A stretch of DNA of 64,000 bases from Actinocatenispora sera (GTDB taxonomy: Bacteria > Actinomycetota > Actinomycetes > Mycobacteriales > Micromonosporaceae). A model generated the notes under the pieces. That model was given only the letters and a program-made list of their open reading frames with translations. It did no database searches and was not told where the DNA came from. This document shows, piece after piece, positions 1-64,000 of this stretch (position 1 is the stretch's first letter; every line of letters begins with the position of its first letter). The stretch is taken from positions 2,790,001-2,854,000 of the forward strand of contig NZ_AP023354.1 in the NCBI RefSeq assembly GCF_018324685.1, in the 5' to 3' direction. Made by a program: the position numbers and the translations under genes.

Positions 1-1
1 G

Positions 2-430
2 CGGGCGGTGGTCGACCTCGTCGGGGAGCGCGTCCTCGAGCGTGAGCGCGACGCCCTCGGTCGGGTCTCGACGATCCGCGGTCTGCGGCGCTGGCGGGAC
101 TCGCTGGTGCGCAACAACGCGCTGCGGCACGGCGCGTACGGGTGTGCGCTCGGCGCGCTGGCCGCGGCGATCGCCGATCAGGACGATCTGGCCCGCAAGG
201 CGCTGTCCACCCTGTTCGTCGAGTGGCAGGCGCTGCTGACCGACGTGCTGCACCGGCTGCGCGACGGCGGTGAGCTGCCGCCTTCGGCGCCGGTGGAGCG
301 GCTCGCGACCGGCCTGATGGGAGCCCTGCAGGGCGGGTACCTGCTGGCCCAGACGGCCCACGACGTGACGCCGATGGCGACCTCGCTCGACATGGCACTG
401 GCGCACCTGGAAAGCCTGTCGGCCGGGTGA
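2..430 (+). CDS. TetR family transcriptional regulator, 5' end outside window
   Basis: This is the ligand-binding C-terminal part of a TetR-type repressor; the DNA-binding helix-turn-helix lies before the window. The reading frame is open from base 2, and codons 2-7 already match the paralogue at 53564-54193 (Arg-Ala before the VVDLVGE segment), so the gene really continues upstream. The visible 142 residues are about 80% identical to that paralogue. The C-terminal block with GALQGGYLLAQ and DVTPMATSLDMALAH is typical of actinobacterial TetR proteins next to oxidoreductases. Two identical-type palindromes follow at 471 and 533, before the oxidoreductase at 649, which is the likely target. The effector is unknown. 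Confidence 0.9.
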   Translation, partial: RAVVDLVGERVLERERDALGRVSTIRGLRRWRDSLVRNNALRHGAYGCALGALAAAIADQDDLARKALSTLFVEWQALLTDVLHRLRDGGELPPSAPVERLATGLMGALQGGYLLAQTAHDVTPMATSLDMALAHLESLSAG

Positions 431-470
431 GCCTCGCGCGTTGTCGCCCTACCCCGCGGGCGGATCTAAC

Positions 471-486
471 TGGACTATAAAGTCCA
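471..486. promoter_or_regulatory. Palindromic TetR operator candidate, site 1
   Basis: TGGACTATAAAGTCCA has perfect 6-bp arms (TGGACT/AGTCCA) around a 4-bp AT-rich centre. It lies 40 bp after the TetR stop and upstream of the oxidoreductase start at 649. The same arms recur at 533 and at 54954 and 55008 beside the paralogous TetR gene, which is why it is read as the operator of these repressors. Binding itself is inferred. Confidence 0.75.
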
Positions 487-532
487 GTAGTATGAGTACA
501 CTGCCCAGCTGAAGAAGGAAAATCGACAGCAT

Positions 533-548
533 TGGACTTTAGGGTCCA
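533..548. promoter_or_regulatory. Palindromic TetR operator candidate, site 2
   Basis: TGGACTTTAGGGTCCA keeps the left arm TGGACT exactly and has one change in the right arm (GGTCCA). Its centre is 62 bp from that of the site at 471, close to six helical turns, which would place both on about the same DNA face. It sits about 100 bp before the start codon at 649. Confidence 0.65.
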
Positions 549-606
549 AGTTAGCGCAGGGGTGTGCGGGGCGCCGCGCTGCGGTGCCCCGAGGCAGAGG
601 CAAGCC

Positions 607-629
607 GGCCTCGCCACGCGGGCGAGGCC
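607..629 (+). promoter_or_regulatory. Leader hairpin before oxidoreductase
   Basis: A perfect 9-bp stem (GGCCTCGCC / GGCGAGGCC) with a 5-nt loop lies between the operators and the start codon at 649. It is not followed by a T run, so it may be a leader structure or a weak attenuator. Function is not shown. Confidence 0.4.
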
Positions 630-648
630 CTGGTACAGGGGGTGCCGG

Positions 649-1566
649 ATGAAGGCGATCGTGGTGACCGACGAGGCCGCGGGGACGGCCGGGATGACGC
701 TGACGGAGCGGCCCGAGCCGTCCCCGGCGATCAACGACGTGGTCGTGCAGGTGCACGCGTCGGGATTCGTCCCGACCGAGTTGGAGTGGCCGTCGACCTG
801 GGTCGATCGCGCCGGCCGTGACCGCACCCCGTCGGTACCCGGGCACGAGCTGGCCGGCGTGGTCACCTCCCTGGGGTACGGCACGACCGGGCTGTCGGTG
901 GGGCAGCGGGTGTTCGGCCTCGCGGACTGGCACCGCGACGGGACGCTGGCGCAGTACGTGGCGATGGAGTCGCGCAACCTCGCCGGGCTGCCGGGCGACG
1001 TCGACTTCACGGAAGCGGCGAGCCTGCCGATCTCGGGGCTGACCGCCTGGCAGGGACTGTTCGACCACGGCCGGCTGCGCGCCGGCCAGCGGGTCCTCGC
1101 GCACGGGGCGGCCGGGGCGGTCGGCACCATGGTGACCCAGCTGGCCCGCGAGTTCGGCGCGTACGTCATCGGTACCGGACGCGCCGCCGACCGGCAGAAG
1201 GTACTCGAGTTCGGCGCGCACGAGTTCGTCGATCTCGGCGGCGAGGGCCTGGACGAGGTCGGCGAGGTCGACCTGGTGTTCGACGTCATCGGCGGCGACG
1301 TCCAGAAGCGGTCCGCGCGGCTGATCGGGCCCGGCGGAACGCTGGTGTCGGTCGTCGGGCCGGTGGAGGCACGGCCGGCCAATGGCCTGGCCATCGACTT
1401 CGTGGTCGAGGCCGACCGCGCGCAACTTGGCGAGATCGTCCAGCGGGTGCGGGACGGGCGCCTGCGCACCAACATCGGCACCGTGACGACCCTCGACAAC
1501 GCCGTGTCCACGTTCAACTCGACCGATCGGCACAAGGGGAAGATGATCGTCGACATTCGTCCGTGA
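649..1566 (+). CDS. NADP-dependent zinc-type alcohol dehydrogenase family oxidoreductase (quinone reductase-like)
   Basis: This 305-residue cytoplasmic protein belongs to the medium-chain dehydrogenase family, quinone oxidoreductase branch. The N-terminal GroES-like part carries PGHELAGVV, and the Rossmann part carries AHGAAGAVGTMVTQLA, the cofactor-binding loop. The structural-zinc cysteine cluster of true alcohol dehydrogenases is absent, as in NADPH quinone/enone reductases. ATG at 649 is chosen because AGGGGG precedes it and the family start MKAIVV fits; a longer in-frame extension would overlap the operator. It follows the TetR gene and two TetR-type palindromes, so it is probably repressed and induced by an electrophile or drug. 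Substrate unknown. Confidence 0.85.
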   Translation: MKAIVVTDEAAGTAGMTLTERPEPSPAINDVVVQVHASGFVPTELEWPSTWVDRAGRDRTPSVPGHELAGVVTSLGYGTTGLSVGQRVFGLADWHRDGTLAQYVAMESRNLAGLPGDVDFTEAASLPISGLTAWQGLFDHGRLRAGQRVLAHGAAGAVGTMVTQLAREFGAYVIGTGRAADRQKVLEFGAHEFVDLGGEGLDEVGEVDLVFDVIGGDVQKRSARLIGPGGTLVSVVGPVEARPANGLAIDFVVEADRAQLGEIVQRVRDGRLRTNIGTVTTLDNAVSTFNSTDRHKGKMIVDIRP

Positions 1567-1590
1567 GACCGCCCGCCTCGGCGATCCCGG

Positions 1591-2877
1591 TCAGAGGTAA
1601 TAGCGGAGCAGCAGGTAGGCGGTGCTGAGGGCGATGGTGACCGCGGTGGTGATCAGGCCGTACTTGGTGAACTGCCAGAAGCTGATGGGGTGCCCGTTGC
1701 GCCGGGCGACCCCGAGCAGCACCACGTTGGCGCTGGCGCCGATCGCGGTGGCGTTGCCGCCGAGGTCGGCGCCGAGGGTCAGCGCCCACCACAGCGGTTG
1801 CGCCGCCGCCCCACCGGCGTCGACCAGGTCCTGGGTGAGGGGCGCGAGCGTGGCCACGTAAGGGATGTTGTCGATCACCCCGGACAGAACGGCGGAGCCG
1901 ATCAGCAGGCCGGCCGCGCCGGCCGCCCAGTGCCCGTCGATCGCGCCGGCCGCCGCGCCGCCGAGCGCCTTGATCACGCCGAGGTTCACCAGCGCGCCGA
2001 CCATGACGAACAGCCCGGCGAAGAACAGCAGGGTTTCCCACTCCACGTCGGCGAAGATCTTGGCCGGTTCCATCCGGGTAACCAGCACCAGCAGCCCGGC
2101 GCCGATCAGCGCGACCATGGCGGGCGACAGGCCGGTGACCCGGCTGGTGAGGAATCCGGCCAGGATCGCGGCAAGAACCGACAGGGAGATGACGAGCAAC
2201 CGCCGGTCGCGGATGGTTTCCCGCTGCCTCAGCGCCATCACCTGCGTGGCGCGCTGCGGGTCGTAGTGCAGCTGGCGGCGGAACATCAGCCAGGCCAGCC
2301 CGATCAGCGCCACCATCAGGATCGCGACGATCGGACCCAGCGCGACCAGGAAGTCGGTGAACCCGAGGTCGGCCCGGCTGCCCACGATCAGGTTCGGTGG
2401 GTCACCGATGAGCGTGGCGGTGCCGCCGATGTTGCTCGCCAGTACCTCGGTGATCAGGTACGGCACCGGGGTCACCGCCAACCGCTGGCACACCAGCAGC
2501 GTGACCGGTGCGATCAGCAGCACCGTGGTGACGTTGTCCAGGAAGGCCGAGGCGACGGCGGTGATGACCGCGAACATCGTCAGGATCGCGAACGGGCGGC
2601 CGCGGGCGAGCTTCGCCGACCAGACGGCGAGGTACTCGAACATGCCGGACTGCCGGGCGATACCGACGACCATCATCATGCCCAGCAACAGGAACAGCAC
2701 GTTCCAGTCGATGCCGGTGTCGGCGGAGAAGAACACGTCGTCGCCGCCGGTGGCGCCGATCAGCACCATCAGCGCGGCGCCGGTGAGGGTGACGGTGGCG
2801 CGAGGCACCTTCTCGGTGGCGATCAGCACGTAGGCGGCCGCGAACACCACGATGGCCGCGACGAGCTGCCAGCTCAC
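1591..2877 (-). CDS. ArsB/NhaD-type (SLC13/IT superfamily) membrane transporter
   Basis: This 428-residue integral membrane protein has about eleven hydrophobic segments and the ion-transporter family marks: a first half with LDNVTTVLLIAPV and IGGTATLIGDPPNLIVGS, and a second half with SGVIDNIPYVATLAP and LGGNATAIGASANVV, the two inverted-repeat hairpins that bind substrate and cation. Members move anions such as arsenite, or exchange Na+/H+; the exact substrate cannot be read. No arsenic genes are nearby. The GTG start overlaps the stop of the CBS gene by 4 bp (GTGA), so the two are translationally coupled. It converges on the oxidoreductase with only 24 bp between stops. Confidence 0.88.
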   Translation of the reverse strand: MSWQLVAAIVVFAAAYVLIATEKVPRATVTLTGAALMVLIGATGGDDVFFSADTGIDWNVLFLLLGMMMVVGIARQSGMFEYLAVWSAKLARGRPFAILTMFAVITAVASAFLDNVTTVLLIAPVTLLVCQRLAVTPVPYLITEVLASNIGGTATLIGDPPNLIVGSRADLGFTDFLVALGPIVAILMVALIGLAWLMFRRQLHYDPQRATQVMALRQRETIRDRRLLVISLSVLAAILAGFLTSRVTGLSPAMVALIGAGLLVLVTRMEPAKIFADVEWETLLFFAGLFVMVGALVNLGVIKALGGAAAGAIDGHWAAGAAGLLIGSAVLSGVIDNIPYVATLAPLTQDLVDAGGAAAQPLWWALTLGADLGGNATAIGASANVVLLGVARRNGHPISFWQFTKYGLITTAVTIALSTAYLLLRYYL

Positions 2878-3347
2878 GCCGGGCCCGCCCGGCCGTCACG
2901 GGCGGCGACCAGCGCGTCGAGCACCGCCGGCAGCAACACGAACCGCGGGGTTCCGTCGCCGCTCAGCCGTACCAGCTGCGCCTTGTTCGCCACCATGCGG
3001 CACGCGGTCTCCAGCACGGTCGCGTCCGGGTCGATCTCGACGACCCCGCGCACGCCCAGGTCGCCGGCGTCGATCGCGGCGCCGACGGTGCGGGCGTCGG
3101 CCTCGGCGAACAGCTCCTCGAGGCTGGAGTCGTCCAGCAGCCCGGCGAGCGACAGGTCCGCCAGGGCGTACCCGGGCAGTACCAGGCGGGTGAGGTCCAC
3201 CGGGGAGGCGATCGCCTCGACCCGTCCGTCCTCGCCGACGATCACCACGGCCAGCAGGTCGTGCTCGGCGATCAGCCGGAACGTGTCGGAGATGCTGCTG
3301 GAGCGCGGCAGCAGCGGCAGCTCGACGGCCAGCTCGACGGCGTGCAT
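2874..3347 (-). CDS. CBS domain protein, likely regulator of the adjacent transporter
   Basis: This 157-residue protein is almost wholly a pair of CBS motifs (about residues 10-60 and 90-150), a fold that binds adenine nucleotides. The first half has LIAEHDLLAVVIVGEDGRV, the second VLETACRMVANKAQLVRL, each ending in the usual strand-helix. ATG at 3347 is preferred over GTG at 3353 since AAGAAGG lies 5 nt before it. It is the first gene of a two-gene operon with the transporter. A regulatory role, sensing energy charge or ionic strength, is inferred from context, as stand-alone CBS proteins often gate transporters. Confidence 0.8.
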   Translation of the reverse strand: MHAVELAVELPLLPRSSSISDTFRLIAEHDLLAVVIVGEDGRVEAIASPVDLTRLVLPGYALADLSLAGLLDDSSLEELFAEADARTVGAAIDAGDLGVRGVVEIDPDATVLETACRMVANKAQLVRLSGDGTPRFVLLPAVLDALVAARDGRAGPA

Positions 3348-3580
3348 GGGCACCTTCTTCCGGGCAGCGGAACACCATCGCCGACCAGACTTCCCGGCAC
3401 ACCGAGCCTGACTCTAGCGAAGCCGCGGGACAGCTGCGCGGGCGTACCGGCGAAGCCTGGTCCCCGCGGCGGCCGGGCCGGTGGCCTCTTCGGCGGCCGA
3501 GCGGGGGCTTGGCCGCGCTCGAGCCACCCGCGGACGACGGGTTCCCCCACGGTGGGAGCTGGCCCGACCGAGCCCGGACG

Positions 3581-3594
3581 TACCCCCGGGGGTA
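3581..3594. promoter_or_regulatory. CsoR/CstR-type operator 1
   Basis: TACCCCCGGGGGTA is a perfect 14-bp palindrome, the GC-rich form typical of CsoR-family operators. It lies 34 bp before a second copy, both upstream of the 58-residue Cys protein. Confidence 0.82.
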
Positions 3595-3614
3595 TAAGCT
3601 GGGGTCGGCCACCA

Positions 3615-3630
3615 ATACCCCCGGGGGTAT
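3615..3630. promoter_or_regulatory. CsoR/CstR-type operator 2
   Basis: ATACCCCCGGGGGTAT is a perfect 16-bp palindrome, 38 bp before the ATG at 3668. Its centre is 35 bp from that of operator 1. Confidence 0.85.
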
Positions 3631-3667
3631 CGGTGACACGAGACCAACGAGCTGTGGAGGCAGTCTG

Positions 3668-3844
3668 ATGTGTCGAGCGGTGGAGTGTCGTCGGTGCGGC
3701 AAGACGACGTGGGCCGGCTGCGGTCAGCACGTCGACCAGGTGATGCGGACGGTGCCGCCGGACCAGTGGTGTGCCGGTCACGACGACGAAGCACCCGCAG
3801 CGCCCGCGCCGCGCCGGCTGTGGAACCGGCTGCGCCGCCGCTGA
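3668..3844 (+). CDS. Small cysteine-rich protein of the persulfide regulon
   Basis: This 58-residue protein begins MCRAVECRRCGKTTWAGCGQ and has five cysteines, including a CRRC pair and CGQH, then a Pro/Ala-rich basic tail. Such small proteins with a WAGCGQHVDQV segment are seen beside CsoR and rhodanese genes in actinobacteria; their function is not established as far as I know. A good ribosome site (GGAGG) precedes the ATG, and two perfect CsoR-type operators lie directly upstream, so it is the first member of this regulon. The thiols could carry sulfane sulfur or bind a metal; both are inference. Confidence 0.75.
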   Translation: MCRAVECRRCGKTTWAGCGQHVDQVMRTVPPDQWCAGHDDEAPAAPAPRRLWNRLRRR

Positions 3845-4289
<445 letters not shown>

Positions 4290-4328
4290 GAGAGCGATTT
4301 CCCCCGGTGTGGCCCTCGGCCCCACCCG

Positions 4329-4342
4329 TACCCCTGGGGGTG
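4329..4342. promoter_or_regulatory. CsoR/CstR-type operator 4 (imperfect)
   Basis: TACCCCTGGGGGTG keeps the arms of the perfect copies at 3581-3964 with two changes. It lies 17 bp before the start of the dioxygenase-rhodanese gene at 4360, which extends the regulon to this gene. Confidence 0.72.
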
Positions 4343-4359
4343 TGTGGAAGGAGTCGGAA

Positions 4360-5787
4360 ATGGTGCAGGAGACGCCCGTGGGCGAATCGGCCGGCGTCGC
4401 CGTCGAGGTGGTGGAGACCTCCTCGCTGGGCGACCGGAGCTACCTCGCGCACGACGGGCAGGTGGCGCTGGTGGTGGACCCCCAGCGCGACATCGACCGG
4501 CTCGTGGCGCTCGCCGGTCGGCTCGGCGTACGGATCACCCATGTCGCCGAGACCCACCTGCACAACGACTACGTGTCCGGCGGCCTGGCACTGGCCCACC
4601 TCACCGGCGCGGTCTACCTGGTGGCCGGCGCCGACGAGGTCGCCTTCGCCCGTACGCCGGTCGCCGACGGCGACGAGGTGACGCTCTCGCCACGGCTGCG
4701 GCTGTCCGTGGTCGCCACACCGGGGCACACCTTCCACCACGTGTCGTACGTCGTGTCCGGGCCGAGCGGCCCGCTCGGCGTGTTCACCGGCGGCTCGCTG
4801 CTGTTCGGTACCACCGGTCGCACTGACCTGCTCGGCGCCCAGCATGCCGAGGCGCTTGCCCGCCGGCAGTACGAGTCGGTGCGGCGGCTGGCCGATCTGC
4901 TGCCCGACGGCGCGCAGATCTGGCCCACGCACGGCTTCGGCAGCTTCTGCTCCGCCAGCCAGTCCGACGCCGCGGCCTCGACCATCGGCCGGGAACGCAC
5001 CGCCAACCCGGCGCTGCGGCTGCGCTCCGACGAGTTCGTCGTCACCACGCTGGCCGGGCTCGATGCCTTCCCCGCGTACTACGCGCACATGGGGGTGCGC
5101 AACGCCGCCGGCGCCGACCAGATCGATCTGACCCCGGTCCGTCGCGCCGATCCCGGCGAGTTGCGCCGCCGGATCGACGCCGGCGAGTGGATCGTCGACC
5201 TGCGCTCCCGGACGGCATTCATGCGCCGGCACCTGACCGGCACCCTCAGCTTCGGTCTCGACGGACCGATGTCGACCTGGCTGGGCTGGCTGCTGCCCGC
5301 AGGCCGACCGCTCACCCTGCTCGGGGAGTCGAGCGAGCAGGTGGCCGCCGCGCAACGCGAACTGGCCCGCATCGGCATCGACCGGCCGGCTGCCGCGGCC
5401 ACCGGTACGCCCGAGCAGTGGGCGGCCGGCGACGCCGGGCGGCTCGGCGCGCTGCCGGTCGCCACCTTCGCCGATCTCGCCGCCGCCCGCGCCGGCCGGG
5501 CGCCCGACGGGCTGCCGGCGGCCGATGTCGTCCTCGACGTACGGCTCGGCAACGAGTGGCGCTCCGAGCACATCGACGGCGCGGTTCACGTACCGTTGCC
5601 GGAGCTTGCGGATCGACTGGCGGAGTTGCCCTCCGGGGCGATCTGGGTGCACTGCGGTTCCGGATACCGCGCGGCCACCGCGGTGGGGCTACTCGCCCGG
5701 GCCGGCCGCCAGGTGGTGCACGTCGATGACGCCTACCCGCACGCCGCCGCTGCGAGTCTCGCCGTCGTGCCGCCGCGCGATACCTGA
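4360..5787 (+). CDS. Persulfide dioxygenase-rhodanese fusion (CstB-like)
   Basis: This 475-residue cytoplasmic enzyme joins a metallo-beta-lactamase domain (about 15-245) to two rhodanese-like domains. The first has THLHNDYVSGG (His66, His68), PGHT (His123) and GRTDLLG (Asp156), matching the mononuclear iron site of ETHE1-type persulfide dioxygenases; His191 follows in WPTHGFG. The middle rhodanese (about 265-350) lacks a catalytic cysteine; the last one has VHCGSGYRA with Cys432. This is the CstB layout, which oxidises persulfide to sulfite and can form thiosulfate. ATG at 4360 follows AAGGAG and the imperfect operator at 4329. It completes a three-gene sulfide/persulfide detoxification set. 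Confidence 0.9.
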   Translation: MVQETPVGESAGVAVEVVETSSLGDRSYLAHDGQVALVVDPQRDIDRLVALAGRLGVRITHVAETHLHNDYVSGGLALAHLTGAVYLVAGADEVAFARTPVADGDEVTLSPRLRLSVVATPGHTFHHVSYVVSGPSGPLGVFTGGSLLFGTTGRTDLLGAQHAEALARRQYESVRRLADLLPDGAQIWPTHGFGSFCSASQSDAAASTIGRERTANPALRLRSDEFVVTTLAGLDAFPAYYAHMGVRNAAGADQIDLTPVRRADPGELRRRIDAGEWIVDLRSRTAFMRRHLTGTLSFGLDGPMSTWLGWLLPAGRPLTLLGESSEQVAAAQRELARIGIDRPAAAATGTPEQWAAGDAGRLGALPVATFADLAAARAGRAPDGLPAADVVLDVRLGNEWRSEHIDGAVHVPLPELADRLAELPSGAIWVHCGSGYRAATAVGLLARAGRQVVHVDDAYPHAAAASLAVVPPRDT

Positions 5788-5990
5788 GCGCCGCGGCGCG
5801 CCTGACCACACCGGCCGGCACGGTGGGCATCCATGCGTGCTGCTGCGGTCGGATCGGCCGACACCGCAACCGACAACGCGACCTGGGCTGCCGGCGTGAC
5901 GGCCGGGAGCGGCGCGTGGCCGAGGCTTCGTCGCGAGTCGCCCGGTCGGTGTCGCCGGCGATAACCGTTGGGCGGCTTGGGCGACACGCT

Positions 5991-6161
5991 CTAGGGTCTG
6001 TTTCGGAGCCCCCGGCCGAGCGAGGCGAGTCCCGTTTGTCTGCTCGCAAGGCGGAGGGCAGTTCGTGTGCCGGGCTTGCCCACGGGCTGTCCGACAACGC
6101 CGCGAGCGGGCAAACGGGGCCGCCGCAGCCGGCACGCGGGACTTGCGAAACAGACCCTAGC
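5991..6161. mobile_element. MITE-like 171-bp element with 15-bp terminal inverted repeats
   Basis: The ends are CTAGGGTCTGTTTCG (5991-6005) and its exact complement (6147-6161). Inside, further imperfect pairing continues (for example CCCGTTTG...CTCGC near both ends), so the whole unit could fold into one long hairpin. No gene fits in it. Both ends include CTAG, which would equal a 4-bp target duplication. The right CTAG is also the left target copy of the neighbouring IS. Confidence 0.75.
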
Positions 6162-6212
6162 TTGAGTTTTAACCTTGGTGGGCGGTGTGGGGCACCCTGG
6201 TTGATCATGGAA

Positions 6213-6270
6213 GCAGCCCTTGGTTGATCATTCCTCTTGCGACAGTAGGAAGATCAACAGCAAGGGCTGC
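6213..6270 (+). promoter_or_regulatory. Inverted repeat in the transposase leader
   Basis: GCAGCCCTTG plus GTTGATC (6213-6229) pairs with GATCAAC (6252-6258) plus CAAGGGCTGC (6261-6270), just before the GTG start at 6272. Transcripts entering from outside would fold over the start region; several IS elements use such a structure to limit transposase made by read-through. That role is inferred here. Confidence 0.6.
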
Positions 6271-6271
6271 G

Positions 6272-7741
6272 GTGATCAGTGTGCCTCAACCATATCGTCG
6301 GGTCGTCGGCGGGCAGTTGAGCCGGTTCCGGCGGGACTTTTATGCGTGTTTGACGTCCCGGGCCGATGGCCTGTTCGAGGCGTGTGACGCCTTGTTGTGT
6401 GTCGATGGGCCGGTGCGGTCGTTGCCGGAGTTGTCGCTGGCCGGAGTCCACCGCCGTGGTCACGGTGGTCTGTATGGCGCGCTGGCGGCTGGCCGTATCG
6501 ACTCCGATCGGTTGCGGCAAGCGATGTTGGGGTGCACGTTGCCGCGGGCGGGTGATGGGCGGATCGTGCTGGCGGTGGACGTGACGTGTTGGTTGCGGCC
6601 CGAGGCACATACCAGTCCCGGCCGGATGATGTGTCATACCTACGGTCGTGGCAAGGATCAGCACATCGGGGTGCCGGGCTGGCCGTGGTCGGTGGTGGTG
6701 GCGTTGGAGACCGGACGGTCGTCATGGACCGCGCCGTTGGACGCGGTCCGGTTGGCTCCGGGTGAGGACGCGGCGGCCGTGACCGCTTACCAGCTACGGC
6801 GGGTCGTGACCGGCCTGATCGAGGCAGGGCATTGGGATGCCGGTGATCCGGAGATCCTGATCGTGGCCGACGCCGGCTACGACGGTCCCCGCCTGTCGTT
6901 CGTGCTGGCCGATCTGCCGGTGCGGGTGCTGGTGCGGATGCGTTCCGACCGGGTCCTACGCCGAGCGGCTCTGTCTGATCGTCGGCATACGGTGGGCCGG
7001 CCGTGCCGGCACGGCAGCGAGTTCGTGTTCGGCCAGACGGCAACCTGGGGCGAGCCCGATGTCCAGATCTCCACCGACACCAGGCATTACGGGCCGGCGC
7101 GTATCCGTGCTTGGGACCGTCTGCATCCGCGGTTGACGCACCGCACCGCCTGGGCCGCGCATACCGGCGATCTGCCGGTGCTGGAAGGCACCGTCATCCG
7201 CCTCGACGTCGAGAGGCTGCCCTCGGGCGCGATCCCGAAACCGGTGTGGCTGTGGCATTCGGCCACCGACCTGGACCCTGGGCAGGTCGACCTGGCATGG
7301 CAGGCGTTCCTGCGCCGCTTCGACATCGAGCACACCTTCCGCATGCTCAAACAGACCCTGGGCTGGACCTGCCCGAAACTACGCGACCCGGCCGCGGCCG
7401 AACGCTGGACATGGCTGGTGCTGGCCGCCTACACCCAACTACGCCTCGCACGAAACGTCGCGGCGGACCTGCGTCGGCCGTGGGAGAAACCCCTCCCGCC
7501 ACAGCGGGTGACCCCGGCACGCCTCCGGCGAGGGTTTCGATACCTGCACCCGCGGCTGCCTCCTCTAGCGGCTGCGCCGAAACTCTGCCGGCCCGGGCCA
7601 GGACGCCCAGCCGGGCACCCCAACCAACGGCCAGCCGCCCGCCATGACGTGCACACGGCGTCCAGACCGGACCGACCCAAACCGCATCGCCACAAACCTA
7701 AGAAGCCGTCGGCCACGCCACGACCCCGACGAACAGGTTAA
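6272..7741 (+). CDS. IS transposase, DDE type
   Basis: This 489-residue protein begins at GTG 6272 (ISVPQPYRRVVGGQL). It has the layout of RNase H-fold transposases: an early Asp in VLAVDVTCWLR (about residue 99), a second in LIVADAGYDGPR (about 204), and a Glu in RRFDIEHTFRMLKQ (about 355), which are the likely DDE catalytic residues. The C-terminus is very basic and proline-rich. The family is common in actinobacteria and I place it near IS701 from the 4-bp CTAG duplication. There is no good ribosome site, and the start region is covered by the leader hairpin. The gene looks intact. Confidence 0.88.
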   Translation: MISVPQPYRRVVGGQLSRFRRDFYACLTSRADGLFEACDALLCVDGPVRSLPELSLAGVHRRGHGGLYGALAAGRIDSDRLRQAMLGCTLPRAGDGRIVLAVDVTCWLRPEAHTSPGRMMCHTYGRGKDQHIGVPGWPWSVVVALETGRSSWTAPLDAVRLAPGEDAAAVTAYQLRRVVTGLIEAGHWDAGDPEILIVADAGYDGPRLSFVLADLPVRVLVRMRSDRVLRRAALSDRRHTVGRPCRHGSEFVFGQTATWGEPDVQISTDTRHYGPARIRAWDRLHPRLTHRTAWAAHTGDLPVLEGTVIRLDVERLPSGAIPKPVWLWHSATDLDPGQVDLAWQAFLRRFDIEHTFRMLKQTLGWTCPKLRDPAAAERWTWLVLAAYTQLRLARNVAADLRRPWEKPLPPQRVTPARLRRGFRYLHPRLPPLAAAPKLCRPGPGRPAGHPNQRPAARHDVHTASRPDRPKPHRHKPKKPSATPRPRRTG

Positions 7742-7758
7742 AACTCAAGCTAGCATCG

Positions 7759-8592
7759 GTGCGCGTGAGTGGCAGGCTGCGCGCCGTCGCGGCGGCGAAC
7801 GAGCAGATCGTCGCCGACGGCCGGTACACGACCGATGCCGGTACGACGGTGGACGTGCGGCCGGCGCTGGCCGCGGCGATGGCGGGCACCGTGAGCCATC
7901 CGCCCGACGAGACGATCGCACCACCGCGACCGGCACCCGGTCATCCGGTGTCGTTCGAGGTGACCGGGGAGGGCAGCTTGCAGGCCGCCGGCCGGCTGCA
8001 TCGCGGCGGCACCACGGCGATCGCCGTGTTGAACTTCGCCTCGGCCCGCAACCCGGGCGGCGGCTACCTCGGCGGCGCCAAGGCCCAGGAAGAGGACCTG
8101 TGCCGGCACGCCCTGCTGTATCCCTGCCTGCTGGCGGCACCGGACTACTACGCCGCACACCGTGCCTCGTCCGACCTGCGCTACAGCGACCGGGTCATCT
8201 GGTCGCCGGAGGTACCGGTGGTTCGTGGCGACGACGGCCGGCTGCTGGAAAGGCCGTACCCGGTGTCGTTCCTGACCTCGCCGGCGCCCAACGCCGGAGA
8301 GCTGCTGCGCCGGGATCCCGCTGCCGGACAGGAGATCCCGCAGATCCTGCGGCGGCGCGCGGCCCGGGTACTGGCGGTGGCCGCGCACCACGGCGCCCGC
8401 CAGCTGGTACTCGGTGCCTGGGGCTGCGGCGTGTTCCGCAACGATCCGAACCAGGTCGCCGACGCGTTCCACGCCGCGCTGACCGGCGCCTTCGCGGGTG
8501 CGTTCGAACGCGTGGTCTTCGCGATCTGGGACCGGTCCGCCGACTCCGCCAACCGGGCCGCGTTCGCCGCTCGCTTCGGGCCCGCGGCATAG
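7759..8592 (+). CDS. TIGR02452-type macrodomain protein, bacterial PARG-like ADP-ribose glycohydrolase
   Basis: This protein of 277 residues has the bacterial poly(ADP-ribose) glycohydrolase signature GGG-X7-QEE in NPGGGYLGGAKAQEEDLC; the second glutamate would be catalytic. It probably removes ADP-ribose chains from proteins in the cytoplasm. The start is GTG at 7759 or 7765, and neither has a ribosome site. The IS right end is only 9 bp before 7759, so the native upstream region has been moved about 1.76 kb away (to before 5991) by the MITE and IS. The coding part appears whole; whether it is still expressed is open. No partner ADP-ribosyltransferase is visible nearby. Confidence 0.85.
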   Translation: MRVSGRLRAVAAANEQIVADGRYTTDAGTTVDVRPALAAAMAGTVSHPPDETIAPPRPAPGHPVSFEVTGEGSLQAAGRLHRGGTTAIAVLNFASARNPGGGYLGGAKAQEEDLCRHALLYPCLLAAPDYYAAHRASSDLRYSDRVIWSPEVPVVRGDDGRLLERPYPVSFLTSPAPNAGELLRRDPAAGQEIPQILRRRAARVLAVAAHHGARQLVLGAWGCGVFRNDPNQVADAFHAALTGAFAGAFERVVFAIWDRSADSANRAAFAARFGPAA

Positions 8593-8639
8593 CAGCCTCG
8601 CGTACGGATCGCCGCTGCTTCACCAGGAGCTCATTGGTT

Positions 8640-9425
8640 TCACCAGGAGCGCAGCAACGTGGCGCTCTGCTCGTCGGCGGGGAAGAACGTCTCGATCGCG
8701 ATCTCGTCGAGGGTGACGTCGCGCGCGGCGCCGAAGACGGTCAGGGCGTGATGCAGCGAGAGGTCACCCTGGTCGGTAGCCAGTACGACCGGGGTGACGA
8801 GGTCGTTGCGGGCGATGGTGCCGGCGTCGGTCTGGTACGGCGTCGACGGCGCCGGGTAGGACTGGAGCTCGTCGAGCAGTTCGGCCAGGCCCTCGGCGCC
8901 GGTGCGGTCCAGCTGCCGGCGCACCCGCCGGAGCGTGTCGGCCCGCCACTGGGCATAGTTGCGTACCTGCTTGGCCAATCCGTCGGGATGCAGCATCGCG
9001 CGCAGCACGTTGACCGGTTGCTGCGGCAGCGCGGGGGCGAGCCGGTCGAGCAGCCGTTGCATCGGCTGGTTGGCGGCCAGCAGATCCCAGCGCACGTTGA
9101 TCGCCATGGCCGGATTCGGCTCGTGGCCGCGCAGCACGGCCTCGATGGCGGTACGGGCGATGCCGAGGTCGGCAAGCGGTCGTTCGGCGTACGGCGGTGC
9201 GTATCCGGCGGCGAGGTAGAAGCTGTTGCGTTCCCGCAGCGGCACGTCGAACTCGTCGCAGAGCCGTTCGATCATGTCGCGGCTGGGATTCGCGCGCCCG
9301 GTCTCGATGAAGCTCAGGTGCCGGGCCGACAGGCCGGCCGCCGTCGAGACGTCCAGTTGCGACCGGCGCCGGTGCTCGCGCCATCGGCGAACCAGCTGCC
9401 CGACCGGTTGCGGCGTGACTGTCAT
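8640..9425 (-). CDS. XRE-family regulator with MmyB-like ligand-binding domain
   Basis: This 261-residue regulator has an N-terminal helix-turn-helix (about residues 8-65: LVRRWREHRRRSQLDVSTAAG then SARHLSFIETGRANPSR) and a C-terminal MmyB-like PAS-type domain (WDLLAANQPMQRLL ... NYAQWRADTLRRV), which in this family binds a small hydrophobic ligand such as a fatty acid. ATG at 9425 (MTVTPQPVGQL) is used since the longer reading adds an unlike basic leader. It is divergent from the DrrAB-type exporter; the palindrome TACCTCGCAGGTA at 9473 between them is the likely operator. Confidence 0.88.
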   Translation of the reverse strand: MTVTPQPVGQLVRRWREHRRRSQLDVSTAAGLSARHLSFIETGRANPSRDMIERLCDEFDVPLRERNSFYLAAGYAPPYAERPLADLGIARTAIEAVLRGHEPNPAMAINVRWDLLAANQPMQRLLDRLAPALPQQPVNVLRAMLHPDGLAKQVRNYAQWRADTLRRVRRQLDRTGAEGLAELLDELQSYPAPSTPYQTDAGTIARNDLVTPVVLATDQGDLSLHHALTVFGAARDVTLDEIAIETFFPADEQSATLLRSW

Positions 9426-9472
9426 GGCACCAGGTTGCCGTGCGGGTCGGGCTCCGGACAACTACCTCGCAG

Positions 9473-9485
9473 GTAATCGACACGA
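9473..9485. promoter_or_regulatory. Operator candidate for the XRE regulator
   Basis: TACCTCGCAGGTA is a perfect 5-bp-arm palindrome with a 3-bp centre in the divergent 9426-9572 spacer. Its place, 48 bp before the regulator start and 88 bp before the exporter start, suits control of both. Confidence 0.6.
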
Positions 9486-9572
9486 CGCAGCCGTTGGTGA
9501 TCCTCTGGATCCCGTTCGCCGTGTGATGACTGCCGTCTGGCGTCAGCGGTACGGACCAGTGAAGGGATCGTC

Positions 9573-10547
9573 GTGGATCACGTGTTCGAAGCCGAGGGCC
9601 TGGTGAAGCGATTCGGCCGAACGACCGCCCTGGCCGGGATCGACCTTGCCGCCGCACCGGGCTCGGTGCTCGGCGTGCTGGGCCCCAACGGTGCGGGCAA
9701 GACCACCGCGGTACGCATCCTGGCGACGTTGCTGCAGCCCGACGAGGGGCGGGCGAGCGTCGCCGGGCACGACGTCGTACGCGACGCGCCGCGGGTGCGC
9801 GAGCTGATCGGCCTGACCGGGCAGTACGCGTCGGTGGACGAGGACCTCACCGCGCTGGAGAACCTCGTACTCATCGGTCAGCTGCTCAACCTGCGTCGGC
9901 GCGAAGCCCGGTCCCGGGCCCGGCAGCTGCTGGACCGGTACGGGCTCGGCGAGGTCGCGGGCCGGAAGGTGGCGACGTTCTCCGGCGGGATGCGGCGCCG
10001 GCTCGACCTGGCCGCCAGCATGATCGGCAACCCGGCCGTGGTGTACCTCGACGAGCCGACCACCGGCCTGGATCCCGGCAAGCGCGGTGACGTGTGGCGC
10101 ATGATCCGGGCCATGACCCGCGACGGCGGGGCGGTCCTGCTCACCACCCAGTACCTGGAGGAGGCCGATGCGCTGGCCGACGACATCGTGGTCATCGATC
10201 ACGGGCGGGTGATCGCGCACGGTACCGCCGCGCAGCTGAAGGCTCTGGTCGGCGGGCACACGATCGAGGTGCGTCCCACCGACCCGGCCCGCCTGGGAGA
10301 GGTGATCACCATCCTCGGTGCGGTCGCCGGCCACCCGGCCGAGACACCGCGGCGTGACGTGGCGACCGTGCAGGTCGGTGGCGAGGCGGCCCTCGACGAA
10401 ACGGTACGTCGGTTGCAGACCGCGGGCATCGGTGTGGCCGAGTTGGCGATGCGGCTGCCGAGCCTGGACGAGGTGTTCCTCGCGCTCACTGGCCACAGCA
10501 CCGAACAGCAGGACGAATCCGGTACCGGCAAGGAGGATGCGGCGTGA
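9573..10547 (+). CDS. ABC exporter ATP-binding protein, DrrA type
   Basis: This 324-residue ATPase carries Walker A GPNGAGKTTAVR (about residues 39-50), the signature FSGGMRRRLDLA, Walker B VVYLDEPTTGLD and an H-loop region with TTQYLEEADALAD, plus a C-terminal DrrA-type extension ending near DEVFLALTGHST. Such proteins power export of lipophilic drugs or antibiotics together with an ABC-2 permease. The GTG start follows GAAGGGA. Its stop overlaps the permease start by 4 bp (10544-10547). The divergent XRE regulator probably controls it. Substrate cannot be told from sequence. Confidence 0.92.
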   Translation: MDHVFEAEGLVKRFGRTTALAGIDLAAAPGSVLGVLGPNGAGKTTAVRILATLLQPDEGRASVAGHDVVRDAPRVRELIGLTGQYASVDEDLTALENLVLIGQLLNLRRREARSRARQLLDRYGLGEVAGRKVATFSGGMRRRLDLAASMIGNPAVVYLDEPTTGLDPGKRGDVWRMIRAMTRDGGAVLLTTQYLEEADALADDIVVIDHGRVIAHGTAAQLKALVGGHTIEVRPTDPARLGEVITILGAVAGHPAETPRRDVATVQVGGEAALDETVRRLQTAGIGVAELAMRLPSLDEVFLALTGHSTEQQDESGTGKEDAA

Positions 10548-11374
10548 ACGACACGGCGACCCCCACGACGACGGCGCCCGCGGGCGTGGGTGTGCGGACG
10601 TTTCCGGCCCGGCGGGGCGCGCTGCTGTTCCACAGCCTGGCGCTCGCGCGACGCAATCTTGCCAAGGTCAGGCGAAACCCCGTCAGCATCGGGGATGCGG
10701 TCCTCGCGCCGGTGCTCTTCCTGGTGGTGTTCGTCTACCTGTTCGGCGGCGCCGTCGGTGGCTCCACGCACGCGTACCTGCAGCGCACGCTGCCGGCGAT
10801 CCTCGTACTGGCGGCGATCATGGCGGGGATGATCGCCACCGGCGTCAACCTGTCCATCGACATCAAGAAGGGGATCTTCGATCGCTTCCGGAGCCTGCCC
10901 ATCGGTCGGTCGGCGCCGCTGATCGGCTCCGTGCTGGCGGATGTCGTGCGCTACCTGGTGACTGTCGCGACGGTGTTCGTGGTGGGGTTCCTGATGGGCT
11001 TCCGGGTCCAGACCAGCCCGCTGGCGGCGCTGGCGGCGGCCGGTGTCACCATCGCGTTCGGCATGGCGCTCAGCTGGGTGTGGGTGCTGCTGGCGATGGT
11101 CATCAGGGAGACGACGCTGGTGCAGACGATCGTGTCGCTGAGCATCTTCCCCCTCGCCTTCGGCACCGACATGGTGGCACCCGTCGACACCCTGCCCGGC
11201 TGGCTCCAGGCCTGGGCACGGATCAACCCGATCGAACACACCATGGCGGCCTCCCGCGGCCTGCTCATCGGTGGTGACACCGCCGTACCGGCCGTCGAAT
11301 CGCTGCTGTGGTCGATCGGCCTCGTCGCCGTGTTCGCCCCGCTGGCGGTCGTCGCCTACCGCCGTCGCACCTGA
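10544..11374 (+). CDS. ABC-2 type permease, DrrB type
   Basis: This 276-residue membrane protein has six predicted transmembrane segments and the ABC-2 core: the cytosolic helix GIFDRFRSLPIGRSAPLIGSV, which contacts the ATPase, and the late FPLAFGTDMVAP...WARINPIEH segment typical of daunorubicin-resistance permeases. It starts inside the ATPase stop codon, so the two subunits are made together. With the ATPase it forms the exporter in the cell membrane. Confidence 0.92.
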   Translation: MNDTATPTTTAPAGVGVRTFPARRGALLFHSLALARRNLAKVRRNPVSIGDAVLAPVLFLVVFVYLFGGAVGGSTHAYLQRTLPAILVLAAIMAGMIATGVNLSIDIKKGIFDRFRSLPIGRSAPLIGSVLADVVRYLVTVATVFVVGFLMGFRVQTSPLAALAAAGVTIAFGMALSWVWVLLAMVIRETTLVQTIVSLSIFPLAFGTDMVAPVDTLPGWLQAWARINPIEHTMAASRGLLIGGDTAVPAVESLLWSIGLVAVFAPLAVVAYRRRT

Positions 11375-11544
11375 GACCCGGCGCCCATCGTCTCGGTGCC
11401 GAACCGGTTCCGCCGGTGCACGTTTCGACCCGGTGCGGCTGGGTAGCCTGGGGCCGCCTCGGCGGTCCAACACGTGGCTGTCGGGGCCACATCCGCCGGC
11501 CGAACGGATCTGTCCGGTGGCCGCGCCGCGTGGCGCCGGCGTGG

Positions 11545-11976
11545 TCAGTCTCGCTGGCGGTCGATGGCCATCCTGCCCGTCGCGCCCGCCGCCAACGCCG
11601 CGGCGGCCGTGTCGTCCGGGGCATCCGTCGGGACGACCAACAGCCTGATGCGGTCACCATCGAGGAAGTTGACGGTCAACAGCTGGCCATCGAGCATGCC
11701 GAGCAGCCGCATCCGCACCCACACGCCATCGATGCGGATCCGCATCGGGGATCGGTCCCAACCGGAGCGGCCGGCAGAGACCCAGCTTGCCCCGCCGAGG
11801 CCGGAGGCCCTGCGCAGCCCGGCGAGCAACGGAGGCAGCTCGACCCCGAGATCCCGGGAGTACGGCCACCACGCGCCGTCGATGGAGCCGCCGGACGGCC
11901 GATCGGCCAGCGCCAGCCGAAGCTCCGGACCATGGCCGTCGATCGGCTCGGGCTGGCGCCTCGAGTCACTGAACAT
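11545..11976 (-). CDS. DUF5994 family protein
   Basis: This 143-residue protein has the DUF5994 pattern: RLALADRPSGGSIDGAWWPYSRDLGVELPPLL near the N-terminus, then WVRMRLLGMLDGQLLTVNFLDGDRIRLLVVP, and an Ala-rich tail. The family is common in actinobacteria as small cytosolic proteins of unknown function, often in several copies. ATG at 11976 has GAGAGGGGG a few bases before it. It converges on the exporter permease and is divergent from the ECF sigma factor. No motif allows a functional claim. Confidence 0.82.
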   Translation of the reverse strand: MFSDSRRQPEPIDGHGPELRLALADRPSGGSIDGAWWPYSRDLGVELPPLLAGLRRASGLGGASWVSAGRSGWDRSPMRIRIDGVWVRMRLLGMLDGQLLTVNFLDGDRIRLLVVPTDAPDDTAAAALAAGATGRMAIDRQRD

Positions 11977-12412
11977 GGCAACAATCCCCCTCTCGCGCCG
12001 ACGCCGCAGGTCGACGGCGCCGTCCCGCACATCGCGTCGGATCGGGCTCACCGGTTGCGGCGCGACGTCGCCGACGCGCCGGCAATGGAGAAGGGAATAG
12101 TCACGCGACACGGCATATCGCCGCGACCACGACGATCGGTTCTCATCGTCCCCGGTGCCGGTTCGACCAAGCGTGCCACCGGGGTCTGGGACGACTTCTC
12201 GAACAGTACTCCTGGCACCACCGCGGGTGTCAGGCGTCGAATGTGCGTTCTTCCCGCTCGGCGAGCCGGATTCGGGCGCGGCGGCGGGGATGGCGTGCGC
12301 CGCGCGGGTGGAGCGGCGGCTCAACGAGCTCCCGGCGCCACGGCGTCGGTCAACTACGCGACCCGGAGTGCGGCTGTCGGGGAGCCACTGGGCGGGTGCG
12401 GATACTGGAGCG
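11977..12412. other. 436-bp divergent intergenic region
   Basis: It separates DUF5994 (minus) from the ECF sigma factor (plus) and must hold both promoters. An in-frame extension of the sigma gene to 12155 exists but shows no conserved protein features. No clear repeat or palindrome was found. Confidence 0.5.
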
Positions 12413-13345
12413 ATGGACGCGGAGGACCTGGAGGGGTTCCTGAGCGAACGTCGCCGTGACCTGTGGGCGTTCTGCTACCAGATGCTCGGTTCACCGTTCG
12501 ATGCCGACGATGCGGTGCAGGACGTCGGTGAGCGGGCGTGGCGGGCCCGGGACGGTTTCGACCCGGCCCGGGGGACGCCCGCCGGCTGGGTGTTCCGCAT
12601 CGCGCGCAACGTCTGCGTGGACCGGCTGCGCGGTGCCGCCCGGCGTACGTTGCCGCGCGATCTGGGCAGCCCCGACCTGGAGGTGGGTGCCCCGCTGGTA
12701 CCGCGGTTCGATGTGCCGTGGCTGCAGCCGGCACCCTCGAGCTGGCTGGGCGACGACGACACGGCCGATGCGGTGGTCCGCGGAAGCGAGGTACGGCTCG
12801 CGGTGACCGCCCTGCTGCAGACCATGCCCGCACAACAGCGGGCCGCCTTCGTACTGCGCGAGGTTCTGGGCTACCCGGCCGCGGACGCCGCCGCGGCGCT
12901 CGATCTGTCGGTACCCGCGGTGAACTCCGCGCTGCAACGCGCCCGGGCCCGGCTCGCGCAGTCGGGACTCGACGGCCAGCCGAGCCCGCGGCCGGTCGAG
13001 CGGTCGCGGGTCGAGCAGTACGCGCAGGCCCTGGCGGCGGGGGATGCCGCGGCGCTGGAGAAGCTGGTGGCCGCCGATGTGGTCCTGGAGATGCCGCCGG
13101 TGCCGCAGTGGTCGCGGGGCCGGGAGCCGTACCGGGCGTTCATGGAGCACCTGTTCGGCTGGCGCGGCCGCCGATGGGAGACGCGGCCGGTGTCGGCCAA
13201 CCATCAGCCCGGGCTGCTCGCGTACCTGGTCGGCGACGAGGGCCCGCGTCCGCACACCGTCCAGCTGTTCACGGCCGGGCCGAACGGGCTGCTCGACCAC
13301 GTGCTGGTCTACCAGGATCCACGCCTGTTCGGCCTTTTCGAGTAG
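12413..13345 (+). CDS. ECF sigma factor with C-terminal SnoaL-like domain (SigG/TIGR02960-like)
   Basis: This 310-residue protein has region 2 (WAFCYQMLGSPFDADDAVQDV, then GWVFRIARNVCVDRLRG), region 4 (LPAQQR-like MPAQQRAAFVLREVLGYPAADAAAALDLSVPAVNSALQRAR) and then a SnoaL-like tail (about 200-310: RVEQYAQALAAGDAAALEKLVAADVVLEMPPVPQW). In this class the tail modulates the sigma factor in place of a separate anti-sigma protein, and none is adjacent. ATG at 12413 has GGAG seven bases upstream. A RibD-like reductase follows 74 bp later and may be a target. Confidence 0.88.
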   Translation: MDAEDLEGFLSERRRDLWAFCYQMLGSPFDADDAVQDVGERAWRARDGFDPARGTPAGWVFRIARNVCVDRLRGAARRTLPRDLGSPDLEVGAPLVPRFDVPWLQPAPSSWLGDDDTADAVVRGSEVRLAVTALLQTMPAQQRAAFVLREVLGYPAADAAAALDLSVPAVNSALQRARARLAQSGLDGQPSPRPVERSRVEQYAQALAAGDAAALEKLVAADVVLEMPPVPQWSRGREPYRAFMEHLFGWRGRRWETRPVSANHQPGLLAYLVGDEGPRPHTVQLFTAGPNGLLDHVLVYQDPRLFGLFE

Positions 13346-13419
13346 CAGCGATGAGTTCGGGACCGCCCGCTCGTAGGTAGCGGTGACCACACCACACACC
13401 TACGACAGGAGACCCGATC

Positions 13420-13980
13420 ATGGGGCGACTGATCATCGTTTCGTTCACCACCCTCGACGGAGTGGTGGAGGACCCCGACGGCAGCGACGGCACCCCGTAC
13501 GGGGGTTGGGCGATGCGCCACGGCCCGCAGGGCGTGGCCGGCGACAAGTTCCGCCTCGGCCCCATCCTCGACCGGGGCACGCTGCTGTTCGGCCGACGGA
13601 CCTGGGACCTCTTCCGTACCCTGTGGCCGACCCGGGACGACGCCTTCTCCCGCGCGATGAACGCCGCCACCAAGGCCGTGGTCACCCACCGGCCGGTGGA
13701 CGAGGCGCAGTGGCAGAACTCGCGCGCGGTCGACCAGCCCCTCACCGAGTGGGTCGCGACGACGCGGCCCGCCGGGGACATCGTGGTCATCGGCAGCCAG
13801 TCGGTGGTGGCCGAGCTGGCCGGCAACGACCTCGTCGACGAGTACCGGTTGCTGCAGTTTCCGACGGTCCTGGGCGCCGGGCGGCGGCTGTTCCCCGCAG
13901 CGCGGCAGCTCCGGCTCACCAGCGCCGAGCAGGTCGGCCCGGCGACGTTGACCGTCCTGGTGCCCGAGGGGCGCGACTGA
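13420..13980 (+). CDS. RibD C-terminal/dihydrofolate reductase-fold protein
   Basis: This 186-residue protein has the fold of the RibD reductase domain: MGRLIIVSFTTLDGVVEDP at the start, GRRTWDLF in the middle, and IVVIGSQSVVAEL plus PTVLGAGRRLF near the end, the NADPH and substrate sites. Stand-alone members are common in actinobacteria, usually without known substrate, and do not replace dihydrofolate reductase. AGGAG precedes the ATG. It follows the sigma factor, with which such proteins are often paired. Confidence 0.85.
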   Translation: MGRLIIVSFTTLDGVVEDPDGSDGTPYGGWAMRHGPQGVAGDKFRLGPILDRGTLLFGRRTWDLFRTLWPTRDDAFSRAMNAATKAVVTHRPVDEAQWQNSRAVDQPLTEWVATTRPAGDIVVIGSQSVVAELAGNDLVDEYRLLQFPTVLGAGRRLFPAARQLRLTSAEQVGPATLTVLVPEGRD

Positions 13981-13989
13981 CGCGTGGCC

Positions 13990-14014
13990 GGCGGCCCGAC
14001 CCGTCCGGGCCGCC
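13990..14014. terminator. Stem-loop between convergent genes
   Basis: GGCGGCCC (13990-13997) pairs with GGGCCGCC (14007-14014) across a 9-nt loop, between the stops of the RibD-like gene (13980) and the MOSC gene (14022). There is no T run, as is common in high-GC hosts. Confidence 0.6.
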
Positions 14015-14021
14015 CGGCGGG

Positions 14022-14861
14022 TCACTGCATCGTGACCGGGTCGCCGACGCGGACCGGGCCTGCGGTCAGCACTTTCAGGTAGACGCCGACACAGGTCAGC
14101 GAGCCCAGCGTCAGGACCGGGATCCGGTGCTCGCGGGCGACCGCCCGCATCAGCGTCGGATCCGCCGGCAACTCGCCATGCGCCAGCGTGGGCACCACGC
14201 ACCGCGGCGTGGGCACGATGGCCTCCAGCACCGTCTCGCCGATCCGGATCCGCCGGCCGGGCCACTCGTCTTCGGGGAAACCCTCGACCGATCCGGTGTC
14301 GATGACCAGATTGGGCCGGAACCGCCGCGGGTCGAAGTCGGGCCCCGGCGCTCGCCCGCGCAGGGTCTGCAACGTCGAGGTGGTCACGGCGTGCAGGGCG
14401 CCGAAGTCGAGGAAGCTGCCGGCCGCGATCCCCACCGAGGTGACCCGCGTGCCGGTCGCGTCGAGCACCGAATCGGCCAGCGCCGACTGGGGCGCGCCAC
14501 CGTCGTAGTCCGGCACCGCCCGCTCGAGCCGAGCCTGTCGTGGCGGCTGGTCCGACATCCGGGCGGGCCGGCCCAGCAGTTCCGACAAGCGCTGGTCCAG
14601 CTCGGCCGCTCCGGCCACGTGGGCGCTCCCGTCCGGGAGCACGACGTCGACCCGGGAGTCCCCGCCCTGGCTCGCGCGGCAGGCCAGCAGCGGCCCCCAC
14701 TTCCGCGGATGCTTGGCGCTGCCGACGGCACCCGAGCCGTCGAGTACGGCGAAGGCCCGGTCACCGGCCAGCCCGCCGGAACCGACCGTACCGGCGGGCA
14801 GGTCCTCGCCCAGCATCGACTTCACCGGGTACCGGCGGATCCGCGTCACCGTGCCGATCAT
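14022..14861 (-). CDS. MOSC domain protein with MOSC N-terminal barrel
   Basis: This 279-residue protein has the MOSC N-terminal domain (IGTVTRIRRYPVKSMLGEDL, about residues 1-110) and a C-terminal MOSC domain (about 120-275) ending in GVYLKVLTAGPVRVGDPVTM. MOSC proteins carry or transfer sulfur to a molybdenum cofactor; stand-alone ones often reduce N-hydroxylated compounds. ATG at 14861 is preferred since GGGAGA precedes it. It is alone on its strand here. A molybdoenzyme gene lies far away at 57831 in the same window, with no sign of linkage. Confidence 0.85.
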   Translation of the reverse strand: MIGTVTRIRRYPVKSMLGEDLPAGTVGSGGLAGDRAFAVLDGSGAVGSAKHPRKWGPLLACRASQGGDSRVDVVLPDGSAHVAGAAELDQRLSELLGRPARMSDQPPRQARLERAVPDYDGGAPQSALADSVLDATGTRVTSVGIAAGSFLDFGALHAVTTSTLQTLRGRAPGPDFDPRRFRPNLVIDTGSVEGFPEDEWPGRRIRIGETVLEAIVPTPRCVVPTLAHGELPADPTLMRAVAREHRIPVLTLGSLTCVGVYLKVLTAGPVRVGDPVTMQ

Positions 14862-14940
14862 CGCTTCTCCCGTCGTGGCGTACGCGTCGATCATGCCCGC
14901 CGCCCGCAGGCAGCGACCCGGCGGGCAGACCGCCGGGTCC

Positions 14941-14990
14941 CTGCCGCGGGTCGCGGTCAGCAGTACTGCCGCGGGTCGCGGTCAGCAGTA
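14941..14990. repeat. Exact 25-bp tandem duplication
   Basis: The 25-bp unit beginning CTGCCGCGGGTCGCGGTCAG occurs twice in direct succession at 14941 and 14966, with the next CTG starting a third. It lies between the MOSC start and the MerR stop, in no gene, and each unit contains an AGTACT-like step. Confidence 0.9.
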
Positions 14991-15054
14991 CTGGCGCGGC
15001 CGGTTGCGAACCACCAGCGAGGTGGTGCCGTACGCGCGCTGGGCGTCCAGCCGA

Positions 15055-15435
15055 TCACCTCGGCGATTCGCCCGCGGCGGCGACCGGGGGCTTGCCGTTG
15101 ATGATGGCTTCCAACAGCTCGCGGGACAGTTGCAGTTCCTCGATCGCGGCGCTGATTCGCCGATGCTCGCCGGCGAGGTCGGCGCGCATCTGTGGGCAGG
15201 TCGGCGCCAGGAAACCGCCATCACTGGTGATGCACGGCAACACGCTCGCAATGACACCGGTGGACAGCCCGGCGGTCAGCAGCGACCGGATGCGGCGCAC
15301 CGTCTCCACGTCGGAGTCGGCGTAGCTCCGGTAGCCGCTGGGCAGGCGGCTCGGCTGCAGCAGGCCCTGCTCCTCGTAGTACCGCAACAGCCGCTCGTTG
15401 ACTCCGGTACGGCGGGACAGCTCGCCGATGCGCAT
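15055..15435 (-). CDS. MerR family transcriptional regulator
   Basis: This 126-residue regulator begins MRIGELSRRTGVNERLLRYYEEQGLL, the winged helix of the MerR family, followed by GYRSYADSDVETVRRI and a helical dimer region. Two cysteines (LPCITSDGGFLAPTCPQM) lie in the effector part and could sense thiol-reactive compounds or a metal, though the classic metal-site spacing is not evident. ATG at 15435 is the family start. It is divergent from the oxidoreductase at 15495, and the near-palindrome at 15462 between them fits a MerR operator. Confidence 0.87.
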   Translation of the reverse strand: MRIGELSRRTGVNERLLRYYEEQGLLQPSRLPSGYRSYADSDVETVRRIRSLLTAGLSTGVIASVLPCITSDGGFLAPTCPQMRADLAGEHRRISAAIEELQLSRELLEAIINGKPPVAAAGESPR

Positions 15436-15461
15436 GTGGCCTCCGTCGCAGAAGGTTGACC

Positions 15462-15477
15462 TTGACATCAATGTGAG
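15462..15477. promoter_or_regulatory. MerR-type operator candidate
   Basis: TTGACATCAATGTGAG is an inverted repeat (5 of 7 arm positions pair) in the 59-bp divergent spacer. A TTGACC/TTGACA-like -35 overlaps it, as expected for MerR activators that act on an over-long promoter spacer. Confidence 0.55.
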
Positions 15478-15494
15478 ACTTTACCGTGCCTCTC

Positions 15495-16376
15495 ATGCGA
15501 GCCGTACAGATCGACCGCCATGGCGGTATCGACGTCCTTACGTTGCGCGAGGTGCCGGTCCCAGTCCCGGCCGCCGGCGAGGTCCTCGTCCGCACGATCG
15601 CCAGCAGCATCAACCCGGTGGATTGGAAGACCCGCGCCTGGGACCGCGGCCCGGGCTTCCCGATGACTCTGGGCTGGGATCTGGCCGGCGTGGTCGCAGA
15701 CAGCACCGTGTCGCAGTTCACCCCCGGCGACCGGGTCATCGCGATGTCCGGGCAGCTCGCGACGGGCCTGGGCACCTGGGCGGATCTCCTCGCCGTGCCC
15801 GCGCACATCCTGACCGCGGCGCCGACCCGGCTCTGCCTGGTCGAGGCCGCCGCGCTGCCGCTCGCCGGGCTCACCGCGAGTCAGGCGCTCCAGGCCCTCG
15901 AACCAGTGGCCGGAGAGCGGATTCTGGTGACCGGCGCGGTCGGCGGGGTCGGCTCGCTGGCCGTGCAGCTGGCCCGCCGGTCGGGCGCCCGGGTGGACGG
16001 GCTGGTCTCCCGGCTCGCGCACGTGCCGGCCGCCCGTGAGCTCGGCGCTGAGCTGGTCACCGATCGGGTGGCGGACCTGCCGGCCGCAGCGTACGACGCC
16101 GTCTTCGACACGGCGAGCGTGCACCCGGGGCCGGCGTTGATGCCCGGCGGTCGGTACCTCTCGATCACCGATGACCCGCTGCCGGCAGACATCCGGAGCG
16201 CCGCCAAGATCCAGGTACGCGAGGACGTCCGCGGACTCGCCGGCCTGGTCTCCATGGTCGACGCCAACGAGCTGCGCGTACGCGTCGGCGCCTATCACCG
16301 CGTCGACGACGTGCGCCGGGCGCACGCGGTGTTCGAGGCCGGCGGCCTTGTCGGCAAGGTCGTCCTGACGTTCTGA
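15495..16376 (+). CDS. NADP-dependent medium-chain oxidoreductase (quinone/enone reductase-like)
   Basis: This 293-residue enzyme has a GroES-like N-terminus (MRAVQIDRHGGIDVLTLREV; GWDLAGVV) and a Rossmann fold with LVTGAVGGVGSLAVQLARRSG. It lacks the zinc ligands of alcohol dehydrogenases and should be an NADPH-dependent quinone or enone reductase. ATG at 15495 is taken; a GTG three codons earlier is possible. The promoter lies so near that the message may be almost leaderless. It is divergent from the MerR gene and 12 bp before the PPOX gene, with which it likely forms an operon. Confidence 0.85.
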   Translation: MRAVQIDRHGGIDVLTLREVPVPVPAAGEVLVRTIASSINPVDWKTRAWDRGPGFPMTLGWDLAGVVADSTVSQFTPGDRVIAMSGQLATGLGTWADLLAVPAHILTAAPTRLCLVEAAALPLAGLTASQALQALEPVAGERILVTGAVGGVGSLAVQLARRSGARVDGLVSRLAHVPAARELGAELVTDRVADLPAAAYDAVFDTASVHPGPALMPGGRYLSITDDPLPADIRSAAKIQVREDVRGLAGLVSMVDANELRVRVGAYHRVDDVRRAHAVFEAGGLVGKVVLTF

Positions 16377-16388
16377 GGAGGCACGCCC

Positions 16389-16775
16389 ATGTCGGAGTCG
16401 GAAGAGGACGTACGGGAACTGCTGGCCGGAGCTCGACACGCCGTGGTCGGCGTCAACCGCGCCAGCAGGCCGCCGCAGCTGTCCGTCGTGTGGTTCGTCT
16501 GGGACGGCCAGAGCTTCCGGTTCAGCACCACCCGCTCGCGGGCGAAGTACCTGAACCTCAAGCGCGACCCGGCCATCTCGCTGCTCATCGACGACTTCGA
16601 GAAGAAGTTCTACGTCGTCGCGTACGGCCGGGCACAGCTCATCGAAGACAACCATGACGCGCTGGCCCAGCCCCTGATCGAGAAGTACATGCCGGAACGG
16701 TCGACCGATCCGCAATGGACGCCGGACCGGGTGATCGTCGAACTGCGGCCTGACCGCCTCCTGACCGGCCGGTAG
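16389..16775 (+). CDS. PPOX-class flavin/F420-binding oxidoreductase
   Basis: This 128-residue split-barrel protein shows the pyridoxamine-phosphate-oxidase fold: PPQLSVVWFVWDGQSFRFSTTRSRAKYLNLKRD, with the RAKYLNL segment that contacts the cofactor phosphate. Short actinobacterial members often use F420. GAGGAGG precedes the ATG. It lies 12 bp behind the MerR-controlled oxidoreductase and is presumably co-induced. The substrate is unknown. Confidence 0.83.
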   Translation: MSESEEDVRELLAGARHAVVGVNRASRPPQLSVVWFVWDGQSFRFSTTRSRAKYLNLKRDPAISLLIDDFEKKFYVVAYGRAQLIEDNHDALAQPLIEKYMPERSTDPQWTPDRVIVELRPDRLLTGR

Positions 16776-16930
16776 CTGCCCTCGTGCAGGCCATCCTGGT
16801 ACTCCAACCATCGAAGCCGGACCTCAGCCACGATGAAAAGAGCGTGAGGAAACGGAAATCTTTCGACCGGATGTTCCCCAGGGCTGAGCTTGCCACCCTG
16901 CAGGATGGTGACGGTGCTGCGTGGCCGGTG

Positions 16931-17707
16931 TCAGGGGTCGCGGCGGTGGAACAGCAGGATGCCCAGGGCGAGGGCGACCCCGGCCCAGGCGGCGAGCACA
17001 CCCAGCCCGGCCCATGGGCCGAGGGGGTACTGGGACAGGTGCCGGGTCGCCTGGATGGTGAGGCCGGCGTTGGTGGGGGTCAGCCGCCACAGCGCCTGCT
17101 GCCAGTCCGGGTCGGTCACCAGCAACGGTGCGATCTGCAGGACGTAGACGACGCCGCCGACGACGCCGACGCTCGCGGCCGGGTCGCGTACGGCGGTCGC
17201 GACGCCGAGGCTGAACAGCGCGATCAGCACCAGGTACAGCACCGAGCCGGCTGCGGCGCGCAGCGTCGCCGCGTCGGTCAGCGACAGCGCCGGGTACCCG
17301 TGTGCCGGGGTGAATCCGTTGCCAGGCAACAGCAGCCGCGCGACCAGCACGGCGCCGAGCACGCCGACGGTACCGGCGGCCGCGGTCAGGGCGGCCAGCA
17401 CGACCGCCTTGGCGGCGAGTACCCGGCCGCGCCGTGGCACGGCCGCGAGCGTGACGGCCACCGTACCGGTCGAGTGCTCGCCGGTGACGGCGGTGATGGC
17501 GAGCAGCGCGACGACCGCCTGCCCGGCGAGGACGCCGGACAGGGCCAGCTTCGGTGCGTCGTAGCCGCAGCCGGTGGAGTTGCAGGACACGGTCGCGGCG
17601 GCCGCGGCGCTGACCGCGGTGGTCAGCGCCACCACGGCCAGCAGCAGCCAGCTGGTACCGGGCAGGGTGCGCAGCTTCGTGTACTCGGCGCGCAGCGCGT
17701 ACCTCAT
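16931..17707 (-). CDS. ABC-2 type permease subunit
   Basis: This 258-residue membrane protein begins MRYALRAEYTKLRTLPGTSW, the usual amphipathic start of actinobacterial ABC-2 permeases, and has about six membrane segments with the coupling region EHSTGTVAVTLAAVPRRGRVLAAKAVV. It is the third gene of the exporter operon and starts within the stop of the larger permease (4-bp overlap). GGAGGGACGC precedes the ATG. Together with the larger permease and the ATPase it would form one exporter; the cargo is unknown. Confidence 0.88.
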   Translation of the reverse strand: MRYALRAEYTKLRTLPGTSWLLLAVVALTTAVSAAAAATVSCNSTGCGYDAPKLALSGVLAGQAVVALLAITAVTGEHSTGTVAVTLAAVPRRGRVLAAKAVVLAALTAAAGTVGVLGAVLVARLLLPGNGFTPAHGYPALSLTDAATLRAAAGSVLYLVLIALFSLGVATAVRDPAASVGVVGGVVYVLQIAPLLVTDPDWQQALWRLTPTNAGLTIQATRHLSQYPLGPWAGLGVLAAWAGVALALGILLFHRRDP

Positions 17708-19215
17708 GCGTCCCTCCGTCGCAGCGCGACGACGGCGAGCACCAGCGCCAGCACGGCCCACCCGGCGGTGACGGCGAGCCCGGCCCAGGGCGACAGCGGG
17801 TAGTAGCCGCTCTGCGGCACCAGATGCGCGGTCACCTGCGGGTAGGTGGGGATGCTCTGCTGGATGGCGAATCCCGCAGCCGGGGTGAGCCGCAGCAGCC
17901 ACCGCGCGACGTCGTCGGGAAACACCGAGGTGGTGGCGAGGATGCGCGGTACCAGCACGAGCGCGACGCCGGCGGCGATCGCACCGCTGCTGCGCCGCAA
18001 CAGAGCCGCGAGCGCCAGGACCAGCACCGCGATCAGCGCGAGGAGCATCCCGGTACCGACGACGACGCGCAGGTCGGTGAGCAGGCTGACGGGCAGCACC
18101 GTGTTGCCGTTGTCGCGCAGCACGTGCGTACCGATCGGCAGCGTCGCGGCGGTGGCGGCGAGCCCGGCAGCGAACGTCGCTCCGGCGATCACGACCGCCT
18201 TGGCGGCAAGCACCCGGCCCGGGCGCGGATCGGTGGCCAGGGTGGTGCGGATCAGCCCGGTGCGGTACTCGGCGGCGACGAACCCGGCCGCGACCACAAT
18301 CATGATCAACAGCGCGACCAGCAGCCCGCTGAGAGTCTTCTCGACGGCCATCCCGTCGACCCGCGGTGCGATGTCACCGACCCCGGTCACCGTGTACCTC
18401 CCGGCCGAGGCGCGGGCGGCGCCCGGGTGGTGCACCGAGCCGTCCGGGTCGATCGTGGCGCCGACGTCGGTACGCCGCCAGCCGCCGGCAGCCGCCCCTT
18501 CCAGGGCGACGTGGTCGAAGCGCGCGGTCGTCGAGGAGTACCGGATCGTCTCGATCGAGCCGCCGAGGTCGGCGCGGGCCACGTGCAGCGCGCCGGGCGA
18601 GGCGGCGAACAGCCCGATCTGGACGCGCGCGGGCAACCCGTGCAGCGACGTGGACCCGACCGAGATCCACCGGTGGCCGTCGGGGGACTCGTACCCGGTG
18701 ATGCGCCGGCCGGTGCGCACCAGCCGCAGCCAGCGGGGCGAGCCGGGGCCGATCCGGCTCGCGCTGCCGGCCACGTCGTGGGTGAAGTCGTACTGCAGCC
18801 GCACGCCGTGCGTGCCGGTGGCCATGACCGCCGCGTACGAGGCGCCCGGTCGGGTCCCGTCCTTGATCATGACGCCGGCCTTGGCCCAGGGCACCAGGCC
18901 GGTGTCGACCCGCCGCACGCCGGGTACGGCGTCGGGCAGTCGCCGCTGCCCGCTCATCGAGGTCAGCCGTACCGTGATGCTGCCGTCGCCGTCCAGCGAA
19001 CGGTGCACGAAGTAGAAGTGGTCGTCGACGGCCGCACCGTCCGGGCCGGTCGTCGGGGGCGGGCAGACGGTGGTCGCGCCGCCGCAGGAGGAGTGGTTAC
19101 CGGCGGCCGTGAACACGCCGAGCCCGATCGTGGCCAGTACCGCCAGCAGCAGGGCGATGGGCCAGCCCGGTACGGTGCGCATCTTGGTCCACTCGGCGCG
19201 GATCAGGTGCCTCAT
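17704..19215 (-). CDS. ABC-2 permease with inserted extracytoplasmic lectin-like domain
   Basis: This 503-residue protein begins MRHLIRAEWTKMRTVPGWP and has a first membrane segment (about 15-38). An insertion of about 260 residues follows on the outside, containing DDHFYFVHRSLDGDGSITVRLTSMSG and WAKAGVMIKDGTRPGASYAAVMAT, the pattern of DUF1349/concanavalin A-like jelly-roll domains. Five or more membrane segments end the protein, with the coupling helix EYRTGLIRTTLATDPRPGRVLAAKA. Ordinary partners of this class are near 260 residues, so the insertion nearly doubles it. It overlaps both neighbours by 4 bp. The outer domain may bind a glycan or help the exporter sense the wall; that is inference. 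Confidence 0.87.
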   Translation of the reverse strand: MRHLIRAEWTKMRTVPGWPIALLLAVLATIGLGVFTAAGNHSSCGGATTVCPPPTTGPDGAAVDDHFYFVHRSLDGDGSITVRLTSMSGQRRLPDAVPGVRRVDTGLVPWAKAGVMIKDGTRPGASYAAVMATGTHGVRLQYDFTHDVAGSASRIGPGSPRWLRLVRTGRRITGYESPDGHRWISVGSTSLHGLPARVQIGLFAASPGALHVARADLGGSIETIRYSSTTARFDHVALEGAAAGGWRRTDVGATIDPDGSVHHPGAARASAGRYTVTGVGDIAPRVDGMAVEKTLSGLLVALLIMIVVAAGFVAAEYRTGLIRTTLATDPRPGRVLAAKAVVIAGATFAAGLAATAATLPIGTHVLRDNGNTVLPVSLLTDLRVVVGTGMLLALIAVLVLALAALLRRSSGAIAAGVALVLVPRILATTSVFPDDVARWLLRLTPAAGFAIQQSIPTYPQVTAHLVPQSGYYPLSPWAGLAVTAGWAVLALVLAVVALRRRDA

Positions 19216-20138
19216 CGCGCCACCTGCCTGGCGTGGAACTCGACCGCGTCGCCGGTCAGGCCCAGGTACGCCTCCTCCAGGCTCGCCTGGTACGCGGCGA
19301 CCTCGGCGAAAGCGACTCCGCCTGCGGTCAGCAGCGCGACCACGCGTTCGGCCGGCTGCCCGGTGACGACGAGGGTGTCCGGGCCGGAGACGGTCGCGGT
19401 GGCGCCGGCGCGCACCAACTCGGTCCGGGCCGCCTCGAGCGCGCGGCTGCGGACCACGACCCGTCCGCGGGCGGCCGCGGCGAGCAGGTCGGGGACGCCC
19501 GCGTCGGCGATGATCCGGCCGCGGCCGATGACGACCAGGTGGTCGGCGGTGTCCTGCAGCTCGCTCATCAGGTGGCTGGACACGAGTACTGCGCGGCCCT
19601 CGGCGGCGAGCGAGCGCAGCAGTCCCCGGATCCAGATGATGCCCTCGGGATCCAGGCCGTTGACCGGCTCGTCGAGCATCAGCATCGGCGGATCACCGAG
19701 CAGCGCCGCGGCGATGCCGAGCCGCTGCCGCATGCCCAGGGAGAAGCCGCCGGCCCGGCGCCGCGCCACCGCACTCAGTCCCACCTGGCTCAGCACCGCG
19801 TCCACCCGGCTGCGGCCGAGGCCCTGCGAGTGGGCCAGCCACAGCAGGTGGTTGCGCGCCGACCGGCTGGGTTGCACGGCATTGGCGTCCAGCAGCGCGC
19901 CGACCTGGCGCAGCGGTGTCCGCAGCTGCCGGTACGGGCGGCCACCGACCAGCGCGGTGCCGGCATCGGCGGCGTCGAGGCCCAGCACGATGCGCATCGT
20001 GGTGCTCTTGCCGGCGCCGTTGGGGCCGACGAAACCGGTGACCGTGCCCGGCGCCACGGTGAACGACACGTCGTCCAGCGCGACCGTCGGGCCGTACCGT
20101 TTGCGCAGTCCGTTGACTTCGATCGTGGCAGTGGCCAT
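19212..20138 (-). CDS. ABC transporter ATP-binding protein
   Basis: This 308-residue ATPase has Walker A VGPNGAGKSTTMR, the signature FSLGMRQRLGIA, Walker B LMLDEPVNGLDPEG and the switch SSHLMSELQDTADHLVV, the bacitracin/lantibiotic immunity-type class. ATG at 20138 (MATATIEVNGLRKRYG) is used; upstream residues come from the heptamer repeat. It is first of a three-gene exporter operon and lies downstream of the sensor/regulator genes on the same strand, which probably control it, as in Bce/antibiotic-response modules. Confidence 0.9.
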   Translation of the reverse strand: MATATIEVNGLRKRYGPTVALDDVSFTVAPGTVTGFVGPNGAGKSTTMRIVLGLDAADAGTALVGGRPYRQLRTPLRQVGALLDANAVQPSRSARNHLLWLAHSQGLGRSRVDAVLSQVGLSAVARRRAGGFSLGMRQRLGIAAALLGDPPMLMLDEPVNGLDPEGIIWIRGLLRSLAAEGRAVLVSSHLMSELQDTADHLVVIGRGRIIADAGVPDLLAAAARGRVVVRSRALEAARTELVRAGATATVSGPDTLVVTGQPAERVVALLTAGGVAFAEVAAYQASLEEAYLGLTGDAVEFHARQVAR

Positions 20139-20267
20139 GGCGTGTCCCGTCGGTGGAGGTGGTGAACCCCGTCGAGGGTTCACCACCCGCCGTGACACGG
20201 TCCGAACCGACGCTGTTATGCCCCTGTCATGCCGGGCGTTCGCACCGGCTTCGCCATGCTGGCACCG

Positions 20268-20316
20268 CCGCCCGCCGCCCGCCGCCCGCCGCCCGCCGCC
20301 CGCCGCCCGCCGCCCG
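20268..20316. repeat. CCGCCCG heptamer, seven exact copies
   Basis: Seven exact copies of CCGCCCG run without break in the 216-bp spacer between the response regulator stop (20355) and the ABC ATPase start (20138). On the minus strand, the transcribed sense, it reads CGGGCGG repeats, rich in G runs. Confidence 0.9.
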
Positions 20317-20354
20317 CCGGCGGAAGGCTGTCCGAAAACGCCGCCGGGCAACGG

Positions 20355-21011
20355 TCACAGGTCGTCGAGTTGGACCAGACCGTCCTGGATCGCCCGGGCG
20401 ACCAGCGCGGCCTTGGTGGGGGCCTGCCGGCCGCGCATCGCGTACTTGACCCGGATGTGCTCGAGGTGGGTGTTCACGGTGCTGGGGGAGATGCCCAGGC
20501 GCTGCGCGACGAACTCCTTCGACTCCGACTGGAACCACTCGACGAGCACCTCGGTCTCCCGGGCCGACAGCGCGGGCCGGTTGCCGGAGCGGTCGCCGGC
20601 CAGCGCCCCGGCCAGCGATGGCGGGGTGTAGGCGCGGCCGGCGGCGGCAGCCGCGGTGGCGTCGATGAGGTGCTGGGATCCTTCGACCTTCGTCAGGTAG
20701 CTCAACGCGCCCAACTCGAGACACTGCAAGGCGATCGCATCGTCGGCGCGCATCGAGTACACGACGACCCGGCGGCCGGCCTGGGTGAGCCGGCGCAGTT
20801 CACCCATGGCGGGGGCGGGGCGGCCGAGGTGGAGGTCGAGGATGACGACGTCGGCGGTGGCGCCGTCGCCGAGCCACGCGACGCGAACGTCGTCGCCGGC
20901 GGCGACCACCCGGATCGGCGGGCTGCCCGTCGCCAACCAGTGCGTCACCCCGTCGCGTACCGCGGGGTGGTCGTCGACGATGACCGCGGTCAGCTGCTCG
21001 CCCTGCGCCAC
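20355..21011 (-). CDS. NarL/FixJ-type response regulator
   Basis: This 218-residue regulator has a receiver domain (about 5-125) with the acidic pair in VIVDDHPAVRDG, the phospho-acceptor Asp in VVILDLHLG, and the Lys in YLTKVEGS, then a LuxR helix-turn-helix (about 150-215: ALSARETEVLVEWFQSESKEFVAQRLG, then SPSTVNTHLEHIRVKY). The best start is GTG at 21011, inside the last codons of the preceding gene. It is the last of three sensor/regulator genes and probably switches on the exporter operon that follows. Confidence 0.9.
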   Translation of the reverse strand: MAQGEQLTAVIVDDHPAVRDGVTHWLATGSPPIRVVAAGDDVRVAWLGDGATADVVILDLHLGRPAPAMGELRRLTQAGRRVVVYSMRADDAIALQCLELGALSYLTKVEGSQHLIDATAAAAAGRAYTPPSLAGALAGDRSGNRPALSARETEVLVEWFQSESKEFVAQRLGISPSTVNTHLEHIRVKYAMRGRQAPTKAALVARAIQDGLVQLDDL

Positions 21012-22090
21012 CTGGCCTCCATTCGCCCGTCCTGACCGTAGCTGCCGCACTCGACCTCGACGTGCATCGAGCCGGGTGGGGCCGTGCCGGCAGCGCCGGC
21101 GTCGGTCACCACGGCGACCCGGACCTCCTCGGTGGTGCGCAGCACGCTCACCCTGGCACGGTTGCGGGCCACCGACAACGCCGCCACCACCGGCCCGGTC
21201 AGCTCGTGCCGTACTGCGGTCGGTACGGCCACCGCGGTGCCGCTGACGGCCAGCGACACCACGACGCCGCGTCGCTCGGCGATGTCGATGCAGGCGGTGA
21301 TCTCGTGTACCAGCGGGTCCGGCGACTCGTCGTTCTCGGCGAACAGCCTGCGCAGCTGGGTGGCGGCCAGCGCGCAGCGGCGCCGGGTCTCGGACTCGCG
21401 CGGGTCCGCCAGCCCGTCTGCCAGCTCCGCCAGCAGCGGCAGCGTCAGGCCCAGCTGGCCGGCGAAGTCGTTGCGCTGCCCGCGTTCCCACTGCTCGGCC
21501 AGCAGCAGCTGGGTCTGCATCCGGTCGCGGTCGGCGATCGCCGCGCTCGTGCGCCGGGTACTGCGCGCCAGCGCCCGGGCGATCACCACGACCGACAGCT
21601 GAACGGTGGCGCTGCCGAGTACGACGATGCCGACCGCACCGATCTCGACGCGATCCGGTTGGCCGGCAGCCAGGAACAGTCCGACACTCAGCGCCAGGTG
21701 CGTGCCCAGCGCCGCGAGGAGCAGCGGAACGCGGTCGAGCAGCAGCAACAGCAGGTACCACTCGACCAGGCCGAAGGACCAGTCCGCCGCGCCGAAGTGC
21801 TCGCCGGCGGTGAGCGCGCTGGTCGCGCAGTACCCGGCGGCCAGCGTCACGGCGGTCCCGGCCGCGGTGACCGCGCCGGGCAACGGGCGGCGGCGCAGCA
21901 CCCAGCCGCCGCCGGCCGCGGTGACGCAGGCCAGGGCGACGAACGCGGCGACCGCGAGCCAGTGGTACCGGTAGCGCTGCTCCAGCACCGGCCGCAGCGA
22001 CAACCCGACCAGCAGGACCGCGGTGACGAACCACAACGCGACCCGCATCGTCGCGTGCACGTTGCCGCCTGCGGCCGGATCGTCATCCAC
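20990..22090 (-). CDS. Degenerate sensor kinase-like membrane protein
   Basis: This 366-residue protein has about six membrane segments (residues 12-180), then a cytoplasmic part laid out like a NarX-type kinase. Where the phospho-acceptor His is expected it reads EQWERGQRNDFAGQLGL, with no histidine, and the ATP-binding N and G boxes in the last 100 residues are not recognisable. It is therefore unlikely to phosphorylate itself and may act as a ligand-sensing partner of the kinase encoded just before it. It overlaps that kinase by 8 bp and the response regulator by 22 bp, so all three are tightly coupled. Confidence 0.7.
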   Translation of the reverse strand: MDDDPAAGGNVHATMRVALWFVTAVLLVGLSLRPVLEQRYRYHWLAVAAFVALACVTAAGGGWVLRRRPLPGAVTAAGTAVTLAAGYCATSALTAGEHFGAADWSFGLVEWYLLLLLLDRVPLLLAALGTHLALSVGLFLAAGQPDRVEIGAVGIVVLGSATVQLSVVVIARALARSTRRTSAAIADRDRMQTQLLLAEQWERGQRNDFAGQLGLTLPLLAELADGLADPRESETRRRCALAATQLRRLFAENDESPDPLVHEITACIDIAERRGVVVSLAVSGTAVAVPTAVRHELTGPVVAALSVARNRARVSVLRTTEEVRVAVVTDAGAAGTAPPGSMHVEVECGSYGQDGRMEARWRRASS

Positions 22091-23264
22091 CGGGCCACAC
22101 CAGCCGGATGGTGGTCCCGTTGCCGGGCGCCGAGATCACGGTCGCGTCGCCGCCGACGGCGCGCATCCGCTCGACGATCGAACCGCGGATTCCCCGGCAG
22201 GATCGGGGCACCTCGTCGGGGGCGAACCCCGCGCCCGCATCCCGCACCGTCACCGCCACCAGGTCTTGCTCGGTGCGTACGGTGAGGGTGGCGGCGTCGA
22301 CGTGCGCGTGCCGTTCGACGTTCGCCAGGCCCTCGCGCACCGCGCGCAGCAGGGCGAGCGCCACCGACGCGGGCACCAGCGCCTCGCCCTGCCGCCGCAG
22401 CTCGATCGCCAGCCGGCTGCGGGCCACCACGGCGTGCAGCGACGCGGCGAGATCCACCGCGCTGTCGCTGCCGGCGGGCGTGCCCGCCGCACCGGTGAGT
22501 ATCGCCAGATCGTGCCGCGCGTACCGGGCGACCTGCGCCGGATCGCTGTCGCCGCGCACCGCGATCTGGAGGAAGGTCGACGACGCGGTGTCGTGCAGCA
22601 GCGCAAGGTACTCGCGTTGCCGCTGGTGCCGGGCTCGCGCCAGCGCCTCGGCACGGGCCAGCGCCGAGCGGTGTTCCCGTACCTCGTCGGTGCGCCGGCT
22701 CGAGCGCAACAGCAGCAGGAACCCCAGGCGTGCCAGTACGCACTCGAACAGCAGCCGCGGCACGAGCGAGCCGGCGTCGCCGGTGCCGAGTACGGCCAGA
22801 TCGACGGCGAGCAGACCCGCCGTCACCGGCGCGGCGACGGGTGCCGGCCACTCCCACTGCAGCGTGATCGCCGTGGTGGTCAGCACGTTGAGCGCCCAGG
22901 GGTTCGGTGGCGCGCCACTGCACTGCAGCATCACGCACACCGCCACGACCCGGGCGACGGCGAACGCGAGCGCGAGCGGCGCCGCCCGGCCGGAGAACCC
23001 GACCCAGCAGTCGACCGCGGAGCCCACCAGCACCAGCCCGAACACCGCGAGCCCCGCGGGCAACGCCTGGCTTGGCATCGTGAGCAGGCCGAACGCGCTG
23101 ATCAGGGCCACACCCACGCCGCGTACCGGTCCGGCGAGCCGGCGCGCCGCGGCGAGGAACGCCGTCTCGACGGTGCGGTAGCGCACGTCGCTCGTCCCGC
23201 CAGTCGCCGTATCCCGGCGCCGGCCGGCGCCGGCGGCGCGCCAGCTGGCCGGCAGCGTGGGCAT
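22083..23264 (-). CDS. Sensor histidine kinase, HisKA_3 type
   Basis: This 393-residue kinase has an N-terminal membrane region of about five segments (30-170), a coiled segment (RRTDEVREHRSALARAEAL), the phospho-acceptor motif LALLHDTASSTFLQIAV, and an ATPase domain with the N box EGLANVERHAHVDAATL and G box DAGAGFAPDEV ... GIRGSIVERMRAVGG. ATG at 23264 follows AAGGAG by 10 nt. It is the first gene of the three-gene sensory operon; the following gene is kinase-like but degenerate, so this one presumably supplies the phosphate to the response regulator. Signal unknown; cell-wall stress is a guess from the neighbouring exporter. Confidence 0.88.
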   Translation of the reverse strand: MPTLPASWRAAGAGRRRDTATGGTSDVRYRTVETAFLAAARRLAGPVRGVGVALISAFGLLTMPSQALPAGLAVFGLVLVGSAVDCWVGFSGRAAPLALAFAVARVVAVCVMLQCSGAPPNPWALNVLTTTAITLQWEWPAPVAAPVTAGLLAVDLAVLGTGDAGSLVPRLLFECVLARLGFLLLLRSSRRTDEVREHRSALARAEALARARHQRQREYLALLHDTASSTFLQIAVRGDSDPAQVARYARHDLAILTGAAGTPAGSDSAVDLAASLHAVVARSRLAIELRRQGEALVPASVALALLRAVREGLANVERHAHVDAATLTVRTEQDLVAVTVRDAGAGFAPDEVPRSCRGIRGSIVERMRAVGGDATVISAPGNGTTIRLVWPGG

Positions 23265-23507
23265 CCGATCACCGCTCCTTCGGGCCCGGCGGCGCGCTGC
23301 GCCGGCGCGATCCGCGAACGCATCGAGGGCGGAGAACTTTACCGCCGGCGGTTCAGGGGAACTCGTGGATCGAAACCCGCCCGGGTGCCGGAGCCTCGTC
23401 GTGGATCGTCGGTCGAACGCCCGATGCCGGGCTGGCACGGAGTGTCTACATTCTGGGCACACTTCGCGGTCGGCGCCGACCCGTACTCCACCACGAGAGG
23501 AGACGAC

Positions 23508-24785
23508 GTGCGAGACACGCACCGGAGGGCCTGGCCGCTCCGGATCGCCGCGCTGGTAGTGGCGGCAGCAGCGGCACTGGTCGTGCCGGCCGCCGCGGCG
23601 GCCGCCCCGGCCGAACCGTCGACCATCTCGCCGCACGTCGGCGCGTGGGGCGGGTACTCCAACGGGCAGATCCCCGCGTCGGCGATGACCTACCTGGGTC
23701 GCAGCGCCGACGGGACCAACCTGTACCTGCGGCGCGACGCGGCGATCTCCATGAGCCGGATGCAGTCCGCGTACCACGCGCAGACCGGCGGCACGCTCGC
23801 GATCAACGAGGGCTACCGCGATCTCGCCACCCAGTGGTACTACTGGAACCTCTACCAGTCGGGGCAGGGCAACGTCGCCGCCTATCCCGGCACCTCCAAT
23901 CACGGCTGGGCGCTCGCGGTCGACCTCGCCCTGGCCGGCAACCAGTTCTCGTGGCTGCAGAGCCACGCCGCCGCCTACGGCTGGAGTTGGGCGACCGGGC
24001 AGGCGGCCGGCGAGCCGTGGCACTGGGAGTACGTGCGTACCGGGCCGTGGTCGCAGGAACCGATCGGCGACTGGAGCGGCGACGGCTACGCCGACGTCCT
24101 TGCGGTGTGGGACAACGGCGAGCTGCACTACTACCCGAACAACGGGCTGAAACTGAGCGGCAGCAGCCTGCTCGGCCACGGGTGGGGCTCGTTCCGGTTC
24201 GTCACCGCCGCGGACTGGAGCGGCGACGGCGCCGCCGACGTGCTCGGTGTCAACGCCGCCGGTGACCTGCTCTACTACCCGCACAACGGCAACGGGCTCA
24301 GTTCCCCGGTCCAGATCGGCCATGGGTGGTCGTCGTTCCAGCACGTGCTGGCCGCGGACTGGAGCGGCGACGGGCACGCCGACGTGTTGGGCGTCAACGC
24401 CGCTGGTGACCTGCTGTACTACCCGCACAACGGAAGCGGGCTGGGATCGCCGGTGCAGATCGGGCACGGGTGGTCGTCGTTTCGTCAGGTGATGGCGGCC
24501 GACTGGAGCGGCGACGGGCACGCGGACGTGCTCGGTGTCAACGCCGCCGGCGACCTGCTGTACTACCCGCACAACGGCAACGGGCTCAGCTCTCCGGTGC
24601 AGATCGGGCACGGGTTCCAGACCTTCACCTCCGTCTTCGCTGCGGACTTCAGCGGGGACGGGCACGCCGACGTCCTCGCCGTCGACGCGGCGGGCAACCT
24701 CTGGTACTACCCGCACAGCGGCAACGGTTTCGGTGCTCGGGTGCAGCTCGGTCACGGATTCGGCACCTGCACGTTCGTTCTCTGA
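23508..24785 (+). CDS. Secreted M15 D-Ala-D-Ala carboxypeptidase with FG-GAP repeats
   Basis: This 425-residue exported protein has a signal peptide (basic start, hydrophobic 12-33, AAA-AP cut), an M15 peptidase domain (about 50-180) and five C-terminal FG-GAP/VCBS-type repeats of about 47 residues (185-425). Zinc ligands are His132 and Asp139 in SNHGWALAVDL and His172 in GEPWHWEY; Arg104 lies in the usual YRD motif. It should cut D-Ala-D-Ala-type peptide bonds of peptidoglycan. Each repeat has DWSGDGHADVLGV, a calcium-binding-like loop, and LLYYPHNGNG. GTG at 23508 follows AGAGGAG. It is divergent from the sensor kinase and next to a second enzyme with the same tail. Confidence 0.9.
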   Translation: MRDTHRRAWPLRIAALVVAAAAALVVPAAAAAAPAEPSTISPHVGAWGGYSNGQIPASAMTYLGRSADGTNLYLRRDAAISMSRMQSAYHAQTGGTLAINEGYRDLATQWYYWNLYQSGQGNVAAYPGTSNHGWALAVDLALAGNQFSWLQSHAAAYGWSWATGQAAGEPWHWEYVRTGPWSQEPIGDWSGDGYADVLAVWDNGELHYYPNNGLKLSGSSLLGHGWGSFRFVTAADWSGDGAADVLGVNAAGDLLYYPHNGNGLSSPVQIGHGWSSFQHVLAADWSGDGHADVLGVNAAGDLLYYPHNGSGLGSPVQIGHGWSSFRQVMAADWSGDGHADVLGVNAAGDLLYYPHNGNGLSSPVQIGHGFQTFTSVFAADFSGDGHADVLAVDAAGNLWYYPHSGNGFGARVQLGHGFGTCTFVL

Positions 24786-24814
24786 CTCCGGCGGACGAGC
24801 GCGCTGCGAACGGC

Positions 24815-24842
24815 GCCGGCCCCGTTGTTCGACGGGGTCGGC
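24815..24842 (+). terminator. Stem-loop after the M15 peptidase gene
   Basis: GCCGGCCCCGT (24815-24825) pairs with ACGGGGTCGGC (24832-24842), one G-U pair allowed, around a 6-nt loop. It lies between the two FG-GAP genes, so they may be separate transcripts. Confidence 0.6.
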
Positions 24843-24867
24843 CTGGGCACGAGGAAAGGAGAACCGT

Positions 24868-26151
24868 ATGTTCCGCACCGGATCTGGAGGCTGGCGAAGA
24901 TGGGCCCGGCGCAGCGGCCTGGGACTGGCCGCGGCCGCGGTGGTGGCGCTGTCGAGCACGGCGGCGTCGGCTACCCCGGCCGGCACGAGCACCCGCCTGC
25001 CGAGCTACGTCGTGGTCCCGCAGAACTGCGACTACATCCCGCCGAACCCCGACCTGGCGGTCGCCAAGACCGTCTATCGGGTCGGTCGCCAGCTCGGCGC
25101 CAGCAGCAAGGTCATGCTCGCCGGGTTCGAGGCCGGCCTGGTCGAGTCGAACATGAACAACCTGCCGTGCGGCGACCGCGACTCGCTCGGCGTGTTCCAG
25201 CAGCGGCCCTCCCAGGGCTGGGGCACCGCCGCACAGATCATGAACGTCGCGTACGCCTCGAACTCGTTCTTCACCCGTGCCATCAACGTCGCGGCCGCCT
25301 ATCCGGGGCTGTCGGCCGGCCAGGTGGCCCAGAAGGTGCAGGTCTCGGCCTATCCGGATCGCTACGACCAGGCGCAGAGCGCGGCCGGCGCGCTGATCGC
25401 CCGGGTGAAGCGGGCGCTGAGCGACCACGTCTCGGACTTCAGCGGTGACGGCTACGCCGACGTCCTTGCGGTGTGGGACAACGGCGAGCTGCACTACTAC
25501 CCGAACAACGGGCTGAAGCTGAGCGGCAACACCAAGATCGGCCCCGGGTGGGGAAGCTTCCGGTTCGTGACCGCCGCGGACTGGAGCGGCGACGGCTCCG
25601 CCGACGTGCTCGGTGTCAACGCGGCCGGTGACCTGCTGTACTACGCACACAACGGAAACGGGCTCAGCTCCCCGGTCAAGATCGGGCATGGTTGGTCGTC
25701 GTTCCAGCAGGTGATGGCCGCCGACTGGAGCGGTGACGGGCACGCCGACGTGCTCGGTGTCAACGCCGCGGGTGACCTGCTCTACTACCCGCACAACGGA
25801 AACGGGCTCAGCTCCCCGGTCAAGATCGGGCATGGTTGGTCGACGTTTCGTCAGGTGACCGCCGCCGACTGGAGCGGTGACGGCCACGCCGACATCCTCG
25901 GCGTCGACTCGGCTGGGAAGCTCTGGTACTACCCGCACAACGGCAACGGGCTCAGCTCTCGCGTCGAGATCGGGCACGGGTTCCAGACCTTCACCTCCGT
26001 CTTCGCCGCGGACTTCAGCGGGGACGGGCACGCCGACGTACTCGCCGTCGATGCCTCGGGTTACCTGTGGTACTACCCGCACAGTGGCAACGGTTTCGGT
26101 ACCCGGGTGCAGCTCGGTCACGGCTTCGGCACCTGCACGTTCGTCCTCTGA
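24868..26151 (+). CDS. Secreted lysozyme/transglycosylase-like protein with FG-GAP repeats
   Basis: This 427-residue exported protein has a signal peptide (residues 1-35), a catalytic-looking domain (about 50-185) and five FG-GAP repeats (188-427). The middle part has GFEAGLVESNMNNLPCGDRDSLGVFQQRPSQGWGT, resembling actinobacterial SLT/goose-type lysozyme-like domains in which Glu in the first helix acts as acid; Glu93 is the candidate. The tail is nearly the same as that of the M15 peptidase upstream, down to the last residues GTCTFVL. AGGAAAGGAGAACC precedes the ATG. The pair likely acts together on the cell wall; the repeats may bind a common wall polymer. Confidence 0.82.
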   Translation: MFRTGSGGWRRWARRSGLGLAAAAVVALSSTAASATPAGTSTRLPSYVVVPQNCDYIPPNPDLAVAKTVYRVGRQLGASSKVMLAGFEAGLVESNMNNLPCGDRDSLGVFQQRPSQGWGTAAQIMNVAYASNSFFTRAINVAAAYPGLSAGQVAQKVQVSAYPDRYDQAQSAAGALIARVKRALSDHVSDFSGDGYADVLAVWDNGELHYYPNNGLKLSGNTKIGPGWGSFRFVTAADWSGDGSADVLGVNAAGDLLYYAHNGNGLSSPVKIGHGWSSFQQVMAADWSGDGHADVLGVNAAGDLLYYPHNGNGLSSPVKIGHGWSTFRQVTAADWSGDGHADILGVDSAGKLWYYPHNGNGLSSRVEIGHGFQTFTSVFAADFSGDGHADVLAVDASGYLWYYPHSGNGFGTRVQLGHGFGTCTFVL

Positions 26152-26416
26152 TCCCCGTGGGCGCACCGGCGCCGCCCCGACCTCCGGCCGTCTTCATCGA
26201 CGGTCAGATCCCCTCAGGTCGGCTGCGGTCCCCGGTGCGCCCGCGGTCAGCCGGCCCGCATGCTGATGGCGCTGTCGGCCCACCCAGGTGCGTCGATGTC
26301 GCCGACAACACCGTCGGCTCGCCCGGGTGCGTTCCGGATCCGGCGGCAGACACCGGGCACGCCGGGCGGAGCAACGCACGAATCCACCGCCGCGCCGAGC
26401 GGACGTCGTGCTGCGC

Positions 26417-27031
26417 TCACCTGCCGGCGATGTTGATGGCGCTGCGGGCGTACGTGCCGGTTTCGACGGTGTCGACCAGGGTGGCGGCGGCGTCGGCGCG
26501 GGTGATCGAGCGCGGCCGGTCGAGCAGGTCGCGGGAGATCTGGACGTTGCCGCGGGCGGGCTTGTCGAGCAGGCGGTTGAGCCGCACGACCGTCCAGTCG
26601 AGGTCGGTGGCGGCCAGCACGCGTTCCATCCGGGCGGTGTCGGCGTAGGCGTCGGCGAGCATCCTCCGCAGGATCGCCACGGGCACCCGCGGCCGGTCCG
26701 ACACGATGGGGTAGGCGCTGGTGAAGGCGACCCGGCGTACCCCCGTGTCGGCCATCGCCGCGGTGACGACGCGGGCCACCTCGGCGGTGTGGTGCGGGCC
26801 CTTGCGGGTGGCGGCGGCGACCACGGCGATGACCGCGTCGGCGCCGGCGAGCGCGGAGCGAACCGCCTGGGGGTCGCGCCCGTCGCCGGCCACGACCGAC
26901 TCCGGGCTGAGGGTGTCCGGCATCGTGTCGGGCCGGCGGGTGAACGCGGTGACGAGGTGGCCGCGGCGGATGGCGTCGGCGACGACCAGGCGACCGGTGC
27001 GCCCGGTGGAGCCGAGAACGGTGATCCTCAC
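26417..27031 (-). CDS. NAD(P)H-binding NmrA/SDR-like protein
   Basis: This 204-residue protein starts RITVLGSTGRTGRLVVADAIRRGHLVTAFTR, an atypical Rossmann GxxGxxG motif, and has the GADAVIAVVAA and GVRRVAFTSAY segments of NAD(P)H-binding NmrA-like proteins. The catalytic YxxxK of true SDRs is not seen, so it may bind nucleotide as a redox sensor or act on an unknown substrate. The start GTG at 27031 overlaps the upstream stop by 4 bp. It is the second gene of a two-gene operon behind a candidate MarR operator. Confidence 0.82.
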   Translation of the reverse strand: MRITVLGSTGRTGRLVVADAIRRGHLVTAFTRRPDTMPDTLSPESVVAGDGRDPQAVRSALAGADAVIAVVAAATRKGPHHTAEVARVVTAAMADTGVRRVAFTSAYPIVSDRPRVPVAILRRMLADAYADTARMERVLAATDLDWTVVRLNRLLDKPARGNVQISRDLLDRPRSITRADAAATLVDTVETGTYARSAINIAGR

Positions 27032-27474
27032 TTGCCGCTCCGGGTCATCAGCCGGCCGAACAGCGTGCGCGACCAGGGCCGGTACCGGGTGTTCTGGAAC
27101 GCGGTGACCTGCCAGGTGTCGTCGTGGCGGACCAGCACGTAGGTGACCGACGACAGGCGTTTCGCGGAGGGGCGGGTGCGGCGGCGCTGCCAGGACATGA
27201 TGATGCCGCCGAGCGCGCAGGCGACGGCGACGTCGGGGGCGACAAGCCGGATGTCGGGCGTGGGCATGGTCATCCGCGAGTTGCGCATGATCCCGGCGAA
27301 CAGCGCGCGGTGGCCGTCGGCGATGGCCCGGCGGCCGGTCATCCGGGTGCCGTCGAACGCCGTGTAGTCCGCGTCGTCGGTGAACAGTGCCGCGTACGCG
27401 TCCGGGTCGCCGGCCGCCCAGGCGTCGGCGACCCGCGACAGGGTGCGCTGCACGTCGGTGAGCGTGTCGATCAT
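27028..27474 (-). CDS. SgcJ/EcaC-type NTF2-like protein
   Basis: This 148-residue protein has the NTF2/SnoaL-like cone fold seen in SgcJ/EcaC proteins: VADAWAAGDPDAYAALFTDDADYTAFDG near the start, then GRRAIADGHRALF and a strand-rich end (SVTYVLVRHDDTWQVTAFQNTRY). Such proteins bind small ligands; for most no reaction is known. GGGAGG lies just before the ATG. It is translationally coupled to the NmrA-like gene and sits directly behind the palindromes at 27490-27524. Confidence 0.83.
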   Translation of the reverse strand: MIDTLTDVQRTLSRVADAWAAGDPDAYAALFTDDADYTAFDGTRMTGRRAIADGHRALFAGIMRNSRMTMPTPDIRLVAPDVAVACALGGIIMSWQRRRTRPSAKRLSSVTYVLVRHDDTWQVTAFQNTRYRPWSRTLFGRLMTRSGK

Positions 27475-27489
27475 GATCCCTCCCCATTT

Positions 27490-27524
27490 GGTTTAGCTCT
27501 CTAAATAATTTAGCACACTAAACC
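27490..27524. promoter_or_regulatory. Nested MarR-type operator
   Basis: GGTTTAG (27490-27496) and CTAAACC (27518-27524) flank a perfect inner palindrome CTAAATAATTTAG (27501-27513). This AT-rich block stands out sharply from its surroundings and lies 16 bp before the SgcJ-like start and after the MarR gene on the same strand. It probably holds the promoter and one or two MarR dimer sites. Confidence 0.72.
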
Positions 27525-27571
27525 AACTGGCCGAGGGTCGTCCCCGGAAGGGAGTACGCCGCGAGCGACGG

Positions 27572-28093
27572 TCAGCCGTCGCCGGTAAGCCGGGTCGTCT
27601 GGTCCCGCAGGATCTGCGTGACGCCGGCGAGGAAGTCGCCGATCGCCTCCAACTGCTCCGGGGTGTACCTGCGGGTCAGGTCCTCGACGGCCTCGCTCAG
27701 CGGCGCGAACGCCGGCCGCAGCTCCCGCTCGAGCCGTTCCGCGTCGGCCAGCACGAGCGTCTTCCTCCGGTCGGCGGCATCCGCCACCCGCCGCGCGTAC
27801 CCGGCGCGGGCGAGCCGGTCGACCAGCCCGGTCACCGCCCCCGGCGTCAGCCCCAGGCCCCGCGCCAGCTCGCCGGAGGTGACCGGTCCGCGGCGGGTGA
27901 GCAGGTCCAGCGCCTTGTTCTCGGTCGCGGTCAGCCCCCGGCGGGCCGCCACCGCCTCGTGGAACATCACCACCGCCGTGCTCAGCTCCCGCCCGAGCAG
28001 CTCACCGATGTCCGGCGTACCGCCCTCGGCTCCTCGCGCTGCGCCCGCCACCCGACCACGCTCCCTCGTACCGCCGCAACGATCCGCGGCCAT
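27572..28093 (-). CDS. MarR family transcriptional regulator
   Basis: This 173-residue regulator has the winged-helix core LTATENKALDLLTRRGPVTSGELARGLGLTPGAVTGLVDRLARAGYARRVADAADRR, ending with the wing arginines that contact DNA, and helices on both sides for dimerisation. The ATG at 28093 may not be the true start, since the first 30 residues are low-complexity. It lies upstream of the SgcJ/NmrA operon on the same strand, with the nested palindrome 48 bp after its stop, so it most likely controls that operon. The inducer is unknown. Confidence 0.85.
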   Translation of the reverse strand: MAADRCGGTRERGRVAGAARGAEGGTPDIGELLGRELSTAVVMFHEAVAARRGLTATENKALDLLTRRGPVTSGELARGLGLTPGAVTGLVDRLARAGYARRVADAADRRKTLVLADAERLERELRPAFAPLSEAVEDLTRRYTPEQLEAIGDFLAGVTQILRDQTTRLTGDG

Positions 28094-28250
28094 GCTCCGC
28101 CCAGTATGCGAGCCCCGCGGGCCCGGCTGCTCAGGACCCGGCCGCACTGACCTGCGGGTTTCGTGGGACGCGGCGGCCCGACATTGATCACCGGTCGTGA
28201 TCGCAACCATCGCAGGCTGGGCCTTGGTGCGCGCATCGGGTTCTGGTGGA

Positions 28251-28287
28251 CTTCTCGTCGGCACCGGGAACCGGTGCCGACGAGAAG
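28251..28287 (+). promoter_or_regulatory. Perfect 17-bp inverted repeat before the tautomerase gene
   Basis: CTTCTCGTCGGCACCGG (28251-28267) pairs without mismatch with 28271-28287 across a 3-nt loop (GAA). It ends 16 bp before the ATG at 28304, just ahead of the ribosome site GAGGAG. It could be a hairpin in the leader or a repressor site. Confidence 0.8.
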
Positions 28288-28303
28288 ATTCGAGGAGTTC
28301 GGC

Positions 28304-28486
28304 ATGCCCAACGTGATCGTCCAGCAGCTGCCCAAGTCGCCGGAGGCCACTCGCGACCTCGTGCGCCGCATCACCGAGGCGTTCGTCGACGCGTGCCAGA
28401 CGCCGGCCGAGGCCGTGCACGTCTGGATCGAGGAGTTCCCGGCCGACCGGTATGCCGCGGGCGGCAAGCTCCTCTCCGACAAGTAG
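28304..28486 (+). CDS. 4-oxalocrotonate tautomerase family protein
   Basis: This 60-residue protein has the family length and the mature N-terminal proline (MPNVIVQQLP), which acts as the catalytic base once Met is removed. The rest (TRDLVRRITEAFVDACQTPAEAVHVWIEEFP) matches the beta-alpha-beta fold, where RxF/WIEE-like residues line the pocket. GAGGAG lies 7 bp before the ATG. It stands alone, divergent from the MarR gene, with a strong 17-bp hairpin right before it. The in vivo substrate is unknown. Confidence 0.85.
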   Translation: MPNVIVQQLPKSPEATRDLVRRITEAFVDACQTPAEAVHVWIEEFPADRYAAGGKLLSDK

Positions 28487-28559
28487 TCGGCGCGGGTGGC
28501 TTCGCCCACCGCCGGGACGGCCGGCACGACGCCACCCGGCCGCCACGACGCAACCGGCC

Positions 28560-28631
28560 CCGGCCGGCACCGCTCGGTACGGGCCCGCGGCCCCGCGACG
28601 CTACCCCCCCGGCCGGCACCGATCGGTACGG
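28560..28631. repeat. 23-bp direct repeat in spacer
   Basis: CCGGCCGGCACCGCTCGGTA at 28560, extending 3 bp further, recurs at 28609 with one change (GATCGG for GCTCGG). The 28487-28704 spacer between convergent genes holds nothing else recognisable. Confidence 0.7.
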
Positions 28632-28704
28632 AGAGGAAACGCTTTCCGTTGGTACGCCACGGAGACGCCTCTTCTCGGCGCGGTGTCCCGCCGCGGGCGG
28701 CGGC

Positions 28705-30213
28705 TCAGTGCTCGCACAGGGAGAACTGGCGTTCGTAGAGCTGCTCGTTGTGCTCGTCGACGAAGAACTTGCGTTCCCGCATGAGTTGCTCACGGTAGCC
28801 CTTGGCCTGTTCCAGCGTCATGGTCGAGCTGTCCGACCATGGCTGCTGCGGCGGCACGTCGGAGGTCGACACGATCGGCGCGGACGGGTCGATCAGGAAG
28901 AACACGAGAATCTTGCGGTGCCCGGGGCGGGTGGGGTCGACGAGGCGAAACGAGCCGACCCGGTGCTGCAGGACGTTCGGGAACGCCAGGCAGCGCCCCG
29001 CCGGGGTGACTGCCGAGCCCAGCAGCTGGTTCAGCGCGTCCTCGTCTTCCAGGCCGTAGACCTCCCGCAGGCCGCCGTCGTCGTTCTGCTCGTACTCCGG
29101 GTCGTCCACGGCGGCCCGGAAACTCAGCCGGCTCTCGGTGATGTTCTCGCTGTCCCAGTAGTAGATGCCGGTCGAGACGATCCGCTCGTTCAGCATGCCC
29201 TCCACATGCCAGGAGCCGCCGGGGTACTCGGGCTTGTCGGGGGTGAGATGGATGGTGGCGAGTTTGACGATGACCTGGAGACGGCGGCCGCGCAGATCGA
29301 CCCGGGCGGACGGGTCGGGGATCTCGGGGGCGGTGAACACCGGTGCGTCCGGGACGACGGGGCGACGGTTCTCCCACCAGTCGTCCTGGGCCACGTGCCA
29401 TGCGTCCACGGCCTGCTTGTAGGCCTCGTCGTCGCTGAAGGCGGACCGGTCCGGGCATTCCGGCTCCGAGTCGTACCACTCGTACGGATCGGCCTCGATC
29501 CGCAGCGGCCGCGGATGACGCAGGTCGGTGAGCACGTTCTCCAGCAGCGGCCGCATCCGCGCGAACAACTCCGGCAGTACCGCGGCGAGGTCGCGATGCC
29601 GCTCCGGGTGGACGTTGTTGACGTACGAGCGGAAGCTGACCTCGCCGTCCGGGCTGACCTCGACGTCGGTGGGCAGCCACTGGAACTGCTCGGAGAACTC
29701 GTACCGCGAGTAGTGGTCGGTCGGGTTCTGCCACGCCCGCTCGGGCGCGCCACTCACCCCCTTCACCAGGCAGAACAGCGAGGGGTGCACCAGGTCGAGC
29801 ACCTGGCCGCCGGATCCGGGATGCCAGTCCTGCTCCGCTTCGGGTACCTGTTCCAGCACCCGGACCGCCGCGCGCAGCCGAGCGGTCAGCTCGGCGTCGA
29901 TCAGGGTGTCGGACTGCCAGACGCCGTCGACGGCGGACACCTCGGCGCCGGTGCCCGCATCGCGCAGCGCGGCGTAGTGCGCGAGCTCGGCAAGGACGTA
30001 GTGCACCTGCGCCTCGGTCATGCCCTGGTCGATCGCCTCCCGCGTCCACCGGGCGGCGATCTCGGGGTCGTGCATCTTGTCGTACCACCCGGGCTTTTCC
30101 CGGATGTGCGCGCTGCACTGCAGCATCTGCAGCTCGCGCAGTGTGCGGGGCGTGGCGAACGCTGCGGAGCGGGACGCGTGAAAGGGCAGCGGGAAAGCGG
30201 ACAGGCCGGTCAA
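28705..30213 (-). CDS. DUF4246 family protein, putative 2-oxoglutarate/Fe(II)-type oxygenase fold
   Basis: This 502-residue cytosolic protein matches the DUF4246 pattern: VHPSLFCLVKG early, then QVIVKLATIHLTPDKPEYPGGSWHVEGMLNERI, with a His-x-Glu that could bind iron, and later FPNVLQHRVGSFRLVDPTRPGHRKILVFFLIDP, with a His and Arg like the third ligand and 2-oxoglutarate clamp of cupin dioxygenases. The family is best known from fungi and has no settled function. A TTG start at 30213 is supported by GGGAGG upstream. It is divergent from the RibD-like gene. Confidence 0.78.
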   Translation of the reverse strand: MTGLSAFPLPFHASRSAAFATPRTLRELQMLQCSAHIREKPGWYDKMHDPEIAARWTREAIDQGMTEAQVHYVLAELAHYAALRDAGTGAEVSAVDGVWQSDTLIDAELTARLRAAVRVLEQVPEAEQDWHPGSGGQVLDLVHPSLFCLVKGVSGAPERAWQNPTDHYSRYEFSEQFQWLPTDVEVSPDGEVSFRSYVNNVHPERHRDLAAVLPELFARMRPLLENVLTDLRHPRPLRIEADPYEWYDSEPECPDRSAFSDDEAYKQAVDAWHVAQDDWWENRRPVVPDAPVFTAPEIPDPSARVDLRGRRLQVIVKLATIHLTPDKPEYPGGSWHVEGMLNERIVSTGIYYWDSENITESRLSFRAAVDDPEYEQNDDGGLREVYGLEDEDALNQLLGSAVTPAGRCLAFPNVLQHRVGSFRLVDPTRPGHRKILVFFLIDPSAPIVSTSDVPPQQPWSDSSTMTLEQAKGYREQLMRERKFFVDEHNEQLYERQFSLCEH

Positions 30214-30435
30214 CTGCGGTTCCTCCCGGTGGGTTCCGTGGCGGCGGGAAGCCTACGGCAACCCACCGACAGCGCGGCGCCGCGGCGGGCGAGAACGGCT
30301 GCCTCCAGCCGATCGGCCGCGGGCGCGAGGGAGCGATGAGTCCTGGTGCTGGTTCGAGTCTTCACTGCGTACCCCTCGCCTCGACGCGACGAGAGGCGGA
30401 GGATCCCGGGGTATGGAGTGGAGAGGGAGGCCGGG

Positions 30436-31020
30436 ATGAGCGGTCCGATTCGGTTGTACATGTCGATGTCGTTGGACGGCTACATCGCCGGCCCCGACGA
30501 TCGGCCCGGCCAGGAGCTCGGGCGCGACGGTGGTCGCCTGTTCGACTGGCTCGACGACCGGAACTCCGATGGCCCGAGCGGCCAGGTGTACCGCGAGGCG
30601 CTGGCGACCGGCGCGGTGATCTCCGGCCGGCGGACCTTCGAACTCGCCGGCCGCTGGCAGGGCGACCATCACGGGGGTGTGCCGATCCTCGTCCTGACGC
30701 ACCAGGTGGATGACGGGGACGTGCCGCCCGGCCACGCTCGGTTCGTCACCGGCGTCGACGACTGCGCGGCTCAGGCTCGCGCGGCCGCCGGGGATCGGCC
30801 GGTGCTGGTCCATGGGGCGAGCGCGGCGCAGTCGTTGCTGCGGGCCGGACACCTCGACGAGATGGAGATCCACCTGGTTCAGGTGCTGCTCGGGGGTGGC
30901 CGCCGGCTGTTCGACCATCGTGGTGGCGGGCACATCGAACTCGACCTCCTCCGGCGCCTCGACGATCGAGATGTCACGCACCTGCGCTACCGGGTGCGCC
31001 GGCCGGGGGAGACGGCATGA
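30436..31020 (+). CDS. RibD C-terminal/dihydrofolate reductase-fold protein
   Basis: This 194-residue protein shows RLYMSMSLDGYIAGPDDRPG at the start, VISGRRTFELAGRW in the middle and LLRAGHLDEMEIHLVQVLLGGGRRLFD near the end, the usual marks of RibD-like reductases. It is only distantly similar to the one at 13420. GAGAGGGAGG precedes the ATG. Its stop overlaps the start of a VOC-family gene by 4 bp, so the two are one operon. The substrate is not known. Confidence 0.85.
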   Translation: MSGPIRLYMSMSLDGYIAGPDDRPGQELGRDGGRLFDWLDDRNSDGPSGQVYREALATGAVISGRRTFELAGRWQGDHHGGVPILVLTHQVDDGDVPPGHARFVTGVDDCAAQARAAAGDRPVLVHGASAAQSLLRAGHLDEMEIHLVQVLLGGGRRLFDHRGGGHIELDLLRRLDDRDVTHLRYRVRRPGETA

Positions 31021-31424
31021 GAACGCTGTTCGTCAGCTACCGCGTCAGCGATCTGGACCGCTCGCTCGCCTTCTACGGTGCCCTCGGCTACGCCGAGCTG
31101 GGCCGGGTCGACCTCGGCGACGGCAGCCGGCTGGTCATCCTCAAATTCCCGGACGAGGCGTCGGCCTCGCTCGAAGTGGTGCACCGTGCCGGTGCCGGAC
31201 CGGTCGAGGTGGGCAGCGGTTTCGACCACCTGGCGATCGAGGTGGACACGCTGGCCGACACGCTGGAGCGGCTGACCGGGGCCGGGCTGGAGCCGGGCCC
31301 GATCGAGTATCCGGGTGGCCCGGACGGTCCGAAGACCTCGTGGCTCACCGATCCGGACGGGTACCGGATCGAGCTGGTGGAGTGGCCGCCGAACAGCCCC
31401 GACGGCCTCACCGCCGAGTTCTGA
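31017..31424 (+). CDS. VOC superfamily (glyoxalase/bleomycin-resistance fold) protein
   Basis: This 135-residue protein has the paired beta-alpha-beta-beta-beta modules of the VOC fold: YRVSDLDRSLAFYGALGY at the start, GSGFDHLAIEVDTL in the middle with a metal-ligand-type His, and TSWLTDPDGYRIELVEW at the end with the last Glu ligand. It resembles lactoylglutathione lyase in the metal positions, but actinobacteria lack glutathione, so the real substrate must differ. It is translationally coupled to the RibD-like gene. Confidence 0.85.
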   Translation: MRTLFVSYRVSDLDRSLAFYGALGYAELGRVDLGDGSRLVILKFPDEASASLEVVHRAGAGPVEVGSGFDHLAIEVDTLADTLERLTGAGLEPGPIEYPGGPDGPKTSWLTDPDGYRIELVEWPPNSPDGLTAEF

Positions 31425-31588
31425 GCTCGCCGCGGGAGCCGGGGGCCACCACGGCGTGGCGGGAGTCGATCGTCTTCATCGTACCGAGCTGTTCCCTTTG
31501 GTGAAGTATGTCTTCATAATGAACCTGTGCGCGCTAAAGAACTTTCGTAGCGGAGATTCGCAACCGCTGCCGCGGCAGGGGAGGGCAC

Positions 31589-32878
31589 ATGCCTCGTCGA
31601 TCGTTCGGTGTCGCCCTGGCGGTCACCGCGTTGGTTGCCCTGCCGGCGGGCACCATCCCGTCGAGCGCCGCCTCGGCCGCCACCCCGGAGCCGGTGATCG
31701 GGCACGCGGTGTTCAACGACCCGGCCGGCTCGGCCACCGCGCAGGACGCCGTGTTCACCCAGCTGGCCGGGCTGATCGAACGGGTACCGGCGGGCCAGGA
31801 CATCGAGCTGACCACCTACGGCTTCGACGTCGTGGACGGTGCCGGCGCACCGGATCTCGCCGCCGACCTGGTCGCGGCCTACCAGCGGGGCGTGCACGTC
31901 CGCGTCATCGTCGACCACGCCTCGGCGGCCAACGCCCCGGTCGACACCCTGCGCGCCGCGCTGGGCAGCGACGACACGGCCCCGTCGTACCTGGTCGACT
32001 GCAAGGACCAGTTCCCCGAGGGACCCGACCGCGGCTGCATCGGCACCCGCCAGTACCTGTGGCCGGGCACCAGCACGCCCACCCACGCCTACAACCACAA
32101 CAAGTTCGCGCTGTTCTCGCAGGTGACGCTGTCGTCGGGCACGGTGTCCGACGTGGTCTACCAGGCGTCGGCCAACATCGGCACCTGGGACTCCCAGAAC
32201 GCCTACAACAACGCCTTCACCTACACCGACCCGCGCACCTACGACTACTACCACCAGTACTTCGACGATTTGCGCGACTACCGGCACAGCAGCACCGGCG
32301 ACAACGACTACTACCGCGACTCCGGTACCGGCACCAGGTACCGGGTGTTCTTCTTCCCGCGCCACGAGCCGGCCGGTGCCAGCTTCACCGACTCGTCCAG
32401 CGACACCGTCTACAACATCCTGCGGTCGGTGGCCTGCACGCACACCAACCCGGACGGGTCGAAGCACCAGACGCTGGTCCGCGTCGCCAACTGGGCGCTG
32501 GACCGCACCGACGTCGCGCAGCAACTCAACACGCTGGCGCAGGCCGGCTGCTGGGTGGACGTGGTCTACAGCAACGTGAGTACCGGCGCCCACGCCGCCC
32601 TGAACGCGGCCAAGAACCTTCAGGTCACCCAGTGCGACTACACCACCGGCGGGCGGCGCATCCGGGTGCATTCGAAGTACCTGCTGATCAACGGCGGCAT
32701 CACCGGCGACCCCGGCGCGCACCTGTGGACCGGCAGCCCCAACCTCGCCTGGGGTGAGCTGCGCCAGGCCGACGAGGCGATGCTGCGCGTCCTCGACCAG
32801 GACGACCACGACGAGTACCTCGCCGACTTCTGGCACGTGCGCGACACCTGCCGAGCCAACGGCGGCATCGTCAAGTAG
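31589..32878 (+). CDS. Secreted phospholipase D-like protein
   Basis: This 429-residue exported protein has a signal peptide (MPRRSFGVALAVTALVALPAG..., cut near residue 30) and two HKD-type half-sites. The first has YNHNKFALF with His170 and Lys172, the second VHSKYLLINGG with His361 and Lys363 followed by TGSPNLAWGELRQADEAML, the Asn and Glu usual after the motif. The classic Asp of HxKxxxxD is not kept in either, so it belongs to a diverged branch. It may cut phosphodiester bonds of phospholipids, teichoic acid or DNA outside the cell. Stands alone. Confidence 0.83.
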   Translation: MPRRSFGVALAVTALVALPAGTIPSSAASAATPEPVIGHAVFNDPAGSATAQDAVFTQLAGLIERVPAGQDIELTTYGFDVVDGAGAPDLAADLVAAYQRGVHVRVIVDHASAANAPVDTLRAALGSDDTAPSYLVDCKDQFPEGPDRGCIGTRQYLWPGTSTPTHAYNHNKFALFSQVTLSSGTVSDVVYQASANIGTWDSQNAYNNAFTYTDPRTYDYYHQYFDDLRDYRHSSTGDNDYYRDSGTGTRYRVFFFPRHEPAGASFTDSSSDTVYNILRSVACTHTNPDGSKHQTLVRVANWALDRTDVAQQLNTLAQAGCWVDVVYSNVSTGAHAALNAAKNLQVTQCDYTTGGRRIRVHSKYLLINGGITGDPGAHLWTGSPNLAWGELRQADEAMLRVLDQDDHDEYLADFWHVRDTCRANGGIVK

Positions 32879-33003
32879 CCCGCCCGGCCGCGTGCGGCCG
32901 AGGTCCGCACGACGTCCGCGGGCGTGCAGCCGGGGCCCACACGGTGTCCGTGGGCCGGCGGTATCGGCCCGCAGGCCGGCGGTACCGGCCCGCGGCCCGC
33001 TGG

Positions 33004-34017
33004 TCAGCGCCGATCGGTGGCGGCGAGCTCGTCGGCGTTGACCGGTGACAGCGGTGCCTGGCCGGTGAGTACCCGAACCACCTCGTGCGCGGCGAACTCG
33101 CGGACGGTGCGCATCGCCTCCTCGGAGTAGTACGCGGCGTGCGGCGTGACGATCACGTTGTCCAGGCCGAACAGCGGGTTGCTCGGCGTCCAGTCCCGCT
33201 GCTTGCTGGGCTCCTCCTCGAGGTCGTCGAGGCCCGCCCCGGCGATCCAACCCTCGCTCAGCGCCCGGTACAGGGCGTCGTCGCGCACGATCGGGCCGCG
33301 CGCGGTGTTGACGAGGATCAGCGTCGACTTCATCCGGCGCAGCTCCGCCTCGCCGATCAGGTGGTGGGTCTGGTCGGTGAGGGGCGCCTGCACCACCAGG
33401 TAGTCCGCCTGGTCGAGCAGCTCGTCGAACGACACCGGGGTCGCGCCGTGCGCGGTCACCTCCTCGGCCGACAGGTACGGGTCGTGCGCCACGACACCCA
33501 TCCCGAACGCACGCGCCCGAACCGCGATCGCCTGTGCGATCGCACCGAACGACAGCAGCCCGAGCAGCCGGCCCTGCATCCGGTGGATCGGCTCGCCCGA
33601 CTGCCAGCGCCAGACCCCGGCCCGGGTGGCCCGGTCGTACGTGGCGACCCGTCGGGTGGCGGCGAGCAGCAGCGCCATGGCGTGGTCGGCGACCTCGTCC
33701 CGGCACCAGTCGTTCGGCACGTTGGTGACCAGGATCCCGTGCCGGGTGGCCGCATCCACGTCGACGATGTCCACGCCGGTGCCGTACCGGGCGATCACCC
33801 GGCCGCGGGTGAACGCGGCGATGGCGCGGGGGCCGACCGTGGCGTACTGGGCGAAGAGCGCGTCGGCGTCCCGGGCGACGGCGATCACGTCGTCCTCGGT
33901 CTTGCAGTCGGCGGCGACCAGCCGGAAGCCGGCGCGTTCGATGATGGCGCGTTCGATGTCCACCTCACCGAAGTCGTGGTCGGCCACCACGACGGTGAGC
34001 GGTTCCTGCTCGGTCAT
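33004..34017 (-). CDS. C-terminal-binding-protein-like D-2-hydroxyacid dehydrogenase
   Basis: This 337-residue protein has the D-isomer 2-hydroxyacid dehydrogenase fold. The NAD-binding loop reads GRLLGLLSFGAIAQAIAVRARAFGMGVVAHDPY, and the catalytic triad is Arg in NTARGPIV, Glu in DDLEEEPS and His in VTPHAAYYSE, the last in the form typical of the CtBP branch. It would interconvert a 2-oxo acid and a D-2-hydroxy acid. It is last in the four-gene sugar operon, 32 bp after the IlvD/Edd gene, so its substrate could come from dehydration of a sugar acid. Confidence 0.86.
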   Translation of the reverse strand: MTEQEPLTVVVADHDFGEVDIERAIIERAGFRLVAADCKTEDDVIAVARDADALFAQYATVGPRAIAAFTRGRVIARYGTGVDIVDVDAATRHGILVTNVPNDWCRDEVADHAMALLLAATRRVATYDRATRAGVWRWQSGEPIHRMQGRLLGLLSFGAIAQAIAVRARAFGMGVVAHDPYLSAEEVTAHGATPVSFDELLDQADYLVVQAPLTDQTHHLIGEAELRRMKSTLILVNTARGPIVRDDALYRALSEGWIAGAGLDDLEEEPSKQRDWTPSNPLFGLDNVIVTPHAAYYSEEAMRTVREFAAHEVVRVLTGQAPLSPVNADELAATDRR

Positions 34018-34049
34018 GCTCGGTCACCTTCCGCGCTCGGTGGGCTGGC

Positions 34050-35789
34050 TCAGGTCATCGCCGCGCCGTCGCGGCTGCTGCCGGCCACGCGCGAGTACAG
34101 CGAGAGGATGCCTTTCTCGTGTCGCGGCGCCGGCGGCCGCCAGATGGCCCGCCGTTCGGCGAGGACGGCGTCGATCTGTTCGGCCGGGCGGCGCTCCCGG
34201 TCGACGCCGACGATCGCCAGCCGCCGTTCCGGGATGTCGATCTCGACGAGGTCGCCGTCCTGTATCAGCGCGATGGCGCCGCCCTCGATCGCCTCCGGGG
34301 CGACGTGCCCGACGCACGGGCCCTTCATGGCGCCGGAGTAGCGCCCGTCGGTGACGATCGCGGTGGTGGTGTTCAGCGCCGGGTCGGCGGACAGGATCGT
34401 GGCGGCGTAGTACATCTCCGGCATGCCGTTGGCGCGCGGCCCCTCGTACCGGATGACCAGCACGTCGCCGGGCGAGATCTGGCGCTGCAGCAGCGCGTGC
34501 ACCGCCTCGTCCTCGAAGTCGAAGACCCGGGCCGGACCGACGTGCGTGTGCATCTGCTTCGGTACCGAGAACGTCTTGATCATCGCGCCGTCCGGCGCCA
34601 GGTTGCCGTACAGGATGGCGAGCCCGCCGTCGTTGGCGAACGGATCGGACCGCGGCCGGATGATCTCGTCCCGGTCGATCTGGTAGTTGTTCAGGTAGCC
34701 CAGCCGCTCGCGGAAGAAGTACGGGTCGCGCTCGATCTCGTCCAGGTTCTCGCCGAGCGTCTTGCCGGTGACGGTCAGGCAGTCCAGGTGCAGCATCTCG
34801 CGCAGCTCCAGCATCACCGCGGGAACCCCGCCGGCGTACCAGAAGTACTCGACGGGATAGCGGCCGGTGGTCTTGACGTTGGCGAGCACCGGTACCCGGC
34901 GGTGGATCCGGTCGAAGTCGTCGACGGTGAGGTCGATGCCGGCCTCCCGGGCGATCACCGGCAGGTGCAGCAGCGCGTTGGTGGAGCCGCCGATCGCCGC
35001 GTGCAGCACGACCGCGTTCTCGAACGCCTCCCGGGTCAGGATCTCCCGCGGGGTCAGGTTGCGCCGGATCAGGTCGACCAGCTGCTTGCCGGTGGCGCGG
35101 GCGTAGCGCAGCAGCTTGGTCAGCGGCGCCGGCACCAGCGCCGAGCCGGGCAGCGCCAGCCCGAGCGCCTCGGCGAGCACCTGCCCGGTACTGGCGCTGC
35201 CCATGAACTGGCAGGCACCGCAGGTGGGGCAGGCGCCGCGCTGGGCGCTGTGCAGGTCCTCGCGCGCCAGCTCGCCACGTTCCACCGCGGCACCCATGTC
35301 CCACATCTGGTTGGAGGTCACGTAGTCGGGCGCGTTCAGCTGGGTACCGCCGGGCAGGTGGATGGCGGGCAGGTTGCACCGGGCGATCGCGAGCAGGTGC
35401 GCCGGTACCGACTTGTCGTTGCCGGAAACCAGCACCATCCCGTCGTGCGGGTGACCGAGCGCGTGGATCTCCACCATCGCGGCCATGATGTCGCGGGAGA
35501 TCAGCGAGTAGCTCATCCCGCTGGTGGCCTGCACGACCCCGTCGCAGATGTCGCTGACGGTGAACACGCCGGGCTTGCCGCCCGCCTCGTACACCCCGTT
35601 GCTGACCTCCTCGACCAGCTCCCGGAAGTGGAACGTGCCCGGGTGGCCCATCCCGTAGGCGCTGTCCACCAGCACCTGCGGCTTGCCGAGGTCCTCCTCG
35701 GTCCAGTTCATGCCCAGCCGCAGCGCGTCGCCCTGGTGGTTGAGCAGCCGCAGCCGTTGGCTGCGCAGCTGGGGGCGGTCCTCGTCCAT
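34050..35789 (-). CDS. IlvD/Edd family sugar-acid dehydratase
   Basis: This 579-residue enzyme has the iron-sulfur cysteines in TVSDICDG and ACPTCGACQFMGSAS, the active-site region HAAIGGSTNALLHLP and the late GRYSGAMKGPCVGHV. The GACPTCGACQFMGSAS block is closer to the sugar-acid dehydratases (YjhG/YagF, Edd side) than to the biosynthetic IlvD. In this operon, behind a G6PD-like and a GH15 gene, it probably dehydrates an aldonate to a 2-keto-3-deoxy acid. Whether the acid is phosphorylated cannot be told. It is second to last in the operon, 72 bp after the G6PD-like gene. Confidence 0.85.
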   Translation of the reverse strand: MDEDRPQLRSQRLRLLNHQGDALRLGMNWTEEDLGKPQVLVDSAYGMGHPGTFHFRELVEEVSNGVYEAGGKPGVFTVSDICDGVVQATSGMSYSLISRDIMAAMVEIHALGHPHDGMVLVSGNDKSVPAHLLAIARCNLPAIHLPGGTQLNAPDYVTSNQMWDMGAAVERGELAREDLHSAQRGACPTCGACQFMGSASTGQVLAEALGLALPGSALVPAPLTKLLRYARATGKQLVDLIRRNLTPREILTREAFENAVVLHAAIGGSTNALLHLPVIAREAGIDLTVDDFDRIHRRVPVLANVKTTGRYPVEYFWYAGGVPAVMLELREMLHLDCLTVTGKTLGENLDEIERDPYFFRERLGYLNNYQIDRDEIIRPRSDPFANDGGLAILYGNLAPDGAMIKTFSVPKQMHTHVGPARVFDFEDEAVHALLQRQISPGDVLVIRYEGPRANGMPEMYYAATILSADPALNTTTAIVTDGRYSGAMKGPCVGHVAPEAIEGGAIALIQDGDLVEIDIPERRLAIVGVDRERRPAEQIDAVLAERRAIWRPPAPRHEKGILSLYSRVAGSSRDGAAMT

Positions 35790-35861
35790 CGCCTCGAAGC
35801 CTCTCTTCCGTCGCCGGACCGCGCCCGCCGGCCGGCGAAGATCGCCGGATCGGCCGTACGG

Positions 35862-37220
35862 TCAGGAAGCCGGCCCGTCGGAGCCGGCCGGGTACTCGTA
35901 CAGCGGCACATTGTCCGCCGACCATGCCGCGAGGATCGGCTCCACCACGCGCCAGGACTCCTCGGCCTCGTCGCCGCGGATCGACAGGACCGGATCGCCG
36001 GTGAGCACGTCGAGCAGCACCCGCCCGTACGGCGGCAGGTCGGGCGGCGGCATCCGGGCGGCCAGCCGTACCGGGGCGAAGGTACGGGCCGCCGATCCGG
36101 TACCGGTGAGATCCAGCGTCATGTCCTCCGGCGCCAGGCCGAAACGCAGCAGGTTCGGCCCCACCCGGCCGTCGTGGCCGAACGGCAGGTGCGGTACCGG
36201 CCGGAAGCGCACGGCGACCTCCATCCGGTCGGCGCCCAGCGCCTTGCCGGTGCGCAGCCGAAACGTCGTGCCCGACCACCGCCAGCTGTCCAGCTCCAGC
36301 TCGATCTGCGCGAACGTCTCGGTCCGGCGGTCCGGTTCGACGCCGTCCTCGTCGACGTAGGCGGGCACGTCGCGGTCGCCGATTCGGCCGGCCACATACC
36401 GGCCGCGGCGGGTACGGCGCGCGACGTCGGCCGCGGTGAACGGCCGGATCGTGCGCAGCACGTCCACCTTGCGGTCGCGCAGGTCGCGCTCGCCGAGGCT
36501 GATCGGCGGCTCCATCGCTACCAGGCACAGCAGCTGGAGCAGGTGGTTCTGCACCATGTCCTTGAGCGCGCCGGCCCGGTCGTAGTAGCCGGCCCGGCCC
36601 GCCAGCGTGAGCCGCTCGTCCCAGACGATGTCCACCTCGGCGATGTGGGTGCTGTTCCACAGCGGCTCGAACACCCGGTTGGCGAGCCGGGCACCGAGGA
36701 TGTTCTCCACAGTGGACATCGCGAGGAAGTGGTCCACCCGGAACACCGCCTCCTCGGGCAGCACGTCGGCGAGCAGCCGGTTGAGTTCCACCGCGTCGGC
36801 CAGGTGCTCGCCGAACGGCTTCTCCAGGACGATCCGGCTGTCCGGCGGCAGGCCGGCCCGGCTCAGCGCGGTCACCGCGGTGGCGAACAGCCCCGGCGGC
36901 AGGGCCAGGTAGGCGGCGACCGGGCCGCCGCCGGCCACCAGGGCGGCGACGCTGTCGGCGTCGGTGACGTCGCAGCGGCGGAAGTCGGCCGCCGCCACGA
37001 CCGCCTGCCGCGCCTCGACCGGCGTGGCGCCGCCGTACCGGTCCAGTTGCGCGGCGGCCCACTCGCGGAACTGCTCGGTGCTCGTCTCGCTGCGATCGGC
37101 GCAGGTGAGGCGGAACCGGTCGCCCAGGTGCCCGGCCGCGCGCAGCGCCGCGAGCCCGGGCAGCAGGTACCGGGCGTTGAGGTCGCCGGTGCCGCCGAAG
37201 ACGACGAGGCGGTCGATCAT
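35862..37220 (-). CDS. Glucose-6-phosphate dehydrogenase-like protein, variant active site
   Basis: This 452-residue protein has the family fold: VVFGGTGDLNARYLLPGL (nucleotide loop), EKPFG at 133-137, the substrate motif RVDHFLAMSTVEN at 161-173, and KDMVQNHLLQLLCLVAME with the catalytic His region. The usual RIDHYLGKE is altered so that Met168 replaces the lysine that contacts sugar phosphate, and Ser replaces Glu. It is also shorter than the common 480-510 residues. It may use another sugar or sugar phosphate. Its stop-start overlap with the GH15 gene (4 bp) shows co-translation. Confidence 0.82.
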   Translation of the reverse strand: MIDRLVVFGGTGDLNARYLLPGLAALRAAGHLGDRFRLTCADRSETSTEQFREWAAAQLDRYGGATPVEARQAVVAAADFRRCDVTDADSVAALVAGGGPVAAYLALPPGLFATAVTALSRAGLPPDSRIVLEKPFGEHLADAVELNRLLADVLPEEAVFRVDHFLAMSTVENILGARLANRVFEPLWNSTHIAEVDIVWDERLTLAGRAGYYDRAGALKDMVQNHLLQLLCLVAMEPPISLGERDLRDRKVDVLRTIRPFTAADVARRTRRGRYVAGRIGDRDVPAYVDEDGVEPDRRTETFAQIELELDSWRWSGTTFRLRTGKALGADRMEVAVRFRPVPHLPFGHDGRVGPNLLRFGLAPEDMTLDLTGTGSAARTFAPVRLAARMPPPDLPPYGRVLLDVLTGDPVLSIRGDEAEESWRVVEPILAAWSADNVPLYEYPAGSDGPAS

Positions 37221-39052
37221 CCGCCGGCCGCCTTGCGATGCCGGGCCCGCGCCAGGTTCACCCCGCTGGCGATGACGCCGATGTGGCTGAACGCCTGCGG
37301 GAAGTTGCCCATGAACTCACCGGTCGTCGGGTGGATCTGCTCGGACAGCAGGCCCAGCGGGCTCGCCCGCTCGCACAGCGAGGCGTACAGCTGCTCCGCC
37401 TCCTCGAGGCGGCCCTGGCCGACCAGGTTGTCCACCAGCCAGAAGCTGCACAGCAGGAACGCGCCCTCGTCGCCGGGGATCCCGTCGGTGGACTGCTCGT
37501 GCAGGTAGCGGTAGAGCAGCCCGCCGCCGGCCGACAGCCGCTCGGCGATCGTGGCGGTGGTGGCCACCATCCGCGGGTGGTCGGCCGGCAGCACCAGCCG
37601 CAGCGGCAGCGCGAGCAGGCTCGCATCCAGGCCGCCGGTGCCGTCCAGATGCTCGCGAAAGGTACCGGCCCCCTCGTCCCACGACTGGTCCAGGATCGTC
37701 TGGCGAAGCTTGTCCGCGGCCGCCCGCCAGCCCGCCACCGGACCCGGCAGGCCGAGCCGTTCCCCGATGGTCGCGGCCCGGTCGAGCGCGACCTGACACA
37801 TCGCCGCCGAGTAGGTGAACACCCGCCCCTCGCTGCGCACCTCCCAGATGCCCTGGTCGGGGTGGCGCCACGCCTCGCTCGCGAGGTCGGCGAGGCCGGC
37901 CAGCCCGCCCCACAGCGCCGGCTCCAGGTCGCCGCCGGCCCGCATCCACTGGTCCGCGCAGTCCAGTACCTCGCCGTACACGTCGTGCTGGCGCTGGTCG
38001 GCGGCGCCGTTGCCCCACCGTACCGGGGCGGAGCGGCGGTAGCCCTCCAGCTGGGCGTCCTCGACCTCGTCGGGCACCGGCTCGCCGGACAGCGCATACA
38101 TGATGCGCGGCACCCGGCTCTGCTCGAACGCATCCAGCACCCAGCCGAGGAACGCGTCGGCCTCGTCGGCGAAACCGATGCGGCGCAACGCGAACACGGC
38201 GAACGACGCGTCCCGGATCCACACGTACCGGTAGTCCCAGTTGCGCACGCCGCCGATCGGCGCGGGCAGCGAGGAGGTGGGCGCGGCGACCAGCGAGCCG
38301 TTCACCCAGTCGTCGCACAGCTTCAGGGTGATCGCGGCGCGGCGCACCGTCGGCTCCTGCGGCCCGTCGTAGTGGAACCGGCGCATCCAGCGCCGCCACG
38401 CCTCGGCCGTGTCGCGCAGCATCGTCTCGGCGTCGAACCGGTGGTGGCGGTGGTACCGGCGCCAGGACAGCACCAGATCGAGCCGGTCGCCCTGATGCAG
38501 GTCGTAGGCGGCGGTCAGGCCGTCCAGCGGCCGGCTGGACCGCAGGTGCAGGCGCAGCTCCGGGCGCCCCGGTACGCCCAGTTCCAGGCCACTGAACAGG
38601 GTCCGGACGTGGGCGCCGCCGCGGGGCCGCACATCGAGGCGAAGACGTACCTCGCCGTCGGTGACGACCGCGGAGCGCACCAGCTCGGCGCGCTGGGCCG
38701 GCGCGTCGTCGCTGAGATCCGCGCCCGGACGCAGCGCCAGCGCGTCGGTGACACGCACCCGCCCGGTGTCGGTGAGCATCTCGGTGACCAGCACCGCCGT
38801 GTCGGGCTCGTACCACTGCCGGGCCCGGCGGATGCCTTCCGGCGCAACGGTGAAGTGCCCACCGCGGGCGTGATCGAGCAGTCCGCAGAACAGCGGGTCG
38901 GAGCCGAAGCTCGGCAGGCACAGCCAGGGGATCGACCCGTCCAGCCCGACCAGTGCGGCGCTCGCGCCGTCGCCGATCAGGCCGAGGTCCTCCAGCGGCA
39001 GGTATCCGTCGCGTCGCCGGATCGTGCGAAAGTCCGGATCGGGATCAAGCAT
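37217..39052 (-). CDS. Glycoside hydrolase family 15 protein (glucoamylase/trehalase type)
   Basis: This 611-residue protein has the GH15 layout: an N-terminal beta-sandwich (about 1-250; LPLEDLGLIGDGASAALVGLDGSIPWLCLP) and an (alpha/alpha)6 barrel with RNWDYRYVWIRDASFAV and the late GDEGAFLLCSFWLVDNLV that carries a catalytic-side Glu. No signal peptide, so it acts in the cytosol, as do actinobacterial GH15 trehalases. ATG at 39052 follows GGAGG. It is first of four genes; releasing glucose from trehalose or a maltodextrin would feed the next enzymes. Confidence 0.87.
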   Translation of the reverse strand: MLDPDPDFRTIRRRDGYLPLEDLGLIGDGASAALVGLDGSIPWLCLPSFGSDPLFCGLLDHARGGHFTVAPEGIRRARQWYEPDTAVLVTEMLTDTGRVRVTDALALRPGADLSDDAPAQRAELVRSAVVTDGEVRLRLDVRPRGGAHVRTLFSGLELGVPGRPELRLHLRSSRPLDGLTAAYDLHQGDRLDLVLSWRRYHRHHRFDAETMLRDTAEAWRRWMRRFHYDGPQEPTVRRAAITLKLCDDWVNGSLVAAPTSSLPAPIGGVRNWDYRYVWIRDASFAVFALRRIGFADEADAFLGWVLDAFEQSRVPRIMYALSGEPVPDEVEDAQLEGYRRSAPVRWGNGAADQRQHDVYGEVLDCADQWMRAGGDLEPALWGGLAGLADLASEAWRHPDQGIWEVRSEGRVFTYSAAMCQVALDRAATIGERLGLPGPVAGWRAAADKLRQTILDQSWDEGAGTFREHLDGTGGLDASLLALPLRLVLPADHPRMVATTATIAERLSAGGGLLYRYLHEQSTDGIPGDEGAFLLCSFWLVDNLVGQGRLEEAEQLYASLCERASPLGLLSEQIHPTTGEFMGNFPQAFSHIGVIASGVNLARARHRKAAGG

Positions 39053-39546
39053 CGCTCGCCTCCACGCCGCGATCGCCTGGCTGCACCACGATGAACATCC
39101 GGTCGGTGCCCGGGGAGTCGGCTCCTTCCCGACAGGAAGCCTAGACCGGACGTTTGCCGCCCCGTGGCGATACGTGCAGACCACTGGCGGCCGCCCCGCC
39201 GCCGGAGCCGTACCGTCGACGCGGGCCGGATCACGGGCGGTGTCCCCGCCGCCGGAGCCGTACCGTCGATGCGGGCCCACGCGGGCCGGTTCGGGTCGAC
39301 GCGGGTCGACGCGGGCGCGAGGCGGATCGCTCTCGCGCCGTCACGCACGTTCGGCTGAGCCCGGTTGCGTACCCGCCACGGCGATCGTCCGGTTCGCCAC
39401 CGGCGCCGGACGGCGAGCAGATCACCGACATCCGGAAAGATTTCGGATCTCCCGCGGCGTGCGCCGGCACGGGCGACCATCTGGGAGGGGCCGGGCACCG
39501 CCCGAGCCGGGGCGCGCTGGCGGCGCTGGACATCGGGGTGATCGCG
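39053..39546. other. 494-bp divergent region with 34-bp repeats 50 bp apart
   Basis: The 34-bp stretch beginning CCCCGCCGCCGGAGCCGTAC at 39194 recurs at 39244 with a single change. A shorter GGTCGACGCGGGTCGACGCG repeat follows near 39294. It must hold promoters for GH15 (minus) and the stress protein (plus). No gene was recognised. Confidence 0.6.
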
Positions 39547-40407
39547 ATGACGGATCCGATCCTGGTCGGCCTGGACGGCTCGCCGCCGAGCCGGCGAGCC
39601 GTTCGGTGGGCGGCGGCGGAGGCCGCGCTGCGGGGCTCGCCGCTGCGGATCCTGACCGCGTTCGTCTCGCCGATCCAGCTGTACTCGGTGATTCCCCGCA
39701 GCCAGCTACCCGATCTCGCCGTCCTGCAGCACGACGCCCGGGATCGGCTGACCGAGCAGGCCGATGCGGTGCGGGCCGAGTTCCCCGACGTTTCGGTGCA
39801 CGCCGACCTCGTCGAGCAGGAGCCGGCGAAGGCGCTGGTCGAGGGCAGTGCCGAGGCGAGCCTGACGGTCGTCGGGCAGCGCGGCCGCGGCGCGCTGGCC
39901 GGGATGCTGCTCGGATCGGTCAGCGACCGGGTGGCCACCTACGCCAGCGGCACCGTCGTGGTGGTCCCGGACGAACCGGCCGCCGGCGGCCCGGTAGTGG
40001 TGGGCACGGACGGCTCCGCGGCGTCGCAGCGGGCCGTGGCGGTGGCGTTCGAGGAGGCGGACCGGCGCCGTACCGAGCTCGTCGCGGTACGCGCCTGGCT
40101 GGCGTCGGGGCTCGACGGCCCCAACCGGGTCGCACTGGTCCTCGACGTCGACGAGATGGCCGAGCAGGAACGGCGCCTGCTGGAGGAGTCCCTGGCCGAG
40201 GGGCGCTCGAAGCATCCGGACGTGCCGGTACGCCCGGTGCTCGGGTACGGGTCGCCGGTTGCCCAGCTGGGTGAGCAGGCCGAGGGGGCGCGGCTGCTGG
40301 TGGTGGGCTCGCGCGGGCGCGGCGGATTCACCGGGATGCTGCTGGGCTCGACCAGCCGCTCGCTGCTGTACCGGGCGCGCTGCCCGGTCGCCGTCGTCCG
40401 TCCCTGA
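39547..40407 (+). CDS. Universal stress protein, two UspA domains
   Basis: This 286-residue cytosolic protein has two UspA domains in tandem (about 3-140 and 148-286). Each starts with a strand (ILVGLDGS; VVVGTDGS) and ends with the ATP-binding motif, VVGQRGRGALAGMLLGSVS and VVGSRGRGGFTGMLLGSTS. This tandem, ATP-binding type is common in actinobacteria and is often raised under hypoxia or other stress. ATG at 39547 is used; GTG three codons earlier is also possible. It stands alone, divergent from the sugar operon. Confidence 0.9.
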   Translation: MTDPILVGLDGSPPSRRAVRWAAAEAALRGSPLRILTAFVSPIQLYSVIPRSQLPDLAVLQHDARDRLTEQADAVRAEFPDVSVHADLVEQEPAKALVEGSAEASLTVVGQRGRGALAGMLLGSVSDRVATYASGTVVVVPDEPAAGGPVVVGTDGSAASQRAVAVAFEEADRRRTELVAVRAWLASGLDGPNRVALVLDVDEMAEQERRLLEESLAEGRSKHPDVPVRPVLGYGSPVAQLGEQAEGARLLVVGSRGRGGFTGMLLGSTSRSLLYRARCPVAVVRP

Positions 40408-40433
40408 CCCGAGGCCGGATCGAACGCCGTTGC

Positions 40434-41471
40434 TCACTCGACGGCGAGAACGCTCTCCCGGGTGCCGCGCCGGGCCGAGGACTCCCGGACGATCAGCTGC
40501 GTCGGGGTGATCAGCGGCTCGTCGGGCAGGGCGGCACCGCCGATCAGGTCGATGAGAAGGCGCACCGCCGCCTGGCCCATGGCGTACATCGGTTGCCGTA
40601 CGGTCGTCAGCGGCGGCACGGCCAGCGCCGCGGCCGGGATGTCGTCGAAGCCCACGACCGCGATGTCGTCGGGTACCCGCACGCCGGTCTCGCGCAGCCT
40701 TCGCAGCACGGCGAGCGCGACCACGTCGCCGACCGCGAGTACCGCGTCGAGCCGGGGTTCACGGGCCAGCAGTTCGCCGGCCGCGTCGTAGGACTGGCGA
40801 TCGCTCATGTCGGTGCGCAGGACCAGATCGTCGCGCAGCTCGATGCCATGCTCGGTCAGCGCGCGCCGCCAGCCGCGATCGCGTTCGGCGCAGAACGTGT
40901 ACTGCGGTGGGCCGGTGATCACACCGATCCGGCGCGCGCCGGTCTCGGCGAGATGCCGGGCCACGTCGTAGCCGCCGCGCTCGTTGGTGGTGGCCACCGA
41001 CGGGAAGCGCGGGCGGCGGACCCGGTCGTCGATCATCACGATCGGGAAGCCGCGCCGCTGGTGCAGCTCGGTCAGCTCGGTCAGCCCGCCGGGTGGCTCG
41101 ATCGCCACGATGCCGTCGATCGCGTTGCCCTCCACCTGATGCAGGAACGAGGTCAGCGACCTCTCGCCGCGCGACAGGGTGTGCAGCACGAGCGTGAAGT
41201 CCCGGGCCTCGGCCTCGGCCGCGACACCGCCCAGCACCTGGAGCATCCACGGCCACGCCAACGAGGAGACCAGCAGTCCGACGGTGCGTTGACTGCCCCG
41301 GGCCAGCCGCACGGCGCTGGCGCTCGGGACGAAGCCGAGGCTGCGGGCCGCGGCGCGGACCCGTTCGACGGCGCCCGCACCGACGTCCGGATGGTCGTTG
41401 AGCGCTCGCGATGCGGTCGCCTTCGACACCCCGGCCGCCGCGGCGACCTGAGCGATCGTCACCCGGGCCAT
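40434..41471 (-). CDS. LacI family transcriptional regulator
   Basis: This 345-residue repressor has the LacI helix-turn-helix (ARVTIAQVAAAAGVSKATASRALNDHPDVG) with hinge helix VRLARGSQRTVG, then a periplasmic-binding-like sugar domain (IVMIDDRVRRPRFPSVATTNERGGYDVARHL; GVRVPDDIAVVGFDDIP). It should respond to a sugar or sugar-like effector. Two side-by-side copies of GGAACCGGTTCC lie 20 bp before its start, a typical LacI-type site, so it probably represses itself. The next gene, divergent, encodes a secreted beta-propeller and is the nearest other target. Confidence 0.9.
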   Translation of the reverse strand: MARVTIAQVAAAAGVSKATASRALNDHPDVGAGAVERVRAAARSLGFVPSASAVRLARGSQRTVGLLVSSLAWPWMLQVLGGVAAEAEARDFTLVLHTLSRGERSLTSFLHQVEGNAIDGIVAIEPPGGLTELTELHQRRGFPIVMIDDRVRRPRFPSVATTNERGGYDVARHLAETGARRIGVITGPPQYTFCAERDRGWRRALTEHGIELRDDLVLRTDMSDRQSYDAAGELLAREPRLDAVLAVGDVVALAVLRRLRETGVRVPDDIAVVGFDDIPAAALAVPPLTTVRQPMYAMGQAAVRLLIDLIGGAALPDEPLITPTQLIVRESSARRGTRESVLAVE

Positions 41472-41491
41472 CGATCCTCCGCGAGGTCTCC

Positions 41492-41515
41492 GGAACCGGT
41501 TCCGGAACCGGTTCC
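41492..41515. promoter_or_regulatory. Tandem LacI-type operators
   Basis: GGAACCGGTTCC, a perfect 12-bp palindrome with the central CG of LacI-family sites, is repeated without spacing at 41492-41503 and 41504-41515. Placed 20 bp before the lacI-type start and about 145 bp before the beta-propeller gene. Confidence 0.85.
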
Positions 41516-41658
41516 AACGAAACCTAGTCGCACCCCTCCGGGGTTGTCAACGGCGCGCCGAAGGACCGGACCCACCGGTCGAGGTCGGCCATTGACGGCA
41601 CACCCACCCGTAATTACGGTTGCGCCGAAACCTGCCGCCCAGCGAGACGGAGTGCATC

Positions 41659-43632
41659 ATGCGTGGTCTACTACGAAGAGCAGTCGGCATCATCGCGGCA
41701 ACCGCCGCCGTACTGTCCATCGGAGCAATTCCGGCCCGGGCCGATACGGGTGGGGCCACGGTCACGGCGCTGGGCGAGCCACTGCACAACCTCGCCGTGT
41801 ACGGAGCCGTCTTCGGCTCGGGCCCAGACGGCCACGACTACGGCTACCTGGTCACCCGCGGAAACCCGGGTGCGCTCAACGTCGTCGACACCGCTACCGG
41901 CAGGTTGACGGCCAGCTTCGAACTGCCCGGCGCGGCCGGCTCCTGGGGCGGCGCGGTCGTCGACGACGGCACCGCGTACATCGCGGCCGACGCCAAGCTG
42001 TTCCGGTACCGGCCGGGCGCGGACCACGTCGAGGACCTCGGCGTACCGCTGCCGGGCGAGACGACCGCCTGGCGTGCGGCGACCGACGGGCGCCGGGTCT
42101 TCGTCGGCACCTATCCCGGCGGGAAGCTCTACTCCTACGACCATGTCACCGGCCGGCTGCGCGACTACGGTCAGGTGGCGGCGGGCGAGCAGTACGTGCG
42201 CAGCGTCGCGGTGGCGCGCGGGAAGGTCTACGCCGGTCTCGGCACGACCGCGAAACTGGTCCAGGTCGACATCGAAACCGGTGCGCGGCAAGAGATCCCG
42301 CTGCCCGAGCAGTACCGCTCGGAGACCTTCGTCTACGACCTCAACGTCGCGCGCGGGCACCTTGTCGCCCGGCTGGCCAACAGCAACCGGATGCTCGTCT
42401 ACGACCTCGGCACCGGCCGGTGGGTGGCCGACCTCGGTACCGGCAAGGGTGTCGACGCCTCACCGGCCGACTCGGCCGGCAACGTCTACTACGTGGCGAG
42501 CGACGGCCGGCTGACCTCCTACAACCTGCGCACCGGTGCGGTACGCGCGACCGGACTGGCCGGCATGGGCACCGCTCGCGGCTTCGGCTGGACCCACCTG
42601 GGTACGAGCGAGTTCCCCGGCCGGACGCTCGTCACCGCCGACATCAGCGCACACCTGACGTACTACAACCCGGCCACCGGCGCGTCGAAGGTGGTGTCCA
42701 CGGAGGTACAGGGGCGGCCGGCGCAGCTGCAGACCCTGCACACCGGCCCGGACGGCACGATCTATGCCAGCGCCTACCCCAGCGGCGGGCTGACCGGCTA
42801 CGACCCGGCCACCGGAACGTTCCAGGAGAACCCGGTGATCGGCCAGGTCGAAGGGTTCGGCACCTGGCGCGGCAAGATCTACGCCGGCGTGTACCCCGGC
42901 GCCCACCTGTACGAGCTCGACCCGTCGTCGCCGGTCGTCAAGGGCAGCAATCCCCGCGAGTTCACCGCGCTGACCTCCGAGCACCAGGACCGGCCGTTCG
43001 CCATCACCGGCGCGGGCGACCGGCTCGCCGTCGGCACGATCCCCGAGTACGGGCAGCTCGGCGGCGCCCTCGCCCTGGTCGATCCGGCCACCGGCACCAA
43101 GAACGTGTACCGCAACGTGGTGCCGGACCAGAGCGTGTCCGCGCTCGCCTACACCGGCGGCCTGATCTACGGCGGCACCAGCGTCTGGGGCGGCCTCGGT
43201 TCGACCCCGACGCAGACCGAGGCGAAACTGTTCGTCTTCGATCCCGCCACCGGTACCAAGGTCTGGGAGGGGGTGCCGCTTCCGGGCGAGAAGGCGATCA
43301 CCAATCTCGTCGTCGGGCCGGACGGGCACCTGTGGGGCGGCACCTCGGGCACGCTGTTCGAGTTCGACCCGGCCAGCCATGCGGTGCTGCGCACCATCGA
43401 GATCGTGCCGTTCGACTGGAACGTGGACCACGTCTGGCGCAGCGTGCACCTTGCCTTCGCGCCGGACGGATCGCTGTGCGGCAACTTCCGCGCCACGATC
43501 GCCTGCGTCGACACCACCACCGGATCGGTGCAGACCCTGGTCACCGACGCCGACGACGTGTGGACGATGGGTTCCGACGGCACCATCTACTTCGGACGGG
43601 GCAGCGAGCTGTACCGGCTCGACCGGTCCTGA
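41659..43632 (+). CDS. Secreted beta-propeller protein
   Basis: This 657-residue protein has a signal peptide (MRGLLRRAVGIIAATAAVLSIGAIPARA) and a body of repeated four-strand blades, with units such as DGTIYASAYPSGGLTGYDPATG, KIYAGVYPGAHLYELDPSS and GHLWGGTSGTLFEFDPAS. The sequence resembles PQQ/WD40-like propellers of seven or more blades but shows no metal or PQQ site I can identify. ATG at 41659 has a GAG-rich site upstream. Divergent LacI gene and tandem operators suggest sugar-linked control; a polysaccharide lyase-like or binding role is only a guess. Confidence 0.75.
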   Translation: MRGLLRRAVGIIAATAAVLSIGAIPARADTGGATVTALGEPLHNLAVYGAVFGSGPDGHDYGYLVTRGNPGALNVVDTATGRLTASFELPGAAGSWGGAVVDDGTAYIAADAKLFRYRPGADHVEDLGVPLPGETTAWRAATDGRRVFVGTYPGGKLYSYDHVTGRLRDYGQVAAGEQYVRSVAVARGKVYAGLGTTAKLVQVDIETGARQEIPLPEQYRSETFVYDLNVARGHLVARLANSNRMLVYDLGTGRWVADLGTGKGVDASPADSAGNVYYVASDGRLTSYNLRTGAVRATGLAGMGTARGFGWTHLGTSEFPGRTLVTADISAHLTYYNPATGASKVVSTEVQGRPAQLQTLHTGPDGTIYASAYPSGGLTGYDPATGTFQENPVIGQVEGFGTWRGKIYAGVYPGAHLYELDPSSPVVKGSNPREFTALTSEHQDRPFAITGAGDRLAVGTIPEYGQLGGALALVDPATGTKNVYRNVVPDQSVSALAYTGGLIYGGTSVWGGLGSTPTQTEAKLFVFDPATGTKVWEGVPLPGEKAITNLVVGPDGHLWGGTSGTLFEFDPASHAVLRTIEIVPFDWNVDHVWRSVHLAFAPDGSLCGNFRATIACVDTTTGSVQTLVTDADDVWTMGSDGTIYFGRGSELYRLDRS

Positions 43633-43680
43633 GCCTGCGCCCCTTTCCTCGACGGCGCAGCGGATCCGCGGCGTCGCCGG

Positions 43681-43722
43681 CTCCCCCCACCCGTGGCCGG
43701 AAGTTCCCACTGGGTGGGGGAG
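43681..43722 (+). terminator. Strong stem-loop after the beta-propeller gene
   Basis: CTCCCCCCACCC (43681-43692) pairs with GGGTGGGGGAG (43712-43722) with a single bulged C, 49 bp after the stop codon. Confidence 0.7.
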
Positions 43723-43838
43723 TCGGCGGCTGGCGTCGCCAGGTGGCGAGACCGGGTTGCGCGGGCGGATGCGTTGCGGCGCAGGCGGATTCTGGGATTG
43801 TCAGCCGCCCGGCCGCCCGGCCACCCAGCCGCCAGCCG

Positions 43839-44060
43839 TTACGCGGACAGACCCGCCTCGACCGCGTCGAGGATCGCCGTACCGTTGTGCTCGGCCCAGC
43901 TGGTGAGCAGTTCGATCGCGGGGATGAGCGTGGTGCCGAGCGCGGTGAGCCGGTACTCGACCCGTGGGGGTACCTCGGCGTAGGCACGGCGGTCGACCAG
44001 GCCGTGGCCGGCGAGCCGGCGCAGCGTCTGGGTCAGCATCTTGCGGGAGATCCCGCCGAT
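43839..44060 (-). pseudogene. 5'-truncated HxlR family regulator
   Basis: The readable part, GGISRKMLTQTLRRLAGHGLVDRR then AYAEVPPRVEYRLTALG and a C-terminal helix, is the second half of an HxlR winged helix (recognition helix, wing and last helix). The first 40 or so residues, with the start and first DNA-binding helix, are missing: the match ends at about 44060, where sequence of an oxidoreductase in the other direction begins. It cannot give a normal HxlR protein. The paired damage of its divergent neighbour points to one deletion. Confidence 0.85.
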
Positions 44061-44065
44061 GATGG

Positions 44066-44536
44066 GTGGGGCACGTGGCGATCCAGCTGGCCAAGTGGCG
44101 CGGCGCGCACGTGATCACCACGGTCAGCGCCGACAAGCGGGAGTTCGTCGCCGAGCTGGGTGCCGACGAGACCATCGACTACCGGCAGCGCGACTTCACC
44201 GAAGCCGCCAAGGATGTTGACGTGGTGCTCGACACGGTGGGCGGCGACTACGGGGAACGGTCCCTGCGGGTGCTTCGTTCCGGCGGGCTTCTGGTGACCG
44301 CGGTCGATCGCACCAACCGCGAGCTGGCTGCCAAGGCTCGGGCCGCCGGTACGCGCTTCGCCGGTGTCGCCGTGGACCCCGACCCGGTGGCGCTGCAGCA
44401 CCTGGCCGACCTCGCCGAACAGGGAAAGCTGCGGGTCCACGTGCAGCGAACCTTCCCCCTGGACCAGGCGGTCGCGGCGCACGAGCTGCTCGACGGCGGC
44501 CACGTACAGGGCAAGCTCGCAATCGTGCTCGGTTAG
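44066..44536 (+). pseudogene. 5'-truncated zinc-type alcohol dehydrogenase-like oxidoreductase
   Basis: The remaining 156 residues are the C-terminal half of a quinone oxidoreductase-type enzyme, starting inside the cofactor loop (VGHVAIQLAKWRGAHVITT) and running to the family end (DGGHVQGKLAIVLG). About 150 N-terminal residues, with the substrate domain, are gone. A GTG at 44066 could start translation of a fragment, but a working enzyme is unlikely. It faces away from the HxlR remnant; such divergent regulator-enzyme pairs are common. Confidence 0.87.
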
Positions 44537-44664
44537 TCCCCGGGCGCCCGATCAGCCCAGGCGGCGCCACCGGACGGCGCTCGACGACCGGCAGCGAGTC
44601 GAACCGACTCGTCGCCCGCGGCGCTGCCGGGCGCGGGGCGGAGCCGGTCCGGGCCGGGCCGGTG

Positions 44665-45081
44665 TCAGCGGAACAGGGGGAGTGCGCCGACGAGCTTGTC
44701 GATCTGCTTGCGAGGGCCGTACAGGCCGATGCCGACGCTGGCCAGATCGGCGGTCGCGGTGGCGGTCATCTTCTCGGCGTACTCGTCGTAGGTGCGGCAG
44801 CTCTGGGCCAGCGCGCTGAAGTTGACGAGGAACGTCTCGTCCTGGGCTGCCGCCGCCTGCACGATGGTGCGTACCCGGTCGCTCGGCGCGGTCAGGATCG
44901 GCAGCGGGATGTGGATGATGCCGGCGTGCACGACGCCGTCGGCATCCTTCACGTCCGCCCCGATGAGCCCCTCCACGCGGTGTCCCAGGGTCGCGGCGAG
45001 CACGCTCGCCGCATTGACCGCGAGCCCGGTCGGCAGCTCGTCGCTGACCACGATCGCGCACTTGTCTCCGAGCCGTCCTGC
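44665..45081 (-). CDS. DUF2000 family protein
   Basis: This 138-residue protein fits DUF2000: KCAIVVSDELPTGLAVNAASVLAATLGHRVEGLIGADVKDADG and HIPLPILTAPSDRVRTIVQAA, with FSALAQSCRTYDEYAEKM later, a fold like peptidyl-tRNA hydrolase 2 but without known activity. The GTG at 45081 has GGAGGAGAG just upstream, better than the ATG 45 bp earlier. It is divergent from an Lrp-type regulator, a pairing often seen for this family, and the spacer carries inverted repeats. Confidence 0.83.
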   Translation of the reverse strand, partial: AGRLGDKCAIVVSDELPTGLAVNAASVLAATLGHRVEGLIGADVKDADGVVHAGIIHIPLPILTAPSDRVRTIVQAAAAQDETFLVNFSALAQSCRTYDEYAEKMTATATADLASVGIGLYGPRKQIDKLVGALPLFR

Positions 45082-45135
45082 CACGTGTCTCTCCTCCGTC
45101 GCCGTCAACGACGCCCAACGTAGCAAGGCCTGCGG

Positions 45136-45183
45136 AAGTTTCGACTAGAATCCGTGTCGGATTTGGCCTGGTGGTAGAAACTT
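45136..45183. promoter_or_regulatory. Inverted repeats in the DUF2000/Lrp spacer
   Basis: AAGTTTC (45136-45142) is the complement of GAAACTT (45177-45183), and between them lies ATCCGTGTCGGAT (45150-45162), a perfect 5-bp-arm palindrome. The set fills the centre of the divergent promoter region and suits multimeric Lrp-type binding. Confidence 0.55.
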
Positions 45184-45204
45184 CGAATCATTCACGGAGG
45201 ACCG

Positions 45205-45690
45205 GTGCCTGGGACGGGGTTGGACGAACTGGATACGGCCTTGCTGACGCTCCTGCAGCAGGACGGCCGGCTCAGCAACAAGGAACTGGCGGCCCGCCTG
45301 CACGTGGCACAGTCCACCTGCCTGGAACGCATCCGCCGGCTGAGCAGGCGCGGCATCCTGCGCGGCCAGCATGCCGAGGTGGACCTGGGAAAGCTCGGCC
45401 GCGGCACCCAGGCCATGGTCGCCGTGCAGCTGCGCCCGCCGGACCGCGCGGTGATCGAGTCGTTCCAGGCGTTCGTGGCGAGCCTGCCCGAGGTGCTGTC
45501 GTACTTCGTCATGGCCGGCAACGACGACTTCCTGCTGCACGTCGCGGTCGCCGACAACGAGCAGCTCAGCGCGTTCATCCTGGACCGGCTCACCCAACGG
45601 CGCGAGATCGTGCACGTGCGCACCTCGGTGATCTTCAGCCACGTCCGCCGCCCGGTCGTCCTTCCCTTGCCGGTCGGCCGCGATGCGTGA
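45205..45690 (+). CDS. Lrp/AsnC family transcriptional regulator
   Basis: This 161-residue regulator has the Lrp helix-turn-helix (LDELDTALLTLLQQDGRLSNKELAARLHVAQSTCLERIRRLSRRGILRG) and a RAM domain (about 70-150: VMAGNDDFLLHVAVADNEQLSAFIL), which binds amino acids or similar ligands and forms octamers. GTG at 45205 follows CGGAGG. It is divergent from DUF2000 and probably controls it and itself through the spacer repeats. Confidence 0.88.
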   Translation: MPGTGLDELDTALLTLLQQDGRLSNKELAARLHVAQSTCLERIRRLSRRGILRGQHAEVDLGKLGRGTQAMVAVQLRPPDRAVIESFQAFVASLPEVLSYFVMAGNDDFLLHVAVADNEQLSAFILDRLTQRREIVHVRTSVIFSHVRRPVVLPLPVGRDA

Positions 45691-45700
45691 ACCGAGGTAC

Positions 45701-45750
45701 GCACCGGGCCGGCCGCCGCACGCTGGTGGCATGCTGCGGCCGGCCCGTGC
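45701..45750. terminator. Bidirectional stem-loop terminator
   Basis: GCACCGGGCCGGCCGC (45701-45716) pairs with GCGGCCGGCCCGTGC (45736-45750) with one bulged base. It lies between the convergent stops of the Lrp gene (45690) and the CsbD gene (45774). Confidence 0.75.
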
Positions 45751-45773
45751 CCGGTCGGTTGGCGCGACCCGCG

Positions 45774-45947
45774 TCAGTCGCGGAAGGCGTCCTTGATCTT
45801 CTCGCCCGCCTGCTTGATGTCGCCCTTGGCCTTCTTGCCCTTGCCCTCGGCCTGCCACTGCTCGTTGTCGGTGGCGTCGCCGAGCTTCTCCTTCGCCTTA
45901 CCGGCCATCTCGTCCTTCTTGTTGGCCATCTTGTCGTCGCTGGCCAT
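45774..45947 (-). CDS. CsbD family stress protein
   Basis: This 57-residue, highly charged protein has the CsbD pattern: KMANKKDEMAGKAKEKLGDATDNEQ, then AEGKGKKAKGDIKQAGEKIKDAF. Such proteins are unstructured or helical, very abundant under general stress, and of unknown mechanism. The ATG at 45947 has a GGGGGG stretch upstream in place of a clean ribosome site. It stands alone. Confidence 0.87.
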   Translation of the reverse strand: MASDDKMANKKDEMAGKAKEKLGDATDNEQWQAEGKGKKAKGDIKQAGEKIKDAFRD

Positions 45948-46301
45948 GAGAAACCCCCCACATGGTCTCGTGTCCTCGGGCGCTGTGGCCCCACCAATCA
46001 GGTTCCCCGTGCGCGGCTCGCCAAACCCGGCACCGCACGCGGGAACGGAGCACCGTTGATCTGGCCCGGGCCGGTCGCGAGGTGACAGGGGCGAAACATC
46101 CGGACGGCGCCAGCCTGCTGGCTGCTCAGGGACTCGGATCAGCCCACGGACTTCCACCCGGTCCGACTCCTCTCGATCACGACCGGAAAGAAAGGGGCGT
46201 GGCTGGTCTCGCCAGTCGCGGGGGCAAAGCGTCATGCTTCTAAGGTCCGGTCGAGGGTGGCTCAACGTGAGCTCGACACCGAACCCCGCCAGGAGGCGAC
46301 C
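45948..46301. other. 354-bp divergent spacer
   Basis: It lies between CsbD (minus) and the membrane protein at 46302 (plus). Apart from a short C run before CsbD, no gene, repeat or clear palindrome was recognised. Confidence 0.4.
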
Positions 46302-47330
46302 GTGGTCACCGAGCCCCTCGACATCCCCGACCCGCCCGCAGACCCCGACGAGCTTGCGCCGACCGCGCCGTGGCCGTCGTGGACCAGCCGCGACCGGTAC
46401 CACGCGGCGCTGGCCCACGCTCTGCGCGCCGGGGTCACCGAGGACGACCTCGACGATCTGTGGGTCGACATCCGTACCCCCTACACCCGATCGCTGTTGG
46501 CGATCCTCGCCAACCAGACGCTCGTCATGGCGCTGATGCTCGGCCTCGGAACACTGATCGGGCAGCTGATCCAGCACCCGCAGGCGCGTACCCCTTCTGC
46601 CCTTGACCCCGGCGCGGCGCGCCTGATCGTCGGCGCGGTGCTCGCGGCCGTGGTTGCGGCGTTGGTGCGGTGGATCAACAGCATCGTCGAGAACCGGCTG
46701 CGTGCCCGGCGCGGGTATCCGCCACGGGTCCGCGGATCCCGGCCGCCGTGGAAGGTTCTGCGGCTGGCCGTCTGGTTCTCCCTGGTACACGCCGCGCAGA
46801 TCGCTGCCGCAGCCCGCGACGGGGTCCGGCTGACCGAGCCGACGCTCAGGGCGGTACGGCGGCTGCGGAACGCGGCGGATGCTGTCGACGCCGACCTCGC
46901 CCGCAGCCTGCGGCTCCCGTCTCCGCGGCGGCAGGAGGAACACACTGCGGCAGCGTTGGCCCGCCACCTTCGCGACCTGGCCGACCGGATGCTCGGATCG
47001 GATCTCGAACGGGCGGCTGGGGTCGCCGACGGTCTCGCCGCGCTCTTACCGTTGGTTGGCAGCGAGGTCGCCTGGTTGGGGTTCGCCCACGACGGCAGCG
47101 CAGAGCCCGGCCTGCCGGGCTGGCGTCGGCACCGACGGGCGATCGAGCTCGGCGCCGCCGGCGTGCTGCTCACCGCGACGGTCGTCCTGTCGCTGACTCA
47201 CCTGCCGGCCGCCTCGATCGTGTGCGCGGTGCTGTCCGCCGCGGTCGCCGGCGGTCGGCCCGCCGTCGAGTCGATCGCGCAGACCTGGGCGCGCCCGCCG
47301 GAGACACCGTCCGACGGCGCCGCCACCTGA
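46302..47330 (+). CDS. Membrane protein of unknown function
   Basis: I do not recognise this family. The 342-residue protein has an acidic Pro-rich N-terminus, two membrane segments near residues 70-90 and 105-122, a large charged cytosolic helical part (about 125-275: SIVENRLRARRGYPP; ARHLRDLADRMLGSDLERAAGV) and a second pair of membrane segments near the end. GTG at 46302 is chosen for the AGGAGG 7 nt upstream; an in-frame GTG at 46257 has none. It converges on the ABC permease with 10 bp between stops. Its role is not known. Confidence 0.7.
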   Translation: MVTEPLDIPDPPADPDELAPTAPWPSWTSRDRYHAALAHALRAGVTEDDLDDLWVDIRTPYTRSLLAILANQTLVMALMLGLGTLIGQLIQHPQARTPSALDPGAARLIVGAVLAAVVAALVRWINSIVENRLRARRGYPPRVRGSRPPWKVLRLAVWFSLVHAAQIAAAARDGVRLTEPTLRAVRRLRNAADAVDADLARSLRLPSPRRQEEHTAAALARHLRDLADRMLGSDLERAAGVADGLAALLPLVGSEVAWLGFAHDGSAEPGLPGWRRHRRAIELGAAGVLLTATVVLSLTHLPAASIVCAVLSAAVAGGRPAVESIAQTWARPPETPSDGAAT

Positions 47331-47340
47331 TGCGATGCCG

Positions 47341-48378
47341 CTACCGGATCGTGAGCCTGCCGAGCCACCGCAGGGTGAGAAGTCCGAGCGCGACGGCGAG
47401 CACTGTCAGGCCGGCACCTTCGATGGTCTGGAACATCCAGAGGCGGCTTGCGGGCTGGTAGGTCTGCCAGATGCTGGCATGGTGCGCGGTGAGCCAGCGC
47501 TCGATCTGGTGCGGCGTCATGTTTGCCATGCGGGGAAAGATCGGGTTGGTGTCCTCGTCGAGGCGGGTACCGTGCCCGTCGACGATCCAGCGATGCAGCA
47601 CCAGGTTGCCGCGCTGTGGACTGCTCTCGGGCACCGACACCGCGGAGGTGACCGGGAACAGGGCCAGCACCCGGGGCCGTACCAGCCAGGGAACGAGGAT
47701 CGCCGGGATCGCGTAGGCGATCCCGGTGGCGGCCATCGCCGCGACGGTGCGGCGTAGCACCGCTCCGCTGAGGACACCGAGGCCGAACCCGAACAGGCTC
47801 CAGCCGGCCAGGCTACCGGCGCCCAGGTCGAAGGCCGGCGCGGTCCACCGTCCGCCGGGCACGTCCACGAAGTCGAACAGCTGGTACCACCAGGAGAACA
47901 CCGCTCCGAGAGCGACGGTGGCGGCACAGACGACCGCCGCGAGAAGCACCATCTTGGCGGCAACCAACCGATGGCGGCCGACGCCCTGCGTCCACGCGAA
48001 CCGGACCGTGCCGGTTTCGAACTCGCGCGCGAGCAACGGCGCGCCGACGAACATGCCGATCAGCGGTGGCACGAGATGCAGCCCGTACACCACGAAGTCG
48101 GCGAGGGAGGCAGGTGGCCGGCCCGCGAACACCGACAGCTGGCTGCCGCAGCGACCGCCGTGGCCCGCGTTGCCGATGAGGTCTCGGCAGCGGTCCAGCC
48201 CCATCGCATGCCAGGTGACGCGCATGCTCCGCCCGGTGAGTACCAGTACGCACGCGGCGGTGGCCAGCACGATGACCAGCGCGATCAGCATCGCCCGGTG
48301 TTGTCGCCAGGCCACCCAGATCAGCCGACGCCACGGCGCCGATCCGGTGGCCGGTCGCCCTGTCATCGCAGCGCTCAC
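47341..48378 (-). CDS. ABC transporter permease, YtrC/D-like
   Basis: This 345-residue membrane protein has an N-terminal anchor (WRRLIWVAWRQHRAMLIALVIV), a large outside loop with two Cys (DRCRDLIG; GGRCGSQLS) that may form a disulfide, a coupling segment REFETGTVRFAWTQGVGRHRLVAAKM and four more membrane segments. It is last of the GntR-ABC operon, overlapping the ATPase stop by 4 bp (GTGA). Systems of this order answer cell-wall antibiotics in Gram-positive bacteria; the role here is inferred from order alone. Confidence 0.85.
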   Translation of the reverse strand: MSAAMTGRPATGSAPWRRLIWVAWRQHRAMLIALVIVLATAACVLVLTGRSMRVTWHAMGLDRCRDLIGNAGHGGRCGSQLSVFAGRPPASLADFVVYGLHLVPPLIGMFVGAPLLAREFETGTVRFAWTQGVGRHRLVAAKMVLLAAVVCAATVALGAVFSWWYQLFDFVDVPGGRWTAPAFDLGAGSLAGWSLFGFGLGVLSGAVLRRTVAAMAATGIAYAIPAILVPWLVRPRVLALFPVTSAVSVPESSPQRGNLVLHRWIVDGHGTRLDEDTNPIFPRMANMTPHQIERWLTAHHASIWQTYQPASRLWMFQTIEGAGLTVLAVALGLLTLRWLGRLTIR

Positions 48379-49289
48379 GCCGGTACCTCCCGGCTCTCGG
48401 TGGCACCCGACGGCCCGGGAAGTGCCGTGGCGTCTGGATGCCGCAGGTAGGCCAGCACCAGCTCCTCCACGCCGACCGGCTCGGCGCGGAATCCCGCTTC
48501 GGCCGCCGGCCGTGGGTCGCCGCCGCAGCGGGCCAGCAGCCGAGTCTGCTGATCCGCGCGCTGGGCGGAGATGATCGGCAGCTCGGCGGGTAGCAGGTCG
48601 ACGTGGTCGGTGGGGCCGACGAGCATCCGGTGCCCGGCCACCAGGGTGTCGGTCTCCCCGGCTACCTGCACATGCCCCTCGGAGAGCACGACCAGGTAGT
48701 CGGCCACCCGGTCCAGCTCGGCGAGCACGTGCGAGGAGAACACCACGGAGATGCCGTCGGTGGCCACCGCCTCCAGTACCGCGGCCAGGAACTCGTGGCG
48801 GGCCAACGGATCCAGCCGGGCCAGCGGTTCGTCGAGGATCAACAGCTCGGGCCGGCGGGCGAGCGCCACGGTGACCGCGATCTGCGCCTGCTTGCCGCTG
48901 GACAGGGCGCCGAGCTTTGCCGAAGGGGGTATCGCCAGCTCCGCGACGCGCCGCCGCGCCCACTGGTGGTCCCAGCGATGGTTGAGGTGGGCCGCCAGTC
49001 GCAGCGTGTCGGCCACCGACAGCTGCCGGTACAACGGTGCGTCCTGGGCGACGAACGCCACCCGGGACAGGGCCGGGATCGACCCCGGCGCGACTCCACC
49101 CAGTACCGACAATCGGCCGGCGCTTGGCACCCGCAGGCCCACCACCAGCTCCAGCAACGTGGTCTTGCCGGATCCGTTGGGGCCGACCAGAGCCACCACG
49201 TGACCGGCCGGGATGGCCAGCGTGCAGTCGCGCAGGGCCCAGATCCGGCGGTACCGCCGGCCCAGGCCGGCACACTCGATGATGTTCAT
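48375..49289 (-). CDS. ABC transporter ATP-binding protein, YtrB-like
   Basis: This 304-residue ATPase has Walker A VGPNGSGKTTLLEL, a signature region LSSGKQAQIAVTVALAR (SSGKQ in place of SGGQ), Walker B LLILDEPLARLDP and switch FSSHVLAELDRVADYLVV. The signature variant is found in some GntR-linked transporters. ATG at 49289 overlaps the GntR stop by 4 bp. It energises the permease encoded next. Confidence 0.88.
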   Translation of the reverse strand: MNIIECAGLGRRYRRIWALRDCTLAIPAGHVVALVGPNGSGKTTLLELVVGLRVPSAGRLSVLGGVAPGSIPALSRVAFVAQDAPLYRQLSVADTLRLAAHLNHRWDHQWARRRVAELAIPPSAKLGALSSGKQAQIAVTVALARRPELLILDEPLARLDPLARHEFLAAVLEAVATDGISVVFSSHVLAELDRVADYLVVLSEGHVQVAGETDTLVAGHRMLVGPTDHVDLLPAELPIISAQRADQQTRLLARCGGDPRPAAEAGFRAEPVGVEELVLAYLRHPDATALPGPSGATESREVPA

Positions 49290-49774
49290 GCCACCACGCC
49301 GCCCCGCCCCCGACGCCGCGGACGAGCAGCCGTCGGTTGGGCGTAGAACTCCCGTGTCGCGGTGGCGAACAGCGCGTTCGTGGTCTGCTCGTCCAGGCCG
49401 ACGGACTGCGTCGAACGCAGCCACGCCACCAGTTGCTGCCGGAGCCGGTCGAGTTCGGCCAGGCCGACCGCGCCGGGCGTGCCGTCCACGAACGTACCCA
49501 GCCCCGGCCGTCCGGACGCGATCCCCAGATGCTCCAACTCCTTGTACGCCTTGAGCACCGTGTTCGGGTTGATCGCCAGGTCGGCCACCACGTCCTTGAC
49601 CCGTGGAAGCTGATCGCCCCGCCGCAGATAGCCCAGCCGCAGCGCCTGCTGCACCTGCTGCACCACCTGCAGATACGGAGGGACGCCGCTGGCCGGGTCG
49701 AGGCGGAACCGGATCGCCGCCCGGCTCGCCTCGGCGCCGTGCTCCGGATCACCGCGATCTTTATCTATTCCCAT
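49286..49774 (-). CDS. GntR family regulator, YtrA type
   Basis: This 162-residue regulator has a GntR winged helix (VPPYLQVVQQVQQALRLGYLRRGDQLPRVKDVVADLAINPNTVLKAYKELEHLGI) and only a short C-terminal helix part, as in the YtrA subfamily, with GTFVDG after the wing. It is first in the operon with the ABC genes and thus likely represses it. Just upstream, the AT-rich stretch ACTATATAACC runs almost into the ATG at 49774, so the transcript is short-leadered or leaderless and a repressor site probably overlaps it. Confidence 0.87.
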   Translation of the reverse strand: MGIDKDRGDPEHGAEASRAAIRFRLDPASGVPPYLQVVQQVQQALRLGYLRRGDQLPRVKDVVADLAINPNTVLKAYKELEHLGIASGRPGLGTFVDGTPGAVGLAELDRLRQQLVAWLRSTQSVGLDEQTTNALFATATREFYAQPTAARPRRRGRGGVVA

Positions 49775-49835
49775 GGTTATATAGTACTGCCCGGCTGGGC
49801 CCCGCTTCCAGACGACCGAGAAGATTGGGGCAACC

Positions 49836-51422
49836 TTGCCCACTCCGTTGAGGCGCCACATCCACCGCGACCGTCGATTACCCTCGTTCGGCCCGCCGCT
49901 TCCCCGCCCGCCGTGGCGACGAGTACCGGCCGGCACGCCGGACATCGGCGAGGCCGCAGCCGGATACCCGCGGCAGCACGCCAACCCCGACCGGGCGGGC
50001 CGCGCGTCTCGACCGGTCCGGTGGCTCGTCGCAGTGCCGGCATCGGCTCTGTCGCTGACGGTGAGCTGTCTGTCCATCGGACGGCCCGCGCTGTCGACCG
50101 ACGAACTCGCGACCTGGAGCGCCGTCTCGCGCACCCTGCCCCAACTGGTGCACCTACTGACCCACGTGGATGCGGTCCTCGGCCTCTACTACCTCGCCCT
50201 GCACGCCTGGTGCCAGCTGTTCGGCTACAGCGAAGTGGCGCTGCGAACGCCCAGCGCGCTCGCGGTCGCCGCCACGGCCGGCACGACGACGATGCTCGGC
50301 GCGAGACTGGCCGACACTCGCACCGGCGTACTGGCCGGGCTGCTGCTGGCCGTGCTGCCCGCGGCCACGCAGGTCGCCCAGACCGCGCGTGTCTACGGAG
50401 TCGTCATGTTGCTGGGCTGCGTCTCGCTGCACCTGCTGCTGTGCGTCACCGGGCCCCGGCGCGCCCGACGAACGACACGGCTGGCGTACGCCCTGTCGGT
50501 GATACTGCTCGGCTGCCTGCATCTGGTCGCCTGCGCCGCGATCCTGCCAGTACACCTCTACCTGCTCATCCGGCACGCCCGCCGGTTGCGCTCCAGCATC
50601 CTTCGAACGGCGGGCCCACTGGCCGTCGCGATCCTCGCGCTGATGCCGCTGGTCCACGTCGGTTATCTCCAGCGCCATCAGCTCGACTGGGTCGACACCA
50701 TCGGCTTCACCGGCTTCGTCGACACCGCCAGCCGGGAACTCGTCGGCTCGCCGAGCCTGGTCCTGCTGCTGGGGGTACTGGTCGGCTGCGGCGTCGCCGT
50801 CGCGGGCCGGTCCCGCCGAGTGCTTGCGGTGTGGGCGCTGGCCCCGATCACCCTGCTGCTGGCCACGGCAATCTGGGTTCCCCGGTACGCGGTGCTGGTG
50901 GTGCCCGCCTGGACGATCCTGGCCGGCCGGTGCGCAGCGGAGCTGCTGCGCGCACCGATCCCGTTGGCCGTGCTGTTGGCGTCGGTGACCGTGGCGGGCA
51001 TACCCCGAGACGAGTCGATCCGACGCCCCGACGGCCACGGGTTCGACACGCGGGCTGCCGCCGTGCTGATCGCCGACCACTGGCGGCCCGGCGACGGGCT
51101 GATCTACCGGGCCGACAGCTGGACCACGCCGCTGATGATGTGCTACTACCAACCAGGCCGTGCCTTCAGTACGCCGCTGGCATACGCGGACGCCGCACGG
51201 GTGGGGTGGTACACCGGTACGCCACGCCCGCCCACCTACCGGAACCTCGGCGGCGCCACCCGGCTGTGGTACGTGCGGCGAGGAGACCATGCGGCGCACC
51301 CGTTCGACGCCACCGGCGACTCCGTCGCACCCGCTACCGAACTCGCCCGCCACTACCGGGTCGAACGCAGTTGGCTGCTTCCGCAGACGCTGACCGTCCT
51401 GCTACTGACGCCAAAGCCCTGA
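49836..51422 (+). CDS. GT39/PMT-like polytopic glycosyltransferase
   Basis: This protein of about 528 residues (start not certain; TTG at 49836 used) has about eleven membrane segments and the GT-C layout: the first outside loop with LSTDELATWSAV, where Asp-Glu would be the metal/catalytic pair, followed by VLGLYYLALHAWCQLFGYSEVALRTPSAL, as in Dol-P-mannose-type transferases. A C-terminal outside domain of about 130 residues follows (HWRPGDGLIYRADSWTTPLMMCYY). It would move a sugar from a polyprenyl phosphate onto a protein or wall polymer. It is divergent from the GntR operon. Confidence 0.83.
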   Translation: MPTPLRRHIHRDRRLPSFGPPLPRPPWRRVPAGTPDIGEAAAGYPRQHANPDRAGRASRPVRWLVAVPASALSLTVSCLSIGRPALSTDELATWSAVSRTLPQLVHLLTHVDAVLGLYYLALHAWCQLFGYSEVALRTPSALAVAATAGTTTMLGARLADTRTGVLAGLLLAVLPAATQVAQTARVYGVVMLLGCVSLHLLLCVTGPRRARRTTRLAYALSVILLGCLHLVACAAILPVHLYLLIRHARRLRSSILRTAGPLAVAILALMPLVHVGYLQRHQLDWVDTIGFTGFVDTASRELVGSPSLVLLLGVLVGCGVAVAGRSRRVLAVWALAPITLLLATAIWVPRYAVLVVPAWTILAGRCAAELLRAPIPLAVLLASVTVAGIPRDESIRRPDGHGFDTRAAAVLIADHWRPGDGLIYRADSWTTPLMMCYYQPGRAFSTPLAYADAARVGWYTGTPRPPTYRNLGGATRLWYVRRGDHAAHPFDATGDSVAPATELARHYRVERSWLLPQTLTVLLLTPKP

Positions 51423-52015
51423 GCGGTCCGGCACCTGTCTCCTCGCGAGGAGGGCGCCGCGTCGGTCCGGTCCGTGATGGTCGTGGCGCCTACGGCGGCC
51501 GGATCAGTCAACGGGAGACGGTGGCCGGCACGGGGACAGGGCCATGGCAAGCATGATGAGCAGCGCGGGCCCGCCGAAACGGCTCGGTGCGGCCACTGCA
51601 CGCTCGACCGTGCCGACCGACGGCGCCGGTGAAACGGCAACACCAGCATCATGCGGTCGGTCACGGCCGGCCGCTGTTCTATGTCGGTTTATCGACGCGA
51701 GAGCGACTCGGTATCGGTCCGGGACGTTTGAGGACACTCTGGCCGGTTGCTGTGCTGGCCAGGGAAGGATTCTCCGAGGCGAAGTGCCGTCCTCGACGAC
51801 TACTCAGCCGGGCCAACTGTCCTCACGGCACCGCGCGCCGGGACATGTGGATGATCGCCTTACGGCCGCGGGTACTCGGACCGCTTTCACTGAACGAACG
51901 CTCGTGATTACTGACCGCTAATCCGATGGTAGCGGCGGGTCCGCAGCTCGCATGATGGCGTCGCTGCCATTCGCGTCCCGCGTCTGGCTGCACGCTCTAC
52001 TCGCCAGCACAGTAG
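51423..52015. other. 593-bp region without recognised gene
   Basis: A perfect 14-bp palindrome CTCCTCGCGAGGAG (51439-51452) soon after the GT39 stop may end its transcript. The rest has lower GC than its neighbours and open frames with no recognisable protein. Nothing else was seen. Confidence 0.5.
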
Positions 52016-53266
52016 GTGAGTGCCGTGACGGTTCCCATAGGCCCGCAGTTGCCGCCGCCCAGGCGACATCCGACCCTGCGTCGAATCCTGATCACCACGG
52101 GATCGGTGCTGGGCGGTCTGTTCGTCGTGTTCTGCACGCTGGGCATCCTGGGGGCCACCGGTGTTCTGCCCGCACCCGACCCGAGCAGCAGCCCCACGCC
52201 GGCCAACACCCGTGCGGTGGGCCACGCGCCGGAGCCCACGGAGGCGCCCAGCCACGATCCGACGACGTCGCCGGCGAGTCCCCGGCACCACCCGACCACC
52301 CCGGCGGCTCCCCGTCCGACGACCAGTGCGCCGCCCACGGCAGCGCCCGGCACGACGGCTCCCGGTACCGCACCACCGGCCGCGGCGCCGCCGGGGAAGC
52401 CGGCGAGCGGTACGTCGGCCTCCGCCGCGCTCGCCGCGCTCGCGAAGCTGCCGGTCGAGCCCGCCGCATCGATGGCGGGCTACAGCCGGGACATGTTCGG
52501 GCACGGCTGGATCGACACCGACCACAACGGCTGCGACACCCGCAACGACATCCTGCGCCGCGACCTGGCCAACCTCGTCGTGCGGGCCGGTACGCACGGC
52601 TGCGTCGTGATGTCCGGCGCGCTTCGCGACCAGTACACCGGCACCGTCATCAGCTTTCACCGCGGCGAAGGCACGTCCGACGCGGTCGAGATCGACCACG
52701 TGGTCGCGCTCGCGGACGCGTGGCGTACCGGCGCGCAAGGCATGTCGCCGAGCCAGCGGGAGCAGTTGGCCAACGATCCGATCGAACTGCTCGCGGTCAG
52801 CGGGTCGGCGAACGAGTCCAAGGGCGACCAGGACGCCTCGCAGTGGCTGCCGCCCCACCGCTCGTTCGACTGCGCGTACGTCGCGGACCAGATCACCGTC
52901 AAGGCCCGCTACGGCCTCTGGGTGACCCGCGCCGAACACGACGCGATGGCCTCCACGCTGCGCCAGTGCGGCGGTGTCGGGTCCCAGCCCCGTACCACCG
53001 CGGCCGCGCCGCCGTCACCGCGCCCCGCCAGGACCCAGGCGCCGCCCGCGACCCACGCGCCGCCCGCGACCCACGCGCCGCCCGCGACCCACGCACCGCC
53101 TACGACACAGGCGCCACCGCCGGCCGATGACGGCGGCGGGCAGACGGTCGTGCACCCCGGCGCGTTCTGCTCCCCGAAAGGAGCCGTCGGTGTCACCGAC
53201 CGCGGCACCCCGATGCGCTGCACCAGCAAGAACGGCGACCAACCCCGCTGGCGCTCCGCCAGTTGA
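52016..53266 (+). CDS. Membrane-anchored or secreted HNH-type nuclease (DUF1524/GmrSD C-like)
   Basis: This 416-residue protein has one membrane segment (about 23-47), a long Pro/Thr/Ala linker (52-140), a nuclease domain (about 145-325) and a second Pro-rich linker with four THAPPA-type repeats before a small Cys pair domain (AFCSPKG ... MRCTSKNGDQPRW). The nuclease domain shows EIDHVVALADAW and NDPIELLAVSGSANESKGDQDASQWLPP, the His-Asn-His-type beta-beta-alpha metal site of DUF1524. It should act outside the cell on DNA. GTG at 52016 or 52025 is the start; neither has a good ribosome site. Confidence 0.85.
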   Translation: MSAVTVPIGPQLPPPRRHPTLRRILITTGSVLGGLFVVFCTLGILGATGVLPAPDPSSSPTPANTRAVGHAPEPTEAPSHDPTTSPASPRHHPTTPAAPRPTTSAPPTAAPGTTAPGTAPPAAAPPGKPASGTSASAALAALAKLPVEPAASMAGYSRDMFGHGWIDTDHNGCDTRNDILRRDLANLVVRAGTHGCVVMSGALRDQYTGTVISFHRGEGTSDAVEIDHVVALADAWRTGAQGMSPSQREQLANDPIELLAVSGSANESKGDQDASQWLPPHRSFDCAYVADQITVKARYGLWVTRAEHDAMASTLRQCGGVGSQPRTTAAAPPSPRPARTQAPPATHAPPATHAPPATHAPPTTQAPPPADDGGGQTVVHPGAFCSPKGAVGVTDRGTPMRCTSKNGDQPRWRSAS

Positions 53267-53563
53267 AACAGCACCGATGTGAACGGCAGGTGCGGACACG
53301 GGCCGAACTCGTCGAGGCGTGGTGGGGTCCCTGCGCCCGCGCGACGAGCGCGTCCGTGCCAGCCACACGACCGACGCTGTCCGTTCGCAGTGAGCGCGAG
53401 AGGAGTACCGGCGTGAACGTCGCAACTCAGAAGTTCATGTTCTACAGCCAATGGGCACACAACCCAGGCTCGGTGATCGCGAAACCGCCGATGCCCACCT
53501 ACGAAGAGCTGCTCTCAGGCTGCGACCGAGCGCCGCGCGCAGCCTGGTCGGTAACATGGACCG
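53267..53563. other. 297-bp spacer before the TetR gene
   Basis: It separates the nuclease gene from the TetR gene at 53564. A short frame with AGGAG and GTG (near 53413) exists but encodes nothing recognisable. No TGGACT-type operator was seen here, unlike the spacer at 54872-55149. Confidence 0.4.
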
Positions 53564-54193
53564 ATGACGACGACCGCTGACCCCCAGGATGGTCGGCGCC
53601 TGACTGTGCGCGGTGCGAGGACTCGGGCAAGGATCGTCGCCGCGGCAGCCGACCTGATGTACGGCCAGGGGGTCGGGGGCACCACGCTCGACGACGTTCT
53701 TGCGGCCAGTGGAGTCAGCAAGTCGCAGTTGTACCACCACTTCGAGGGCAAGGACGCGCTCGTGCGTGCCGTGGTCGACCTCGTCGGTGAGCGCGTCATC
53801 GAGCGTGAACGCGCCGCACTTGGCCATCTCTCGACGCTTCGGGGCCTGCGCCGGTGGCGGGATGCGCTGGTGCAGAACAACGCTCTGCGGCATGGAGCCT
53901 ACGGTTGCGCGCTGGGGGCGCTGGCTACTGAGGTCTCCGATCATGATGATCTCGCCCGCAAGGCCCTGTCCGACTTGTTCAGCGAGTGGCAGACACTCCT
54001 GGCCGGCGTGTTGCGCCGGCTTCAGGACGGCGGTGAGCTCCCGGCCGAGGCGTCGGTCGAGCGGCTTGCGACCGGACTGATGGGTGCTCTCCAGGGCGGG
54101 TACCTGTTGGCACAGACAGCGCATGATGTGACGCCGATGGCGACATCGATCGATATGGCACTTGCGCACATCGAAAGCCTGTCTGGCCCCTGA
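53564..54193 (+). CDS. TetR family transcriptional regulator, paralogue of the gene at 2-430
   Basis: This 209-residue repressor has the TetR helix-turn-helix (about 20-65: TRARIVAAAADLMYGQGVGGTTLDDVLAASGVSKSQLYHHFEGKDALVRAVV) and a C-terminal domain about 80% identical over 139 residues to the regulator cut off at the left window edge. No strong ribosome site is seen before the ATG. It converges on the ECF sigma gene, in whose promoter region the two TGGACT-N4-AGTCCA-type palindromes lie, so it may repress that sigma factor. Its own promoter shows no such site. Confidence 0.9.
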   Translation: MTTTADPQDGRRLTVRGARTRARIVAAAADLMYGQGVGGTTLDDVLAASGVSKSQLYHHFEGKDALVRAVVDLVGERVIERERAALGHLSTLRGLRRWRDALVQNNALRHGAYGCALGALATEVSDHDDLARKALSDLFSEWQTLLAGVLRRLQDGGELPAEASVERLATGLMGALQGGYLLAQTAHDVTPMATSIDMALAHIESLSGP

Positions 54194-54232
54194 TCGACCG
54201 CCAGCCGCGAAACACCAAGCATCCGGCGTCGG

Positions 54233-54871
54233 TCAAGCAGATCGAGCCTCGGACGGCCTGGTGAGATGACCGCTGGCGACCAGCGCCGCACGAAGCTTCT
54301 GCCGGGCGTCGAAGAGCACCTTGTAGAGCGCGTTGTGCGTCGAGCCCAACTCGTCGGCGAGGACGTCCATCGGCATGCCGTTGACGACCGTGGCAACGAA
54401 AACGACACGCTGACGTTCGGACAGGCTCTCCTCGACCGCTGCGGAGACTGCGGCAGCGAACTCCCTGGCTTGCGCCTGGTCGTCCGGGCCGGCCGCGAAC
54501 CGTGAGGCGAGCGCTGACCAGTCCTCCTGCTCGTAGGGGACCTCGTGGCGACGCCAGAAGTGACGGTTCATCTTGGTCGCCACATTGAAGATGACGAACT
54601 TGCTTGCCCAGGTGGTGAACTTGGCCTCGCCCCGGAACCTGTCCAGGCGCTCGCTGATGGCCATCATCGCGTCGGCAGCCGCCTGGTGCGCGATGTCCTC
54701 CAGCTCGGGACCGTCGAGTGCCAACGTCGGGGCACGCCTGCGCGCCTCCGACTTCGCGACCCGGAGCAACAACGGATACAACTCCCGACACGCGGCTTCT
54801 CGGGCCGGGCCGACACGTGCAAGATCACGTACCCACCGACGGCTCTCTTGATCGATCTCCGGGTAGTTCAC
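54233..54871 (-). CDS. ECF-type sigma-70 factor
   Basis: This 212-residue sigma factor has region 2 (DIAHQAAADAMMAISERLDRFRGEAKFTTWASKFVIFNVATKMNRHFWRR) and region 4 (LSERQRVVFVATVVNGMPMDVLADELGSTHNALYKVLFDARQKLRAAL), separated by a short linker, the minimal ECF layout. ATG at 54871 lies 83 bp after the nearer palindrome. A zinc anti-sigma-like gene is upstream on the same strand, the reverse of the usual order. Its regulon is unknown. Confidence 0.9.
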   Translation of the reverse strand: MNYPEIDQESRRWVRDLARVGPAREAACRELYPLLLRVAKSEARRRAPTLALDGPELEDIAHQAAADAMMAISERLDRFRGEAKFTTWASKFVIFNVATKMNRHFWRRHEVPYEQEDWSALASRFAAGPDDQAQAREFAAAVSAAVEESLSERQRVVFVATVVNGMPMDVLADELGSTHNALYKVLFDARQKLRAALVASGHLTRPSEARSA

Positions 54872-54953
54872 TGCCGCCTCTTTCGCCAGGCATCACAATC
54901 TGTGAACGCGCTGGTCAGGTGGTCCCCCGACGCTCAGCGCACCCACCGTAGAC

Positions 54954-54969
54954 TGGACTATATAGTCCA
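54954..54969. promoter_or_regulatory. Palindromic TetR operator candidate, site 3
   Basis: TGGACTATATAGTCCA is a perfect 16-bp palindrome, the same 6-bp arms as at 471. It lies 85 bp before the ECF sigma start. Confidence 0.78.
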
Positions 54970-55007
54970 TGCAAGCGAGTGTAAGACGGAGAGTTGGACC
55001 TTCGGAT

Positions 55008-55023
55008 TGGACTGTAGAGACCA
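55008..55023. promoter_or_regulatory. Palindromic TetR operator candidate, site 4
   Basis: TGGACTGTAGAGACCA keeps the left arm and has one change in the right. Its centre is 54 bp from site 3. A half-like TGGACC lies between them near 54995. Confidence 0.65.
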
Positions 55024-55149
55024 TTATGGACCGGTGCGGCGCCACGCGCCCCGATGGTGGCACTGCAGGTCTCGGTTCGTCCGTGTGGAGCATGGCCCGG
55101 CCGCCGCTACCTGTCTTGGCGACGTGGCTCGTGAGCCACGGTGTGTGAC

Positions 55150-55428
55150 TCACGAGGTGCTTGGTCCGGAGGGCGGTTCGTCGGTGATGGCCGCGAGCAG
55201 CCCCTCCAGATTCTCGGAGCACGGCCCACAGGCCAGCAGGTGAGCGCGTAGGCCGGGGAACCGCTCGCTCGGATGGTGCCCAGAAGCAAGCAGTTCCGCG
55301 TAGACGTCGAGCATCTCCATCGTCTCGTCGCAGCCGGCGTCGCGCGGGTCGGTCCGCAGAAATGCATCTAGGCGAGCCCACGGATCACTCGGCGGGTCAG
55401 GCGGTTCGTGCTGCGTGCTGCTACCCAC
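55150..55428 (-). CDS. Zinc-binding anti-sigma factor-like protein (zf-HC2)
   Basis: This 92-residue protein has the ZAS pattern: Cys33 in AGCDETMEMLDVYAELL, then His63, Cys67 and Cys70 in LRAHLLACGPCSENL (H-x3-C-x2-C). Zinc anti-sigma proteins of this kind hold ECF sigma factors and release them on thiol oxidation. It has no membrane segment. GTG at 55428 follows AAGGAG, better than the upstream ATG. It lies 278 bp before the ECF gene on the same strand, with two operators between, so sigma can be made apart from it. Confidence 0.8.
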   Translation of the reverse strand: MGSSTQHEPPDPPSDPWARLDAFLRTDPRDAGCDETMEMLDVYAELLASGHHPSERFPGLRAHLLACGPCSENLEGLLAAITDEPPSGPSTS

Positions 55429-55977
55429 GTCTTCTCCTTGATTCGTCCCGGGGAGTTGGGCCCGGACCATCCGACGCGCGGCCGGCTGGCGCTCTCGGCT
55501 GACACCAGAGACCAGTTGGCGAGCCGTCGACCCTCAATGATGTGGTTCGCAACACCCCGACGTGTCGTGCGGTGCTGGCCACGTCGTCGGGTCGCTCTCC
55601 ACTCGGGTTTGTCCGGCCGGATCGAGGTGCGGCCAGCGCGGGCACGAACGCCTGGTGGAAACAGGTTTCAGCGCAAGGGCCCGAACTGGACCAAGGTGCC
55701 GGAGCCGCCGACAACGGCGCCGCCGGCGCGGACGGCAAGTTCGAGCATGACTGCGATCGGGATGGTCGAACCTACTGCGGTGAACACCGACACCGGGGAG
55801 ACGACCGCGACGAGAAGGTGAGCCGGCCGTGCTGCCGCGGCTGACCCGGCTCACCGGCGCCGCATCGCGACCGAGCCGCGCCCTTCTGCGATCCTTCGGC
55901 TCCCGCGGTTCGGCGGCACTACAGCACAACGGATCTGCTCCCGGCTCTCTCTGCCGGGCTGCTGAACGGGTGTCCGG
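55429..55977. other. 549-bp region without recognised gene
   Basis: It lies upstream of the anti-sigma gene, after the GNAT gene stop. Several open frames exist on both strands but none has family features or a matching ribosome site. It may hold a promoter for the anti-sigma gene and a decayed gene. Confidence 0.4.
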
Positions 55978-56349
55978 CTAGCGCGGCCTGGTCACCCCGG
56001 GGTGTTGGGCGTCGATCAGGTCGGCGTACCGAGGGTTGTCGTCGACGAAGCTGCGAACGATCGGGCACATGACGGTGACCGTCTTGCCCCGCGTACGAAT
56101 GTCATCGAGTGCGCGTCGGACCAGCTCCGTGCCGACACCCCGGTGGCGGAACTCGGGAAACACCGAAGTTGCCAGTAGCACCAGTCGGTCGGGGCCGGCG
56201 ACGGTGTAGGGCAGCCCGGCAATCTCTCGGTCGCCGACGAAGGCGCCGTAGACGCCGGCTTGTTCGTCGTTGATCACGGTGAGGTCCAGCGGCTCGGCAC
56301 GCGAGGTGTCGATTCCCTTGTTCGTGGTGGATTTGGTGGGGTCGGTCAT
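55978..56349 (-). CDS. Small GNAT-type N-acetyltransferase (YjdJ-like)
   Basis: This 123-residue protein has the short GNAT core: GVYGAFVGDREIAGLPYTVAGPDRLVLLATSVFPEFRHRGVGTELVRRAL, with HRGVGT as the acetyl-CoA pyrophosphate loop, and GKTVTVMCPIVRSFVDDNPRYADL, the usual end of this small class. Such proteins acetylate small amines or are of unknown substrate. ATG at 56349 has GAAGGGA upstream. It stands between two regions without clear genes. Confidence 0.87.
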   Translation of the reverse strand: MTDPTKSTTNKGIDTSRAEPLDLTVINDEQAGVYGAFVGDREIAGLPYTVAGPDRLVLLATSVFPEFRHRGVGTELVRRALDDIRTRGKTVTVMCPIVRSFVDDNPRYADLIDAQHPGVTRPR

Positions 56350-56833
56350 CGTGGGCGTCCCTTCGTGGCCAGCCATCGGGCAGTTCACGGTCGTGGCAGG
56401 TGTGACTGGATCAACGGCATCTCGCCGAGCGAGGGCTCAGGAAGGTTGTCGACCTGCCTTCATGCGCATGTCCTCCTGTCGCGGTGCAGGCAGACGCGGC
56501 ATACCTGCGCTCCTACTTGGTGCCGCCGGTCGTCGGCGTCTTACCTGGTGCCGCACGAAATCCGGACGAGTGGGCGCAGCAACATCTCGCGCATCCGACG
56601 CACTCGGAGGCGAGGAGGGGGCCGTCGAGGGCATCACCGACCACATGGTCGATCTCTGCTAAGCGTGTGACCGAATCACGGTGACAAGCTGGACCTACGC
56701 GGCGAGATCCAGGTGCTCGCGCGCGGTCGACGCGGCGCGGCGCGGCGAGCAGCGTCGAGGGTTTGGGTCCGGTGCCCGCCATGGCCGGATCGGTTCGTGG
56801 TTCGGCCGGGCGCCCGTCGTGCGAGTGGCTCGA
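56350..56833. other. 484-bp region without recognised gene
   Basis: It separates the GNAT gene from the DUF6510 gene. Open frames cross it on both strands, one on the minus strand with a CVGCARCCC cluster (near 56560-56590), but none has supporting features. It may be decayed coding sequence. Confidence 0.4.
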
Positions 56834-57118
56834 TTACGCGAGCCCATCGCGATCGGGGGCCGGCAGGCTCATCAGGCGAACCCCGGACATCTCGAGTCGC
56901 AGGCCGAACTGGTCGGACGCGACGCGCAGGACGACACGCGCGCAGGTCGGGCACCGGACGACGAGGGCAGGCGCATCCGGGTAGACGTCGTACTCCGCCA
57001 GGATCGCGGCACTGCCACAGTGCGCGCAGTCGATCGTCGCGGCGGTGACGTCGGGTTGGAAGAAGTCGGCGAGTGGGCCGCCCAGCACGTTGCCGTCCAG
57101 GCGATCTTGCGCGTTCAT
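56834..57118 (-). CDS. DUF6510 family zinc-ribbon protein
   Basis: This 94-residue protein has two Cys pairs, IDCAHCG near residue 32 and VRCPTCAR near 58, as in a zinc ribbon, with short strand-forming segments between and after. It matches the DUF6510 pattern (LDGNVLGGPLADFFQPDVT at the start). Its ATG overlaps the stop of the flavin reductase by 4 bp. In this place it may be an accessory to the molybdoenzyme/reductase pair; no function is established. Confidence 0.8.
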   Translation of the reverse strand: MNAQDRLDGNVLGGPLADFFQPDVTAATIDCAHCGSAAILAEYDVYPDAPALVVRCPTCARVVLRVASDQFGLRLEMSGVRLMSLPAPDRDGLA

Positions 57119-57861
57119 GTGCGGTCTCCTGTTCCACCATATCGTTCCGTCTTGACCGAACTGCTCGGGTAGCCGAGCGCGAGCAGCCCTGTTGCCACGG
57201 TTTCGACAAACGGCGTCGAGCCGCAGACGAAGATGGCCGGGTGCCGTTCCGTACCGACGAGGTGGCGTTCGAGCTTCGAGCGGTCCAGCCGACCGGTCGG
57301 GCCGACCCATCCGGGTGGCGCCGTGCGGGTGTAGGTGACCGTGACGTCGAGGCCCGGTCGCGGTGCCAGTTCGGGGCAACCGATGTGTTCGTGTTCGCTA
57401 CGAACCGAATAGAGCAGGCTCAGCGGCGTGGTGCTGTGGGTGGACTGGTGGTGCGCGATCATCGCGAGGAACGGCACGACGCCCGAGCCCCCGGCGATGA
57501 GTTGAACCGGCTCGGTCCGGTGCTCGGGCCAGACGAAGTAGCCGCCGATCGGGCCACGCAGTTCGAGTTGATCACCGGGCTGCAGAACCTCGGTCAGGTA
57601 CGGTGACACCTCGCCGTCGTCGAGTCGTTCGACGATGAGGTCCACCCCGGAATGGCTGGGCGCCGAGGCGATGGAGTAGCTGCGTTGTGCCGTGTACCCG
57701 TCCTCCGCCGTCAGCCGCACGTCGACATGCTGGCCGGGACGGTGGCCAGGCCAGCCGGTGAGCGCCAGATGGATCCGGCGGACTCGGTGCGTTTCGCGGG
57801 AGATGGCCTCGACCGTGGCGAGTTGCCAGCTCAGTCGCCGGCGTAGCGCTGTTGCTGCCAT
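57115..57861 (-). CDS. FAD-binding ferredoxin-NADP reductase family protein
   Basis: This 248-residue protein has an FAD-binding barrel (about 5-105: RPGQHVDVRLTAEDGYTAQRSYSIASAPS, where RSYSIAS binds flavin) and an NAD-binding domain (about 110-248: LIAGGSGVVPFLAMIAHH; IFVCGSTPFVETV). It carries no ferredoxin domain, so electrons would go straight to or from the molybdoenzyme encoded just upstream or to a carrier. It overlaps that gene by 31 bp and DUF6510 by 4 bp. Confidence 0.87.
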   Translation of the reverse strand: MAATALRRRLSWQLATVEAISRETHRVRRIHLALTGWPGHRPGQHVDVRLTAEDGYTAQRSYSIASAPSHSGVDLIVERLDDGEVSPYLTEVLQPGDQLELRGPIGGYFVWPEHRTEPVQLIAGGSGVVPFLAMIAHHQSTHSTTPLSLLYSVRSEHEHIGCPELAPRPGLDVTVTYTRTAPPGWVGPTGRLDRSKLERHLVGTERHPAIFVCGSTPFVETVATGLLALGYPSSSVKTERYGGTGDRT

Positions 57862-58436
57862 GGGTCTCCGTAGTTGTGGTAGCCGAAGTTCTCCCAGAAG
57901 CCGGGCTCGTCGACGAGGTTGAGCGAAAGCCCTCGGATCCACTTCGCGGACTTCCAGAAGTACAGGTGAGGCACCAGCAGGCGAGCGGGCCCGCCATGCT
58001 CGGGGCTGAGCGGTTCCCCGTTGTAGGTGTCGACGATCCATGCCCTGCCGTCGGTGAGGTCCTCCAACGGCAGGTTCGTGGTGTATCCGCCGTCGCTGAA
58101 GGCCACCACGTACTCGGCGGCGGTGTCCACGCCGTCGAGCAACGTGTCGATCGAAACCCCTTCCCAGCGGGTGTCGAACTTCGACCAGCTGGTCACGCAG
58201 TGGATGTCGACGGTGATCGACTCCCGGGGAAGCTCGCGAAACTCCTCCCAGGTCCATCGCTGGACCTCGTCGACCTGGCCCTGGACGGTGAAGTCCCAGC
58301 CCTCGGTACCGAGGCGTGGCACCCCACCGGCGGTCAGGACCGGGAAGTAGTCCCCGGCGTCATGCTGACCCGGTGGCAGCTGATGAGCCGACCTCGGTGC
58401 GGCCCGACCGGCGAACCCCCGAGAGACGTGCGGCAT
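57831..58436 (-). CDS. Sulfite oxidase/YedY-like molybdopterin oxidoreductase
   Basis: This 201-residue protein is an oxidoreductase molybdopterin-binding domain: WDFTVQGQVDEVQRWTWEEFRELPRESITVDIHCVTSWSKFDTRWEGV, where Cys of HCVTSW is the molybdenum ligand, then PLSPEHGGPARLLVPHLYFWKSAKWI, the pterin part. There is no twin-arginine or other signal, so it works in the cytosol, unlike YedY/MsrP. AAGGAG precedes the ATG. It is first in a three-gene operon with a flavin reductase and DUF6510. Substrate unknown (sulfite or S/N-oxides). Confidence 0.88.
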   Translation of the reverse strand: MPHVSRGFAGRAAPRSAHQLPPGQHDAGDYFPVLTAGGVPRLGTEGWDFTVQGQVDEVQRWTWEEFRELPRESITVDIHCVTSWSKFDTRWEGVSIDTLLDGVDTAAEYVVAFSDGGYTTNLPLEDLTDGRAWIVDTYNGEPLSPEHGGPARLLVPHLYFWKSAKWIRGLSLNLVDEPGFWENFGYHNYGDPWQQQRYAGD

Positions 58437-58575
58437 CTGGCTCCTTCCCTGTGACCGAGATGGAAGACGGCCGATCGCTACGGCGAACGCCGGCCACCGA
58501 GCAGACAGGTAACGCGGGCGCCCGCCCTCACGTGCAGGTCGCGGACCGACCCCAACGAGCCGAGCCTAACAGGTT

Positions 58576-58595
58576 ATTGGGATCTCTGACCCAAT
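58576..58595. promoter_or_regulatory. Inverted repeat before the molybdoenzyme operon
   Basis: ATTGGG-N8-CCCAAT is a perfect 6-bp-arm repeat in the 58437-58756 spacer, 140 bp before the molybdoenzyme start and after the TetR gene on the same strand. The AT-rich block ATTTTA flanks it. It may be a TetR-type site; nothing else was seen in this spacer. Confidence 0.55.
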
Positions 58596-58756
58596 TTTAC
58601 GTGACCGGCATCGCCTCCTTCACCCCGCGAACCGCGTCGTGGTCAGGCAGGTGCCCCGCGTGCCTGGGCCGCTGTCGTGCCGGAGAGCCGACCTGGCCGG
58701 GAAGCGCATCGTGGTCGGTACCCCCCCGTACCCGAGCGTGTCGACCAGCCGCGGAG

Positions 58757-59503
58757 TCAGGAGGGTTGGGCGGCCGGCCACGTCGACCGCTGCAGCGATC
58801 GGCCCTGTGCCGCGCCGGGCCGCAGGCGTCGCGGGCTTGGTAGAGCGACGTCCTCGGGGGCGAACGAGTGCACGTACGCCAGCGCGGCGTTGAGCGCGTC
58901 GCGCAGCGGTTTCACGTCGCGCTTGATCTGGCTGAGCAGCGAGCCACCCTGATGCGCGGCCAGCAGGACGGAGGTGAGCGTGTCGGGTCGGGCGTCTGCC
59001 CGGAGCTCGCCGCGGCGACGCATGGCGGTCAGCCCGGCCCGGATGACACCGGCCCACTGGTCGTACCCGCTGGCCAGGTCGGACCGCATCGTCGAATCGG
59101 ACTCGGCCAACTCGCCCGCCAGTGAACCGAACGAACATCCACCGATCAGGTCCTGGTCCAGGACCTTCTCGACGTTGAGGTCGGCCCACAGCCGCAGCGA
59201 CTCGAACGTGTCCAGCCGGCCGAGCCGTGGCTGGGTGGCCAAGCCCACCACGACGTCGCGCTGGTACTCGATCACCGCCCGCACCAGGCTGCGCTTGTCG
59301 CGGAAGTAGTGGGCCATCTGCGACCCGCTGACCCTTGCCTCCCGCCGAACGTCATCGATGCTGGTGCTCGCCACGCCGCGTTGGAAGATCAGTTCAGCGG
59401 CGGCCGCCACGATCCGAGCCCGAGTCGCCTGCCCCTTGCGAGTCAGTGGACTCCCGGCCGTCGACTCCGGTTCGCCGGCGGCGGCAGCGAAGGACGAAGA
59501 CAT
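58757..59503 (-). CDS. TetR family transcriptional regulator
   Basis: This 248-residue regulator has the helix-turn-helix (about 25-70: TRARIVAAAAELIFQRGVASTSIDDVRREARVSGSQMAHYFRDKRSLVRAVI) and a C-terminal domain with IGGCSFGSLAGELAESDSTMRSDLASGYDQW and LAAHQGGSLLSQIKRDVKPLRDALNAALAYV, close to that of the TetR at 61597. It is divergent from the amidase (155-bp spacer) and upstream of the molybdoenzyme operon, either of which may be its target. Confidence 0.88.
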   Translation of the reverse strand: MSSSFAAAAGEPESTAGSPLTRKGQATRARIVAAAAELIFQRGVASTSIDDVRREARVSGSQMAHYFRDKRSLVRAVIEYQRDVVVGLATQPRLGRLDTFESLRLWADLNVEKVLDQDLIGGCSFGSLAGELAESDSTMRSDLASGYDQWAGVIRAGLTAMRRRGELRADARPDTLTSVLLAAHQGGSLLSQIKRDVKPLRDALNAALAYVHSFAPEDVALPSPRRLRPGAAQGRSLQRSTWPAAQPS

Positions 59504-59657
59504 GTCGGTGACCTACCAGGTGGGTGAGACGATGGCTCGGTCGGGCGTACCCGCATGATAGCGAGAACCGGGCAGCTGTTCGGTGACAGGATCGCGTCAC
59601 CGGAGTTGCTGCTGCGTCCACGGTCGCGTCGCAGCGAGACACGGCTATGCTGCAACC

Positions 59658-61163
59658 GTGTCCGACCAGCCGGAAGGCGCAGCGCGAAGCGCCGGGACCT
59701 TCGGCGCCAACGACGATCTGTGCCTGCTCTCGATGCGGCAGCAGTCGGCACTGATCCGGTCCCGAGAGATCTCGGCCACCGAGCTGATCACGGCACATCT
59801 GCACCGCATCGCGGCGGTTGACCCCGCGGTCCACGCGGTCGTTTCGGTCGACGAGGAACGTGCCCTGGCCGAGGCCGCCGCCGCGGACGCCGCGCTGGCC
59901 CGGGGTGAGCCGTGCGGCCCGCTGCACGGGCTGCCGGCCGCGGTGAAGGACGTGCACGACGTCGCTGGGCTGCGTACCACCTACGGGTCCGCGCTGTATG
60001 CGAGCAACGTGGCCGAGCACGATGACCCCGTCGTCGCTCGAATCCGCGCGGCCGGTGCGATCGTGCTCGGCAAGACCAACGTGTCCGAATTTGGCTTCGG
60101 AGCCCACACGCGAAACGCGCTGTTCGAGTCGACCAGCAACCCCTACGCTCCGGCGCGAGCGGCGGGCGGCTCGTGCGGTGGAACGGCGGCGGCACTCGCG
60201 ACGGGCATGGCGACGGTGTGTGAAGGCTCCGACCTTGCGGGTTCGCTGCGCAACCCGGCGTCGTTCTGCAACGTGGTCGGGCTCAGGCCCGCGGCCGGCC
60301 GCGTACCCAACGCCCGGTCCGGCTTCGGCTGGCAGCCACTGTCCGTTACGGGGCCGATGGGGCGAACCGTCGACGACGTCGGCCTGCTGCTGTCGATCAT
60401 GGCAGGTCCGCACCCGGCAATGCCGCTGGCCCTGGACGCCGACCCGGCCAAGTTCGCGCGGATCGACCCGGCGGACCTGACCGGGGTGCGGGTCGCGCTC
60501 GCACCTGATCTGGCCGGCACGGTTGCCGTCGACCGCCAGGTGCGCGCCGTCGTGGCGAGCCAGGCGAGCATCCTGGCCGAGCTCGGATGCATCGTCGAGG
60601 ACGCCTGCATCGACTTCGACGGCGCCGACGAGGCGTTTCGGACGCTCCGTTCCTGGACCCTGGCGTACCTGCTCGACGACACCATCAGGCGCCATCGCGA
60701 GTCTCTTCCGCCCAGCCTCGTCCAGAACATAGAGGAAGGCCAGTGGCTGTCGGGTCGTGACATCGCCTCGGCCCTGGAGACACAGGCGCGCCTGCATGAG
60801 CGCGCCGCTGTGTTTTTCGACCGCTACGACCTGCTCGTCACCGCGGCGGCGGCGACGCCGCCGTTCCCCATCGAGCAGGAGTTCCCGCCTACGATCGATG
60901 GGGCAGCGCAGACCAGCCACCTGGACTGGCTGCGCATCGCGTACGCCATCAGCATGACCGGCTGCCCGGCGCTGGCGTTGCCGGCGGGGTTCACGCCGAC
61001 CGGTCTACCCGTCGGGGTACAACTGGTCGGGCCCCACCGTGAGGAACGACGCCTGCTGGCCATCGGCAGAGCCTTCGAACGCGCGAACGCGGCAGGCCGG
61101 CGGCGTCCGGACCTCGCGGGTCTCGCGCGGCGAGGCCTGTCGCTGATCGTCAACCCGGATTGA
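59658..61163 (+). CDS. Amidase signature family hydrolase
   Basis: This 501-residue enzyme has the amidase signature: Lys in LPAAVKDVHDV, the cis-Ser in AAGGSCGGTAAAL (the second Ser of the usual GGSSGG is Cys here) and the nucleophile Ser in GSDLAGSLRNPASFCNVVGLRP. The last block GFTPTGLPVGVQLVGPHREERRLL is also typical. It hydrolyses amides; the substrate is not known. GTG at 59658 lacks a ribosome site, and TATGCT 7 bp before it suggests a leaderless transcript. It is divergent from a TetR gene. Confidence 0.87.
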   Translation: MSDQPEGAARSAGTFGANDDLCLLSMRQQSALIRSREISATELITAHLHRIAAVDPAVHAVVSVDEERALAEAAAADAALARGEPCGPLHGLPAAVKDVHDVAGLRTTYGSALYASNVAEHDDPVVARIRAAGAIVLGKTNVSEFGFGAHTRNALFESTSNPYAPARAAGGSCGGTAAALATGMATVCEGSDLAGSLRNPASFCNVVGLRPAAGRVPNARSGFGWQPLSVTGPMGRTVDDVGLLLSIMAGPHPAMPLALDADPAKFARIDPADLTGVRVALAPDLAGTVAVDRQVRAVVASQASILAELGCIVEDACIDFDGADEAFRTLRSWTLAYLLDDTIRRHRESLPPSLVQNIEEGQWLSGRDIASALETQARLHERAAVFFDRYDLLVTAAAATPPFPIEQEFPPTIDGAAQTSHLDWLRIAYAISMTGCPALALPAGFTPTGLPVGVQLVGPHREERRLLAIGRAFERANAAGRRRPDLAGLARRGLSLIVNPD

Positions 61164-61596
61164 CTGGGACGAGTATCACCGTCGATCGCATCGATCGGGG
61201 TCGTGCCGCGCGGACGCCACCGCAGGACCAGCGTGCCGGGGTGGTCGTGGATTCGCAGGCGGAATGGGGTGTAGCACCCATTATTGATAGTGGGTCATGC
61301 GTCCCATTACATTGGAGGAGCGCTCGAATGCGACCGGCGTGCACGGTCATGATGTGGCCCCGGCGTTGCACGATGCGGGGTCGTGAGAGGAGTGACATGC
61401 AGCCGCCACGGCTGTCGGGCCTTCGAACCATGCGGGCTCGCCGTGTCAGGCGACGAAGCCACGTTGCACAGACAGGAGCCGCGTACCGAACCAGCACATC
61501 TTCTACCCTGAATCCGCCGCGATGCGGTCGCCTGTACCGCGCTGCTGGCTGGACTGGCGGTGGCCGCCGAGCGATAACCAGCGAGTGTGGTGACGC
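61164..61596. other. 433-bp spacer with overlapping inverted repeats
   Basis: ATGGG (61264-61268) pairs with CCCAT (61277-61281), and ACCCA (61276-61280) pairs with TGGGT (61291-61295), so two repeats share an arm; TCCCATTACATTGG follows. The block is AT-rich for this genome and probably holds an operator and promoter of the TetR gene at 61597. A small CGATCG hairpin (61183-61197) lies after the amidase stop. Confidence 0.55.
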
Positions 61597-62256
61597 GTGG
61601 GCGAGGCGGTCGTGAACACGAATCTGCCCGAGGTAGGCGCCTTCGACGCAGCGACATCGTCTCGCGCGGTCCGCGCCCACATCGTTGCCGTTGCGGCCGG
61701 ACTGATGTTCGACCGTGGCGTGGCCCGGGTTGGACTCGACCGGGTTCGCCGCGCGGCCGGGGCCAGTGAGGCCGAGATGGTGGAACACTTCCCGACCAAA
61801 CGAGCGCTCGTGCGCGCGGTGATCGCCTGGCAGTCGGATCGGGTCATCGAGTTCAACACGCAGGCGGGCACTGTCGCCCTGGACTCCTTCGAGGCGCTGC
61901 GCGCGTGGGCGGACCGGCACGTCGACATGCAGCGGGCACTCGACTTCGTCATCGGTTTCCGCCTGGGCGGACTCGCGGGTCAGCTCGGAGTGTGCGACAC
62001 GGAGACACGCGCCGAGCTGGCGTCCGGGTTCGATCGGTGGTGGAGCGTGGTGCGCTCCGGCCTGGCGGCCATGCAGTCGCGAGGCGTACTCGTTCCGGAC
62101 GCGCCCGTCGAGTCCTTGGCGACCGCGCTGATCGCCGCTCACCAGGGTGGTGCCCTGCTCGCCCAGGTCAAACGGGACGTCGCGCCGCTGCATCATGCCC
62201 TGCACGGGGTGCTCGACTTCATCGAGTCCTTTGCCGCCGAACCGATGGCCCCGTGA
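61597..62256 (+). CDS. TetR family transcriptional regulator, weakly conserved DNA-binding domain
   Basis: This 219-residue protein has a TetR-like N-terminus (about 20-70: VRAHIVAVAAGLMFDRGVARVGLDRVRRAAGASEAEMVEHFPTKRALVRAVI) in which the usual Tyr-Tyr-His-Phe is EHF, and a C-terminal domain (LGGLAGQLGVCDTETRAELASGFDRWW; AAHQGGALLAQVKRDVAPLHHAL) close to the TetR at 58757. GTG at 61597 or 61612 starts it. It lies between the amidase and an SDR gene, 250 bp before the latter, which it may control. Confidence 0.85.
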   Translation: MGEAVVNTNLPEVGAFDAATSSRAVRAHIVAVAAGLMFDRGVARVGLDRVRRAAGASEAEMVEHFPTKRALVRAVIAWQSDRVIEFNTQAGTVALDSFEALRAWADRHVDMQRALDFVIGFRLGGLAGQLGVCDTETRAELASGFDRWWSVVRSGLAAMQSRGVLVPDAPVESLATALIAAHQGGALLAQVKRDVAPLHHALHGVLDFIESFAAEPMAP

Positions 62257-62506
62257 GGCGCATCAGCACGCAACGCGGACACTGGCCCACGAATCGACGG
62301 CCGCTTTGCCCGATCCAACCGACGATCCTCCGCCCGAGATGCCAGCAGCCAGGCACCAGCGCAGCGCGCGAGACACTCGCGGAGTACGTCGGCGCAACGC
62401 CACGTAAGGCCGGCCCGCTTCGGCGCCACTAGACAAGGACAGAGGGAACAGCACTCCACCGGGACATCCAGTCCCGCAGCGTGCCGCGACAGCAGAGGAG
62501 TCACAC

Positions 62507-63280
62507 ATGCCAGGGCGGTTCGAGGGACACAAGTTGGTGGCTGTCGGTGGCAGCAGCGGCATGGGGAAGGAGACCGCGATCGACGTCGTCGCCGGGGGCG
62601 GCAGCGCCGTGATCGTCGGACGCGACCGCACGCTCGTCGACGACACCGTCAAGGAGCTGAACAACAAGGGCACCGCGTACGGCATCGTGGCCGATCTCGC
62701 CGACCGTGCCCAGGTCGACGAGGTGCGATCACAGCTCGCCGCCGATCACGCCGACGCGACGCTGATGGTCAATGCTGCCGGGTTCTTCATCCCGAAGCCG
62801 TTCCTCGACTACGACGGTGACTTCTACGACTCCTACGCCGAGCTGACTCGGGCGATCTTCTTCCTGACCCAGACCGTGGCACGGAGTATGATCGAGCGCG
62901 CTGCCGGTGGGGCGATCGTCAACATCGGCAGCATGTGGGCGCACCAGGCGATCGGTGTCACTCCGTCGTCCGGTTACTCGGTGGCCAAGGCCGGCGTGCA
63001 CGCCCTCACCAAGAACCTCGCGCTCGAACTGGCGCCCCATCACATCAGGGTCAATGCGGTGGCGCCCGCGGTGGTCAGGACCCGGCTGTACGAGGGATTC
63101 ATCCCCAAGGACAAGATCGACGAGACGCTCGCCGGGTTCGACGGCTTTCATCCCCTCGGCCGGGTGGGCACGGCACGAGACATCGCCTCGACCGTGAGCT
63201 TCCTGCTCTCGGCCGAAGCAGACTGGGTCACCGGCGCGGTGTGGGACGTCGACGGCGGCGTGATGGCCGGCCGCAACTGA
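62507..63280 (+). CDS. SDR family oxidoreductase
   Basis: This 257-residue enzyme has the classical SDR marks: cofactor loop GGSSGMGKE (residues 14-22), NAAG at 89-92, catalytic Ser142, Tyr157 and Lys161 (YSVAKAG), and [12 protein letters not shown]. The Arg in VGRDR after the second strand would suit NADP. AGAGGAG precedes the ATG. It lies after a TetR gene and 102 bp before a thioredoxin gene. The substrate is unknown. Confidence 0.9.
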
Positions 63281-63382
63281 TCGGCCCGCGTCGCGCCACA
63301 CCGGGTCGCGCCCGACCGATGATCGGGACGATGCCCATGACCGACCACCGAGGATCGACCACTGATGACGTGGAGGTGGCAG

Positions 63383-63715
63383 ATGCCAGCGCAACAGATC
63401 ACGAAGGTCACCGACGGCACGTTCGCTGACGACGTACTGGGTTCCGAGGTTCCCATCCTCGTCGACTTCTGGGCCGACTGGTGCCAGCCGTGCCAGCTGG
63501 TCGCGCCGGTGCTGGAGCAGCTGGCTGTCGAGCAGGCCGGCACGATGCGAATCGGCAAGCTCAACATCGACGAGAACCCCGAGACGACGGCACGCTACAA
63601 GGTCATGTCCATTCCGTTCATGGCGTTGTTCAAGGACGGCGCGATGGTCGCCGCGGTGGTCGGCGCGCAGCCAAAGGAGTCGATCTGGGAGCAGATCGGC
63701 AAGTACGTGGTCTGA
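63383..63715 (+). CDS. Thioredoxin
   Basis: This 110-residue protein is a single thioredoxin domain with VDFWADWCQPCQLVAPVLEQLA; the redox pair is Cys34 and Cys37, with Gln35 in place of the usual Gly (WCQPC for WCGPC). The cis-Pro lies in VMSIPFMALFKDG. GGAGG precedes the ATG at 63383. Thioredoxins reduce disulfides in the cytosol; the changed active site may shift its redox potential. It follows the SDR gene and precedes a DUF5709 gene. Confidence 0.9.
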   Translation: MPAQQITKVTDGTFADDVLGSEVPILVDFWADWCQPCQLVAPVLEQLAVEQAGTMRIGKLNIDENPETTARYKVMSIPFMALFKDGAMVAAVVGAQPKESIWEQIGKYVV

Positions 63716-63766
63716 GCCGCGGCGTCACCACCGCGGCGCGGCGCACTGGTCCGGGAGGGACTTCGC

Positions 63767-64000
63767 ATGACATCGGCCATGGAGCCAACCGCCGAATCTG
63801 ATGGCGACGCGAGCCTGCTGCGCCCGCAGGAAGGGCTCGACGACGAGGAGACGGAGTACGACCCGGAGACGGGTTATTCGCCGAACGAGCGACCCTGGGA
63901 GATCGACCGGTGGGGACTGACGGCCGCCGAAGCGGCGCGCGGAGAGGACCTCGCACATCGACTCGCCCGCGAGCTGCCCGACCGGGTGAACGACGTGGCC
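63767..64000 (+). CDS. DUF5709 family protein, 3' end outside window
   Basis: The frame opens at ATG 63767, behind GGGAGG, and stays open to the window edge (78 residues). It has the acidic, low-complexity start and the pattern of DUF5709: LLRPQEGLDDEETEYDPETG, YSPNERPWEIDRWGLTAAEAARGED and HRLARELPD. The family is known only from actinobacteria, with no function. It lies 51 bp after the thioredoxin gene, so they may be co-transcribed. Confidence 0.82.
   Translation, partial: MTSAMEPTAESDGDASLLRPQEGLDDEETEYDPETGYSPNERPWEIDRWGLTAAEAARGEDLAHRLARELPDRVNDVA

Follow-up and report, generated by a model that had tools for sequence, protein, structure and literature searches.

Spaced palindromes beside two paralogous TetR genes of Actinocatenispora sera are predicted operators of a probable shared regulon

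The efflux genes lmrAB are a target of the LmrA/QdoR regulon of Bacillus subtilis, and the operator of that regulon probably differs in sequence from the one described here. LmrA and QdoR (YxaF) are two repressors of one regulon, as stated by the title of Hirooka 2007 (via PMC8481877), and the part of PMC8481877 consulted here describes two operators at the QdoR target qdoI, which encodes a flavonoid dioxygenase, as well as repression by QdoR of its own gene. The TetR proteins under study match PF21993, the C-terminal family named after LmrA and YxaF of B. subtilis, and the LmrA/QdoR regulon is the closest known kind of system. It differs in that the genes next to the operators here encode an MDR dehydrogenase and an ECF sigma factor, and in that neither TetR gene is preceded by the site, as no match with up to two mismatches was found in the 1.5 kb upstream of the TetR1 or TetR2 gene (L010 and L011; L numbers denote individual loci). 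An operator at the regulator's own gene is present in the TetR operon of some relatives, e.g., L064. A second point of comparison is Escherichia coli NemR, a TetR repressor that responds to electrophile and chlorine stress and controls reductase and detoxification genes; the consulted part of PMC7464077 names gloA and nemA as its targets and Lys175 as the partner of its Cys106. Cys106 aligns with Cys115 of our proteins, in an alignment of 25% identity, but Lys175 aligns with Gln in both TetR1 and TetR2, so that the Lys partner is missing, and the targets named in that part of the source include no sigma factor, whereas the locus studied here has one. The best NCBIfam matches of TetR2, AcuR (NF051457) and ScbR, fall far below their curated cut-offs (58.4 bits against 247 and 71.7 bits against 150, respectively). 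Neither the operator nor the TetR group was named among the best-ranked open-access titles and abstract openings, and no open-access paper contained both arms together with "TetR family" and "inverted repeat". The type of regulation is familiar, but the TetR-operator case itself is new.

The window, meaning the whole stretch of 64,000 nt analyzed (A. sera, an actinobacterium of soil, NZ_AP023354.1), contains the palindrome under study, TGGACT-N4-AGTCCA, at 471, 533, 54954, and 55008, where a sequence-only reading of this DNA had placed it, and a pattern search bore out both the spacings of 62 and 54 bp and the claim that each pair (471/533 and 54954/55008) consists of one perfect and one single-mismatch site. 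At the first locus, both sites follow TetR1 and precede ADH. The predicted operator ADH-O1 (471..486; no strand is assigned to any of the four) is a perfect TGGACT-ATAA-AGTCCA, with a perfect site also at the matching place in Actinocatenispora comari (L061), and its partner 62 bp away, the predicted operator ADH-O2 (533..548), carries a single arm mismatch, with L061 differing at the same arm position. At the second locus, the sites lie upstream of the sigma gene and ~0.76 kb from TetR2. Here, the predicted operator ECF-O1 (54954..54969) is a perfect TGGACT-ATAT-AGTCCA that overlaps the predicted sigma-gene promoter, and the predicted operator ECF-O2 (55008..55023), 54 bp from it, has a single T-for-A arm change that is the same in L070 and L064. 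With the two-mismatch places at 10995, 37950, and 58282, the window holds seven matches with up to two mismatches, against 1.04 expected, a number reached in none of 100 shuffles.

Random scatter of the palindrome over the genome would have spoken against its being an operator, but the exact site occurs at only two places in the 7.04-Mb genome, positions 471 and 54954 of the window. Places with at most one mismatch number nine genome-wide, and a reversed-pattern control gave 21, which means that the bare operator count is not special, whereas pairing and position are. Six of the nine fall into three close pairs, none of them more than 0.8 kb from a related TetR gene, and these three site pairs less than 100 bp apart compare with 0.001 expected. 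The third pair, at genome positions 3792049 and 3792136 (87 bp apart), lies between a divergent TetR gene, TetR3, and an SDR gene, and both of its sites are of the one-mismatch form TGGACC-N4-AGTCCA. The remaining one-mismatch places are unpaired: 1396636 lies outside called ORFs within a cluster of repeats, 3148025 spans the junction of two transport-type genes, and 6997345 is inside a called ORF.

The TetR1 gene (2..430, + strand) starts before the window and spans genome coordinates of about 2789801-2790430, so that only its 3' part is visible; its paralogue TetR2 (53564..54193, + strand) was identified by sequence comparison and domain profiles. The two had been put at about 80% identity over 139 residues, and we measured 116/140 (83%) for the visible part of TetR1 and 84% over residues 3-208. 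TetR2 passes the TetR_N profile with its HTH (PF00440, 48.7 bits, cut-off 24), and the C-terminal domains PF16925 and PF21993 are matched by TetR2 (52.1 and 48.6 bits) as well as by the TetR1 part (43.9 and 41.1 bits; cut-offs 27). Both proteins share an identical 39-residue stretch covering the expected recognition helix, and, with the expected DNA-reading region identical, both should bind all four sites. Of 209 residues, 36 differ between them, and 26 of these lie beyond residue 70, so that the two proteins may answer different signals. Cys115 is invariant in 40/40 aligned TetRs, and a tree places TetR1 and TetR2 in one clade with both TetRs of the sister species A. comari (97/97, the bootstrap being not fully settled); the partial L097 was left out of both the tree and the 40-row alignment. 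As part of the explanation favored below and with its standing, TetR1 and TetR2 are probably duplicates that arose within the genus. A structure model of an HTH-less TetR-like protein, built from 10 sequences, had a mean pLDDT of 47.

The divergence beyond the DNA-binding part, together with each TetR adjoining its own target, would fit an arrangement in which each paralogue acts on its own locus only and the shared site reflects common descent. We consider this unlikely, as the 39 residues at the expected recognition region are identical, the two perfect sites agree in their arms, and cross-binding is hard to avoid when one cell contains two proteins of equal DNA specificity; moreover, a relative with a single close TetR nevertheless has site pairs before two operons. 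A shared regulon with likely cross-talk is the better reading, and the proposal of one such regulon made from the sequence alone is strengthened by the tracking of the site with the TetR across genera, the single clade, and the 39-residue identity.

Across other Actinomycetota, the site accompanies this TetR at most loci. In counts that leave out the weak Collinsella matches L099-L101, 30 of 39 loci carry the site with no more than one mismatch, an exact copy is present at 15, and 15 have a site pair spaced 53-65 bp apart; nine lack any site at this one-mismatch limit, and three of the loci (L060, L068, and L090) have none even with two. The TGGACT arm gives exact copies at 15 loci, compared with at most one for any of the 179 alternative arms made of the same bases; the exact-copy enrichment is confined to gap 4 among gaps 0-12. 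Outside the TetR coding region, the TGGACT palindrome was the commonest of five tested, with 17 copies against 11 for the next; three other palindromes with high locus counts were set aside, as they lie almost wholly inside that coding region. Pairs within 200 bp are spaced 53-65 bp apart in 16 of 29 cases, six control palindromes yielded no exact copy and no pair, and 56 of 66 sites with at most one mismatch fall outside called ORFs, though ORFs cover 76% (binomial 4e-25). Less similar TetRs from the window's family (28 loci, L032-L059) have the site in 24 cases when up to one mismatch is allowed, and their pair spacings range between 60 and 170 bp with no peak of the 53-65 bp type. The site at 471 forms a good inverted repeat, follows the TetR1 stop codon by 41 bp, and might therefore be taken for a hairpin or terminator feature, or the palindromes for chance occurrences rather than operators. 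This is scarcely credible, as no terminator-like site was found in either site region and the same arms, gap, and spacing recur in relatives. Regulon breadth, stress character, and the recurring pair spacing are observations that go beyond the sequence-only reading.

The position of the exact sites also bears on which regulator would own them. Within the genus, two exact sites are present in each of the two genomes that carry two TetRs, and none in the two genomes without the TetR. In 12 relatives, half of the exact sites (8 of 16) are no farther than 11 kb from the close TetR, a limit that was set after the places had been seen, against 0.04 expected. In Planotetraspora thailandica, the genome's only close TetR adjoins GNAT, ADH, and ECF-sigma genes; the GNAT gene and the sigma gene are each preceded by a site pair, the ADH genes are not. 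In a family sample, at least one exact site occurs in 201 of 300 genomes, and among the places listed it is mostly one recurring sequence; at L107, the single instance examined, this background site overlaps the 3' end of a gene read as groEL and was dismissed as a coding coincidence. The oxidoreductase claimed downstream of the first pair proved to be a zinc-type MDR alcohol dehydrogenase or quinone-reductase-like enzyme (ADH, 649..1566, + strand; PF08240 and PF00107), a predicted target whose start is backed by the same N-terminus in orthologues. ADH genes near a close TetR have the site in 9/11 cases; it is absent at the other two, one of them in L064, whose second ADH, farther away, is also without it. 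A class-wide search matched ADH in 44 of 394 genomes, and at the 29 loci examined, drawn regardless of TetR, the operator was found in none (0/29) within 400 bp upstream, which rules out the ADH family itself as the carrier of the site. A TetR match of lower similarity lies near three of these loci (L125, L128, and L120), and at L125 there is a one-mismatch site ~1.1 kb upstream of ADH. The site follows the TetR, not the enzyme.

The genome contains 57 TetR-like matches, and TetR3 (genome position 3792163), 30% identical to TetR2, has its own one-mismatch pair, suggesting that related TetRs may read similar DNA. It is conceivable on these grounds that TetR3 or another related TetR owns the sites, with TetR1 and TetR2 as bystanders. 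We judge this improbable, more so than separate action of the two paralogues, given that each of four genus members either has both exact sites and TetR1/TetR2 orthologues or has neither, that the two lie close to each other in relatives, and that ADH orthologues drawn regardless of TetR lack the site.

The second predicted target (54233..54871, - strand) had been called an ECF sigma factor, and this identity holds (TIGR02937 sigma70-ECF, 66 bits, cut-off 42.9); its match to the Pfam region-4 profile PF08281 is below the cut-off (21.7 bits against 25.7). The architecture of the sigma-gene promoter is alike in the window, L070, and L064. At E <= 1e-70, the sigma gene matched in only one of 394 class genomes, the window's own, so that it is unusable as a footprinting anchor and this three-species comparison stands alone. 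Upstream of the sigma gene is a gene for a small Cys-containing protein (55150..55470, - strand), which its conserved Cys and adjacency mark as a possible zinc-binding anti-sigma factor; no family match was found for it in Pfam or NCBIfam, nor for its L062 relative in Pfam. Further along lie a GNAT gene (PF14542, 55978..56388, - strand), a recurrent member of the neighborhood without its own site in the window, and a gene for a molybdopterin-binding oxidoreductase (PF00174, 120.9 bits, 57831..58436, - strand), a recurrent neighbor in relatives with no convincing site here. The latter is followed by a gene for an FNR-type reductase (about 57115-57840), which was read from the ORF translation with an uncertain start and for which the FNR domain scan used the L066 relative. 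These neighboring genes suggest oxidant or electrophile defense. For a bipartite promoter shared by 126 upstream regions of neighborhood genes, the top words were only G+C-rich background, and this search neither supports nor excludes targets of the sigma factor.

Taken as a whole mechanism, we put the probability at roughly 0.78 that the four palindromes are operators of one TetR group, forming a split regulon under TetR1 and TetR2. Each target promoter would have one strong, perfect operator paired with a weaker one at a distance of about five or six helical turns, with one TetR dimer probably on each site. The perfect site, which at the sigma gene overlaps the promoter, would block RNA polymerase, and the partner site may strengthen repression either by cooperative binding or by occupancy of a flanking promoter element. 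With the same DNA-reading surface, TetR1 and TetR2 would jointly hold down the ADH locus and the ECF sigma locus. The inducer, for which an electrophile or oxidant is the likeliest candidate, would then act on the C-terminal domain, perhaps via Cys115, and release both repressors, upon which the enzyme would detoxify and the sigma factor may widen the response. A more ambitious reading, which we offer as a doubtful but possible one, is that of an undescribed stress circuit of actinobacteria in which a single-Cys TetR directly senses oxidant or electrophile, helically phased operator pairs release detoxifying enzymes together with an ECF sigma factor, the TetR, as a cytoplasmic one-component sensor, replaces or adds to an anti-sigma factor as gate of the ECF cascade, and the sensor has been duplicated in Actinocatenispora, so that one regulon has two sensors.

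For an apparently uncharacterized TetR group of many actinobacterial genera, these results provide a ready operator that recurs and a set of targets to go with it, together with a specific instance in which a TetR repressor sits over an ECF sigma gene. Because the strong and weak operators of a pair are about five or six helical turns apart, cooperative repression can be tested directly, and the duplication of the sensor for what is likely one regulon amounts to a small natural experiment on paralogue cross-talk. The presence of matching predicted switches beside this TetR in many actinobacteria points to one shared stress response.

The predicted operator of the paralogous repressors TetR1 and TetR2, the palindrome TGGACT-N4-AGTCCA, occurs in the window as two pairs, and a motif search recovered all four sites and both spacings where the sequence-only reading had placed them: a perfect site at 471 with a one-mismatch partner at 533 (62 bp apart), and a perfect site at 54954 with a one-mismatch partner at 55008 (54 bp apart). 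The first pair lies before the gene described there as an oxidoreductase, which is a zinc-type MDR dehydrogenase (ADH, 649-1566), with the 3' part of TetR1 at 2-430, and the second before the sigma gene, indeed of the ECF type (54233-54871, minus strand), with TetR2 at 53564-54193. The identity between the two repressors, proposed as about 80%, is 83% over the 140 visible residues and 84% over residues 3-208. The window holds 7 sites with two or fewer mismatches vs 1.04 expected, a number reached in 0 of 100 shuffles, and no site precedes either repressor's own gene. An ArsB/CitMHS-type transporter gene adjoining ADH (1591-2877, minus strand) has a 95% counterpart in A. comari (L061), and no site of its own was seen. 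Two further TetR genes, both 38% identical to TetR2 and within about 8 kb of it, lie at 58757-59503 (minus strand) and 61597-62256 (plus strand), the latter immediately before an SDR-like gene; their checked upstream regions lack a strong TGGACT-type palindrome.

The palindrome is not scattered over the genome, a single contig of 7,044,238 bp of which the window is 2790001-2854000, as its only 2 exact copies both fall inside the window. Sites with at most one mismatch number 9 vs 21 for a reversed-pattern control, so the bare count is not remarkable; it is the arrangement of the sites, not their number, that stands out. Three pairs closer than 100 bp are found vs 0.001 expected from random placement of the nine, and every pair has one of the genome's five top TetR matches (out of 57) no more than 0.8 kb away. 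The third pair (genome 3792049/3792136) sits between a divergent TetR gene, its product 30% identical to TetR2, and a gene read as an SDR oxidoreductase. A stricter tandem-site search returned only the TetR1 and TetR2 loci, and its control search also gave 2.

The site recurs beside related repressors. A search for related loci gave 42, of which 39 were kept (L060-L098, best-segment identity 62-86%) and 3 weak Collinsella matches excluded; an exact site is present in 15/39, one with at most one mismatch in 30/39 (hence absent from 9/39), and one with at most two in 36/39. The best of the other 179 same-composition arms at gap 4 was found in 1 locus, the TGGACT arms form a palindrome at gap 4 and at no other gap within 0-12, and six control palindromes gave zero exact sites and zero pairs. 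Three other high-count palindromes were set aside as lying almost entirely within the conserved TetR coding region; outside the TetR gene, TGGACT-N4-AGTCCA was the most frequent of five tested (17 copies, the next 11). Among 66 sites with at most one mismatch from the 39 loci and two window regions, 56 are not in any called ORF (a site no more than 30 bp from a called start was treated as outside, and relatives' genes came from a simple GC3-based caller), although ORFs make up 76% of the DNA (binomial 4e-25, as a guide). There are 29 pairs closer than 200 bp; 16 of them, spread over 15 loci, are at 53-65 bp (14 at 62-65, 2 at 53). Among 28 loci of less similar TetRs from the window's family (L032-L059), 24 contain the palindrome with one mismatch or none, at pair spacings of 60 to 170 bp with no peak at 53-65 bp. 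A related palindrome, TGGACG-N4-CGTCCA, precedes ADH genes in three loci (L067 2771, L082 788, L083 2188) and may be the operator of another similar TetR. The sequence TGGACTTCTGAGTCCA or its complement appears in many family genomes among the matches listed, including G057 contig 1 at about 901392 (L107 993-1008); it was set aside as an apparent coding coincidence, the one instance opened (L107) overlapping the 3' end of a gene read as groEL.

Presence of the site also follows that of the regulator. Within the genus, two TetRs of this kind and two exact sites occur in the present genome and again in G001, and both features are missing from G002 and G003. Twelve relatives reached through named loci carry one close TetR each (72-85%), with remaining matches at or below 64% and, as an exception, an extra truncated copy in G308 (83% over 99 residues). 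In these twelve, the close TetR is at most 11 kb away from 8/16 exact sites vs 0.04 expected, the 11-kb limit having been set after the places were known. Counting sites in the 400 bp upstream, TetR-linked ADH genes (within 1.5 kb of the TetR) have one with at most two mismatches in 9/11 cases and at most one in 7/11, vs 0/29 opened class-wide ADH orthologues chosen irrespective of TetR (61-82% identical; Fisher p = 2e-7, the p-values being guides only because the sampled relatives are not independent of one another).

In Planotetraspora thailandica (L064), the genome's only close TetR, ADH, a GNAT gene, and an ECF sigma gene 84% identical to that of the window lie within 8.6 kb, with site pairs before the GNAT gene (63 bp spacing) and the sigma gene (53 bp); neither of its two ADH genes has a site in the 400 bp upstream. 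In Actinocatenispora, these parts are divided over two loci with one TetR copy each, and A. comari has both (L061, L070). The four Actinocatenispora TetRs fall in one clade (97/97, the bootstrap not fully settled), and the duplication thus looks like an event within the genus; inside the clade, ADH-side and sigma-side copies are not cleanly separated (89/31). TetR1 and TetR2 are expected to bind each other's sites, mainly because their expected recognition region is identical across 39 residues.

At the sigma gene of the window and of L070, the perfect operator lies between TTGCAT and TACGGT (18-bp spacer), and in L064 TTGTAT and TACGGT flank a one-mismatch site. A simple promoter scan of the window gene offered an alternative, CTTACA-17-TATAGT, with its -10 inside the operator; whichever reading holds, the operator overlaps the predicted promoter core. 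The weaker site, 53-54 bp upstream, carries an identical T-for-A arm change in the window, L070, and L064. Upstream of ADH the order is perfect site and then, 62 bp on, its partner, the changed arm position being common to the window and A. comari; the promoter scan there found no sigma-70-type promoter, and neither site region contains a terminator-like feature. The DNA helix makes one turn per 10.5 bp, and as 53-54 and 62-65 bp approximate five and six turns, we infer that two TetR dimers would sit on the same DNA face and cooperate.

Genes directly behind sites or in an apparent operon encode GNATs, a CMD/AhpD-type protein with a nitroreductase (L063), and a molybdopterin oxidoreductase with an FNR reductase (L066, L087), the GNAT, CMD, nitroreductase, PF00174, and FNR assignments having a Pfam basis; genes read as MFS and ferritin-like also appear behind sites. 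In an Actinoplanes genome (L104), nine sites with at most one mismatch share a 19-kb stretch with a TetR, before genes read as OsmC-like (2794), ferritin-like (5514), an unnamed ORF (6070, 6155), an FAD-oxidoreductase (8066, 8152), an ADH-GNAT unit (10360), an FNR reductase (12110), and thioredoxin (13291). The predicted gene set fits oxidant or electrophile defence. NemR, also a TetR protein, senses electrophiles and chlorine stress (PMC7464077). Cys115, invariant in 40/40 aligned TetRs and the sole cysteine in 39/40, aligns with NemR Cys106, but the NemR partner Lys175 is Gln in the window TetRs, making direct thiol sensing through Cys115 a possibility.

Genes read as MsrA and MsrB recur nearby, with no well-placed site seen immediately before them. 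Directly upstream of the TetR in 10/39 loci (L063, L064, L066, L069, L073, L074, L080, L081, L088, L095), a gene that overlaps or almost touches it encodes a conserved protein that resembles a TetR in its C-terminal half only and in which no DNA-binding half was seen (for example L064 3504-4004, plus strand). In all ten loci the 150 bp before this gene include a site with two or fewer mismatches; the L073 copy scores 23.8 bits on PF21993, below the cut-off of 27, and the structure model (pLDDT 47) is too poor for use. A role as partner or decoy subunit for the repressor is possible.

Among known systems, LmrA/QdoR in Bacillus subtilis comes closest: two TetR repressors over one regulon by the title of Hirooka 2007 (in the references of PMC8481877), and a qdoI promoter that carries two operators for QdoR (PMC8481877). 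The window TetRs score above cut-off on the profile named after LmrA/YxaF, and the type of circuit is therefore already known; the literature matches listed contained no description of the operator, the set of targets, or the actinobacterial TetR group seen here. The less usual part is that an ECF sigma gene is among the predicted targets. This part is narrow, as the present genome alone among 394 class genomes matches the gene at E <= 1e-70, although it also lies near this TetR in A. comari, P. thailandica, and a Nocardioides locus (L091, 80% identical, truncated where the locus ends).
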